Shown here piece after piece: positions 1 to 64,000 of a stretch of DNA of 64,000 bases. Source of the stretch: Apostichopus japonicus (taxonomy: Eukaryota; Echinodermata; Holothuroidea; Aspidochirotida; Stichopodidae). The notes under the pieces are model-generated. The model did not search any database. It saw only the letters and a program-made list of their open reading frames with translations, and had not been told where the DNA came from. The stretch is from the NCBI RefSeq assembly GCF_037975245.1, contig NC_092571.1, positions 26,240,564 through 26,304,563 on the forward strand, given 5' to 3'. Position 1 is the first letter of the stretch. Every line of letters begins with the position of its first letter. Both the position numbers and the translations under genes were made by a program.

Positions 1-580
1 CAAATAAGTGAATGACAGAGAGTACAGTTAACTTAATTAAGGCACCACATAGAAGAAAAAACATAACTTGTCTATAAAGACTGGGTCTGGAGTCGATGAA
101 CTCGATGGTGTAGTACAGCTGGGCCTTTGCGAAGATCCGAGATAGAGAGTGCTTCATCAAAAGGCGCGGCGCGGAATTAATAAATGATTGAGTTCATCTA
201 AGGACAGTTCTACTTGTTATAATGGGATCCACTTCAATTCACTGGATACTGATGTCAGATATGTTATGGAAAAGCCTGACAAGTCCATTCCGTAGTTGAA
301 GTGATGAGAAAGTTAGATGAAAAAGACAGTTACTAAAGACTTGAAGATCCTTCAGTCAAAACTTCAACGGATACACAGAACGTAGTAATGAAGAACCATG
401 TTATTGGAACCATGTGAGAGGCGATGGTTCCCCAACAAGGGTGTATAAACCTCTGACTGGTGTCAGGACGCGGTACTTCCTTCAAGGACTACGAGGGCGA
501 TGATGTAGAAATGACGTAATCAGTAGATGTATGATCGTGAATATGTAAGAGGTAAAGCTGGCCCATAACATCATGCAACA
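1..580. other. Unassigned sequence, no gene seen
   Basis: No open frame of useful length, no tRNA-like head and no terminal repeat is visible. The base composition is less AT-rich than the introns, so a decayed retroelement is possible, but I could not assign one. Confidence 0.3.
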
Positions 581-584
581 GCGC

Positions 585-898
585 TTATAATAATCATAAT
601 ACTTGCTTTTTATATAGCGCTTTACACCAGCAATAGGTCTCAAAGCGCTTTACAGACGTTATATTACCCCTGGTCAATGATAACCTGTCTCAGAGACAAT
701 CCCTCCAGATGGCTGCAGTTATATACTGCGCCCAATGACAAGTTACCTCACAGGTACCCATTTAACCCCTGGGTGGAGAGAGGCTAGTGAGATAAAGCAT
801 CTTGCCCAAGGACACAACGTAATGAACCAGGCATGAATCGAACCAGCAATCCTTGGATCGCGAGTCCGACGCCTTAGCCAATCGGCCACCAGGCTCTC
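585..898 (-). mobile_element. tRNA-derived SINE, type 1
   Basis: Read on the minus strand, it starts with a tRNA-like head (A-box-like GGCTAAGG, B-box-like GGTTCGATTC) near 898-830. A conserved body follows (segment near 775-825 with the core TTGTGTCCTTGGGCAAG), and then a tail holding the paired AGCGCTTTA motifs near 615-655. The same body and head recur at 19652-20043. Known biology: such composite SINEs are common in marine invertebrates. I do not assign a named family. Confidence 0.7.
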
Positions 899-939
899 TT
901 ATGATGGTAGAGCTACTGTAACAGCCTTTACTTTGTGAA

Positions 940-1194
940 TATGTATGTATATATGTATGTATATAAGATCCTCCTGCAAGCAGGAACTCACGAAGAAGCC
1001 TCATGGCTTATCAAAGCCGCAAGCTGACCGAAGTCAGTCTCTTACATTCATATTTTAACGTCCATGATTATGAATTGTTGATTATGAATTGTCAACAACT
1101 CTGTAACTGGACGACATACATTAATCTGGGAGTGACTCGAACCGGGGACCTTATGATTGAAAGGTACTGGCGTTAACCACTGAGTTAACACTCC
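940..1194 (-). mobile_element. tRNA-derived SINE, type 2
   Basis: Read on the minus strand, a tRNA-like head (A box around CTCAGTGGTTAACGC, B box GGTTCGAGTC) is followed by a roughly 180-bp body ending in CTTGCAGGAGGATCT and then ATAC-type microsatellite repeats. A second copy lies in the opposite orientation at 13953-14212, which defines the ends. The anticodon arm does not fold into a standard 7-base loop, so this is a SINE rather than a working tRNA gene. Confidence 0.7.
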
Positions 1195-1382
1195 GTATAC
1201 ACTCCGTAACACTCCAATATCGACTGCAGAACAGAAGGGAACGACAGTCACAAATTTGGCTCGGGTTAGCTTGTAGTGAGACTGACGAAGCTTTCAGACA
1301 AGCATCAGATATTCACTTTGATCCCTTTTTCTGGTCAATGGTACCCATATCACTACATCACTATCACTATCACTACGAATGG

Positions 1383-1388
1383 TTTATT
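1383..1388 (-). promoter_or_regulatory. Candidate polyadenylation signal for gene A
   Basis: AATAAA on the minus strand, about 130 bases downstream of the proposed gene A stop codon. Its position fits a terminal 3' UTR. A 38-base A tract in transcript sense (1455-1492) lies between the stop and this signal. Confidence 0.4.
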
Positions 1389-1452
1389 TCAACTTATACA
1401 AGAACATTGTTTGCAAGAGGAGAAGGAAGTTGAAGCTATCCTGTCCATGCCT

Positions 1453-1454
<2 letters not shown>

Positions 1455-1492
<38 letters not shown>
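1455..1492. repeat. Poly-T tract (poly-A in gene A sense)
   Basis: An unbroken run of 38 T on the plus strand. In the orientation of gene A it is a poly-A run that begins 25 bases after the proposed stop codon. Confidence 0.95.
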
Positions 1493-1493
<1 letters not shown>

Positions 1494-1517
1494 GTCGCGT
1501 CTTCACTGTCCTTTGGC

Positions 1518-4500
1518 TTATCCAGGCAAGGTTGCAGTGTTCTCCAAACCGCATCTGTCCGATTCTGTGAAGAGGAGAGAGAAAGATGAGAATATTATAG
1601 CAACCACTGTGATAAAAAAAGAAAGAAGTTAAGTGACATATCTGCTTATGAACAAATGGTCACATGCTTATGACTGATAATTGGCCTGATATAAAACAGT
1701 ACTAAAATATTCATGAATCTGTGTTCTGATCAGATCTACAGACTCAGAAAGATATACTTCTCTTTCTGAAAAATAAATCACAATATTTAAAGTTTCACTA
1801 GCTAATTTCATACAAAATCATTGTTTTGGCTTGAACGAGACTGTCCATAGTGCACAAACTACTGAAACATGAACGTCGTCATCATTTGCATTCTATTTAA
1901 ATATATATGAAATATTTGGAATGGAAATATTTGGAATGGACATTTTATAAATGGTCTCAAAATATGACAAAGGAAATGTTCCGAGGTTAACATTAGCGTA
2001 TTTTCCTGCCCTATGCTAATGGTGTACATGTCCAACCTGACCATATATGCCTAAGCATTCGGGTTCAAGCATAATAGATACACAGTCTTAACAATATTCC
2101 GCTCTGTCTGGCCTGGCTAACTTGATCGGCCCTGTATCTTCGTGATTTCACATCGGTTTGGCCTTTCATGTACATTACACTACAAAGCATCCTTAGTAGA
2201 GGCCAGTTAGTTGCACAATTAGGCTTCAATAATTTATTCGCACTTCAGTGATTCCATACAATGCATCAAAGCAAATGTAGCTGGAGATTTGATCTTGTGG
2301 TCAGCAGGGAAAAATCATTTAATTAACTCTCATGGTCAGCTGCCAGAGTGGGAGATAGGAGGGGCATTGATGTCATCTAGCTTGGCTAACTTCTGCCCAG
2401 GATTTCCTAGGGGCCAAAAAAGTTGCTAAAATATCCTTTGTAACAAAAAAATTGAATGAAGCAAATCCATCCATCCATCCATTAGTGTATTGCAATGTAT
2501 GGAGACACAACATGAAGGGAACAACTCCTACATCAAATCTTTTTATCACAATGTTAAGGATAACACTGGAAACATAAGTCTAAATGTGACATCATATACT
2601 CAGTCACTTTTACTTACTTATTTGATGGGGAAGAATTGGAGTTTTGAATATGACCTTCGCATTACAGACACACCTAACTTTCATCTTGAAACATTTCTTT
2701 GAAGAGATGAGGTGTTAATAAGTTACAAAGTTACAGAATGAATTCTGATCTGTTATGTGGTTAAAGATAAAAAAAAGGGAGACTTGAATATTTTTTTCTT
2801 TGGTTTACAGTAAACTACATGTAGGATCTGATGTGTATGTGTTTTGGAAAAATGCAGGGTAGGGTGGGGTGGTAGGAAATTATGAGTGGTAGGGTGGGAG
2901 TGAGAGGAGGGGGGAGTTTTGAAAATGGTTGGAAAGAGTTGGGAGATGGATGAATGCTGACTTAAATTATACCCAAACTTCCATTTTGGCCCAAAATAAG
3001 ATTTACAGAAAAAGAACAAGAGGGCAATGTCCATACGAAAAATATAAAAAGTGTCACCACAGGGGAAGGTGGTTGGTGAGGGATGACTTCACAGTCTTAC
3101 TGGGACAAAAGAAAGGGTACAAATAACACAAGGACATCAAGAAATTTATGCATAACATGATTATGATGAAACTTTAATTGCAACAGTCAAATATGTGTAT
3201 GACCATTACTGTATGTATTTATACATCGTTGTACATCATAGTAGTAATAGCTCCTGTAAACTATTGATATACGAGTCAACAATATAATTACTTCCTACTG
3301 CTCATTAACTCAGTACTAGCTGCCGGGAGAAACATTAGACCAGTGACTTTGCACTTTTATGAAGTGAAAAATGCAAGTCATCATACTTCCTGTTCTCTTT
3401 GTTCACAACCCAACCACAGCTGGAACGACGGAACAGATGCAATGTTTACACAATGGGTTGGGCAAGGTCAGTCACTGATGACTAAACTTGGCACAAACTT
3501 GGCATAAACAGCAATTATTCCCACCAAGACATAAAGTTAAACATTTACGTATAAATTAGTTCATACCAAGAATAAAATGAAATTACTAATCAATGAGAGA
3601 AATAATGTATTTGAAAGGTCTCACTTTAAAATGTTAGAGATGGCTAGAGGTTGAGTCATTGCATTGCTTCATTTCCTAAAGTACTAGGAGGGTACTCCCA
3701 TTTATATGCTCCTGCCTGTTGTCTTTGTTACTCTGCCAAGGCCTACCTTTCTCTTCTCAATCGGCTTAAAAGAGTACGGGTACTATATTTTGCCTACTCT
3801 GCTCCTTGTCTGTGGAACCAGCTACCGGATCATTAATCTTTCTAACTTTAAAGGCATTGAAGACTCGCCCCAAACCACGTGCCGCCCTGTTTTTCAGGTT
3901 TTTCTCTTGTCACTACAAAATGCAGACAGTAACGTGATACCTTGTTATCTTTAGCTGGACCTGAGATATCCATCGCTGTATCGTTTATACACGGTGCTGT
4001 GGGTATTGACTGCAGCTGTATGTACTGACTGTACACTAGTGTCTAATTACCGACAGTAACAAGCTGTGTGTGTATTTTCTGAGATCGATGGTGGTGTCTA
4101 ACACTTCTGTTACACCTCATTCGAAACTAGGCCAGATTACCGGCATTAGACGTTCTTTTTGAGCGAGTCTTCAAACCCTGTAAAAGTTATACCTCTAGAC
4201 TCATCTCATTACTTGTTCAATTTGATTGCGATGAAACTCTTTTCTTAAGTGCCTACAGCAGCTACTTCTAGTCTCTGATTGTTGGTTTATTAATTCACTG
4301 TATTATTATATTAGCAAAGGTCACTTTATAACAAGGTGCAAATGAGACTTCCTCAAAGTGTTAACTGTCAATTTATTCAATTATAGGCATATCAATTTTA
4401 CTTTTCATTTCTTTCTTCAACCATTTCAAATATTGAAGTTCAACTTAGCACAGTATAAAGCTGCATTGGTTGGACAACCTTTTGTCCAGTGTCACCAAAA

Positions 4501-7500
4501 ATCTATATCAGAAGGCTTCAAAAGAAATCAACAAAAGAGACCCCTCTCAGATTTTTCTGATAATTCAAACATTAAACTGGTAATTATTAAAGTTATTTTG
4601 CTTTCATGACTTTTAGGATTTGGATGGAGCCCGAGGTGCATTTTTACACTAGATTTAATTGCCATTACAAAGAGCCATTTAAACAAACCTCTACATTTTG
4701 ATGTTGCTACAAACGTGGAAACCAAATGAGTAGAAAAGTATGAACCTTGTTTTGTGATAACGAGACTTTTAAACTTACCATCATCACTTCCATTCTTTCT
4801 CATCTTAACTGGATTCATTTCTATATCTGTGAAAAAAAGTAGGAAATTGAAGAATTCAAGGAAGCAAAGCTACGATCAATTCAGGATCCAAAGTAAAAAT
4901 TGGTAGAATCAAAGTCATAGAGCTGCAATATGTGTCGAGCTGTAACTTAATTCCAACATTTGCATTAACCATGTTTACACACAACTGGATCAGGAATTTT
5001 TTACATATATTGCAATCTAGTGCACTTCCAAAGTGACCTATTACTGCAAAATTAAGACAGCTGTCATAGAAAGTGTACATTTACTGAGAAATTTAACAAA
5101 ATTAGATTCAAAAGTGTTCTTTTGTTGATAAACATTTACATAGTGGAATTTGAGGTGATTTTGTGGTTTGCTTCGTTAAATCCAAGTCGCATCTCACACT
5201 GCTATTACAATTTTGCTGCCTCCCTTCCCCCATCCCCATATTGAGCCCTATTCCACCACATTATTGCAAAATATGTAAGTACTTCAATTCTTTACTACAA
5301 ATATAACATTTTAGGGATTCAAAACACTCTACATAAACAGACTGTGTAAAAAATACTGCAAAATCCATGCTCAAATCAACATCAATCACTACTTTAGATG
5401 CTTATTTCCTCTTTATATATATATATTTTTTTAAAGGTTTTTCATATTTTAAGCTGGAAAACCTGTGATAACTTTCTGTAACATAGAACTGTATGTACTT
5501 TTATACTGCATGTATTGCAGGAATGAAAATTTGATATAAATATTAAACTTGTCTCCTATCAAGATACAATAGCGGATAACTCCTTTCATATCTTACCAGA
5601 TTCCATCTGGGCCACTGTATACCATCCCACTGAAAGAAAAAGGAGCATGAGAATTGCTGAGCTGGAACTTTAAAAATCTTTCTAGAACACATATTTTCAT
5701 CCATGAGAGGAGACAATTGTTTCAATGAAACAGCTAACCATAGGATATACATATTTTCCTCTGAAAACTGCCACACTAGACTTATGCCTGCAATCATTGC
5801 TAGTGACGTGTAATTTCGTTTGTAATCATTCAAGACTAGATCTGTTGAAATATATTTGCACAACTAGCACATGTACAGATGGAGATGTACAGATGATCTC
5901 CAAAGATCTAAACAGAATAGATCGACAAAAGAAAAGTGCCCCAAAAAACTTGCAGATCGATCCACACTTAAAATGGTCATCAACTAGCTGTCATATGACA
6001 GACTTATTAGACTAATTGCAACAACATATCTAATACACCAAGGAGAAACTTCTTTTAACATGAAGATATCATTTTCAAAGCTTCAGAGCTTTCTGATTAC
6101 AGCTGTAATTTATATGCCTCAATACCTTGAGTGACTCATTTCACAAACGACAATACTAACTTCAATGAACATATGTGCCCTATTCTTTACCTAACCAAAC
6201 TTATCAGATAAACAGTCAAACAATGCAAAAAGCATTTGTGACTTATAATATGAAAGGAACAAGGGCGTAGGAACCGGGGGGGCTGGGGGGCGCCAGCCCC
6301 CCAGTGAAAAATGTGGCGGGGCGGAAGAATCATTCCGCCCCCCGCTTCGCAAGTCAGAAAACCCCTTTTTCATTTCCAAATGAGAAAAAAAATCTCATTT
6401 GGAGCACCAAATTGCATCTAAGGCCTGGTGAAAATACAAAATTAAGTTTACAAAATGGAGTGGGTGTTGAAGTGTGCTATATTGCACCAAATTGCATCTG
6501 AGGCTACCTGGAAATGCAAAAAATTCCAAAGGGGAGGGGAACACCCCTCCCCTTAGACCCCTCCCCCAGGCCGGCCATCAGTCTTCAGCCCCCCCACTCA
6601 AAAGTACCTTCCTACGCCACTGGAAAGGAATAAGGTTTTTGACTGGCTAAATTTAGACCTTTTGGTTTGATCCCTTCCCCATACTTTCCCTGCTCCTCAG
6701 TAAAGTATGGCAGGAATTCTGCAGAAGAACTTCTCCATATCTAACAATTCTCATGCTCTGAAGAACACGGAAGAGGCATCGACCACTAGTAATGTGCTCT
6801 TCAGCAGATCACAAGACGCATACTGCATGTGAAGGAGGGAGCAAAATAACCTTTATTACTGTCTTTTCATGACAAGCCTTATTATCCCAAAAGAACACAT
6901 TATTTGAAGAAACATAAACATTTGTGACTCACATTTAGTTTTCCCACAAAGAAAGCCACAAAACCAACCGATCAGCGGCAGCAAGGCGGCAAGCAGTATC
7001 ACTATCAGGGAATACAGCCAAGGGATTGAAAATTTATCCGGCAGTGACTCTGCAACATCAAATGACAAATTAAATGACCTTCAATTTAGCTGGTAATTTG
7101 ACAAATTTAAACTTAGTGCAAGAAAATAGGGCAAAAAAAGAAATTGAAGAAAACCAAATACTTACATTGCATTTATATTTTCAATGATCAGCAACTAAAT
7201 ACCAAGAAACACAAAATAGAAACTGACAAGTTGTGACATGTCTTGCATGTGGGATGAATCCCAGGGTGACCTATTGAAACATGTTAACCAAACATAACTC
7301 AGAATGCTGACACACCATTTCCTTCACTTTTTTTCACTTCTCTTTTGTCCTTGTATCAGTCATCAAAAATAGTACAATGCATAGTTGGAACAGTTTGGTG
7401 TGGATTAACAAAAGGGTCTGGCAGTGGAGGGGAGGAGGGGTGGGAGGAGAGGGGAGGTACATGGAAGAGGATGGGAGAAGGGGTGGGAGGAGAGGGAAGG

Positions 7501-10500
7501 TACATGGAAGAGGATGGGAGAAGGGGTTGGAGGAGAGGGGAGGTACATGGAAGAGGATGGTAGAAGGGGTGGGAGGAGAGGGGAGGTACATGGAAGAGGA
7601 TGGGAGAAGGGGTGGGAGGAAAGGGGAGGTACATGGAAGAGGATGGGAGAAGGGGTGGGAGGGGAGGTACATGAAGAGGATGGGAGAAGGGGTGGAAGGA
7701 AAGGGGAGGTACTTGGAAGAGGATGGGAGAAGGGGTGGGAGGTGAGGTACATGAAAGAGGATGGGAGAAGGGGTGGAAGGAAATGGGAGGTACATGGAAG
7801 AGGATGGGAGAAGGGGTGGGAGGAGGGGGAGCTACATGGAAGAGGATGGGAGAAGGGGTGGGAGGAGGGGGAGCTACATGGAAGAGGATGGGAGAAGAGG
7901 TGGGAGGAGGGGGAGGTACATGGAAGAGGACATGACATGTCACTGATACCTGCAATACCATAAACTTTCCAGAAACATTGATAACTTTCTAATCTTTCAT
8001 GAAATATGCCAACTGCTTTGCAACTGCAATTTTCTTGAATTACACTTACTGCATGTTGTAGGTACTAGTCTTCTTTAGATGATAAAGGTAACAACAAATT
8101 ATTCAATTGATTTTTATTGCATGATATTAAATCTGTTTCAGTTGATGATAATATCTCTCTTTATTTTCTGAACATAACTTTACTTCAGCTTTAAATGGAA
8201 TACCTTCTTCACAACGAACACCTTTCCAGCCAACAGGGCAATGGCAAAAAGTTTCCCAGCTATGAACTATGGCTACACAGGTGCCACCATTCAGGCAAGG
8301 AGAATGCTCTCCACATGTCATCACATCTGGATAAGAGACAAAAAAAGTAAAACAACGTCTGATTAATAAGACATGATAGGTGTAATTGACTTGAGCACCA
8401 CCTCCAGCACACCTGTCCAATATGCATTGTGATGTGTTGCAGTATAAATTGTTTAGGATACCTACTACACAAACTTAATCTGTTACGCTTCACCAAAACT
8501 ATAATAAGCAATTAGCCTACAGAGGGCTAGAACACCGTACTTTCAATAGTGTCAAATCTACCTAAAGCCTAGGCTTGTTCTTCCCTGTTATTGTAATATT
8601 TATTATCAAGCATCGCATTAATGGATAATTAATCAATCACTGATTGTACCATTTTAGTACAATAGAAAATGATAGACTTCAAATTCAAACAGTTCTCATA
8701 GTAGTTTGTGCAAAACAATTACCCACTAGCTTTTTTTTTTTTTTTTGTTGCAAGTGTGAAAGAAAGAGTGGATGGGACCAAAGAGTGCATGTCAGATCAG
8801 ACAAGCAACTTTGACAATTAAAGAACTTGTCGATAAACTTCAAATACAGCAGATTGTGAAAGAAAAAGTTAATTTCTCTCCCGGCATCCCTTTCCTTGCC
8901 AAAACCACAAATGTAATTAATAAGAACACAGTTAGTTCAGGTTACAATGGTACCAATGTATTAAGACAGTGTAATTTGTTAATTATGGTTGTCAACAAGA
9001 TGAAATCATTCATTTGGTAACCTTTTGTTGTTTGATGTTCATAATTTGGTGGTGACACAGAACAATAATCAAAATGCCAGTTAAAATGTAGTTTCTTGTA
9101 TGGTTGGGGAATAGTCCATCGTTTATACCTTTATTGCATACAGTACGTTTACCCATAGGTTGGCCAAATGGGCCCATATGGTGACCCTTAGGTCAAGGGA
9201 ATTAACCTATCTACCTATTAGATGACTGAAAATGGCTTTGTTGAATGGCCCAACGAACTACATACCAACCACTGGAGGAAGTGATATAACGAGATTGGAT
9301 AGGCTGCTGCAGTAATGAACCATGTGTTAAGGTTTGTGGGAAGCTCCAATGCCTTATATCTGTCACAATGTTGATACTGTACTTATACCAGAACAACACA
9401 ATGCGTAGTGATTCCTTTCCAAGTTTATGAAGTGGATCCTTATACCAAGAGTGAAGTGTACCCAGTTTTTACTTTTGATAAATATTGTGAGTGCAACGGT
9501 TTCACTTAAGGTTATCCACAGAAAACAATAAGGTTCTAATTGGACTCCGTAATGTTGATCAACTCACTATGTATGAATTTCATCCAACCAACCCTTTGGA
9601 GTTATTGCTTTGCATGACAAGCTTTTCAGACTTTAATTGCCCTCTGGTAACCTTCAAACTTACTCTGACACCTGCACAAAACATTAGCGAACTTATTTTG
9701 TTGGATTCCTGTCATAAGGTGGTGAGATGCAATTATGCCAATGCTATACAATTAGAATATTGCTCCTGAAGAGAAGAACTTACTTTTGGTCACTTGGCCT
9801 GTATCGACAAGTTCTGGTTCAGTGACATTGTCTTGTGGGTCAGGAATGTCAGTCTGGGACTCTCCATCACTGTCAGTGACAAATTCTGTTTCTTCATTGT
9901 CGGGTGGATCCACAGGTTGGAGGCAAACACTGTCACTAAAGGCATCTCCTTCGCTTTTGTACTATTAAGTTAATACAAAAAATTAAATGTTGTGAGTTGA
10001 CCCCCTATAACCTGTCTATTTTACAATCTTTGCTAAGAAAATTACTATGAAAGAAATATTTCTACTATTTACTATAAATTAGAAATCATAGCAAATGAAA
10101 CACATGGACAGTCCTGAGAAACTATAGTATACATGATAACATGCATTGCTTGTGATAAAAAGGTGAAAAAATAGGTCATTATGCCACAATCTTACCCATG
10201 CAGAGTTGTAAAAAACAAGTCACTATAAAATTAATGTCAAGTCAAGTGGATGTCAAGTTGAGTGGATTCATTTACTCAAGTCAATATATTATCTCTTTGG
10301 GGAGTTATTTCATAAACTTCTTTGAGTCACTTTAGCGACTCCAGCCCTTCCCCTCTTCTTCACTTATCATGTCCTTCTCCATCATCTACTTCATCCTCAT
10401 CCTCATCCTTCATCCTCATCATCTTCTTCACTCATCATGATGTCCATCCACACTCAAATGGTATATAAATCTCCTAATCCTTCTAATCCTTCTAATCCCT

Positions 10501-13500
10501 CTTTCTTTCTCACTCCCCATTTAATCCTCCTTCAATTCATTCTTCCTTCTCATCAACTGCAACTCATTCATTTCCTCTTGCTTTCACATCAGTTCAAATT
10601 GAGCTAGGACAGGGTTCGAACCCGTTCTAGCCATAATATTCTTTGCTCTTTTACATTCTCTAGAATTTCCAAGTCAGTGCTCCTCCATACATTCATTTAC
10701 ATATTATTATGTATGAAAAGCCAAATTTCTCACGAAAATCCCTTCCCTGCTTGGGGAGTGTTTACTCCCAGGTTACACAATATGCAAGTTACTGTGGCTT
10801 CTGACTGGCGCCCTCAGCAAAAGACATGGCTATATAGGAATCACTACCAACTAAGGGGTGGAATAGCTTAGTGTGTAGAGCCATGGTCTTGTAATCTAGC
10901 AGTCTCTGGTTCAAATCCTGTTCTAGCACATTAATTATTTTGCTCCTTTCCATCAATGTCTAAACTTTCCCAGTCAGTTTTCCATTAGTCATTTACTTTC
11001 ATATAAGTTGTATTAATTTGGTACCTCCTGTAGCTATACTTACTCTCTTACACTTGGTATGAGGGATGCACGTATCGCAGATGTTCTCCTGAGATCGGTA
11101 AGTCCCAGGATCACAGAGGCAGCAGCTTTGTTTGTCAAAGAAAAGAATACAACATCCACTTTAATTTACATATATCAAGCAGATATGACCAAAATTATTA
11201 CACATTAAAAACTTTGTTGTCATAATTTCACTGCGAGCCCACATTCTGTTGTTTGAGCTGACCAGTGGTGTTAATGTGCTCTTGACATGGAATTGATGGT
11301 TGTTCATAGGTTATAATCTCTGCATACAATGCTGGTGTGTGAATGAATGTAAACACACACCTATGTAAGCATGTGTAAAGTATAGTACCTCTCCCAGAGT
11401 GTTTTATCCGGGTGATATTCTACACTGTACATAAACTGTAAGACCTCCAACTTTATGGAGATTCTAAACTAGGCAATCTCCCCCCGATTTTTGCCATGAC
11501 TGGTTTTATTCAATGAGCGTGGGCCCTTTTGTACTTCCACTTTTCCAGAACAAGACATACTTTCCTCCATAACTTATCAATACTGCTAAAATCAATCGCT
11601 TTAGGCAACATTTCACATTTTCATCTGAAAATTCTTACTATGAATCTTTCCAATTCATCGACTGTTTAAACTGCAAGATAATCATTAAAGTAAAATCTAA
11701 TATAATTTCAGTGCAATGTTCAAAATGTAAGTGCAATGTTCAAATAAATACAACCTTTTTGATAAATGAAATGTTCAAAAATATCCAATCTATCAATTTT
11801 ACAGTTGCTATTATTACTATGCTGGGAGAGAACTCCACTAGAAAACAAATCAGAAGTGTGAACAGATACAAGGAGATTCTGAAATATCTGAATATACTGT
11901 AAGTGACCACGGTCATTGAGGGGAAAACCTTACCTGTCTGGGCCCAGGCATGGTTTATCGTTTGATCCCTTGCGCTTGCCCGCAGGGCAATAGGAAGGTT
12001 CATTCCCAATTGAATCAGAAAAATTAGGGTCCAATGGGTTCACATGACAGTCAGGTGGCTAGAGATTGCGAAAGAAAATTGAACAGATGAAAAAATGCAA
12101 TGTGGTTAACTTCCATGCAAGATTTACACAAAAGAGACATCTATACATTGCAATGAAACAAAAACAAAAATTACGACAACACGTACTTGTAATCACAGTT
12201 CACATACAAAATAGAAAAACACAGGAATAACAGACCCTGGAAAAACCTGTCACTCTGGAACCAACTTCACATACAAAGTTGAATATTGTATTTCAACATG
12301 TTTCATGGGAATTTAGGAAATGTGTGGACACTATTAAGTTTTTGACACATGTGGATACAAATGGTGGAAAATCACTCATAACAGTGTTTGCAGGCATCAC
12401 ATGATTTGTCAAAATGACAAAAAAGTAAAGTTTAAACCTAATAAACAGATGTAAAACATTAAGAGATTGTTGGGCATAGAGCAGTTTTCTGTGACTGTGA
12501 AACCTTCCTTTTCCTCCTGATTTTACTTATTAGTCTATGTTATTATTCCTCATTGGCTGGGAACTTTAAGTAGAATCAGAGGCACCCTACAAAAGTACTT
12601 TTGATAACTTCTAACAGGGCGCTAATGTTTGAGGTCTTTACCCGGTCATGTCTGGCTGATTAATCCTTGGAGGTACAATAAGATGACAGAGATCAGCATT
12701 ATCATCTTAGCCCCTCCTTGGCTGGTAGAATATTATTAACTTGTACAACCAAAAATATGATATAATATATACACAATACCTCCTCAAGATTAGTCACATC
12801 ATTAGGTACTATTGGTCCCTGTGTTGTATTAGTTGTGGCTGTGGTAATTACTTCTGGTACAGGTAGTTTCGACAAACTTGAACCATGAGCAGTGCCAGCA
12901 TAGCTGCTAAGAGCAATCACCTGTACAAAATGAACAACATGTGACATTGATTCATATATGTACTGTACGATAGTACACAATAGTAATTATTGATATATTG
13001 GAATGTTAAGTATGTTGCATAATATGAGAGTTCCTTAAGCTACACATATATATACTGTATATAAACAATGAGTTGGAAAATCTAGAACAGTGAAAAAGCT
13101 CCAGTCTCCACCGGGATTCGAACCGGGGCCTCCCACTTTATATATGCAGACACCCTAACCAATTAGCCTTAATGGACACTGTTGTCTGCCCAAGGGTTTG
13201 AAACCAGTAAGGAAGGTTTTCAATCCACACATAGGCATACAGCAGTACAACACTGTGTTAAGGTTGGCCAACAGTTGTGCACAATTGTTTATATTTCCCA
13301 TTAAAAACTGAAAGGACAATACCAAGAAACCCAAAGCAATGTAATGCGGCATCAGTAATTTTCCTAGATGCATGATTGCGGTTTTCAAGGCACAGTTGAA
13401 GCTGTGCATGTTAAAAGTGACTGTGTAACTTGCACTGTAAAATATCTCCGCCAGCCTATATATCCTCCCTAAATTTCATGGAAGGGAGTTTCCAAAAATA

Positions 13501-16154
13501 ACCATGACTTACAAGAAAAAATTTATGGTAAAATGTTACACAATATGAGAAAACTGCTATACATGTGAAAAGTTGTATAGCATCTTTCGTAGACAGGAAC
13601 CATGATAGCCTTTTATATGACACAGTTCAGAACAAACTGCTACACTAAATTTGTAGACTAAATTATTCTCTGACACAGAATTTTTTTTTCCTTCAATATC
13701 TCTGATGAAGACTTTGTTGTTCCTGTTGATCCTTTTATTTTGTAATAAATAGAGGAAATGAAAATTCTATTCATTCAGCTTGCGTTTGCACATGTAACAG
13801 GTGATGAAATTAGAGTGTAATTTGTAACTCTTCCACAGCAGATTAAGGAAGGAAACCACAGGGAATATTAAGACTATCCTTCATAGAAAGGTCTTGGAAG
13901 ACAGCGTTTCGAGCAGTTTACAAATGTGAACTTCATTGAAAACATACATTAACGAGTGTTAGGTCAGTGGTTATAACGCCTGTGCATCCAATCATTAAGG
14001 TCCCTGGTTCAAGTCACTCCAAGATTAATGTATGCATGTCGTCCAATGTTACAGAGTTGTTGACAATTGACAATTCATAATCATAAATAATCATAAATAT
14101 GAATGTAAGAGACTGACTTTGGTCAACTTGCGGCTTTGATAAGCCAATGAGGCTTCTTCGCAAGTTCCTGCTTGCTGGAGGATCTAAAATACATACATAC
14201 ATACATATGTTGGGCTGTGAAATCTCTTGATGACAAGAAATCAAATCTCTTGATGACAAGAAAATTTAACGACATTACTCTAGATCGTTAAAAGTACTGT
14301 ACAGTACAGCACTAACATAGTTAAGAAGTCTGAAGTTCCCATTTTGTAGGTTAAAATATTCTGTGGTTATAGACACAGGTCTTGGATCTAATTCTTGCTG
14401 AAGGTGATATTGAGGAAATTCAATAGAAGGGTGACAACAATTTATTGTGCAATTAAACATGTGATATATGGTCACACATACAGGTTAAATTTCTGTGTAT
14501 AGATTTGAATATACTCACTTGAATTAACACTTTAGTAGCCGTTTTAATAGTTGAAGTGGGAATTGCCCTGCAAAATGTCAGAACATGAAAATTAGAAAAT
14601 TAAATGAATTTGATTTACTCGCAAAAAATAATCTTAAAGACACGGTAATTTATTCTTTGTGGCTATACACAGCTTTACTATAATAGTGATGGTTACACTG
14701 AGGACTTACAATTAACACAACACTGCATCATACGTGAATGCTTGGAAAAATAGATCTGACAATATTTAAGATAATTAAGCATGCAACATGGGCATACAGT
14801 ACATATTGAAACACAAATGTTGCTCAAGAGCAGCCCCATGTCAGCTTGCAGGGGCACAGAGGGCCGTACCCCCCCCCCCCCTCCACACCACAAAACATAA
14901 CTTTAGTAATTACAGGACAAGAGAATTATATGCCCATCCTTAAAATTGTTGGTGCTTCTATTACACTGAAGTCAAGTATATACATCGGCATACTCAAGAG
15001 ATATGCAATTATTCAATTATGATGAGTCATTGATCAGGCTTAGCCTACATAGATTTCTCTGTGTTGGCAAAGTCAATAAAACTTGACACTGTACAATACT
15101 GTTTATAATGCTAAGTCACACAAACATGACATGCTTTAGTGGCATGATTAAAGACCAATGTTCACTGGTAAAGTCAAATAATTTCAATGGAGTAGCTAAC
15201 CATTAAAATGGTAGTTTATACTACTGTATATGCTGTGGTATACTGTACATGTTCAAAGCATTTAGAGTGATAATCGTACAATTAAACAGTAAATTCACTG
15301 AAGGCAATCATATTACTGTAGCACTCCATTCACCAAGCACATATAATTTATATAGAGACTGAGAGATCTTAATTTAGCTCCGCTACACACACACTGACTG
15401 ATGGAAGAAGTCTGATAAAAGATCAATGCAAACCGATGACTACATAGACTGTCCAGATGTATGTAGTAAATTATCCTGAAAACTCATAATCATGTAGCCT
15501 TTATAATCATAATTTCCACACACTGAACAACTGATGTTGTTCTGTCCATGCATATACTGTCCATGCATACACAACAATACTGCACTGAAAGGTATACTGT
15601 AGTTTCATGCTGGTTAGATGTAAATTACTGCCCCCCGAGCCCTCCCCCACCCTCCTTTGTCACCACATTGATGACAGTCATGGAGATGAAATATGTTGGT
15701 TTGGCCTGTCTGAACTGACAATGACTATAACATTTAGCTAAAACTTGAAGATCAGTTAAATTGCAGACTAAAAGCACACCCCAATTTGAACCCCCTAGGT
15801 AAATTTATACATGATAATCGAGTAGAGAGGTTTGGGCCAAATTCAGTCATGAGCTCTGTAAATGATTCATGTACAGTAATGAACCTGCAAAGCAATCTTA
15901 AAGACTTCTGAATGTCTTAACTTCCAATTATATTAATATTATAACAAAATAAAAACCAAAATATGGAGTGTCTGATTATCCTTGTAAGACTGTAGTGTAC
16001 AGGGTATGTCTGACCGAGCTAGGATTGTATGTATTCCAGCTACAATACATGAAAAACTATAAATGTACAGAGGAAGGAGAGAAAGTTAACTAGTTGACCA
16101 GGATCAAATTACTTATAATAACATATATACTTACATTCTAGTCGTTTCTTGCAT
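1518..16154 (-). CDS. Gene A: single-pass receptor-like protein with TNFR-like Cys-rich domain and EGF domain
   Basis: Coding exons in transcript order: 16154-16135, 14567-14519, 12920-12780, 12058-11934, 11125-11044, 9961-9784, 8326-8204, 7049-6933, 5629-5597, 4826-4779, 1564-1518. All introns are GT-AG and the phases join without a stop, giving 963 nt (320 residues plus stop). Residues about 7-36 form a signal-peptide-like segment. A Cys-rich block follows, with Cys at 74, 94, 107, 113, 114, 116, 128, 131, 137 and 152. After an acidic Ser/Thr linker comes an EGF-like domain (203-237), then a transmembrane helix (about 248-270) and a 45-residue tail. The G-T-Y then C-x2-C pattern resembles TNF-receptor repeats, so a cell-surface ligand-binding role is inferred. 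There is no death domain. Least certain are the start (Met1, or Met7 made across a splice) and the last exon. It is a paralogue of gene B. Confidence 0.7.
3848..4183 (+). mobile_element. TTAA-bounded MITE, copy 1
   Basis: It starts TTAAAGGCATTGAAGACTCG and ends with the inverted form near 4165-4183 (GCGAGTCTTC...). The interior matches the other copies at 19.5, 20.7-23.2, 26.5 and 46.5 kb. It is non-coding and sits in the last intron of gene A. The TTAA ends suggest a piggyBac- or Kolobok-type mobiliser. That is an inference from target preference only. Confidence 0.8.
6260..6622. mobile_element. Non-autonomous hAT-type element H1
   Basis: The ends are CAAGGGCGTAGGAA and its near-perfect inverted copy TTCCTACGCCACTG. 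It is flanked by an exact 8-bp target duplication GAAAGGAA (6252-6259 and 6623-6630), as expected for hAT insertion. The 363-bp interior is G/C-run rich and non-coding. It lies in the gene A intron between exons 8 and 9. Confidence 0.85.
6933..7049 (-). CDS. Gene A exon 8: transmembrane helix
   Basis: A 117-nt exon, phase 1-1. It encodes about 23 uninterrupted hydrophobic residues (about 248-270) ending in aromatic and Cys residues, then G-K-T-K as a positive cytoplasmic anchor. With the upstream signal sequence this predicts a type I topology. The gene B equivalent is 31968-32093. Confidence 0.85.
7424..7930. repeat. 43-bp minisatellite in a gene A intron
   Basis: About a dozen tandem copies of a G-rich unit containing GGTACATGGAAGAGGATGGG. 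The full period is 43 bp (landmarks at 7456, 7499, 7542), with shorter deletion variants from about 7660 onward. It lies between the transmembrane and EGF exons of gene A. In transcript sense it is almost pure pyrimidine. The long overlapping frames on both strands here are repeat artefacts. Confidence 0.95.
8204..8326 (-). CDS. Gene A exon 7: EGF-like domain
   Basis: A 123-nt exon, phase 1 at both ends, with clean splice sites. It encodes one complete six-cysteine EGF-like module with spacing C-x5-C-x5-C-x10-C-x1-C-x8-C and the usual N-G-G-T-C motif and a G-W-x-G-x-x-C end. No calcium-binding signature (D-x-D/N-E) precedes the first Cys. The symmetrical 1-1 phase is classic for shuffled EGF exons. 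Gene B lacks it. Confidence 0.9.
9784..12058 (-). CDS. Gene A exons 4-6: TNFR-like Cys-rich domain and acidic stalk
   Basis: Exons 12058-11934, 11125-11044 and 9961-9784, with phases 0-2, 2-0 and 0-1. The central spacing is C-x12-C-x5-CC-x-C-x11-C-x2-C-x5-C, with a G-T-Y motif after the third cysteine of the CC-x-C group. Gene B has exactly the same spacing in its matching exons. The third exon continues into a stalk rich in Asp, Glu, Ser and Thr (residues about 155-198), which contains an N-x-T glycosylation site. The TNFR assignment rests on pattern only: the final Cys pair typical of vertebrate repeats is incomplete. Confidence 0.7.
10590..11010 (+). mobile_element. Two related tRNA-derived SINE copies, type 3
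   Basis: A tRNA-like head at 10858-10932 (A-box-like TAGCTTAGTG, B box GGTTCAAATCC) runs into a tail containing TTTGCTCCTTTCCATC and CATTTACTTTCATATAA. A related partial copy just upstream (B-box-like GGTTCGAACCC near 10614, similar tail to about 10710) lies in the same orientation. Both sit in the gene A intron between exons 5 and 6. Confidence 0.6.
13101..13178 (-). repeat. tRNA-like sequence (SINE head or tRNA pseudogene)
   Basis: The minus strand reads as a tRNA-like A box (GGCTAATTGGTTAGG) and a perfect B box (GGTTCGAATCC) with a plausible T arm. The anticodon arm does not pair well, so a working tRNA is not claimed. It lies in the gene A intron between exons 2 and 3. Confidence 0.5.
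13953..14212 (+). mobile_element. tRNA-derived SINE, type 2, second copy
   Basis: The head at 13953-14025 has box A (GGTCAGTGGTTATAACGCC) and box B (GGTTCAAGTC). The body matches 940-1194 read on its minus strand, and the tail ends CTTGCTGGAGGATCT followed by CATA-type repeats. It is antisense to gene A within the intron between exons 2 and 3. Confidence 0.7.
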
Positions 16155-16218
16155 GCACTTGGCAAGTCGGCTTTCCCATAGACTTGTTATTGGTTGCACG
16201 GCCGATTTGACAAATCTG

Positions 16219-16400
16219 AACAATAATAATAATAATAATAATAACTAAGATTTATAATGCGCTAATTATAAACAAAATAGTTGTCAAAAGCGCCATACAT
16301 ATAAAAATGAGTAGAAAAAAAAGCAAAAACAATAATGCAACAATGAAATATAGTTACAAATCAAATTGAAAAATGTTTAGCATAGAGGTAGGTTTATAGT
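16219..16400. repeat. AAT microsatellite with SINE-tail-like GCGC motifs
   Basis: An (AAT)n tract at 16224-16246 is followed by TTTATAATGCGCTAATTATAAA and later CAAAAGCGCC. This is the same arrangement of paired GCGC motifs seen in the type 1 SINE tail near 600-660. It abuts the proposed acceptor side of gene A exon 1, so the 5' border of that exon is uncertain. Confidence 0.4.
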
Positions 16401-19400
16401 TAAATGCATTGACAATCAAAATGTCAATGCATACTACTGGTCATTCAATGATTTGTTTTCAATTGCTTTAGTATTTAACTAAATGTTGAAGCAACTTTGA
16501 TCATTTTCTGTAGATTCATGTTTGTAGCAAAACTAAAGTACTGTTTATATGACCATAAAAGATTTATCATATCTGATAAAATGTCGTAGTTATCCCTTTT
16601 TCAAAGTTCAAAAAAAGACAAACAGAAAGCTGTTCAAATCAAATTCCATGCACATACTGTACTATACTGTATACCACTTCTACAGTTTACCCTTGATGGT
16701 AAGTGTACGTGCATACACAATGTACTGTTGTACAAAAAATTCAGTGTATGCTAGATAGCTCTATACAGTGTGTTATAGTGTTAACATTTATTTGTTTGAG
16801 TATATACTGCACATACATGCTGTACATACTGTACCAAGCTGATCATTAACTTTCCTTGCATTCACCTCTAGTGAGGCATTACTTTAGCTGCTGAACTCCC
16901 TAAGTTGCAATACATTATAACTACAGTAGTTTAAAAATCATTACAATTAATGTACAAAAAAACCACCTCTCTTAATATGGTACACATCACACATGGAGGT
17001 TCATACTGTATGTAATTCAAATGCACTCTGTGGATAGGGACATATCAGTATAGGAACAATAAAGTTCAAGATTAAACAGGTCAAAACGGGTGGAGTATTC
17101 ATGAGTACAAAGTTCACACAGTTCAAACAATCCACATTTCATATCAAGAAATCTGAAACCGCTGAGGGGCTGGCCAGATATTACCGGATGGATCTGGTTT
17201 TTTGTTTAACAAAATACCAAATATTTGGACTCACACTGCACTTGTAGTAAAATGAAACCACTTTTCTATGATTAAATTGGATAAAGTTGATTATTCATCT
17301 ATGTAGCTTTTTATCCAGGTTTGAAACCAATGAGAAATTTTAATTTGCACAGATTTTCATGGCATGACTAAGTAGTTAAATTAGGAAAATATATCCAAAA
17401 TTATGATCACAATTTTGAGGGTTTTGGTCCAGACTTATATTTTTATTTTCATACTTGGTCACAGGATGCACTTTACTTAGTACAACCATGGAGCTATAAA
17501 CTGTTATAGCTCCATGGTACAAAGTTCTACCAATAAGCTATACATATACAGTAGGCTATACTAGGATACTTGGTGACAGCACTGTACTTGGTAGCAACTG
17601 CCAACAGTCCCGAATATGAGAATATTTAATTTCCTTAATTGGAAGTGAAGAGTCGATGAAAATTTCTTGTTTCAGAAATAACATTTTCTGTAACAATTGG
17701 AGACCAAAGTTTAGAAAACTGCAAGTCTTACATAATGTAATTTTTTGGTACAATTCCTTGCTTGAATTACTCACTGGTCGAACAATTGCAAACTCACGTA
17801 CTTCATGAGCTGTTTTATGGCTATATATAATTTAATTTTCCCACTTTTTTTTTTACTGCACAATACTGCAAGAAATGACAAATTCTAAATTCTTTGGATG
17901 TTATACAAAAGTTCTTGTGTGCTAATTCAACATTCTTTTTTTCTTTCACTACAAGACTCAGCTAGTGAAAGAGAAAATGGAGAATGTCCAATATGTGCGT
18001 ATGTACAGTAGGTCGATCACCAGGTCTTAGGAATTTTGGACATGTTTCGTACAGAGGACATTATCTGGGGGTTGTGGGGTGAAGAGGGGGGGGGGAGAGG
18101 TCTTGGATATACTGAATAGGCATTACAAATTATTGTTACTTGTTATGATTTACGACTAAGGACTGCACTGTCTTTCATTATAAGATGTACATTGTTGTAG
18201 TAATTGAAAATGTTAACATGAAAGTATCTACAGTACAGTATACTGTAGATTGTAAGTACAGTACCTTGAAAAGAAGTTGTCAGTTATTTATTTTGAGTCC
18301 TGTGCAATTCTTTCTGGCCTTTTGTTTTATGAGAAGGGCTTAAATTTGATCATTAGTTTGAGGAAGGTATCACAAGATAACTGTAAATGTGTCACTAGAA
18401 AGATATTCTATATGTGACTTTAAAAATAACTTGTTTTGCCAGAAAGAGTGCAACAGACTGTACAGTATGTATTTTATGTTCAAAGTTAAATTCTTTTTTG
18501 GATCTTACATGCTTACCTAAAAATGGTAGCTTGTATTTAATTTTTCATTGATGTTGGCACTTTCATGCATTTATACTGACTACATATAGTTTCAATTTCA
18601 ATACTTGAGCCATATTGTACAGAAGACATCCAACTAACTCACTAAATGTACAGTTATATGCAGTGAATGTACACAATTATGATTGCACTGTATTGTACAT
18701 AAAGCAAATTTTAAGCTGAAATGACTTCAACTGTGAGTGTTTAAAATTTAAAAAATTTTCAATGCAGTGAATAACTAATTAGTGTGCAAGTTTATAGCAG
18801 TCCTAAAAGGCTCTGACTTTTCAATTGTCTCCTTTAAATGCAATACGGTACCAGGCAGGGATATAGCCCGGTATAGCTCCTCCCCTTTCAGTACTGAATA
18901 AAATAAAAATTTAACTAACAGCAGGAAATATCATTACAGACTCTTTTCAGGTTAGAGGAAGCTAAGCCACCCTTCTCAATGATCGAATTCCCCTTAAACT
19001 TTGTCTGCTACTGATACAATACTCTTATTATTGTTTATTTCCTGCAACATGGGAGGCATTTTGGGCCATATTAAAGTACATCATGGTGCTCCATTAGATG
19101 TAATAATGCTTTTGTGAGATGTGCCCCTTTTAAAATTCTGCTCCCCCCCCCCCTTTCAAGTTTCTGGCTACGTCCTTGGTACCAGGCTGTGTAAAACAAT
19201 TCTATGTACAGTACCTTGGAATTTGTATAACAATTTGACCATTTTGGGAAGCATTTTTGGGATGCCATATATATTGGATAAGTTATTCCCTGAAATGTTA
19301 CATTAAATTTATAACAGAGTGCATTTGACCATTTCTTCACCTTCCCCTTACCCTAGGTTCACCTATACAATCTCTTTGCTAGCAGCAACAGAAAGGTGAA

Positions 19401-19545
19401 GGGTTTCTGTTGTAGAGAGTTACTGTGGAGGTCAAAGTTTAAAATCCAAACACAGATAACAGGTTCATCCTGTACAACCACTCACCCAGGCACCGAAATG
19501 GCACAAGTATTGAATCAGAGTCCTACATAAGTACTAATAAATACA
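16401..19545. other. Intergenic AT-rich DNA upstream of gene A
   Basis: No convincing exons. A perfect short inverted repeat lies at 17485-17518. A segment at 17556-17774 is open on the minus strand but has no splice-supported link to gene A. CTGTA/TACAG-rich simple sequence is common here. Confidence 0.4.
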
Positions 19546-20257
19546 CAAAAAGAAATGTCAAATGCCAGTAATCTTACCTAGTTTCGAATGAGGTTTAACA
19601 TAAGTGTTAAACAACACCATCGATCCCAGAAAATACACACACAGCTTGCTATAAAGTTAAAGTTAAAGTTGAAGGTTTACAGTCTTGTATGAGGCTAATT
19701 GCCTCCTCACATGACTTTACAACTTAACCCCTGGTCATTGGTAACTTGTCACACCCACACACCAAAGTGTGCACAATTCAATCAATCTCTCCTGGGGCAC
19801 CACAGTGCACCACAACCACGTGTCCCCCGGGGGACTTCCCATAGGGTGCAGCCACAAACCGGCGCACGCAACTATATTTACAAGTTACCTCGCAAGTCCC
19901 CATTTATACACCTGGGTGAAGAGAGGCAATGGAGATAAAGCGCCTTGCCCAAGGACACAACGCAATGATCTGGCCAGGGCTCGAACCTGTAATCCTTAGA
20001 TAACAAGTCCACTGCCTTAACCACTTGACCACAACGCCCTCCTATCATCGGTATTTAGACACTAGTGTGCAGTCAGTACATACAGCTGCGGTCAATACCC
20101 ACAGCACAGTGCATAGCTGCGTAGACAAGTCTAGATAAAAGATAACAAGGTATTACGTTTCATTACTGTCTGCATTTTGTAGCGACAAGGGAAGAACTTC
20201 ACTTGCAAGCAACAATCAGATGTTTCTTTGTGCGCAAGTCTTCACTCCCTTTAAGTA
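19546..20257 (-). mobile_element. TTAA-bounded MITE, copy 2, split by a SINE
   Basis: MITE sequence in minus orientation runs from about 19546 to 19651 and resumes at about 20044-20257. The gap is a type 1 SINE. The right end carries the element's 3' tip rather than its 5' tip, so the copy is rearranged. Confidence 0.7.
19652..20043 (-). mobile_element. tRNA-derived SINE, type 1, nested in a MITE
   Basis: On the minus strand: tRNA-like head near 20040-19970 (GGTCAAGTGGTTAAGG, GGTTCGAGCC), the shared body with TTGTGTCCTTGGGCAAG, and an AACTTT-repeat tail near 19655-19672. It interrupts a TTAA MITE, so it is the younger insertion. Confidence 0.75.
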
Positions 20258-20687
20258 TAAGCAAAGCTATGGATGTGTTGCTATAGTACGGTAAAGTTAG
20301 AAATATCAACATATACATATTAATATTTGATATGTACCTCTATACTAATTGTTCATTGTTGCTACAGTAGTTGCTAAAAACACAGCTTCTCTACCTTTTC
20401 CACTACAGAAGGAATACCATATTTTGACAGTGCAGTACTTTAGATCTAATCTTCTGATAACAAAATCAGTGTAGTATTGTACTGGAACAGATTTGATTTG
20501 CACAGCTGTTACATAAAGTACATAATCATACAGTACTGTATATAGTCACACATGTATATGAAATTCCACCTGCACTATATATACATACATGTATACTATA
20601 TAACAATAAACCACAGTCTAGACACAGGTCTCCCATTCGATCAAAAGGTCATCAGCATATTCGGTATATATGTAAAACCCCAAAAAC

Positions 20688-20947
20688 GTGTGACACACAG
20701 CTTGTTACCATCGGTAATTAGACACTAGAGTATAGTCAGTACATACAGCTACGGTCAATACCCACAACATAGTGTACAAAGCAGCTGTGGACATCTCAGG
20801 TCTAGATGAAAGATAACAGGGTATATAACGTTTCATTACTGTCTACATTTTTTAGCGACAAGAAAAAAACTTCACTTGCAAGCAGCAGGAAGTTAAACTT
20901 TTTCAGATGGCAACACGCGGTTTGGGGCAAGTCTTCAATGCCTTTAA
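20688..20947 (-). mobile_element. TTAA-bounded MITE, copy 3 (3'-truncated)
   Basis: It lacks the distal tip at the low-coordinate side but has an intact 5' end at 20947. It shares its TTAA (20944-20947) with the next copy. Confidence 0.7.
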
Positions 20948-21090
20948 AGGGTGTGAAGACTCATGCTAAAGAAACGTCTAATGCCGTCTGCATTTTGTAG
21001 CGACAAGAAAAAACTTCACTTGCAAGCAACAGGAAGTTAACTTTTTCAGATGGCGGCACGCGGTTTGGGGCGAGTCTTCAATGCCTTTAA
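20944..21090 (-). mobile_element. TTAA-bounded MITE, copy 4 (internal deletion)
   Basis: Both terminal repeats are present (TTAAAGGGTGTGAAGACTC at one end, GAGTCTTCAATGCCTTTAA at the other) around a shortened interior of about 150 bp in total. It shares TTAA with its neighbours on both sides. Confidence 0.7.
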
Positions 21091-23182
21091 AAGGTGTGAA
21101 GACTCTTGCAAAAAGAAACATCTAATGTCGGTAATCTGACCTAGCTTCGAATGAGATGTAACAGAAGTGTTAGACACCACCATAATATACACACACAGCT
21201 TGCTTCCATCGGTAATCGGTAATTAGACACTAGTGTATAGTCAGTACATACAGCTAAGGTCAATACCCACAAAATAGTGTACAAAGCAGCTATGGACATC
21301 TCAGGTATAGATAAAAGAAAACAAGGTATCACGTTTTATTACCAGTGGCGTCACCAGACTTTTCAGTCTGGGGGGGCACAGGGGGGGCACCAGCATTTGA
21401 TGGGGGGGCACTTAGGTGGATACGGATCGCCGTCCTGGGGGAGGGGTCTAAGAGGAGGGGGTGCCCCTCCAGGCGCGGTAGAACGGGAAAATTATTGGGG
21501 GGGGCTAATGTGTAGAGACTATCTAAGCGGAGCGCCACCATCGGTTGGCGCGGAGCGTACAAGAAATTTTTGGGTTTTTCAAACCCCCAGATGGCCGGAA
21601 ACGGCACTTCCCGAGTGTTTTATGCTGCGAATACCTTGCCCTAAAATATGGGTCTCTTGCCTGCAATTTCTCAGATTGCACGTAAAAGTCTGTAAAAACA
21701 ATGTAATTTGTATATTCGATGGTGTTTTAAGAGAGTAGCTATTACTCGTAGTGTACTCGCAAAGACGTTTTTGAGTGTAGTAAGGGGATGTTGGAGAACT
21801 GGCTGAAATGAAGCAAGTCATTGGCCTAAGACGAAGTTGTGTTGCGCTTACCGGTACTCACACTCACTGCTTCCACTTTTCACGGGGCGTGAAGACGCCG
21901 TTGGGGTGACAATGTGGTCTATAGCCAGGGGACGGGCCGAGGGTCCCCCAGCATTTACTAAAATTATTACACCTATATAGTATACGTGTGCATCGGACAG
22001 ATCGACAAGTATATTCATTGAAAAATGGGCAGATGCACGTTTCGGAGCCTTAGTAAATATTGGGGGGGGGGCTTATCATGCATTTGCCCCCTCAACTTTT
22101 TCAATGGGGGCTGAGCCCCCCAAGCCCCCCGGTTCCGCCGCCACTGCCCCCCTCCCCTTTGGAAAATTTTCGCATACGGAGGATGGGCTAGATGCAAAAT
22201 GCTGCCACATTTGATACTAAATTCGATCTGAAGATATCTCCAGAAATTGCTATTTTTGAGGTAATGATTTTAACAAGGGGCAGAATTTTGCAGAGGATAT
22301 GAACCACATGCTGTCGATATTATGCCTAACCCTATATCAATAGAACCTACATTTGTTGAATTAATGTGTGCATGACCCCCGACTCCTTTCTTGTCTTTCT
22401 CGTTTTCGCCCATTATCTGTTAAGATGTAACAGGTTCCAGCATCGTTATTGGCTCCTATCAGGGATCTCACCATGCAATCCAAAGTTTGATCACACATCG
22501 AGTATGGCTCAGTATGCAGGTGTGAACATTCGCCATTTGTTCCTACAAGCATCTAACCTCAAATGACCTCTGCACCCCCTACACAACAGGGTTAATATAT
22601 GGGTCCACAAATATAGGCAAGTATGGTGCCTGCGGACCCTCACATTCTCACATTTCGTCAGCTCCTAACCTGTCAACCTCAGACCAAGGCAACATATTGC
22701 AGTACCCTCACTTCTCACAGTCATGTAGCTCGCGAAGCGGAAGTGTATATCCGCTGGTATGGCGTGAGCACTGACACATTCAATGTAAATATCGACACCT
22801 GTTGTGATGGCGCAGGTCACGACTTCGATAACCGACGTTCAAGGATAAACTTTTTCATTTTTTCGCAGCTCATTTGAAGAAAATACGAATTACTGTGCTT
22901 CTTTGTCCTTATGAAAAACCAACTCAGATGATGGGAGTTGAATATAACAAAATATATATATATTTTTTTTACCAACCCAAATCTCAGATGGGGGGGCACT
23001 CGGGGGGGCACTGGGTTTTCCAGGGGGGGCACGTGCCCCCCCTGGCCCCCCCTTGGCGACGCCACTGTTTATTACTGTCTGCATTTTGTAGCGACAAGAA
23101 AAAAACTTCACTTGCAAGCAACAGGAAGTTAACTTTTTCAGATGGCGGCACGTAGTTTGGGGCGAGTCTTCAATGCCTTTAA
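21087..23182 (-). mobile_element. TTAA-bounded MITE, copy 5, split by a hAT element
   Basis: Terminal repeats lie at 21087 onward and at 23160-23182. After removing the inserted hAT element (21343-23067) and one copy of its target duplication, 363 bp remain, the same length as the uninterrupted copy at 46531-46893. Confidence 0.8.
21343..23067. mobile_element. hAT-type element H2 (1.7 kb, non-autonomous)
   Basis: The ends are CAGTGGCGTCACCA and the inverted TTGGCGACGCCACTG. An exact 8-bp target duplication TTTATTAC lies at 21335-21342 and 23068-23075. The interior has several poly-G/poly-C cores and a segment (about 21520-21615) that recurs at 24.8, 44.9, 49.8 and 51.3 kb. No transposase domain is seen in any frame. 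Confidence 0.9.
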
Positions 23183-26100
23183 GTCTCAGCTGCGTAGACC
23201 ATGTGCACATTTTGTATGTTGAGAACCACCTTTCAAGTAATAGCCCAACATTACCCTCCCTACTGTAGGTACCATTCACCACCATGTATCTTCTCCAAGC
23301 ATGCAGTACTGCCTTTATAAAAGTAAGAACCTCGTGGGTAATATGTACTCATTCTCTTTTCCCATCTCGTCATCTAGCTGGTACAACACCTTAAAACATG
23401 ATCTTATCGTTGAACCATGAGCGAAGCCTTCTTGTGTCTTCGTAGTGTACAGTACTTCTAATGTTTCACGGCATATAATATCCGTAGGTAACATAATATT
23501 AATATGTAATATAATATTACAATGGAAAGCACATCGTGAACAGCTACATAAAGTAAAAAATACAAAGCTTCCTCTTTAAAGTGTTGTTTTACCCTTTTGT
23601 TTGGCATCTGTTTTAAATGCATGGATTAAATAGCCGTAAGTAGGTACTTGAAATCAAATTTACCGCCTTCCAGCTCATGGCAGCTATAGAGATCTTGGGG
23701 GGGGGGTGGAGGGGGGGGGATTGTGCAGCACACCACAAAATGCTCTTAGAGGAGACCTGGAGTTATCTTAAAATGAATTTGAATTGTTTTAGAGTAAGAG
23801 TTCACAACATATATGTGTTGCAATGTCACAATCATTGCATCGCTATAGGATGATCTAGCCATGAAATCCTTGCAGAATAACAGAGAAATTTATGTTAACT
23901 TTTGTGCAGGCTCTAAAGATAGCCGACAATAAACTTACAAGGTAAACTGTAGTTCAGGATTGTTATCGATATATTATTTGTATTACAAAATGTGTAAGCT
24001 GTACAAATCTCATTTAATTACAAAATCCACATTTCAGGCCTGCAGTTGTTAAATTTAAGTGTCCTTCTAATATAACAGCTTGATATATGCTAGGGAAGCC
24101 TTATTCTGCAAAACATTAAAAAATAAAGGTGCAAGGTAGGCGTATCGTGATTGCGTGAAACATGCACACCAGGATTAAGCCCAATTATTAATACAGTCAT
24201 GAATGGATTCAGTATATACATCTGCTTTATCCACACATGTACAATGCTTTGATGCAATAAATTGGTTTGATGGAGCACAAGTTTGCTTTGGTTTGATTTA
24301 TTAGGTCTCTGCAAATAGGTAAAAATTTTGACAAAAAAGTACATTTACATGATTTTGTGATTATTGATCATATACACAATAAAAAAAAGAAGAGAAAAAA
24401 AGAAAGGAATGCTTCAAAGACCGTCATGATTTAATGCATATTGAGGCTTCATTGTTAACCTGGACATTGGTATATATGAATGCTTATTACTTTTAACTGA
24501 CACTTTGACAACATTGCACCCATCGATGACATTCAACATCATTTGTCCCTGATAAACTTGTACAACAATGTAAACATGTCATTTCAGTTCATAAATTCTT
24601 TCCTTTTCCCATTGAGTTTGCATAATGCATCTGAGGAATTGACCCAATGGCATGGATATAGTCTGGGTAGAATTCCTAGTGGGAAAGTTGAGGTACATTG
24701 AGAAACATTATGTATCCTCCTAATTTGTTCCACGGTGATGCTTTTGATGTGCGTATATATATCAGAACCTGTTTTGAGAAATTTCTTGTGGGTGGGCCAT
24801 TTACCAAAAGGGGCCATCATGAATATCTAAGTGAAGTGCCACGATTTGTTGGTGTTTAGCGTAGCAAACTAATTTTTGGCCAAAAATGCCTCCCAGATTG
24901 CCGAAAATGGCACTTCCCAGGCTTTGTGAGTTGCATCTCAAAAAGATCTCATGTTTTAGAAATTTACACTCCCAAAAAAATGGTAAAAGTACAGTTTACG
25001 TGTTTGTTTCTAAGAACATGTGTTCTTAGAAAAATTAATGCAGTAAAATCACTTTGTAGGGGAAAAAGTAGGACTTTACTTTACTTTATAAGCTTTTTTA
25101 TTCATTGTTTTACACAGGTAATTTAAGATACATGCTAGGGCATTCTGATATGGTAGCAGTTTAGCCTAGATACATGCTGATGGGAACTTCATATGGGGAA
25201 TTTAGGTGCAAATTATTGTTAGGTTTCTTAGATTATCAATAATCATTATTTGTTTTACACGCCAAAAAGGTTCCTATCAGTGGTAGGGGTGGGGGAGCTA
25301 ATGATCTGAGTGGTGGGCCTTTTTAGGGACTGCATGAGGGGCCGTGGCTCCCTTGTTAGTATGTTCAAAATACCCTGGTATGTATTCACAATACCTCAAT
25401 ATTCTTAGTTAAAACATTGGGGCACTGATACTATAGAGGGGCTAACTATGAAACCCCCCCCCCCAAAAAAAAAAATATATATATATATGTGATGAGCGGT
25501 AAAAATAAACTGTGTTTCTTTTTCTAACACCTGCATAATTCCTACAATATATATGTGCCTAGAATCTTGAGGTTATAAACACTACTGACTAATGAAATCA
25601 GAAGATATATAGATATGAAAATTTTGCTAAAACTAACTAAAATAGCACACATGTATATTCTCCAGGCATTCACATTATCGTAGGCCTACTTAATTTCATT
25701 TAGGAAGTGGAAATCTCACAGAGGATCCCAGTTTATTGAAGAGTCATTTCTCAAGAAAATGTTGTAAAAATACAGCTTGGAGTTGGACTGATAGCAATGG
25801 ATTTGTGAGGGTTTAATGTTAAACGTATCAAAATTGATGTTGTGCTTATAGGCCTAGTCTAGCTGGCTATAGTTCACCCTGTATACTTTGTAATTGAGCC
25901 ATATTATAACTTTTGCCATTTAAAAATTGTTTTTTTAAACTTCAGTAATTGTTAGATGCAGTACAGTAGCTGCAAATTTTCATGGTGATGATTTGTACAA
26001 TTCTTCGCGATTCGATTTGCAGTTGGGCAAATAGACTTGCCTACACAGGTAAGCTATACTGGTAGTGGGAGCTACTGTAGTGTATAGTAAGACCTAATTT

Positions 26101-26519
26101 ACTCCTCATATATACGAGATAACTGGAGTCATGATCAGTGTTGGACGATTTAGGCTCGGTAAAACTAATACAAAACAGTTCGTTTGCTCACCCGACTAAT
26201 TCGGAAAAAACCTGTAATCCAAAGGACGACATTCGTTGACTAGAGCTTCAGAGAGTGGTATTTAAAAACTGTATCTGTCTTTACAATTCGTTGACCAGAG
26301 CTTCAAAGAATGATTATTAGGAACGTACGTGTTAAAGCCAGGGGTACGAGTAACTACTGTGCTTGGTTTTGTGCGCGGATTATTAAATTGCTGGTTCTCA
26401 CGCACCTGCGCACTACCAAAATAAATTGCCAAGTTTGCGTAAATCTGCTTGCGTCATACTGGGGAATCCCCGCAGTTGCGAAATTTAGCGAATAAACCAC
26501 TGACCTCAATGAAATAACC
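23183..26519. other. Intergenic DNA with transposon fragments
   Basis: No supported genes. A fragment at about 24830-24920 matches the recurring hAT interior segment. G runs lie at 23697-23719 and a C/A/AT low-complexity patch at 25447-25490. Confidence 0.4.
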
Positions 26520-27432
26520 TTTAAAGCATTGAAGACTCGCCCAAAACCACGTGCGGCCATCTGAAAAAGTTAACTTTCTGTTGCTTGCAAGTGACGTTTT
26601 GTTCGTGTCACTACAAAATGCAGACAGTAATGAAACGTACGTGATACTTTAATTGTTATCTTTAACTGGACATGAGATGTCCATCGCTTTATCGATCGTT
26701 TGCATACTGTGCTGTGGGTATTGACCGCAGCTGTATGTACTGACTGTACACTAGTGTCTAATTACCGACGGTAGCAATACAAGCTGTGTGTGTATTTTCT
26801 GGGATCGATGGTGCATGGTGTTTACAGGGGCGTAGCCAGCGGGGGGGGGAGTGTGTGGGGGGGTGTCACACCCCCCAATGATTTGGTTGCTGTCGGCAAA
26901 TTTTGGGTCTGTCGGCAAAAGGAGAAAGGTGAAGAGAGCGGAAGGGGAAGAAAGAAGGAAAGCTGAATTGAGAAAAGGAGAACGGGAGCTTCTTCCGTGC
27001 CAAAATTTGACTTAAAATATGTACCAGATTGCATCTAAGGACGTTTCAAACCTAAAAATTTTCCAAATTTTCCAAAACTTTTCCAAAGGGGAGGGGTAGA
27101 CCCCCTACCCTTAGACCCCTCCCCCATTTCAGTCACCACTTCCAGATCCGTCGGCAAATCAAATTTGACTTAAAATATGCACCAGATTGCATCTAAGGAC
27201 GTTTTAAAACTAAAAAAATTTCCAAAAGGGGAGGGGGACACCCACTCCCCTTAGAGCCCTCCCCCATTTCAGTCACCACTTCCAGATCAGTCGGCAAATC
27301 AAATTCTCCACACCCCCAAACAAAAACCCCTTCGCTACGCCCTGAGTGTTTAACACTTCTGTTACACCTCATTCGAAACTAGGTCAGATTTCTGGCATTA
27401 GACTTTCTTTGTGCGCGAATCTTCACACCCAA
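26520..27432 (+). mobile_element. TTAA-bounded MITE, copy 6, split by a hAT element
   Basis: The 5' end is at 26520 (TTTAAAGCATTGAAGACTCGCC) and the 3' end at about 27432 (CGCGAATCTTCACACCC). It is interrupted at 26825-27344. Confidence 0.8.
26825..27344. mobile_element. Non-autonomous hAT-type element H3
   Basis: The ends are CAGGGGCGTAGCCAGCGGGG and the inverted CCCCTTCGCTACGCCCTG. The flanking 8-mers GGTGTTTA and AGTGTTTA match at 7 of 8 positions. The interior carries an internal duplication: near-identical segments around 27010-27150 and 27165-27300. Confidence 0.8.
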
Positions 27433-30400
27433 TTAATGGGGGCACACTTATAATTAGTTGTGTCCTGTAACTTTCGAAGTCTTTGCACACATTCTGGTGT
27501 CTCATATGGGGAAAGGTATCGTACCTTTATGGGGAGGGAGAGACCTCGTTCCCGAATATGGGTCTGAACCCATGGCCGGGTTTTACTCAGCACAGAAGAT
27601 AACCAATTTGTTAGTGCATCGCTCTCCCCAGATACCATGATAAATAGCAGGATCGAACTGGATGTCAGCACTGCACGCTTCCAGCCCAGGCAGGTGTACA
27701 TGGTAATGGAGTTCTAGAATGATAAAATGAGCTTGGTCATCCTAAAAGGTCAACATTGAAACCACTTGTTCTAACGAGAACCATATCAATTAACATCATC
27801 CCTGTCTCAAATATATCACCATATTGTGCAGCTAGGTGGTTTGAGGGATAAATTTGAGAATGATCTAGCTCACCATTGGGAAGGTGCAGGAGGGGGGCAG
27901 AATCATTCAGCTAGGACCCCTGTTACCACATCCACCAGGGGAAGTAAGCTTGGCAGACGTCCAGTTTCTATTATTGAGTTCCATGCTACAACAGTCACAG
28001 CCTTAGTACAATAATTTGTTACTGAGAGTACCTCAAAAAAGCTTGCGGTCAGAGTTTTACATTGAAAACATGAGAAATAGCTACAGTAGGAAATTCCAGT
28101 TGTCTCGTATTGTGATCAACTAGCTTTGTCGAGCAGGATTTGGAAAAGTAAAAACCCAACTAAAGTGGCAAAATGCTTTATAATTTAAAGGTGCAGTTGG
28201 TTAATGGCTGGGGTGCGGAGAAGTCACTGTGGACGCTAGGGCTTTTTTGTTAAAATTATATAGGATTTAGGGCCAGTACATCACTTGGTTGCGTGTTGAC
28301 ATCTAGGTTTTCAACAAGGTATCTGATGAATGCCATTCAAGAATTGAGCAAAGGTTGTACAGTTGCTAACAGGGTTCTTCAGAGAATACTTTGTTAAATG
28401 TAAAAGGCCCTGTGACAACATTCCACAATGATACCTTTCTTGTGATAAATACACTGGTCTGCACCGCAAGGGTAACACTTAAAGGTATGCTGTATTGGCC
28501 CCAAATATGCCAGATATTCAAATATGGTCATCGTTGGTTAAAATTGTTCAACTGTATTTATTACTTCCCTGCATGAAATATACTTCACTGGGACACTCAG
28601 TCATCTTATGAGTTCATTTAAAATGTCTGAGAACAATTTTGAGAGTAAAGACCTCCAGGAAAGTACTTTTTGAAAACTTCTAGCAATTATAGTGTGCTAT
28701 AATTTGGGGCCTATACAGACTACCTTTAAGCCATAACCATGAGTGGCGTCTGCTGGGGCGACCAAATAGACTTGACAGTTGAAAAAACCTTTTTGTAGAT
28801 TGCAGTAAATTGTAGAATGCACAATTGAATTTGGTAAGGGGACATCCCAAAATGCTTGAAAAGAGTGACACGGCAGAAAATCAATACAAGAAAATCAGTA
28901 TGTGAGCATGAAAAAATAGCATTGAATTTATTTAATACCTCTCTATGAATGCATAAATGTCCTGAGTTTGAATGCATTCATATATATTTTAATGTACAGA
29001 AATAGAGAAAAACTATATATAAATATGTAAATATCTTAGAAACCGATGACCATCTTATGGTAATGTTGTTTTAGTTTTTGAAAGACAAACGGATGTCCTT
29101 TTTGTTTCCCCATACAGTGTGAACAAGAATAATCCTATATATAATCACATTATTAATCTTCAAAATGAGCAGAGGATAACAAGATTGGATTTCAAAAATT
29201 AAAACAACAGACCAATTGACTGAAGCATCAGTTTAGTTTACATGCTATTCAAACTCAAGAAAGAATGTGTTGCAGGTCTGAAAAATTGCATAACCTTTGG
29301 CAATTAGCTGTTATAGTTTAACTCTATTTGAAACTGGCAGTAGAAGAAAATAAAAAGATATATATTTAAGTTCATAGAGGCATGTTTATATTTTCTTTTT
29401 CTTCCTAGTTCTATTTAAAGGCCTACTTTTGAATTATCCCAATTCCAACATGAATGCTTTGGAGAATATCGTTAAATTAAAGAAACATCACTTTGACAAG
29501 GCAATATATTGATGAAGTGCAACTTTTCTCTAGTATTTACAAACTTAAGCTAGAAAAACTGGCAAGATAAGGTTTTTTGAACTTTTCAGCTTGTCACCAT
29601 ATTTCACTTACTATGTCACAATGTTAATAGGAATTTTCAAAACAAAATTAAGTAAGAACAATAACATAATGAGACAAATATAGAAAAGTACATTCATCAA
29701 GAGATTGCTTGGTCAAAGTGATGGTTCTTTAACTCTTGTATATCTGAAAGACCTTTGGTTGGATGACAGGAATGAGCTATATGTACATTTTTCAAAACAA
29801 AGAAGGTATGAGCAAAGCAAAAGTAAATAAAAAATTAGCTTACAGTTATGGAAACAATCACAACTTACAGGAGAATCTAAGTTATTTCTAAAAGCATAAT
29901 GATAATAAAGTCACTATTCCTTGGTGGGGTGGGGAGGGGGGAAGGGGGGCACACTTTCAACAGAGACTACTACAAGTTATTCATTCTGGCTATTGATATC
30001 CTGTAACTTGTGAAATGATGTACTACCATCTTATGATTAATAGACACTTCCGATAATATGTCTACACTGTCCGATCTGGAAAAACCATGCAACTATTTCC
30101 ATGGATCAAAGTAGCCTTATACAGACTGCAAGAAATTACATTACTTGAAAGATTTGTTGAACAATCTGCGCAATATATACATTGTATATAAACTACCTTC
30201 TCTACATGGTTATCCATCACTTGAGGCAAATTTTAAATATCAAGTCTTTGACAAAAACATAAGGATAAACCAGATAAGGAAGGAAAACATAGTAAGGTCC
30301 CAGAAAACATAAAATTTAAATTACTTTACAGTCCTCTAAAATCGTACCAACAACAATGAAATTAATAAATTTCAGATATAAATGACAGTCCGGAAAATAA

Positions 30401-30980
30401 TTAACTTTGTGGGAATTTTTTTTTTTTACACTTTTACTAATTTTCTTAACATTATTTTGGGTTGTATAAATACACCCAATCTACATGGACATGTTTGATC
30501 TCTTTTCTATTTAGCAAACATTAGTTCTAAAATCTAAAGACTGGGCAAATGGCAATGTTTACCATAATTGGGGCCATGGGCCAGACATATAGCTTTTGGT
30601 ACTATTTTCCCCTCTACATTTGTCAGTGGCCATGGTTCCCAGCCCATCAGCCCCGAGGTATTTTTTTTACTTTGTGAATTGAAGCAACATAAATAAACAG
30701 TTTGCAGAAAAACATAAACCTTTCATTTGTGAAAAAAAGCAGAATAATTTTCTAATTTTACTCACAGACAGACAGATACCCCAGTAATATAAAAAACGGG
30801 TATTAAATAATCACACATACCCTGCAGCAAAACACCTAGATATCATTTGATAATTGGATATAAAGTTATGTTGTTCATCGCAAGTGTAAAAGTTTGGATC
30901 ACGGTAAGGGAATGGATATTGTAGAGTGATAATAACAAATAAATACGTTCAACAAACGTCCAATCCAGCAAACATCATGG
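27433..30980. other. Intergenic DNA downstream of gene B
   Basis: No exon with convincing splice sites was found. A weak tRNA-like segment on the minus strand at about 27545-27640 may be a decayed SINE. The rest is unassigned AT-rich sequence with a G-rich patch near 29925-29950. Confidence 0.35.
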
Positions 30981-31001
30981 TACCGGGTCCGTCTTGGCCA
31001 A

Positions 31002-34000
31002 TTATTCGCACAGTTGCTCACTGGATCTCGGCATTGCAAAAGAAACTAGTTCAGGGTCATCAACATTCGCTGTGGCCTTCTCTCCATATTCTCCACCTGT
31101 AAGTCAGTTTAAAAGTTGATATTTTAAATACTGAAATTAAAGTTCTTTCATATATTGTCATTATGGTTAGCTTGTCACAGATTCTTTTTTTCAACTTCAT
31201 TTTTTTTCTTTTTAAATCTGAGAAAGTCAAAAAGTTAAAGCTCATCGCAATAGCCCCAATTATAATATGCTAAAACGTTGCCAAAAATGAAGAAAAAAAC
31301 AAGAAGGTGTTCCTGGACATTCTGGCCATATAAAGTTTTCTCAGACAACATCAGACAATAGACATGCCTCTTTGATTGAAAACGCTTTGATGGTGGCTGT
31401 TCAATATCTGCCGAGATAACATGAAGTACTACGACCATATTTGGAGACAGTAGTGAAATCTTTGAGCTATTTAGAGCACATTTTAATCCCACTCCAAGTA
31501 TGAAGAGATATTTCAGTTGTAGACAGTGAGACATTAATATGGAAGATACAAATATTCTGCACAGTCCATCTTACCACCTTGTTTCTATTAAAGTCTATAC
31601 ATATAGCCGTTTGAACAAAAGAGAAACCAACATTGAAAATCAAATCATGACAAGAGGAACAGGCAAAGTTAGTAAATGTATTTCAAATCTTGAATCTGCT
31701 TTAACTTTAATCAAGAAATCAATTCAAGACATTGCCACATGTTATTTATGTTTTTGCATGAAACCTATCTTTATCTGACACTATCAATTCCTTGCAATGA
31801 GAATGCCTTTGAAAATTTTGCACAAAGAGTCAAATCAAGTGACCACATCCAGTAAATAAATAATACTGCCTTCCTTCGTGGTAAGATTTCTGACTATGTT
31901 ACGTGACTAGGAAATTACACTGTTCATAACAGCCAATCAAAAACAAAAGTGTAAGCATCTCACTTACAGAACATTCTCAGCAGAGCCTGCTGTGGCCTGG
32001 TACAACAGAAAACCCTCCAGCAACAAAATGATACTGGAATAAAAAGAGCAATGGCACATGCAGGAATGGCAAGGAAGATGACAAGTAGCAAACCTATAGT
32101 AAAAAAAAAGGATTCACATAATTATTCATAGTTTCATATCCAATTGTTTGTCATGTTTCCTGCAAATGTTGCACAATTTTGACTACATACAGAAACGAGA
32201 ATGGGTTAACTGCAAACCATTAGATGTTTGCATAAACTGTTAACTAACCTAATTTATATCCACTAATCAGTAGACCAATTAGCAACAAAGGACACTATGA
32301 TATTGTACTAAAATCACAGCACATTACCATGCGAAGAAATGGTTAAATCAATATATGATTTTAAGCACTTGAAATATAAAAATAATTCAAAAAGTAGATT
32401 ATTGATCTTAGCTTAATTTCCAAGGTTTATTCTGAATCTGAAGATTTAGTTCTTAGAACGGTATTAGCACCAATTGTTATAGACATGCCTGCTATTCTTT
32501 CCATAGTATTAATGAGTAATTCCCTTTGATCCCAGCCCCCCCCCCCTCACCATCAATTCAATTCACACATAATTCACTGTATAGTTTTCTGAATTCCAAG
32601 GGAAGAGTGTGCTGGACAAGCTGTTTAATTTACATTGTAATCTAAAGTCCTATCTGTAGTATTTAGCAATAATAATTCTTATTTAGGAGAGTAAGAAATC
32701 ATTTATGCTCACCTGGTCTCTTAGCCAGTAAGGAAAACAAAGTCATGACATCTTCAGTTGTTGGAATCTTATTGTCAGGTTCACCTGAAGAGCAAAGAGA
32801 AGAACAGACAAAAGGTTGCAATATATTGTTTCTTATAACACCTTAGGAGTGCATACATGTATGCATGCACACCTGTGCATAGGTTGTATGAAAAATAAAA
32901 CAAATAAAACTGCAAAGAACTCGACTTCTTATTTTTAAAAGCAGTTGGCCACTTCCTAATGCAATAAATCCCTTTCCTATAATATAGCTGATAATCAGTT
33001 ACTAGCTTTCATTTAACTTCAAGCAAAACAAAATTCCAATACAGTTGAGTAACACAAAGTGGACTGCCACATCTAATGCATTCAGGATTAATATAAAGGT
33101 ATGATATGAAAATTGGATGTATAATTATATCTCCTACTATCTATAAACAGGACCCATATATTATTATGTTTGTGTCTTTTTAGTTATGATCAAGAATGCT
33201 TGGTGAAAGTAATGGTCATTTTAACACATCAACCAGATTAAAGTCTTAATGTCCAACATAAGAAAGATGAGAATGGGGTCTGCTTAGCTTAGTGATGAAT
33301 GTTGCTGGCATGTTTGATTCCACAGCACTGGCAATGAAACATCGAAATAGTACAACTAACATTTCAAGCATTGCGGTGACGGCATACAAGGAAACTGCAT
33401 GCATGTCTCACCTGTCATTTGGCCTGTTAGTATGGTGGCAGTAGTGGGACCTTCAATCTTTGAACTGTTTGTTTGGGGCAAAGTGTCATCTCCATCTGGA
33501 AGATGAAATGAGAACAACACCCTACAGGTCACTCATGTTCAGATATAAACAAGGCTGTATAGCCCAAATATTAGCACAAATCAAACCCATCTCCACATGA
33601 CAGTATCATTCAAGGTAACCCTTCTTGACAAATGTTTAAACTTCCAGGGTATCAAAGAACATTGACCTATTTTGTTAATTAATTAATGAATTCAGGAGTG
33701 GAGATGAAACAGATTATTGACTCAGAGTGTACAATTGTTCGACATTTATTGCAATGTTAAATGTGATTGACATTTCATCACATAACATGAACTATTATTA
33801 AATATAAATCTCCTGGTCAGTTAAATATAAATGGGATGACTCAACCAAATTTAAATAAATGATACCTGTTCCTAAAATCTTTCCTTTTTTTTTGAAACGC
33901 ATCTTCCGTTTTTGTGTATTTAATGTAGAGTAAAATTATGGCCCTGTGTAAAAATGAATAATAACTACCGGGCTAGCTCTTGATGTCCAGAAAAGTAGAA

Positions 34001-37000
34001 GATAGATAATTTGATCTAGGCAATGGACATTGGGGAGGGGAGAGGGATTGGGGAGAGGGGCTTAATTTGAACCCATAGGCCATCATTTACTCTCAAGCAC
34101 CTTCAAAAGTTTGTAAATGCCTTCTTCTAAGCTGTACTCACCAATCGGAATGTATTCAGCAGTCTTTTTCCTACATCTTGAGTTGTTTGTATAGGATCCG
34201 TAGTCCTCGAACTATAAAGGACAATTTTTAAAGGAAAATGTTGACAGAAATTTTTGTTCATGTCTATACAATTGTGCATGTTTGCAATGTTCAGAACTTG
34301 CAACAATTGATGGTGATATAAACGATAGGTAAATGGAGAGAAGGGTCTCTGAAAACAAATCTAACTTTACACCACCACACTCACAACAGGCATTTACTGT
34401 ATAGAAAAGTACCTTTGCACTAGAAGTTTTATACATATAAATTTTCATGTCATATGATGTGCAAACTTGTTCTTCTTTATGAAAGAACTGAGGTGATGTT
34501 CGATTCACTACAGATTAAAGCAAATATTTGTTTTTCCTTTGTATTACCAACTAGTGCATTTTTCACACATGTATGAATGTGTGTTTGACTTTTACTTTGT
34601 AAACATGGGCAGCACTGAGCATATTCACAAAAATGCGTCAATATAAAATCAATTTCCTTAAAAAAAGTTCCTCTGGACATCGTATAGTTTCTGTTAGTTA
34701 ACGGTGAATAATTTACCTGGCATCGCATCGCAAAATGGGCAAATTGCTATACAAGATCAAAGATGCATAGCAGTTTTGTACACAGAACCATAGTACATAT
34801 TTTATAAGAGGCAAAGTTAATAGGGCTCCCTAGTTCAAAATTGCTGTGCAAGATATTTACACAATTTCTCTGGCTAACGTATATATCTTTGCTTAAAAGT
34901 TTTGTAATCTTTAACTAAGTGTTAAAGCTATTGAAAGTACTCAGCTATTATCAAATCAGTGGAACAATGCATCAACTTTCATACCAAGTATTACACACTA
35001 TATATGTATACATATATGAAGACAATGTTGTAATTAATGACATTATTAAAGACAAATTCAACTTGAGAGAGCAGATAATTAATGACATACATGAGCACTC
35101 TGTAAAGTGGAAATGTACTCATTGTAAACCCCTCACTATTTTGATTATTAGCTTATGATTCTATTCGATGAACTCAACATTTTGTTGCACAGACTTTTCC
35201 TTTGGGTATTGTAACTACATGTCAGGGAATAATTAATTGTTCAAATTTTGTGTAGCAATTTTTAAGTTTTTGAATTTGTCTTTTTATTAAGTACTATGGT
35301 TCTTCTGTTCAATTATACTGAGCTACTGCTTACATAGATCGTTGCTTTTGTACAGCATTTTGCATACAGTTTATAGCATTGTGTCATGTGCTAATGGATA
35401 AAGCACTCACTGTGTGTGAGTACAAAATAGACCAAAAGAAAATATAATTTTTGTCTGTTGGAAATACACTTCAATTGCCAAGTTAATGCACTTGACATCC
35501 ACATCAGACAATTGTATATTATTTTGCTTTAACAAAGAGATAGGTGAGCTATAGTCTACAAACAATACAAACTTACCACTAAATCATAATCAGGACAGAA
35601 TGTCTTCTGTATACAGTACAAGCATTGGTTACGATAAGGTTGATAGGTTCCATGTTCACATATACAACATCTGTTGATGAAGGAAAGTGTAAATGTAATT
35701 GTTTTGAATATCACTGGCTAACTTAACTTATGCACTATAGAACAATATGTTGCCACATGTTGCTGCTCAAGGCATGCATCTTCTAGACTGCTTAATATGT
35801 TAACTGAGTGAAATTTAGGAACAAAATAAGGTACAAAGTTTGATAAGATATCTACAGACAAACAACACTGCTTTCAGTCTGGGATTTACTTGCATACCGC
35901 TTTAACTTTGAGAAATGTCACTTTAAACATATGAAGTTCATCAAGTATAGTGGGTGTACTACTTGTAAGGTGTGAGAAGGATTCAGAAGTTAGAAATAAG
36001 AAAAATATGTACTTTATTTAAATGACAGAATCTTGCAGAGCAGGATCTTACAGTGACCTCGGGCAGTATTAGCAGATGCTCAATATTGCCATGTTGAAAC
36101 TGAACAACCTCAAAATAAGTATGTCCCATTAAAGACACTTTCTGTCAACTACTTGATGAACATGTTAGTTTGTTAGAAGGGCTGAAATACTCTTGAAATT
36201 CTTTCTGAATTTTTACAAATCAAACTCTTGTTGAAGAGTATAAGAGGTACAGTGGAACTATGAATTCTCCCTCCCCTCCCTGCCCCTCCCACTCCCTTAT
36301 TTCCTTCAAGCAGAAAATGTGTGGGTAAATTATATGGAATGCCTTCAAATAAGGGCTGGATAATATAGATGAAATTGAATAGCATCATGTACTTCTGAGG
36401 TCACTCATTCAATTTGCTATTGACTCTTTTTCCCCCTAATTGACATAGCTTGTCAGCAGTGCTTCAAGTTAATGTAGATTTTAGACAGAATTAGAAAGAA
36501 TGTGTAAAAGTAAGTTGGCCTGACGTTTCGATCCTAGCAGGATCTTCTTCAGAGGCTGAATGACAAGTGAATTTGAAAGAATTAGAAGAGTTTTAGATTT
36601 CTGGATTCTTCTACTCACCCGTAACGACCATGACAATTCTCTCCTTCTCTTTGTTTTCTGTACCCAGCCCGACAATTTCGACCACTGTAGGGTTCCTGAA
36701 AACAGCCTTCATTCTGAAATTCAAAATTGATTAATTCCTTTACAGTTGCTACAGCACTTCAATATATATCTGTAATGTCAAAAGACATTGAACAATTTAA
36801 CAACCCTTTGCATAAAATCAAGTAAATTAAATCTAAGTTACAGTGGTCCAGGATATTTAATCAGCTGGTTCAATTTCTAATGTATGGTTTATATCATGTT
36901 ACAATAGATGGTTGGAACTGATAACAGAAAAAAGGGAAGGGTGGGGGGGTGCTAAATTATTTTGTGATTTAATAATACAAAGCCAATTATTATGATCACT

Positions 37001-40000
37001 TGCATCCATTACATGTACCATATACTGTACCGCTTAAAGAGCTTTGTTGATACAATATCACTCTTTGACTTTTCTAAACCTTTAACAACAACAAACAAGG
37101 AGGGAAGAAAAAAATTAGTTTCCTGGTCTTGGCATTTATTTCATTTATTACTCATACCTGTTCTTCATCTAATACAGCCTTTTGTAGAGATTCTTGTAGT
37201 GTGTTTGAAATCTGTGGTAATTCTGTGACAGCTGCTATGACAGGAGCGAAAGAGAGGCTCAAACTCTGCACAAGTAAGAAAGAAGAAACAAGGTTAACCT
37301 AATGTGTTTAGAGGTAACATGGTAGAAGTTGTAAGGGAAAGTGGTTCATGGATTAAGGGGGGGGGAGGGGGGGGTTGGGCTGGATATAATGCATGTGAGA
37401 AATTCCATAATTTGTCAAAAGTGGTTCGGGATATGATATGGTGCTCTATAAATTTGCATATTGCAATGCTTCCATTTCACTTGAGCAGACAAATATACAC
37501 ACCACTTTCTTATCAAGTTAGAAGGAGATCTAGAGCTCTAAGTAAAACAAAGGGAGAACAATTGATCAACGTCACCAGCAAGAAGGGAGAAGGAGATCTA
37601 GGAGTAAGAAGTACAAAGGAAGAACACTTGATCATGTCACCAGGGAGAATAGAGGAGATTTAGAGCTAAGGAATACAAAGGGAGAACAATTGATCATCTT
37701 ACCAGGGAGGAGATCTAGAGCTAAGAAGAACAAAGGGAGAACAATTGATCATATCACCAGGGAGAAAAGAGGATATAGAGGTAAGGAGTACAAAGGGAGA
37801 ACAATTGATCATGTCACCACCTAAAAGAGGAGATATATAGAGGTAAGGAATACAAAGGGAGAACAATTGATCATCTCACCAGGGAGGAGATCTAAAGCTA
37901 AGAAGAAATATGGGAGAACAATTGACCATCTCACCAGGGAGAAGAAAGGAGATCTATAGCTAAGAAGAAAAAATGGGGAACAACTGAGCACGTCACCAGG
38001 GGAAAGAAAGGAGATATAGAGGTAACAAGTACAAAGGGAAAACAATTGATCATGTCACCAGGGAGAAAAGAGGAGATGTAGAGGTAAGGAGTACAAAGGG
38101 AGAACATCTCACCAGGGAGGAGATCTATAGCTAAGAAGAAAAAACGGGGAACAACTGAGCACGTCACCAAGGGAAAGAAAGGAGATATAGAGGTAACAAG
38201 TACAAAGGGAGAACAATTGATCATGTCACCAGGGAGAAAAGAGGATAGAGGTAAGGAGTTCAAAGGGAGAACAATTGATCACATCACCAGGGAGAAAAGA
38301 GGATATATAGAGGTAAGGAGTACAAAGGGAGAACAATTAATCATCTCACCAGGGAGGAAATCTTAAGCTAAGAAGAACAAAGGGAAAACAATTGATCATA
38401 TCACCAGGGAGAAAAGAGGATATATAGAGGTAAGGAGTACAAAGGGAGAACAATTGATCATGTCACCACCTAAAAGAGGAGATATATAGAGGTAAGGAAT
38501 ACAAAGGGAGAACAATTGATCATCTCACCAGGGAGGAGATCTAAAGCTAAGAAGAAATATGGGAGAACAATTGACCATCTCACCAGGGAGAAGAAAGGAG
38601 ATCTATAGCTAAGAAGAAAAAATGGGGAACAACTGAGCACGTCACCAGGGGAAAGAAAGGAGATATAGAGGTAACAAGTACAAAGGGAAAACAATTGATC
38701 ATGTCACCAGGGAAAAAAGAGGAGATATAGAGGTAAGGAGTACAAAGGGAGAACATCTCACCAGGGAGGAGATCTATAGCTAAGAAGAAAAAACGGGGAA
38801 CAACTGAGCACGTCACCAGGGGAAAGAAAGGAGATATAGAGGTAACAAGTACAAAGGGAGAACAATTGATCATGTCACCAGGGAGAAAAGAGGATATATA
38901 GAGGTAAGGAGTTCAAAGGGAGAACAATTGATCACATCACCAGGGAGAAAAGAGGATAGAGGTAAGGAGTACAAAGGGAGAACAATTAATCATCTCACCA
39001 GGGAGGAGATCTTAAGCTAAGAAGAACAAAGGGAAAACAATTGATCACATCACCAGGGAGAAAAGAGGATATAGAGGTAAGGTGTTCAAAGGGAGAACAA
39101 TTGATCACGTCACCACGGAGAAAAGAGGAGATATAGAGGTAAGGAATACAAAGGGAGAACAATTGAACATGTCACCAGGTAGGAGGTCTAAAGCTAAGAA
39201 GAACAATGGGAGAACAATTGATCATGTCACCAGTGGGAGGGAGATGGAGATCTATGGCTAAGGAGTACAAAGGGAAAACAATTGATCATATCACCAGGGA
39301 GAAAAGAGGAGATCTAGAGGTAAGGAGTACAAAGGGAAAACAATTGATCATGTCACCAGCCATGCGGCTCAGGTAATAATTTAGCACTTACATTAGTTTT
39401 TATCACTAAAGTTATACGATGACTACAGGTACAATTGTTGCCTTGACATGTTGCAGGCTATGTTTAAAATATGCAAAAATCTCAATAAAGATCAACACAA
39501 AAGTGATGTGCAATGTGCAATGTTATCTATGTTAATCAATTGCAAATAGCTTATGGTACTAACTCCAAAAGATGTTCTTTTACCTTCATATCATCATATT
39601 AACATCCACGGATGGCATTCAACATAATTTGTCCTTGACAAACTTGCTATGCTTCAATGCAAATATATGTTAATTTAGGCCTCAAAAGTAATTAGGTTCT
39701 CCTTCAGTGCCGCGTCTGAGGAGATGACCTAATGACCTGTGTGTTAGACCAGGGAGCTTTTATCTTGATAACAGCTCTCTGGACTAACTTGTCCAGCCAT
39801 GTAGTGGAAAAAATTCAGATGCTTAAGGGGTCATTTCTGAACAATTAAAGTGGCATAGAAGTTCATCCTAGACTGACAGTAGTGTTTTCTCATAGTCTAC
39901 ATGTTATCAACATTTATTTTACACCTAAAGTCAAGGTACAGTATCATTTACTTACCCCGACAAGTAACAGGGTCTTCACAAATGGCTGAACTGCTATCTT

Positions 40001-41977
40001 CACCAAGTCTGTTCCAATTTTACGATATGTCATATTGAAAGTGGTGTTTGTGCTGAAATTTAATAGTAGAACAGGAATACAGGTTGATGGTCTTTCTCCA
40101 GTACAACACTAATTGTATATATGCATAAAATATTGATAAATTCTAACAACTGATATGAGAGTTAACCTGTGGATCTTGCTATTTTTTGTATCACAACTTC
40201 ATGTACCATATTTATTCAAATATTGTGATCTCAAGACAATTGACAATTTTGGATGCCCCAAATAAAAGTTTAAAATGTGTACCAGGCACACCATCAGCAG
40301 GAGTTGCTTATCAACATTCACATCTTATTTTTATGACGACTATCCACCATTTTGTGTAAATTGTCTCTTTGTCAATTTGGTTTGGTTTTTTTAGCACAAC
40401 GATTTCCATAATTAATGCTTCTAAATTTTCCACTAAATATTATCCAATATCGAAGTAAACTGTAAATAACGTAAATTACTACTTAAATCACATACAATAA
40501 CTGGCACATACATGGTAGACTTTTTAGCATACATGACATACAGCTCAATGGTCATACACACAAACATCGGTGTAACTGTTCCATTGCGAACATTACAGTG
40601 TCTGGTAGCAAAGCTAGATTTTAAGTGTCAATCTTTCCAACCAACCAACCAACAATCACACAACTAAACAAACCAATAACAAACTTGATGCTAGACTAGC
40701 AACTTCAGGTACCAACTGTGCATAATTTATCTCAGGTAAGAAGCTGTATGAGAGCTGCTGGAGCCAACTGAGCTAAAGTAGTTATCTCATACTTGTAACA
40801 TTAACTAATTTGTATTGTTCAATTAAAAGTTACATATACTTGATAAGTACATGTATGTATCCAGGAAATAATTTGTCCAACTGGTATCGCATCACAAAAT
40901 GATATGTAAAATTGTCAAATGGCTATACAAATGCAAAGATTTATAGCATTTTTTTGTACACAGAAACCACAGCATTTCATATCAAACAAAATTTCAGAGC
41001 CTTCAATTGAAGACTGTCTCTGACTTTAAGTATTTCCCACATTATCAAAATGCCTTTTTTTTGGTTTATTTTAGGGGTGGGGGGGGGTATAGGTCTTCTT
41101 TGTAAGGGGCTTTATTATTATGCCCATATACTTTATACTTGTTACCTTTATTCTTGGTGGGCTTCTTGTACAAGCTACGGCTTCCAAGCCCTTTCACCAT
41201 TTTCTCTCCGTAATTTCCATTATTTTTCTTTTATTTGAATTACTACTTATTATTTTCTTTGCATGGTATTGTCTTCACAGTCCTATTATTATATAAACAT
41301 TGTGAGAAAATGGAAAAATAAATGAAATGAAATGAAATGAACTTCAATTAATTGAAGCAGTTTTAAAACTGCTTCACAAAACTTGAAAACAATTTTAACT
41401 TATTCCCTGTTGTGCAATCAAACATGCATCTAGTCTTGTTTAATCTTCATTATATATAACAATCAAGCAAAACCACACATACCTAACAATGGCAGAGCTT
41501 TGACAACATAAGAGAAATGTCTAAATATTAGGTATTAGCAGATCTATGATACCATATATAATACAAGAAAAACATAGTCAATTAAGGTACCTATATATAG
41601 GCTATACTCAGGGTGTGATGGCACCCAGGGATTAGGAAGCACACATGAAATGTGCAGCTAGCAAGTCCCTCAAAATGCTTTTCACATGAGTGAAGTCAAT
41701 CAATGTAAATTTACACAGTTAGAATATACTAGCCACTATAGGACTAGACTAATGTATAGGTCCTGGCCATAGCCTGAAAATCTTGTAATGCTAGCAGTTA
41801 GTGTTACTTGAACAGTGAAACTGAACGGCACGGTTTTTCGCGGCTTGATTGAGCCGTATCGTAAGGTAAGCAACTGTGTGATATTAACCGAACCTCAGTG
41901 TCAGACTCAAATAGAATATAATATAATGGCAAAGGAAGAAAATTTTACCTCCTTCTTTTGACAGCTCTGGTTACCAT
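31002..41977 (-). CDS. Gene B: single-pass receptor-like protein with TNFR-like Cys-rich domain
   Basis: Coding exons in transcript order: 41977-41949, 40052-39956, 37265-37158, 36713-36619, 35670-35577, 34211-34142, 33495-33412, 32784-32713, 32093-31968, 31096-31002. All introns are GT-AG and the phases join without a stop, giving 870 nt (289 residues plus stop). Met1 is in exon 1. Met17 is an alternative with a better start context (A at -3), placing the hydrophobic segment about 33-58 as a signal sequence. Cys-rich block: Cys at 82, 92, 105, 111, 112, 114, 126, 129, 135 and 154. A hydrophilic Thr/Ser/Asp stalk follows, then a transmembrane helix (about 218-239). A juxtamembrane Cys cluster (C-C-W then C-C) is a possible palmitoylation site. 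The tail is 35-45 residues with no death domain. Potential N-glycosylation sites are N-T-T, N-M-T and N-N-S. Its function as a surface receptor is inferred. Confidence 0.75.
31968..32093 (-). CDS. Gene B exon 9: transmembrane helix
   Basis: A 126-nt exon, phase 1-1. It encodes about 22 hydrophobic residues followed by a Cys- and Arg-containing juxtamembrane segment. It occupies the same phase context as the gene A exon at 6933-7049. Confidence 0.85.
32713..33495 (-). CDS. Gene B exons 7-8: phase 1-1 stalk exons
   Basis: Exons 33495-33412 (84 nt) and 32784-32713 (72 nt) are both phase 1-1. They encode Thr-, Ser- and Asp-rich linkers without Cys. They occupy the place of the EGF exon of gene A. 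The splice sites are consensus (CAG acceptors, GTGAG donors). Confidence 0.7.
34142..36713 (-). CDS. Gene B exons 4-6: TNFR-like Cys-rich domain
   Basis: Exons 36713-36619 (phase 0-2), 35670-35577 (2-0) and 34211-34142 (0-1). Spacing is C-x12-C-x5-CC-x-C-x11-C-x2-C-x5-C, identical to gene A, with the same G-T-Y after CC-x-C. The last Cys lies 19 residues on, against 15 in gene A. The first Cys interval is shorter (9 residues between, against 19 in A). Confidence 0.8.
36515..36565. repeat. Retroelement-like palindromic motif
   Basis: GACGTTTCGATCCTAGCAGG followed by ATCTTCTTCAG, with an inverted core GATCCT/AGGATC. A diverged copy at 59122-59150 has the same frame: TTTCGG, palindrome, CTTCTTCGG. 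Similar modules occur at ends of invertebrate retroelements. The family is not assigned. Confidence 0.35.
37520..39360. repeat. 62-bp minisatellite with 649-bp higher-order units, gene B intron 2
   Basis: About 1.8 kb of tandem copies of a roughly 62-bp unit containing ACAATTGATCATGTCACCAG and AGAGGTAAGGAGTACAAAGG. A higher-order repeat with offset 649 bp is clear: 37801 matches 38450 and 38101 matches 38750 nearly base for base. It lies between gene B exons 2 and 3. Open frames here are repeat artefacts. Confidence 0.95.
41040..41341 (+). mobile_element. Possible 3' tail of a non-LTR retrotransposon
   Basis: It ends in AAAATAAATGAAATGAAATG with three perfect ATGAA-type repeats, a tail style typical of CR1/L2-like elements. 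No reverse transcriptase is present. It lies in gene B intron 1, antisense to the gene. Confidence 0.35.
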
Positions 41978-42869
41978 AGATTGTTGGCTGGCTTTCCGTA
42001 TGTCTAGTTACAGTATGAGCATACACACGTATGAACACAGCTCGGAGATATGTCAGAGATACTTGCACAATGTTTGGGAATCCCCTAATACGGTAGCTTC
42101 TAACAAACGTTATTTAGGGTACCTCATCGAAAGGCAGCACAAAATAAATTTTTCGAGATTTAGCTTAATTTGCATGATATGATCCAAACGTACTAGTCAT
42201 GTGCACATAGCAATGGCTTCCCCAGTAAAATAACTAGTGTACAATTTCTTTGTGAATTATTACAGAGTTATTATTTTGGTTGAGTATAGCCCCTATATTT
42301 TTAGCACTGTATTGCATTTTTCCTTTGCATAATGGTACGTATGTATGTCTGCATATGGTGCATTTTTCTTTTGCATAAATGGTAGGTATGTTCGTCATAT
42401 GATGTATTTATTGTATAGGTGTTCAGCTGCAGCCTTAAAGACCTACCATGTTTGGTTAGTACCCCTAAAACAATACATTTCCCTACTAAATTTAAAATTC
42501 CACTATACAAACCATGCGTTTATTTCTCAACTGACATTGTTACAGGTAGCCATAGTTTCTGGAATTTTCTACCAGTTTTCGACCTACTACATGAACTTTG
42601 AGGCAAAGAGATACCATACCAAACGTAAATAATATGGAGAAGCTTCTAGAAGTCATAATCACGTGAGAAAAATAGGCCAATGTCTTTTGCGGAAGTTGCT
42701 GTGTGTGGCGATTTTCAGATATGCCGGTGAACTTGAGAATACCAGATTGTAATGCACATAAACAGGAGAATCAATTCATGGTATTGTATGCTAGGAAAGC
42801 GTGTAATGCATGTATCAGCTGCTGTACATAAACCAAGCGTTTCATTCATAAGTGACATTGTTCGAAGAG

Positions 42870-43832
42870 GCGTCGCCAGACATTTCAATCTAGGGGGTGG
42901 GGGGGGGACAGGGAGGAGAAACAGCACTTAATTAGGGGGCACAATGTTTATTTGTGCATACCGTCCTGGTGGAGGGGTCCAAGGGGAAGGGGGGGGGGAT
43001 TTTTTATTAATTAAAGGTCCTTAGATGCAATATGGTGCTACATTTACTTTTTGCAACTTAAAGTTACTTTATGTTCAAGAATTTTCGGGCTGAGTCTGTC
43101 CGATATTAATGTTTTTAGATGAGGCTGATCAAAAAAAAAAAAAAAAATGGAAATTAATCCTTTTGCTTTGATAATGTTTTAAAATAAGAGTGTTGAAAAT
43201 TTAAATTCCGCAGGGTAGTAGTGAAGTTTAAGCACTAGCGATTCACGCCGGGGCCTCTATTACTTTGTTAGTGAGAAAACAACAGGTTAGTGTGATTGTC
43301 GGTGGTAAGAAGGTTGACTGAAGAACATCTTACGTTTCATCCTTTGTAAAAAAAAAAATGATTGAGTAATTTCTTTAACACTACAAACAACACCTGTGGG
43401 GGGGGGGGGCTGGGGGGCACGATAATCTGATGAGAACTATAGACCAATGTCTGTTGCGGAAGTCGCTGTGAGTGACGATTTTGAAGAAGTGTGAACTCGA
43501 GAATACCAGACTGTTATGCACATAAACGAGGCGAAGCATACTTTTGTCAACGGTTCTCTATTATCCAAACTTGTTTTCGATTTTTACCCCCAAATTGGTA
43601 ACGTTTTGCACCAAAGAAAGGAAAATTTTATTACACGAATGTAGTTTAAAAGAAATGGAAACGATAGCACAATTTTGCATCTGAGCCCTTTTCCAAAACA
43701 AAAATTTCAAAAGGGGAGGGGGACACTCCCTTATTCCCTGGTCCAGGACGGCGATCCACCGCTAAATGCCTATAAAAGGGGACAGAAAACTGACTTTGCC
43801 CCCCCCCCACCCAAAACTTGGCTAAGCCCCTG
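42870..43832. mobile_element. Decayed hAT-like repeat
   Basis: The left end is GAGGCGTCGCCAGAC with a poly-G core, and the right end has poly-C followed by TTGGCTAAGCCCCTG. The ends resemble H1-H3, but no 8-bp target duplication can be matched, so the borders are tentative. Confidence 0.35.
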
Positions 43833-44315
43833 ACTTCTTCCTAATTACATGGCTAACTAGCCTTGACAATTCATTTGAAAGAAGTTCAATTTCCTTCCTA
43901 TATAACACCTTCATTCAACCTCGCAGCTTGTTTGTCTTTTTCCAAGGTTTAAGCACTACCCAGCTGAAAGTTTAGCTGTTACTTTAATAAATTAGTTTAG
44001 ACAAAGAAATAAGTTTCCCTTTTCGCGTTCCAAAATAATGTACCTAATTAATCTATGAACATTTCTATGTGGATTAGTTTCTTGAAAAAAATAGATCATC
44101 CAGCAATATTTTAGGCTATAGGCTAGGCCTAATATAATTTGTTCTATGAATCAAAAGAAAAGAGAATTAACGTACGTGTCACCATTTCAATACCGGATTA
44201 AAGTCCTTAGGAATATTCGCACGGAATTGGTTATATGAAGGTAATATAAATGTCATTGTTTTAATTTAAGCTAGCTTAGGTCATACAGCTTGTGAACACA
44301 TATGCGCACATTGTG

Positions 44316-45059
44316 CAGGCGCGTATCCAGGGGGGGGGGTGTTGGGGGCGCGCGCCCCCGCGTAAGAAAAAGAGGAGAGAATAAAAAAGAAAAAAAAGGG
44401 GAAAAAGAGGGGAAAAAAAGAGGAGGAGAGGAAGGAAGGGAAAAGAAAAAGAAGAAAGAGAGAAAAAGGAGAAAAGGAGGGATAGAAAAACGCCAAGACA
44501 CCTGGAAGAGAAGGAGAAACAGTGACATCATTACAGCGCTGATCCCTATTATATATACAGGGTAGCCAGTGACTGATCAAGGATTTCGGAAGGGGCGTGC
44601 GCCTCACCCTACTCCTAACATCGTCAACTCCATTTTTGACGTTTCCATTTTGTCCTCTCTCAATAATGTAAATGTACATATATACATATATGGTCTATCA
44701 TAACGCGTGTGTGTGTATATGAAACCAACTGTGGCTGGTCTCGAACTCGACCGTGTCGTCGGGGAACATGACGCATTTCGGGAAGGTGGCGACTGCCCCC
44801 ACCCCCCTTGAGCATAATTTTTTTATGATATCGTTAGTAATTTCAAAATAAAAATGCTTAGATGCAACTTACAAGGCCGGGGAAGTGTCATTTCCAGCGA
44901 TCTGGGAGGCATTTTCGGCCAAACTTTGCTTGTACGCTTCGCGCCAACAAATGGTCGTGGGTTAGTGCCATTCCCAGCGATCTGGGAGGCATTTTCGGCC
45001 AAAAATGTTCTTGTACGCTTCGCGCCAACCTATGGTGGCGCTACGCTTAGATAGTTTGC
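44316..45059. mobile_element. hAT-like repeat fragment, left part
   Basis: It starts CAGGCGCGTATCCAGGGGG, has a purine-rich tract (44363-44515), then two tandem copies of a roughly 85-bp segment (about 44880-44950 and 44965-45035) that recurs in H2. The sequence continues at 49204-49258 beyond the inserted P-like element and ends CTCGCTACGCGCCTG, inverted relative to the start. The 8-bp flanks do not match. Confidence 0.45.
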
Positions 45060-46530
45060 CAGAGCCGTATATAGAGAGAGTTTGGCCAACCATGTAACCG
45101 ATTTGGATTGGTCGAGAGGGAAAACGCCCACACAGGGTGGTAAAATAGGTCCACTTGAACACTTTATAGCAGACGACACGCATACTCACAGTGTATAGAC
45201 TATCGTTTTGTACACGAAAAAAGTACGAAATTATGAAAGAAATGGTGCTGGGGATGCTGCAATTGGTCAGAACATGGATATTGTTGTTCGATTATCCGAC
45301 TGACCATAAAAGAAGAGGAATTTTTTGGAAGTAGAAAGAACAAGATGGAGATCTAATGAAAAAAAGTCTGTGTAGCCTAGGCCCATACTAGCCATAGGCC
45401 CTAGTGTAATACGATTTCATTATGCCAGCTCTCCTAATCATAGGCATGGCAGTTTCAGTCGCACATATAGTTATCCTAATTCCTAGTTATTGTATGCCTA
45501 GGCTATGCCTAGCCTAAAAAAGTATCACTTTTAGTTCTATGTAAAAGGGTGGGCTAGCCTCTAGGCATCACGTAAAGCCCTAATCCTTAGTTAAGCCCGA
45601 AGCATAAGTTAAGCCTGGGCTTAGTTAGACCTGGACCATTCTTGCTATTACTACAACTGTTATAGCACATTACATAATATGGCACAGTATAAGGCCCAAT
45701 TAAACTAGGTCTAAGGAAAACAAAGTAGCCTAGGCCTAAACTAGTTAGGCTAGGTCTATACTCATTGGCAACTTGTGGGTTGTGTACACATACAGGCCTA
45801 ATTATATAGACCCTTTTAGTATGTCATAAACAAGTGCCCAAATGGTTAAAAGATCTTGGTTTGTGTTAATTGTCAGCATTGGCCTAGCCTTTTTAGGCTA
45901 ACATGAATTCAGCCTAATTTTTTCTTCTTCAAAAGTATAGCCTAGGCCTTGGTTTAATTTGGATGCAGTCAACTATCATTTATCAAAGTTGCATCAGTAC
46001 CTCCTTATTCCCTTAATTGACACCCACATTGACGATTGAAGTTAAAAAAAACCTTTTTAAATTATCTTTAGACAGTAAATTTTAACTCCCTGAATTTCAG
46101 GACTTTTTTTACAAATCAAAGGTGACATGTGCTCTGAAGAAAAACTCCTAACATAAAAAGCCACAGTTAGCAGACTGTGATAATGACAAACCTGGTGAGT
46201 GACTTCTAGACTGAAATCCAGTTCCTGCAACCACAGCAATAAAGTCTTTGTTTTAATCAATGCACTTGTGTGTTTGAAACTTTCAAATGGACACTCAATG
46301 GCAGTTGGTTAAGATATAAGGTTTTACCTTCATCATGGAGAGTCGAAGGGAATCTGCCTCATCATCTGAATAATGGACTCAAGGATAGCAACAAATCATG
46401 ATTGGATAATGATTTTGAGCAAGTAAATATCTGGCAATTTGAAAGTTTGTATTATTTTTTTACATATTATTTAAGCTGTTTAGCTCACACACAAGCAAAT
46501 GATCAAGTGACAACAACCGATGCAGTATAT

Positions 46531-46893
46531 TTAAAGGTATTGAAGACTTGCCCTAAACCGCATGCCGCGCTCTGAAAAAGTTTACTTTCCGTTGCTTGCA
46601 AGTGAAGTTTTTTTTGTGTCGCTACAAAATGCAGACAGTAATGAAACCCGATACCTTGTTATCTTTTATCTAGACCTGAGATGTCCACGCTGCTATGTGC
46701 ACTGTGTTGTGGGTATTGACTGTGATGTTTGTATTGACTGTACACTAATGTCTATTTACAGATGGTAGCAAGCTGTATGTGTATTTTCTGGGATCAATGG
46801 TGGTGTCTAACACTTCTGTTACACCGCATTCGAATCTAGGTCAGATAACCGGCATGAGACGTTTCTTTGTGCGGGAGTCTCCACACCCTTTAA
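46531..46893 (+). mobile_element. TTAA-bounded MITE, copy 7 (complete)
   Basis: A 363-bp uninterrupted copy. It starts TTAAAGGTATTGAAGACTTG and ends GGGAGTCTCCACACCCTTTAA when read in plus orientation. It is inserted within the P-like element and gives the reference length for the family. Confidence 0.85.
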
Positions 46894-47224
46894 GGAGAAG
46901 TATTTATATCCCATTAATAGAGAAAGAATTATGTTTCAATTGGTAGCATGCAACTTAAAATTATGCAAACATTAGATACAATCAAACAATAACAAGGTTC
47001 ATTTACAAGGTAATCTACTGCCCTTTATTTCACATTAGTCTGTCACATCAGAAGGTCACAGCTTTCAATAATTATACAAACAAATTCCCTTGATGGGTGC
47101 TTCGTTAGATTCCTGCAATTTTCAAGTTTATCAATGTAATAAGTTCTGAATGTGGCAATGTGGAGAAGCTTTGGGATAATCTGTGGATAAGACTGCCAGA
47201 CTATCAACAAGATTCCACATCCAT

Positions 47225-47820
47225 GCAACTCCAACTGCTTCCTTCACCTCCTTGCAGATGTACCACATGTCCAAAAAAAAGTCAGCATTGGTTAATGTAA
47301 TTAAAATCTGGCTTCCTCCTGAGCTGGCAAATACACATGAATTGTCAAGTACAGAGGTCAGTGTGAAACCACTGAGAGATCTTCTCAGCTTTCAAGAAAA
47401 CAAAGACTTGAAGCCAAATTGACAGAGGCCACACTGATACCATTCCACTCTCATAAGATGAAGGTATCACACACACTTCATTTTGCTTCTGCGATGCAGT
47501 GCCTGGTAGACTGTGAGGGTCACCCAATTGATGTTTTAACAACTGCCTGGTTTATAGAGCTCTACAACAGATAATTCATCCTAATGTCTAGTCGTCATCC
47601 TGTCATGGCCTTGAGCAAGTTGAACCCACTTCAACACAAAGCAGCTATTGAATTCTTGTCTAGGTACTGTCAAATCCACATCACCATCATTGCTGGTTCC
47701 AGCTACGCTCAGCTGACCATGATAAAAGAGTACAATGAGGGTTTCTTACTTCACCCAACAGAGCTTGCATTCCAGTACCATTGGGCAGCTGAAAAGATAT
47801 TCAGAAATTGTTATATATGA
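47225..47820 (+). pseudogene. P-element/THAP9-type transposase remnant
   Basis: Three plus-strand frames together follow the conserved order of P-type transposases. A D-V-P-H motif comes first (near 47257; compare D-P-P-H in the family). A segment ending L-K-P follows (to about 47420). Then, in a second frame, come L-T-x-A and K-M-K-V (near 47460), T-A-x-F-I-x-L-x-N (about 47540-47570) and an S-S-R-x-P motif at about 47585-47600. At least two frameshifts and an in-frame TAA at 47572-47574 break it. The frame then runs to 47819. The THAP DNA-binding end and the C-terminal part are not recognisable. The assignment is by motif order, which I rate as strong. Confidence 0.7.
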
Positions 47821-48399
47821 GTGTGTTTGTATGCATGCATATGCGTGATTTTCTTGCTTTACAGAACAGCTCCATTTTGATAAGCTATGTAAAGTGTAAA
47901 CCTGCCAATCATATGTTTGAAATAGGACAGGCTGAAACGATTCTTAAATGAAAAGCTTAACAACTTCTTGCATTTTTATACATCACTGTTCAGGTAAGGC
48001 CAGTAAGGGCAGTATGAAGAATAAGTAACAATTAATAATTATCATTATGGCCATTTGCTGTCTGCATAAAAACAAACTGAATGATGTCATCAGCCCTATG
48101 CTCAGTTGACAACACTGACAAGTAGGCACACTATGTCAGTGTGATCCATGAAACCTCATTAAGGACATGACTGTATAGTATATATGTTAATGGAAAATAC
48201 ATAAGCTACAACATACACCAGTATTCAGTTGTTGCAGGTCCTTTTTTCTCGACAGACCCATTCAATCTGTTGCACCTACTATAGCCTAGTACTACATTCC
48301 TGAGAAATTAACACCACAATATCAGTCTTAGGTTTGCCCACAGACTCCCAACTATTGCTAACTCCTACACTCAAGTATATAGTTTAGTTTAGTAGAAAA

Positions 48400-48730
48400 A
48401 ATGACCAGGAGAGACATTCAAGTCCCCATTAAGGACCCTAAGGCTATATGAGAGGAATAAAACCGAGGACATCAAATGTCATACCCAATTACAATGCTTA
48501 ATGTACTCATCCAAAGTATTCTTAAACCCATACACACTACTTGCAATTCAACCTTCTCAGGCAAACCATTCAATCCATTCACAACCCTTGTATAAGTTGT
48601 ATTAGACTTTAGAGAAAAAGTTATGCCGAATATTAATCCTACTATGTAACTTCTGGAGTTTAATACAATGACCTCTGGTACAACTACTTTTTGGCAAACC
48701 TGAAAGATCAGTGAAGCATAAATTGTCATT
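48400..48730. repeat. Possible retroelement-derived fragment inside the P-like element
   Basis: The minus strand is open over 48472-48729 and its composition resembles the 3' parts of dispersed invertebrate retroelements. No domain can be named. Confidence 0.2.
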
Positions 48731-49354
48731 TTATGTGTAGGCCTACTTTATTTAATTGAAGGATCTATTAATGTAGGCCTGATGCTATAGTTGTGCGTCT
48801 GTAATCTAGCCTAGCCAGGACTGTGATGTGTGCTTTTCGTTTGTATGACTAAAGTAGGACTAGTAGTATGAGGCGTAAAATAAAACAAGTGTAATGACCG
48901 GTTTTCAGCTAGTTTTCTATGCATTTCAGGTGTGAAGATAAACGTAAATGTCATTAACTAACGCATACTCTAATTCATTACCTGATATCCATTTTGTTCC
49001 TCGTATGCCTGTCAAAATCTGACATTCTGAGTCGCTTCGTTTGTTCGCAACGAGCACAGTGTGCAAAGCTGCTATATATTGTGTGTGGTGTTTTTCGTGT
49101 TTCGCGCAACTGGTAACGACAACTGGACCTATTTTGATGCCCATGGTTTGCGTGTGACGTCACAAATCGCCAGTTGGCCAAACTCTCTCTATATACGGCT
49201 CTGATAGTTTGCCAACAGGCTTCGCCCCTCACTTGGCAAACTCCTCGCTACGCGCCTGCTCGAATTTGTAAAGCAAACAGCAGATATCACCTTATATTAA
49301 TGAGCATGAAAATGGTGTTCCAAGATGAACAGCCTCAAAACTGTCTATGTGTGA

Positions 49355-49920
49355 AGTCATGGGCGTAGGAGCCCAATTTGATTTGGGGCTGTAACGACTT
49401 GCCCGAAAAGAATAACCAAAAATTTTCGCCCGCTTCGCGCGCGCTCAATATGTTAATGTCAATATCATATAAGCCAGCATCGGTTATTACACCGCATGCC
49501 ATCGTGTACCATACGATCCGTGAAAGTTGCGTAGTATACCGCGGGATGCTAATGTAAACAACGAAATGTCTTATGTAGATGGGGAAAACCTTCAAAAGTG
49601 GGGCTGACAGGTATTGTGGGCCGCGACGTAGAATCACCTACAAAAGCAATGATCCACAGGACATGCGATGAGGTCGAACATGATTTGTGACTGATGACAA
49701 TCTTCAAAAAGGTTATGGATAAACAAATAAAAAAAACTATTGGGAAATACTTGGTTCTCAGGCAAAAGTGTACATCTGGTTGTTCATTTTTAAGCCTGAG
49801 AAGTGCCATTTCCGGTGATCTATGGGGTATCAAAACCAGAAAACTTTCTTTTACGCTGCGCGCCAACCGATGGTGGCGCTCCGCTTAGATAGTAATTGGC
49901 AAAATCCTGGATACGCCCCT
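49355..49920. mobile_element. Probable hAT-like repeat
   Basis: It starts CATGGGCGTAGGAGCCC and ends GGATACGCCCCTG, in inverted arrangement. The interior (about 49795-49895) contains the segment with GCGCCAACCGATGGTGGCGC that recurs in H2. Flanking 8-mers match poorly. Confidence 0.45.
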
Positions 49921-52900
49921 GGTGTGTTGCGCCTTACCCGGCCGCCGGGTTTTGGAGTGGCGGACAGCTTCCCATGGCCGTACAGTGGCTTTGTGCTAGC
50001 GGTCAGAGCTGTATTTATGTATGTTTTTACCACAGAAATCACTGAAGCGTGAAATCATGGAAGGTCTCTTCTGACATATCAATTGCTACACTATACTAAG
50101 CATTTAAGCCATGAAGATGCTGATTTTCAGCCAACAGCTGATGGCTTGGGCTATCACAGCACATTCAACTTTTGCCACCATGACCGTTCAGATTTTGAGC
50201 TAGAAGACTTTAAAGTTGAGCAAAGTGCTCCCAACCCATCTGCCAGCTGTCCCTGCGGAAACTCTTGTTTCACCCAAGATTTTCGAAAATACCTTAAATC
50301 ACCTTCAATCCTCCAGAGTTTTAGACCATCAGTATTTTGTTTTCGTCCTCATCAACATCCAGGCTTCAGGGAGAAAAACCTTTACCGTTTGGGGTCCAGG
50401 GCCCGCCTTCTGGCCCCTGATGGGGTCTAGGGGCAAAACACAGTCCTACACTCGTATCGTCCACTTTGTTCAATTCCAAGGAGGAAACGTCTGAAAACAC
50501 CTGTTTATTCATTGCAATGGAAGGAAATGACACAAGTTCGCAAGCTACATTGGTAAGACCGAGAGAAAGATACTATTCAAGAGTATGAACATAAGACAGA
50601 CAAGCCACGAAAGTCCTAGGCCTAACGGTCGCAAACATAGCAGATAGATTTGATTGGCGCATGATCTGTTGGGCGTGGCTTGCAAATATTGATTGAAGTT
50701 TTGTAGAATCTACGGACTCGTTAAAAAATCTGGTGAATTTTATTCAGCTCAATTTTTTTTTAACGACATATAACTCAATAAAAATAATGAATATTGATAT
50801 GAAAATTGCATAGAACGTTGTCATTTTCACTGAGCTTTTAGTGCAGTAAGCTGGAATAGTCAGAGTTTAACTTTGGCAAACAAGTACTGAGACTACCAAA
50901 ACGGAAACATTTGCACACAAGAATAAAATAATGTTGTTATATAGATACCTATAACATGCATGCACACATATGAAGCATACACGTAAATTTAAAATGCACT
51001 GTTGGGTATATGCACTGGGCATCTTGGGTACACTACTGGGCACATGCATGCATTCACTTTATCGGATACACAAACACCCTGTTACATAAAGATACTTCAT
51101 GGCCATAGCCTCGATGGAAGCCCTAGGGGGCAGTTGAGGAACATCCAAAAACATGGTATGTATCGTATACAAATATCGCATTCTGATACTTGTTGATGTG
51201 CGTTTTTACCGAGGCATTTTTTGTTGGAGAATTTTTTTTTATAGTGGGTGGGTCATTTCCTAACAGGTATCATCATGACACTATCATAGGTTGGCGCTTA
51301 GTGTATCAAGAAAATGTTTACCAAAAATGCCTCCCAGATTTCCGGAAATGGTACTTCCCAGGCCTTGTAAGTTGCATCTCAACATTCTCTGTTTTGAGAT
51401 CTCATGTTTTAAAAATATGCACTTCAAAAAGAAAAAGACAACTTTGACAAATTTATACAGTCAAATTATTTTGAAGGGGAGGGGGAGGGAGTGGAGGGGT
51501 TAGGACTCTACGTTACTTTATAAAGCTCTGCTTTATTGTTTGTTTTACACTTGTAATTGAAGATATAAAATCACGCTAGGGCACTTTGGAATGCGTTTAT
51601 CAACGCATCCGTTTCCTCTGCGATAAACATTCATTTGTTTATCACACATATCAGCTTGGTGAAGAACTTGCTAAATTTGGCAAATGCAGTATTATATTTA
51701 CTGACCTTGAGCAGACTACATTTATAGTCGCCAATTAAAGCGTGACGAGTTTGTGGTTGCTAGTGTTGACATTTCTATTCTTATGTAGTGTTTTCGTGAA
51801 CAAAAACTTTTTTGCACCACAACTAAGCTTTATTATTTAATTCGTTCATATGTGTAGGCTACATTATTCTGTATGTCGCACTGCACTTTGCATACAGTAA
51901 TACCAATGAGATATAATCTCGCATTGGTAAGTACGAAAGATAGGCTAGACTAGGCTATGTTAGGCTATGTTAGGACCGTCTAAGATATATGAATCAACCA
52001 AAGCGAAATTTATCGTCTTGAAAACACCTACTATAGTTTTATACCAACATTCCAGTCAGTCTGTGAGAAAAGAAAAGACAAATGTTTTATAGGTATTCAA
52101 GTGACAAATTCCTTTTGAGAAAAAAAGATTGCAAATGTATGTCATTAATTCATCGAGGTTGCAGAACCGATTCAAAATGGCGTCTTCTTCCTGCGCTACA
52201 TCGCTGACGAATTATGTTTTATCAGTTTTAAAGTAGTAGGGATTGGTTTGACTGACATAAATAATTATAAATGACATAATTATACAGAATTTTGAGAAAT
52301 GATTACAAATTTCCCGTCACCATCATGATGCTAATTAGGTAATCATCTTAGTGAAAAAGTTTAATTTTCGAATGACTTTCACATGCAGCTATGGACCCCC
52401 CCCCCAACGTATAATGTAATATTTTGCATGTGTTGTAACGAGTCATAGCTTGGTTCAATAATTAGTAACGAGACTGACTGATTGAAATAACAGCTGTGAG
52501 CTTATCACTTTAATCCAGTCGAAAAAATATCGATGACTTGAATCGAAGCGTTAACTGAAATGAAGACTTCGGCGTTAAGGGAGAACTCTTTCCCTACCCG
52601 TCTGATCGTGGGCAGAAGTCTAGCTGCAAGATTAACGAGTCAGTTGCTACAGAGAAAGGCTACGCGAACTCTTTAAAATTATTAGTACTTCCTTAGTTAG
52701 TGCAGTTGTTCTCAACAATTTGGGAAACATAGCACTTGAATCTTTTCTAAGATTTTTTGTCTCATATGGATTTAGCCCTTTCTTTTCTTAACTATTGGGT
52801 AATATGTTTCTTCAATTATATGGTAAAGTATAAAGTGGCTTCAGGTGAAGCCCTTTTATTTCTAGTATTTTTATGGCTGCTAATTTTATATATCAGCCTA

Positions 52901-53292
52901 TGCTTCATATTTTTTTCACTATAATGATTAACTTGCAATCTGAGATTAAAAGAAAATAATAACACGCTTCTTTAAATTGTAACATTTCGCAGGAAGGTAA
53001 TTAAGTGAGATAGTTCACAAAACTCTCCGCTAGTCACCGCGATCTAAATCTTCCCAACTGTTCCTCACTCCTTCCAAAGAATAGGCCTATGATAACAGTC
53101 AGAAACCAGAGTGCGACTTACCGTTATTGTGCAATCTTTAAACACTTGGCAATATATTTCAGTACGTACATTGCAGCTTGAATATCCTCTGAAAATCCGT
53201 TTTAATACATATGCATAAAGCAGCGATCGAATTGCTCCTAGCAAAACTTTGAAAAAAGAAGTTGAAAATTCATTAAATATCTGTTTGCGACG
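49921..53292. other. Intergenic region with transposon fragments
   Basis: Apart from the frames at 50083-50494 and a hAT-interior fragment near 51285-51365, nothing is assigned. Sequence just upstream of 53293 could hold a promoter, but no TATA element is obvious. Confidence 0.35.
50083..50494 (+). pseudogene. Two overlapping open frames, unidentified
   Basis: Frames of 115 and 92 codons overlap at 50216-50430 in different phases. Composition is less AT-rich than the surroundings and both have plausible amino-acid content. A once-continuous coding segment with a frameshift is possible. No domain or motif is recognised, and neither has splice or promoter support. Confidence 0.25.
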
Positions 53293-54402
53293 ATGTCGGA
53301 CTACCATGTGGATGAACTTCGGAAAATTTTCCATCGGCTTGCAAAATACAAACGAAACGTAAGTACAAATCTTTTATCTTTCGAATTGTACATTTTCCGT
53401 TTTCCAGAAGGTACTACCTCCATCGCTCGGCCGATGGTATAAAACAAGTTTAACAATGCTTTGGGACTAAACTCGGGGTTGTTCTAGCATTCTGGTCGAG
53501 TTAAAGTAACAATTTTGAGGGTGCTCTTGGTCAACGTCATCAACGTATCCTATCGTAGTTAATTAAGTATGTACCTGTGTTTGCACATTGCTATAGTGTG
53601 TAGCCTAGGGTTATGATTATAAGTATTATACAGTGCAGTGTATTAATAATAACGGGACCGTGTGTTTATGAAATATGATGGTAGCCTTCAAGATGTAGAC
53701 ATCGTTTACGAATTCAATGTCGTTTCCCTGAATTTTGGAGGACTTAAGTAGTTGAGAAGTAGGGTAGTGCTAGCACAACTACACAGCACTACTAGGCCTA
53801 TGTTGACATTAGTTTACTACTGACTTCTGCCACTGGTGGTTGTCAGCACTGGCAACACCCTCACTCCCAGGGCCCCAGTAGCCTACATATTATAGGACTT
53901 GAAAATTAAATAAGCTGATATTAAACAAGGTACTGTCTTGGTCGGCTCTGATAAGTACTAAGTAGTTTTACACTTGTGTGATTTCATCCGGTGTAACTAG
54001 ATATATAGGCCCACCTGCTAATTCTGGATCAAGTCACTGTAGGCTACATTACAGGTAGGTCGAGTCAGTGTTTGCAACGCATTTGGGTAGGATTCTTTTG
54101 TGTGTGAACTCATATTGCAGTTAATTTTTTCGTTTTGGTTTTGCCTGTGCCTATTTCACTTTGATATGAATTTTCTTCACCCTGTATTATTGTACGTTTC
54201 TGTCATTTTCAGAGAGAAAATGCATTTACAAGTTCCACTGTAACATGGGCTAGTTGAAAGTGATCTCTGTCTGTTGCTTTAAAAAGCAATGTGTCTCCTA
54301 TTATCCAACATTCTGTTAACATTTATTTTTGTTTTCATTCATTTTCAGGACTCTTTCTGCATCCAATGGTTGGATTCTCCAATGTGGGCACTTGACATAT
54401 AG
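53293..54402 (+). CDS. Candidate 5' exon pair of an unidentified gene
   Basis: Exon 53293-53358 starts with ATG in good context (A at -3) and encodes 22 residues rich in Lys, Arg and His (starts M-S-D-Y-H-V-D-E-L). It ends at a strong donor GTAAGT in phase 0. An acceptor with a pyrimidine-rich tract (ATTTTCAG) at 54341-54348 opens an in-phase exon that reaches a stop at 54400-54402, for a 39-residue product. The second exon may be an alternative end and the real gene may continue downstream. No family is recognised. Confidence 0.3.
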
Positions 54403-56036
54403 TGCATGCATCAATATTTGAGAAGATTTTAGCCTGCCATTACTGCAAGTTGCTCTCTAATTGTGTTTGTTTATACAATATTCACAGTTTCAACAAATAT
54501 ACAAAGTGTACCATAAAAACCCAACCATATTATCTTCATTGTCATACACCATGTGGCAATTCACTATGGCAAATATTGATGCAATTCCATGTGGTTGTTT
54601 TTGTAGGTCCAGGTTGAAATAATGTTGCGGCGGACTGGAGAGTCAATTGTGTATTTTCTGTTCCTTGCAGCAAGTACAGGAACCTAAGCATTCAAAAAAG
54701 TTCTTGTTGATGTTGTGTTTATGTATATGTAACACCTACCTCTGATAATTCATTATGTAGACACAATCTTATGGGTATATTATAGTGATCTCTTGTTCTT
54801 GGTGCTTGGTCACATGGTCAAACATGACAATTTTGAAATAATGACAAGTCCCATTGTACTGGGACTTGGTGTGACGTTGTTTGGTGATAATACGTACGTG
54901 TTATAGGGAGTAAATAACCCTGTTGTGTTTGGTACTCATCATGAATACTAATGAGGTCACACGGTTAAAGTTAATGCTTCAAAAATATAGTAAGTACCAG
55001 CAATCGTTCTGATGTATTGAGACATTGCAGTTGATGGCTGATGACATGTAAATTATAATGTTTGGTAAATTGATTAGGCATATTAATGAGGGGATGTGTC
55101 TTAATACTAATTTGCAAAACTAAGATTGGGTGGCCCATTAACCCTATACAGTAATATGGCATTTGTTCACCAATGATATTGTAGATATTTTAATTAAAGC
55201 TTGTTTCAACAAATCAAGTCATTTCCACTCAAGAGTGTAAAGTAATGTGTAAGTTCACAATTTTTTCCAAGTCAGATCAATTTGGCAGTCTTTGCAAAAA
55301 TGCAAGTCGAGAAATAGTCAAAGTGTTGCTATCGCAAAGGTTGTTGCACTGTTACGTCACTCTTAATTGTTTTCGTTACATATTCGCTGACACCTCATAA
55401 ACATCTTAATGTGCTTGCTAAGACCAATGGTACAATGCTAAAGTCAGTTTTGTCAATCTCACTCACATTAACTTACCAAACAGGTTTTTTCATGAGTGGT
55501 TTTTCATTGAGCATGAAATGTTGCCTTTGCTTTGGCCATACCATTGAAAACACTTTATTGAAGCCAAAGTCATCCAGAGCAACTGCTCTCCTCCTTTCAG
55601 TGTCAAAAATGTTAAAAACTTGTTTTTATTTGTATGGTTTTTTTTCAGTGTTCTCTTTGATCTTGAATACTCGTCAGCGCCGTTAACTCGATTATAATCG
55701 TAGTAACAATCAGGCCTACTGATTTAACTACTTAGTCTGGCAGATACAATTAGCTAAATACATATTACCTGCGTACATTTGGCCACTGCGTAATAAAATA
55801 CATATAGCCTACCTACCCACATTCGATGGAGTGTCACGAACCGTATGCACAAAGACGTCGACAACGTTCGTTCTCATCCTTTCTATGATTACTCCTATAG
55901 GTTGTTGCAAGAACGGTATGTTATGAAGCTAAGCTAGCAATCGTATGCAGTACGCGCTTCCTATAAATAATTATTACACTGCGATAACGATATCGCCATC
56001 AAAATAAGAAAACTTTGCCCCAATAAGTCAACATTA
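54403..56036. other. No supported features
   Basis: AT-rich sequence. The open frame at 55411-55686 has no splice, motif or start-context support. Confidence 0.3.
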
Positions 56037-56440
56037 ACTGAGCAACTGAACATTTTTCTGCAAAATGTTTAATTGACTTATCAGATCTCGTCAATTCAAC
56101 ATTTTTCTACAAAATATTCCATTGTTTACTTCATTCCAACTGAATAATTGAACAATTTTCGGCAAAATGTTCAATTGAACACTTATTATTTCTCGTCCAT
56201 TCAACATTTTTTCTGCAAACTGTTCAATTGTTCATTTCAACTGAGCGAGTGAACAATTTTCTGCAAAATGTTTAATTGACAACTTATCGTATCTCGTCAA
56301 TTCAACATTTTTCTGCAAAATGTTTAATTGTTCATTTCATTCCATCCGAGCAATTGAACATTTTTCTTCAAAATGTTTAATTGACAACTCATCATATGTC
56401 GTCAATTCAACAATTTTCTGCAAAAATGTTCAATTGTTCT
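56037..56440. repeat. AT-rich tandem repeat with hairpin units
   Basis: Four copies of a 101-105-bp unit (starts near 56037, 56139, 56240, 56345). Each has two sub-units whose core GAACATTTTTCTGCAAAATG is an inverted repeat able to fold with about 9-bp arms. That gives about eight potential hairpins. Confidence 0.85.
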
Positions 56441-59400
56441 CTGTTTTCTTACTTTTGACATCAGTTTTAACTCGTGTTTGTTTCTCTTTTGTTGGTAGAA
56501 GAGGTGTTGACGATATTTCGGTCTTTTTACTTTGCTTTGCGACTCCTACACGGTAAATGCCATCTTGCATGATACTCACAAAGCTTTCACCATACTTGAT
56601 TATCCCCAAAGGAAACCATAATATTTCAATGTTAAAGTTATGCTTATTTTTAATACAGTACTTTAAATTGTTAACGTTGCCTTTCCTTTCGAAAAAAGAT
56701 ATCGACTAATTTTGTGATATGTACGGATGTAAATTTATTCGTCTAATGAGGCCAACTCGAGAAGAAATTCGTTCTTTGTATAGTCAGTATGCAACATTTC
56801 AAAAGTCATAGGATGGACATTACAGATTAGAATTACATGTGCGATTCAGTATTTTATAGTGTAGACCGTGGCGTATCAAATCATGTAGCCACAAAAGATT
56901 GTGACTATTAAAATACTATATAGAGTTCACCCGAATACGCAATATTATCTGACTCAACTAGGCCTTCTGTAAAATCCACCGTAGGTTAGACGAGGCTACA
57001 GTATCGTTAACATGTTGTTCAATTTAACCAATTGGTGTCCAGACTCTGTGTCTATTCTCTGTCACATCCCAAATAACTGTGATTCGTGATTGGCAACAGT
57101 AAATAAGCTTGGATTTTTTTTAAACAGTGATGGGTTTAGTCATGATTTCTTCGTTAATATTGTACTTATCGAACTATAGAAGCTGGTAATGCTTGCTGAA
57201 AACTAAACAGATTTTAAACGAAATATACTCCATTTTACGTGTGTTTGATTATTTTTGTATTATTATCGTGGCCTTTATTATTATCATCGTGTAAAATCTT
57301 ATTACAATCGTGTAAACTTAGTATAGTATGTGTTCTGCATATTATCATAAACATTTGTATTATTATCATATCAGATCACATTATAATCATCAGTTGTGGT
57401 CCTTAATTTTGGTGTTCCATACACATGCAGTGTCGTGTCGAAACTAAAATGTCGTTTCATGACACTGATCAACAGTAAGTGTAATAACTGACGTCACAAT
57501 AGGTCGCGGCAATGTAGCGACTAGTCTGGGTACTGGATCTCTTTGTCGTTTTTTCCCTTACAACAACCAAGTTAGTTCCTGTTCGTTCATATGTGTATAT
57601 AGTTAGTGCAAATACTTTCAGGAACTCTCCCAATTGAAACTGACTGTGTATTCTAATATCCACTTTATCAAAGCGACGCAAAGCAATGACCTATGTGTGT
57701 TAATATAGGACTCTGAAAGATTAGGCTAAGGGAAACTTAACAACAAACTATTTATTATCGATTTTAACTATCATAAATACAAACTGAACGAATACTCAAA
57801 TCAATACTTAACATAACAAGTTGAATAATTTTTTTAACCTGTAGTTGACGAGATGTGTTTAAACTACATATGATATTAAATGACAACGGCTGTTCCACAT
57901 TCTTTAACTTAATTACACACATCGTGGAAGGATAAACTGTGAGATCAATGATAACAAAATAAGACTTAAATTAGATGTTTTCCACGGGGGTTTGCCTAAA
58001 ATTCCCATCATTTCTATGAATTTTATCTCATCTCCCTACAAACAACGGGTAGGGAAATGAGATTATGCATTTCACCCCACGTCAGAAATGTGAGGAAATG
58101 TATGACAGTGCGCGTGTTGGATGTGACACTTATTTGTAAACACCGTAACTCATAATCCTCATGGTGGATTAACTTCATACTAGGTATTGCTTATTGTGTA
58201 CAGTAACCCTATTGTTTCCTGTGACGTTCAGGGATCATGTGGGGTCAACAGAGGTCAGAGTCTGAACATCTTGTAAACAGGATAACTCAAGGAGTACATC
58301 TTTCTTGAACTTCATACAAAGTGTTAGATTTAGCTTGCTGAGTGCAAGAACCCTATTTAAATTAATAGACGTCAAATGTCAAATGAATCCAACAGGTGTC
58401 AAATTATAAAAATCTTTTAAACATCATAACTCCAAAATATAAACTACAATTAATCTGTGAATTATCCAATGCTATGGTAAAATGGTTGGTCAAATTCAGT
58501 TCGGTTTAATATTCTGAAGGGGCTCTATAATTTTTCAACAAAACATGCAGACATCCAGAAAGAGAAATTTGCTTCAAAGAGCTGATAGTCTCAAATGATG
58601 GAACGAAAAAATGCCACAAGGTGTCAACAGGTTATCTAAAAAAATTTCCGTGATGTATACTAGATGACTTTCACTTTGGCAGTAAGTTGTGAACATGTTT
58701 CGCAGTGTATAAACAATGTAACCTTAAGCTATCATTCATTAAAATATATATTAAAAGGATGGTTGGTGACAGAGCTGATTTGCTAGTTCAAAATTTGTAA
58801 GAGAAAATGTCCATTTATCCATATACATCCTATGTGTCTATATTTCACATAGTAAGACTGTTCTTTCTGGATACTGAAACATTTTGAAAAAAAAACTCTA
58901 TACTGTTCAATTCTTACCAGTGGATTAAATGGTTGATTCACAAAAGAGAGTGCTACAAATTAAGAACTGAAAATTTCTGATCTTTTCTGGTTCTTACTTA
59001 ATTCTTGGACAAAAAAATCACTTGCTCCACATTAGTCATATACTTATCTGAAATTTTGAACAAATTGTATAGCAAGGAATCACAAAGCAAACAAGCTTTC
59101 TAATTACAATATGGATTGACATTTCGGTTCCCATGGGACCTTCTTCGGCAATGGCTAGAGTTGAAGTTAGAGTAAACCCAAGCAAAATGCTTACACAGAT
59201 TGCTGCCCTTACAGGTTTCGTTTTGACAGAAGTTATCCCCTATCTGCCTTTAGGCAACAGATTGCTAGAGCAAACAAACGTAGCAACTCAAAATGCGTAC
59301 GGAGTTCACACTGGTTTTAACTACTGAATGCGAACGAAAACAGTATCATCTTATTTTATAACTTCAATTTACGCAGATTTTGAAAGCATAAAGAGACTCT

Positions 59401-59639
59401 TTTTTAGTCTCATTTTCAAAGTGTTTTAAAACATGTTGTTGTCAGTATTCCCAGTATTTCCAAGATGGGGGAAGGGGGGGGGTGTTATATTTATTATATC
59501 GGCTGTACCATAAACTATGTGATTAACCTTGTTATATTTCATCTCTCCAATACTTGCATTGTTACTCGCCGAGCATAACAACAAACTAATGTACTCTTAG
59601 TAATAAATGCATTATAATGCTATCCATATTTTCTGCTTT
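56441..59639. other. No supported genes
   Basis: AT-rich sequence. The only item noted is the retroelement-like motif at 59122-59150. Open frames are short and isolated. Confidence 0.35.
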
Positions 59640-62600
59640 ATCACTATGGTGCGGGCGGTTTTCTTTGGGTAGTCATTTATCTTTGTGATTTGATATGACG
59701 AGATAACGAGCAGGAAAATAGCTTCACTGAGTGTGCTCTCATGTTAAACTGCATGTAAAAAAGGAACGAAGTTTTGTTCAGACATACACTCACAAAATTC
59801 AAAATGTCTTCTTTCTTTTATATGAATAATTGACTAATGACCAATCTTTCAAACTTATTTCCAGAATTGGTGTGGTTATCCTTTTTATGGTCTCGCACAT
59901 ACCACTAATGAATTATGACATGCATATTTGTTGTCATATTTTGAAGCAACATAATTTGTTTATTTTCGATGTAATTCCCAGAAAGATCAAAATCGCATAC
60001 AGCAAACAAAACTTGATTAACTAAATAGTAATACTATCTATAAAAACAGTTGAGCCAGGGCATGTTTAACATACTAAAGTACAGTTATCATATTGATAAA
60101 TTTGAATGATTCTAACTTAACTGCAAAATTAGGTCAAAAATGTGTAGTTTTTAAAATGTCAACCCAAATTATGCTGTGTTTCTGGAAATCTGTAAATCTT
60201 TGACCTACAACCTCATATACATATCGTTATGTTATTCTAAACTTGTCTATCCATTGCACCATCATAATATTACAGATAAGACTATGTCAAAGTAATTAAC
60301 ATAAATTTTGTAACCACCGCTTAGTACTTCCCACATCGTTTGTTGCTCAAACTTTCTATTTTCCCGAAGTTTATTTGATACAAGTACCAGCAACACTTTA
60401 TGATCATGATATTCTAGACAAAGTCACTCCTATCAAGAATAGTGTGTCCATCAAAGTAGAGAAACTACGACCTTGTATAACTGTCATATTGTTTGTTTTC
60501 TCTCTTTGTTCACAGTGTGCAACCATGTATGATTTCGTTCAGGTAATGTCGATGTTTTCCCCTCTGTTAATATGCACACAGTGGCAGGGAATTAAGTTTG
60601 CACAAAATATTCAGTTTTCCTATTTATATAGATTCCGTCACCATCACATTTTATCGATGGCGGTCATAAGAAATCATAAGGTGGAAAACTTCAAAACTGA
60701 AATATGATATTTGATAATATCCAAAGAGTCTTCGACATATGGCAAACATGAATGTATTCCAGCACAATGTGTACAACTATCTAATGTATTTCGCCTACAC
60801 TCCATACCTTTCATTGCCTTTGGCAAAATTAGGCGGTCGCTATGCTCTGCGACCAAAACACTGTACTCATAACTATACTTTGAATCTCTAAGTCGATACG
60901 ACAACGCTCGACTCAAACTGAGGACTCTAACAATGTTGCTTTGTTAGAGATACATTTACATAATAGAGAGTAACGTATTTCTAAAACGCATAGCACATGT
61001 AAATGACGGAACAAAACAAAATAGGTAAATGTGTTAATTGCTGCTTACATAAAACGACTCTTTGGATAGTACGTATTGATTTAATTGAAATTGCTATTTA
61101 TGGCCTTTATCAATAATGAACAGGCGGATTGCTCTTTTTGTCATTTATGTTTGAGACTTCATATGTCTAGATAACGAGCAGGAATAAAGCGTTACTGTGT
61201 TAAGTACAATCTCACGGTGAAACACAAGTACAGTAGTTATCAATTAATTCTCTGAGAACAGATAAGAGTAACATAAGGTGCGGATCGAAATAGTTTTAGT
61301 TTGAACTATTATATATGGTACAAGTAAAAGAGACAACTTCTTGATGTTTAATTCCGTGTTTTGGGGGATAAATAATACCTGACAAATTCTAAAGTAACTA
61401 AATGTCAAAATGGTATCGCATATTTTCTATCCATTGTGCGCTCTCATGTTAAACTGAATGGAAGAATGGAATGATTTATCTTTAAACATACACTCCTAAA
61501 ATTCGAAATGTCTTCTGTTCTTCTATGAAAACTTGACCAATGACCAATCTTTCAAACTTATTTCCAGAATTGATGTAGGAATCCTCTTTATGGTCTTGCA
61601 AATATCACTATTTACTAATGAGATGCATATATGTTGTCATGTTTTGATGCAACATATCTTGTTTATTTTCTAGGTAATTCCTCCAAAAAACATAAAACTT
61701 GCATTCAGCAACAAATTCGGATAAATTAGATCGTCATACTTTCTACAAAAAATGTCAAGCTTGGGCATTTCTAGTACACTACGACATGTATATATTTAAA
61801 AAATCAATCATTTTAATTTATCTGAAAAACTAGGTCAAAAATTGTTATTGTTTCAAATTTTCACCCAATTTTTGCTGTTGTGTTTTGTTAAAATCTGGAA
61901 ATCTTCGACCTGCAACCTCATATACATATTGCCATGTTGTTCTCAAATTATCTATCCATTGCAACATCATAGTTTCGCAGATAGGACTATGTCAAAGTAA
62001 TTAACAAATCAACCTCTATTGGAGAAAACCATTCAGTGTAGAGCGCCGAATACACAATAAAGTTACATATATTTTGTAACAAAGCACAGAACTTCCCACA
62101 GTGTCTGTAGCTCAAACTCTCTATACTCCAAATGTTCAATTGATAGAGTTATCAGCACACTTTATTATCATGATTTTCTAATTCTAAACAAAGTCACTCC
62201 TATCTAGAATTTTCTGTACATCAACATCAGAGAAACTATAACCATGTCCAACTGTCATATTGTTTGTTTCCTATTTTCGTTTACAGCAAGATATGGAACA
62301 TCTCCCTCGGGTAAATCCGAACTCAGAGAGATATTTTCGTTCAGAGTTTGCAACAAAGTATGATTCCGTTAAGGTACCGCAAAATTACTTTTCTCTCTTA
62401 ATGTATACACAACAGCAGAAAACTAAGTTTGCAATAATATTCACTTTTAATATAAATATAAATTTTGTCACCATCACATTTTATCAATGGCGGTTATATG
62501 AAATCAGAGAGGTGGAAATCTTTAAAACTGAAATCTTATGTTTGGTAATTTCCAAATGTCTTCGACATATGGCAAACATGGATGTAGAATGTGTACAACT

Positions 62601-64000
62601 ATCTAACACATTTCGCCTACACTTTATACCTTTCATTGCCTTTGGCTTGACCAAAACACACTCACAACTATACCTGTAAACTCAAAGTCTATAGGACTAA
62701 CCTTTCGACTACAACAATGTTGTTATGATAGAGATACGTATACAAAATTGAGAGAAATGTCTTTATAATACGCAGAGCATCTGTAAATAGCGGAACAAAA
62801 TAAACTAGGTAAATCTGATCAATGCTTTTAACCAATAGAAAACATATTCTTTGGAAGGTATGTATTGATTTAATTTCCAATTGCTATTTATGGCCTTTAT
62901 TAATTATGAACAGACGGTTTGCTCGTTTAGTCATTTATGTATAAAACTTCATATGGCTAGATACCGAGCAGGAGTACAACACTACTGAGTGTGAATAAAA
63001 ACTTACGGTGAATTACGAGTACAGCATAGTTATCAAAGTATTCTCTGAGAACAGAAAAGAGTGACATATTACTATTTGATAATACGATGCATATGTGTTA
63101 TCATGTTTTGATGCAATATATTTTGTTTCTTTTTCGATTTCATTCCCAGAAATATCAAAATCTCATACAGCAAACAAAATCTGATTGATTAAATCGTTAC
63201 ACTATTTAGAAATAAAACAGTTGAGTCAGGTCACAGGTCACAGTTGAGTCACTAGCACACTAAAGTAAAGATTTCTTTTTCAAAGAACCACTGTTATTTT
63301 AATGCAAGACTTGGTCAAAAGTTGTTATTGTTTTAATTCCTCACCCAATTTTTTCTGTGTTTGTTAAAATTTTAAATCTTCGACCTGCAACCTCATATAC
63401 ATATCGTCATGTTGTTCTCATATTGCCTATGTTTTGAACCATCATAGTATCGCAGATTATACTATGTCAAACTAATAAACAAATCGCCCTCTATTGGAGA
63501 AAACCATTTCAGTGTAGAGCGCCGAATACACAATAAAGTTACGTACATTTAGTAGCCAACACAGTTCTTCCCAAATCGTGTGTAGCTCAAAACCTGCATA
63601 ACCCCAATGTTCATTTCATAGAGGTACCAGGAAACCATTTATGATTATGATGACTAAGTCACTCTATAAAGAATTTTCTGTACATCAACATCATGAATTG
63701 TAACCCCGTATAACTGTCATATTGTTTGTTTTCTCTTTTTTCGTTTACAGATTTGTTTGCTACTTCTCGTGGTAATGTCGAAATTACTTTTTCTCTTAAT
63801 ATGTACACAGTGGCAGCGAACCAAATTTTCAAAAATATTGAGTTTTGCTATTAATATAGATATCGTCACCTTCACATGTTATCAATGGCGATTATAAGAA
63901 ATCAGAGAGGGGGAAACCCTCAAAACTTATGTCTTATATTTGGTAATATCCAAATGTCTTCGACATATGGCAAACATAGTTGTAGTATATGTACACCTAT
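59640..64000. repeat. Tandem array of 1.5-1.8-kb units, running off the window
   Basis: Landmarks recur in order: GATAACGAGCAGGAA near 59700 and 61170, with a variant near 62959; TATGTCAAAGTAATTAACA near 60283 and 61988, with a variant near 63463; GACATATGGCAAACAT near 60735, 62565 and 63961. At least two full units and part of a third are present, diverged but clearly homologous. Each carries a pyrimidine-rich stretch ending in TTCACAG or GTTTACAG near 60517, 62287 and 63750. Confidence 0.85.

Follow-up and report, generated by a model that had tools for sequence, protein, structure and literature searches.

Two neighbouring holothurian genes built on a shared exon plan are predicted to encode divergent TNF-receptor-like membrane proteins

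Two many-exon genes for cell-surface proteins, here termed A and B, lie on the minus strand of a stretch of Apostichopus japonicus DNA of 64,000 nt (NC_092571.1, 26,240,564-26,304,563; hereafter the window, to whose positions the exon coordinates of A and B refer). The reading that we favour, with a probability of about 0.78, is that both encode divergent TNF-receptor-like type I membrane proteins and are members of a larger cluster derived from old local duplication. This cluster comprises at least five paralogues across about 120 kb, with gene E on the plus strand and D, C, A and B on the minus strand.

Table 1. Exons of genes A and B, given as positions in the window; phases are those of the exon ends
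Feature	Position	Strand	Description
Gene A, coding span a3-a12	14567-1518	-	Leader and Thr-rich stretch, then Cys-rich CRD-like region, acidic stalk, EGF domain, transmembrane segment and tail
a2	16215-16135	-	Probable 5' untranslated or doubtful exon; source of the first phase-2 end of A
a3	14567-14519	-	Likely start (split AT-G, shared with upstream exon) and first half of leader; phase 0
a4	12920-12780	-	Leader end and Thr-rich stretch; phase 0
a5	12058-11934	-	First Cys-rich exon; phase 2
a6	11125-11044	-	Core CRD exon (CCLCDPGTY...C..C.....C); phase 0; left-out profile search rank 1, E 5.8e-5
a7	9961-9784	-	Final Cys of the CRD, then acidic/Pro stalk; phase 1
a8	8326-8204	-	Symmetrical exon (phase 1-1) with EGF domain; PF00008 of Pfam at 24.1 bits (cut-off 21.5)
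a9	7049-6933	-	Transmembrane segment; hydropathy 2.57 over 19 residues
a10	5629-5597	-	Cytoplasmic tail; placed by frame only, without homology support
a11	4826-4779	-	Cytoplasmic tail; placed by frame only, without homology support
a12	1564-1518	-	Last coding exon and stop; without homology support; one match in genome search
Gene B, coding span b2-b10	40052-31002	-	Leader, Cys-rich CRD-like region, stalk, transmembrane segment, tail; without EGF
First B exon of the preliminary description	41977-41949	-	Unsupported as coding: no leader, no homology
b2	40052-39956	-	Likely start codon and first half of leader; phase 0
b3	37265-37158	-	Leader end; phase 0
b4	36713-36619	-	First Cys-rich exon; phase 2
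b5	35670-35577	-	Core CRD exon (CCICEHGTY...); phase 0; left-out profile search rank 1, E 6.3e-5
b6	34211-34142	-	Last CRD Cys; phase 1
b7	33495-33412	-	Stalk; phase 1-1
b8	32784-32713	-	Stalk; phase 1-1
b9	32093-31968	-	Transmembrane segment and Cys-rich juxtamembrane stretch; hydropathy 2.87
b10	31096-31002	-	Tail and stop

Both genes could be rebuilt with AG/GT splice junctions throughout and with reading frames that stay unbroken up to the stop, yielding proteins of 314 aa from 10 coding exons (A) and 273 aa from 9 coding exons (B) (Table 1). A preliminary description of this DNA had proposed two minus-strand genes that no open reading frame beyond a single exon would reveal, and the reconstruction and the list of open reading frames agree with it on both points, as does the identical spacing of the central cysteines, C-C-x-C-x11-C-x2-C-x5-C, in A and B. 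The Cys-rich cores of the two proteins align with a score of 105, compared with a mean of 31.5, a standard deviation of 6.2 and a maximum of 67 in 2000 shuffles. The in-frame codon score of each gene exceeded that of all 500 null chains of random open AG..GT pseudo-exons, the training set being small and mostly Cys-rich, with Cys codons excluded and null chains containing no exons below 60 bases. A threshold scan of hydropathy located a single transmembrane segment in each protein, followed by a cytoplasmic tail of about 50 aa; the threshold for a leader was passed by B and missed by A. Several cysteines flank the membrane segment of B, and a poly-A tract of 38 lies shortly past the stop of A.

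With the frame read from exon lengths, exons a2 to a7 end in phases 2, 0, 0, 2, 0 and 1, and so do the exon at 41977-41949, which was matched to the earlier gene model through its end coordinate, and exons b2 to b6. The later internal exons of A and B alike end in phase 1. It had been claimed that six coding phases coincide, of which five (0, 0, 2, 0, 1) hold. The initial phase 2 was rejected as a sixth, as neither a2 nor the exon at 41977-41949 has homology support; a dispersed repeat is found immediately upstream of a2. The start codon of A is likely located at the a2/a3 junction, split between AT and G, and that of B within b2, in both cases ahead of the putative hydrophobic leader, and therefore five shared coding phases are supported instead of six.

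Searches with sequence profiles support a distant homology of A and B to TNF receptors. When the PDB was searched with a two-sequence profile of A and B, all eight matches with E ≤ 10 were TNFR-superfamily chains (best E 5.3e-4), the core of A alone matched TNFRSF1B in four of four cases (best E 0.024), and for the profile of all five genes the best 26 of 32 matches were TNFRSF chains (best E 2.5e-7). D passes the Pfam model TNFR_c6 (37.0 bits, cut-off 29.4, E 5e-9), and C and E, at 26.0 and 13.8 bits, remain under the same cut-off. The earlier designation as TNFR-like thus finds support as distant homology, through the joint profile, which retrieves TNFRSF chains only, and through D; however, A and B taken singly give no match to TNFR_c6 up to an E value of 10, and there is no TNFR chain among the PDB matches of B alone. 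The two best PDB matches of E are thyroglobulin, and antibody chains appear below the top nine matches of C. NCBIfam, tRNA and RNA-family searches returned nothing informative, and neither did literature searches on TNFR-EGF combinations and TNFRSF intron phases. Because an exon-by-exon scan of the genome with TNFR_c6 shows no gene of the cluster among the 45 matches listed, receptor counts derived from domain scans in intron-rich invertebrate genomes may be too low.

The suspicion that the two genes form part of a larger cluster reaching beyond the window was borne out by inspection of the flanks: genes C, D and E are situated 8-80 kb to the left of the window and follow the phase plan of A and B (exon ends 0, 2, 0, 1, 1), their exons having been picked with the sought phases already known. 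Local duplication, likewise proposed before, is supported as well. Exon a4 has likely counterparts in B, D and E and a candidate one in C. Within 294 kb (C11:26100564-26394563), exon profiles of the five genes detect five core CRD exons and no sixth with E < 0.2. When each core CRD exon in turn was left out of the profile, it came first in five of five cases (E 8.5e-9 to 2.6e-3, with the best decoys at 0.11-0.56). The left-out copy ranked first in only one of five cases for the first Cys exon (B, E 0.039) and for the CRD-end exon (D, E 0.096), so the assignment of these two exons rests on position and phase.

Protein searches of the whole genome with A, B, C and D mostly returned the query's own exons, and the whole of A drew EGF exons. 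As such a search with the core of A misses B, it does not follow that copies are absent elsewhere. A degraded copy of B is present on the same chromosome, 15 Mb away, with counterparts of b3-b6 in order, frame-breaking indels in those of b3, b5 and b6 and an altered b3 acceptor; its differences at codon positions 1, 2 and 3 (20/101, 15/100 and 25/100) give too weak a signal for inference. A match on C7 obtained with D was rejected as a further family member, being repeat-rich and, by its pattern, GCC2/GCC3-looking.

Local identity between members ranges from 30 to 43%. The A-B score of 105 is the best for either gene, the next being 78 for A-D and 99 for B-C, but a weak tree places B with C, and the local identity of A and B (20/47) is of the same order as that of B and C (32/86) or D and E (28/71). 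For A-C, C-D and C-E, the top score among 500 shuffles is at least as high as the real one. Judged from these sequences, A and B may or may not be sisters: the scores favour it, the tree does not, and their divergence resembles that of other member pairs.

Old local duplication would have built this cluster of five or more paralogues on one exon plan: start (0), leader end (0), Cys (2), core CRD (0) and CRD end (1), followed by phase 1-1 stalk, transmembrane and tail exons. Gene A passes the PF00008 cut-off with exon a8, sited between the CRD and the membrane, and this symmetrical exon was probably acquired by exon shuffling.

Could the exons have been picked out of intron-rich noise? They were chosen by eye, both originally and in the follow-up, and some are shorter than 50 bases; nevertheless, the core score, the joint PDB profile, the left-out core exons, the degraded B copy and the codon score all speak against chance, which is largely refuted by homology to D, itself above the TNFR_c6 cut-off, and we give it next to no credence. 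That A and B are relics of a decaying cluster, formerly coding and now silent or mis-spliced pseudogenes, is improbable. The indels and changed b3 acceptor of the degraded copy show that cluster members do die, and the poly-A tract of 38 soon past the stop of A would fit, but the frames and junctions of A and B are intact, their codon use is coding-like, and relics at 30-43% local identity should hold stops. It is similarly doubtful that the genes are real and their Cys-rich region is another small module, of the GCC2/GCC3, Ephrin_rec_like or NCD3G type, that merely resembles a TNFR CRD. The pattern C..G.Y....C..C is common to such modules, D gives 16.9 bits with Ephrin_rec_like and 14.4 with NCD3G, one sequence of the A+B alignment (other than its first, A) yields NCD3G at E 2, and the search with D raised the GCC2/GCC3-looking frame on C7. 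These Pfam models, however, stay below cut-off in A-E or are absent from the listing, whereas TNFR_c6 is above cut-off in D and the PDB profiles of A+B and of all five genes lead to TNFRSF chains.

For A and B as TNF-receptor-like proteins, the short CRD ectodomain would be expected to bind, at the cell surface, a protein ligand of the TNF family or of another kind; the genome contains two matches over cut-off to the TNF-family ligand domain PF00229, at C2:10751237 and C10:4899464. A death-receptor reading of A and B was rejected: their tails stop after about 50 aa, and no death-family match in C11:26.1-26.4 Mb is found among the 150 listed of 204 candidates from an exon-by-exon genome search, a result that covers D and E, whose tails are incomplete in the models, through this regional search only. 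Neither tail contains a match to the TRAF2 or TRAF6 motif patterns. Since a death domain is lacking and the tails of about 50 aa carry no TRAF-binding motifs, we tentatively suggest that A and B dampen or redirect ligand signalling, as decoys or co-receptors, and that this is likelier than a direct triggering of death. They could also, and this we consider possible rather than probable, be receptors that signal in spite of the missing death domain, via a chain associated with them or via a TRAF-like adaptor. Two features would agree with this: the tail of C is longer, at about 110 aa, is made up of short exons that are in part repeated and gives one TRAF6-type motif match, and several cysteines flank the membrane segment of B. 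Against it stand the motif-free tails of A and B and the fact that a single match in an acidic tail is at chance level.

A wider reading, unlikely as matters stand, is that the cluster represents a holothurian-specific expansion of TNFR-like proteins lacking death domains, in which phase 1-1 exon shuffling joined CRDs to other extracellular modules (CRD and EGF in A) and which might recognize ligands other than, or beyond, the few TNF-family ones of the genome. If true, this would amount to a separate recognition or regulatory system assembled from TNFR parts.

A and B share with the TNFRSF a predicted type I layout and the order C..C..GTY........C..C.....C....C of the membrane-proximal CRD, and the nearest solved chains, as the best PDB profile matches, are TNFRSF3/LTBR, TNFRSF11B/OPG, TNFRSF1B and TNFRSF21. 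Well-known members of this superfamily have two to four CRDs, whereas A and B have, by our reading of the sequence, about one and a half, are undetected by TNFR_c6, show no death domain in the searches made and, in the case of A, carry an EGF domain. Decoy-type members without a working death domain (DcR1/DcR2, DcR3, OPG) resemble A and B in combining a CRD ectodomain with the lack of that domain; A and B differ from them in their own short, unrelated tails and their very short CRD region. Closer in host are the invertebrate TNFRs without death domains: in the part of PMC4979521 drawn upon here, 13 TNFRs are tabled for the echinoderm S. purpuratus, 3 of them with a death domain, and A and B resemble such proteins in having a CRD without death domain. 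Neither a CRD+EGF member nor a cluster of five genes on a common exon plan is described in that part. The same part of the paper names as open questions the role of invertebrate TNFRs without death domains and the ligands of invertebrate TNFRs. With at least five genes of this kind close together, including a CRD+EGF chimera, the cluster offers a concrete set on which these questions can be tested.

Gene boundaries checked by script gave two minus-strand genes, A and B, whose frames run unbroken through all exons to a stop at the end of each, with AG/GT at every internal junction. In frame, their exons end in phases 0,0,2,0,1,1,1,1,1 (A) and 0,0,2,0,1,1,1,1 (B), each preceded by a 2 when the upstream exons of the preliminary description (a2 for A, the exon at 41977 for B) are counted. 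The common series 2,0,0,2,0,1 proposed there is thus reproduced by the in-frame reading, but its first 2 is unsupported. Since the leader of B begins at a methionine within b2 and that of A at an AT|G split across a2 and a3, a coding role for the exons further upstream is less likely than their being untranslated or mistaken. Hydropathy flagged the leader of B and one transmembrane segment per protein; the leader of A, below the threshold used, was identified by reading the sequence. A dispersed repeat lies immediately upstream of a2 (of the 50 matches listed for this stretch, one is the query itself and 49 are confined to its first 43 bases or fewer), and a sequence search with the last exon of A found only itself. 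The EGF exon of A is symmetrical (1-1), with phase-1 introns on either side, a pattern to be expected from exon shuffling. A long minisatellite lies in the b2-b3 intron of B, its nested periods measuring 62, 109, 117, 179 and 470 bases, and the a8-a9 intron of A contains one of 43 bases in about 12 copies. Elsewhere in the window, a unit occurs three times in tandem at intervals of roughly 1.4-1.8 kb, with pieces 60-86% alike and the array reaching the right edge, and there are two tRNA-like sequences (tRNA-Ala by ARAGORN; Rfam tRNA 29.2 bits, threshold 29) that are probably SINE heads.

Locations of the features discussed (window positions, or contig positions of the A. japonicus genome, G000, where a contig is named)
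Feature	Location	Strand	Extent
Window	C11:26240564-26304563	+	64,000 nt
Gene A	14567-1518	-	a3 to a12, 314 aa
Gene B	40052-31002	-	b2 to b10, 273 aa
Exon a2	16215-16135	-
Upstream exon proposed for B	41977-41949	-
Gene C	C11:26232589-26213478	-	candidate leader exon c3 to stop, 332 aa
Gene D	C11:26190128-26185515	-	d3 to d7, partial
Gene E	C11:26160421-26164035	+	e3 to e7, partial
Degraded B copy (L009)	C11:11258000-11263999
Minisatellite, gene B	37544-39360
Minisatellite, gene A	7419-7930
Tandem unit copies	59672-64000
tRNA-like sequence	823-896	-
tRNA-like sequence	10857-10928	+
TNFR_c6 and death-domain matches	C23:16809178-16812731
Death-domain expansion	C12:19.4-34.2 Mb

The pair are real genes. 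Their Cys-rich cores align with a score of 105, whereas none of 2000 shuffles scored above 67, and share the identical central Cys spacing noticed earlier (C-C-x-C-x11-C-x2-C-x5-C). Scored in frame for codon use, A reaches 0.041 and B -0.066 bits per codon; same-length null chains of random open AG..GT pseudo-exons, with exons under 60 bases omitted, average about -0.35, and 0 of 500 were as high as the observed value for A or B. As the training set comprised just five ORFs, most of them EGF- or Cys-rich, Cys codons were excluded. The same chromosome carries a degraded, intron-bearing copy of B at 11.26 Mb, a distance of 15 Mb. It retains counterparts of b3, b4, b5 and b6 in order at about 70-81% identity, with frame-breaking indels in those of b3, b5 and b6 and an altered b3 acceptor. 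Four of the five similar blocks overlap exons (the fifth, 26 bases, is intronic); those of b5 and b6 stop near the exon limits, and that of b3 extends 121 and 53 bases into introns. The copy thereby lends these exons independent, though loose, support. Differences at codon positions 1, 2 and 3 (20/101, 15/100 and 25/100) are too few for dating or proving constraint.

The pair is divergent TNFR-like. The preliminary description had called it TNFR-like; profile comparison upheld this (all 8 PDB matches of an A+B two-row profile are TNFRSF: LTBR 5.3e-4, OPG 0.015, CD40, DR6), but Pfam gave no TNFR match for either protein, nor for the cores by themselves. In gene A only EGF exceeds its cut-off (PF00008, 24.1 bits versus 21.5, exon a8), a weaker hEGF match staying below its own, and gene B has no Pfam match. 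All four PDB matches of the A core are TNFRSF1B (best E 0.024); the single match of the B core is unrelated (E 0.75). Taken together, these searches show A and B to be TNFR-like by sequence, though distantly and close to the limit of detection.

That a larger cluster might continue beyond the window was borne out by flanking sequence (144 kb, finally 294 kb, with the window inside it, plus two distant loci and control stretches; 261,000 bases fetched). A tblastn search with B led to a third CRD exon, that of gene C (E 0.03), and a profile built from the core exons of A, B and C to gene D (E 2.3e-4) and, weakly, gene E (E 0.14). Exon ends in C, D and E are 0,2,0,1,1, matching A and B, the exons having been picked with the sought phases known. 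D and E have transmembrane candidates, that of D uncertain. When leave-one-out profiles were run against all six-frame ORFs of at least 15 codons in the 294 kb and their reversals, the omitted core CRD exon ranked first in all five cases (A 5.8e-5, B 6.3e-5, C 2.6e-3, D 8.5e-9, E 2.1e-5; best decoys 0.11-0.56). The two flanking Cys exons, which are short, failed this test in four of five cases each and rest on position and phase. Against the Pfam model TNFR_c6 (cut-off 29.4 bits), D reaches 37.0 bits (E 4.7e-9), C 26.0 and E 13.8. Among PDB sequences, 28 of 32 matches of D are TNFRSF (best OPG, 3.5e-5; the remainder EphA4, three, and bacterial SdrD, one); C has 23, with TNFRSF10B in the top nine places and antibody chains in the remaining 14; E has 12, namely nine TNFRSF, two thyroglobulin (the best two) and one named ELR1. 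The five-row profile (A-E) found TNFRSF in 27 of 32, the 26 highest-ranked among them (lowest E 2.5e-7), besides three ribosomal proteins and the viral UL144 and CrmE, which we take to be TNFR homologues. Genome-wide (671,581,487 bases, 35 contigs), eight of the 45 TNFR_c6 matches listed exceed the cut-off and none of those listed lies in the cluster, an absence presumably due to introns splitting the domain.

In seven of ten pairs the core score exceeds the maximum of 500 shuffles; C-D ties with that maximum, and A-C and C-E score lower. The highest are D-E (156), A-B (105) and B-C (99), A and B being mutual best matches by score, and local identity ranges from 30% (C-E) to 43% (A-B, 20/47). 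A five-row tree, however, puts B and C together (69/77), and likewise D and E (83/85), its branches very long and no fork well supported. A and B are accordingly adjacent, old duplicates within the cluster and possibly sisters, in keeping with the local duplication first suspected.

None of the 150 death-domain matches listed (204 candidates) lies in C11:26.1-26.4 Mb in an exon-by-exon search, the gene models of D and E having incomplete tails. Simple TRAF2 and TRAF6 patterns have no match in the A and B tails and one, of TRAF6 type, in that of C. TNF-ligand matches over cut-off number at least two in the genome, a lower bound of the exon-by-exon search. Lack of a listed death domain in the region and tails of A and B free of TRAF2 and TRAF6 motifs favour putative ligand-binding surface proteins that would regulate or compete rather than kill, to which we assign a probability of about 0.35; that A and B instead signal through a partner is a possibility we hold just as tentatively. 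Elsewhere in the genome, three TNFR_c6 matches over cut-off and a death-domain match fall inside 4 kb on C23, probably a classical NGFR-like death receptor, and one part of chromosome C12 accounts for about half of the 150 death-domain matches listed, a striking expansion.

Searches of open-licence papers turned up neither this cluster nor a membrane protein combining TNFR CRD and EGF, and the main text of the H. glaberrima genome paper contains no word starting with "TNF". Invertebrate TNFRs without death domains are already known: PMC4979521 gives 13 TNFRs for a sea urchin, three of them with a death domain, whereas PMC6394757 quotes seven for the same species.
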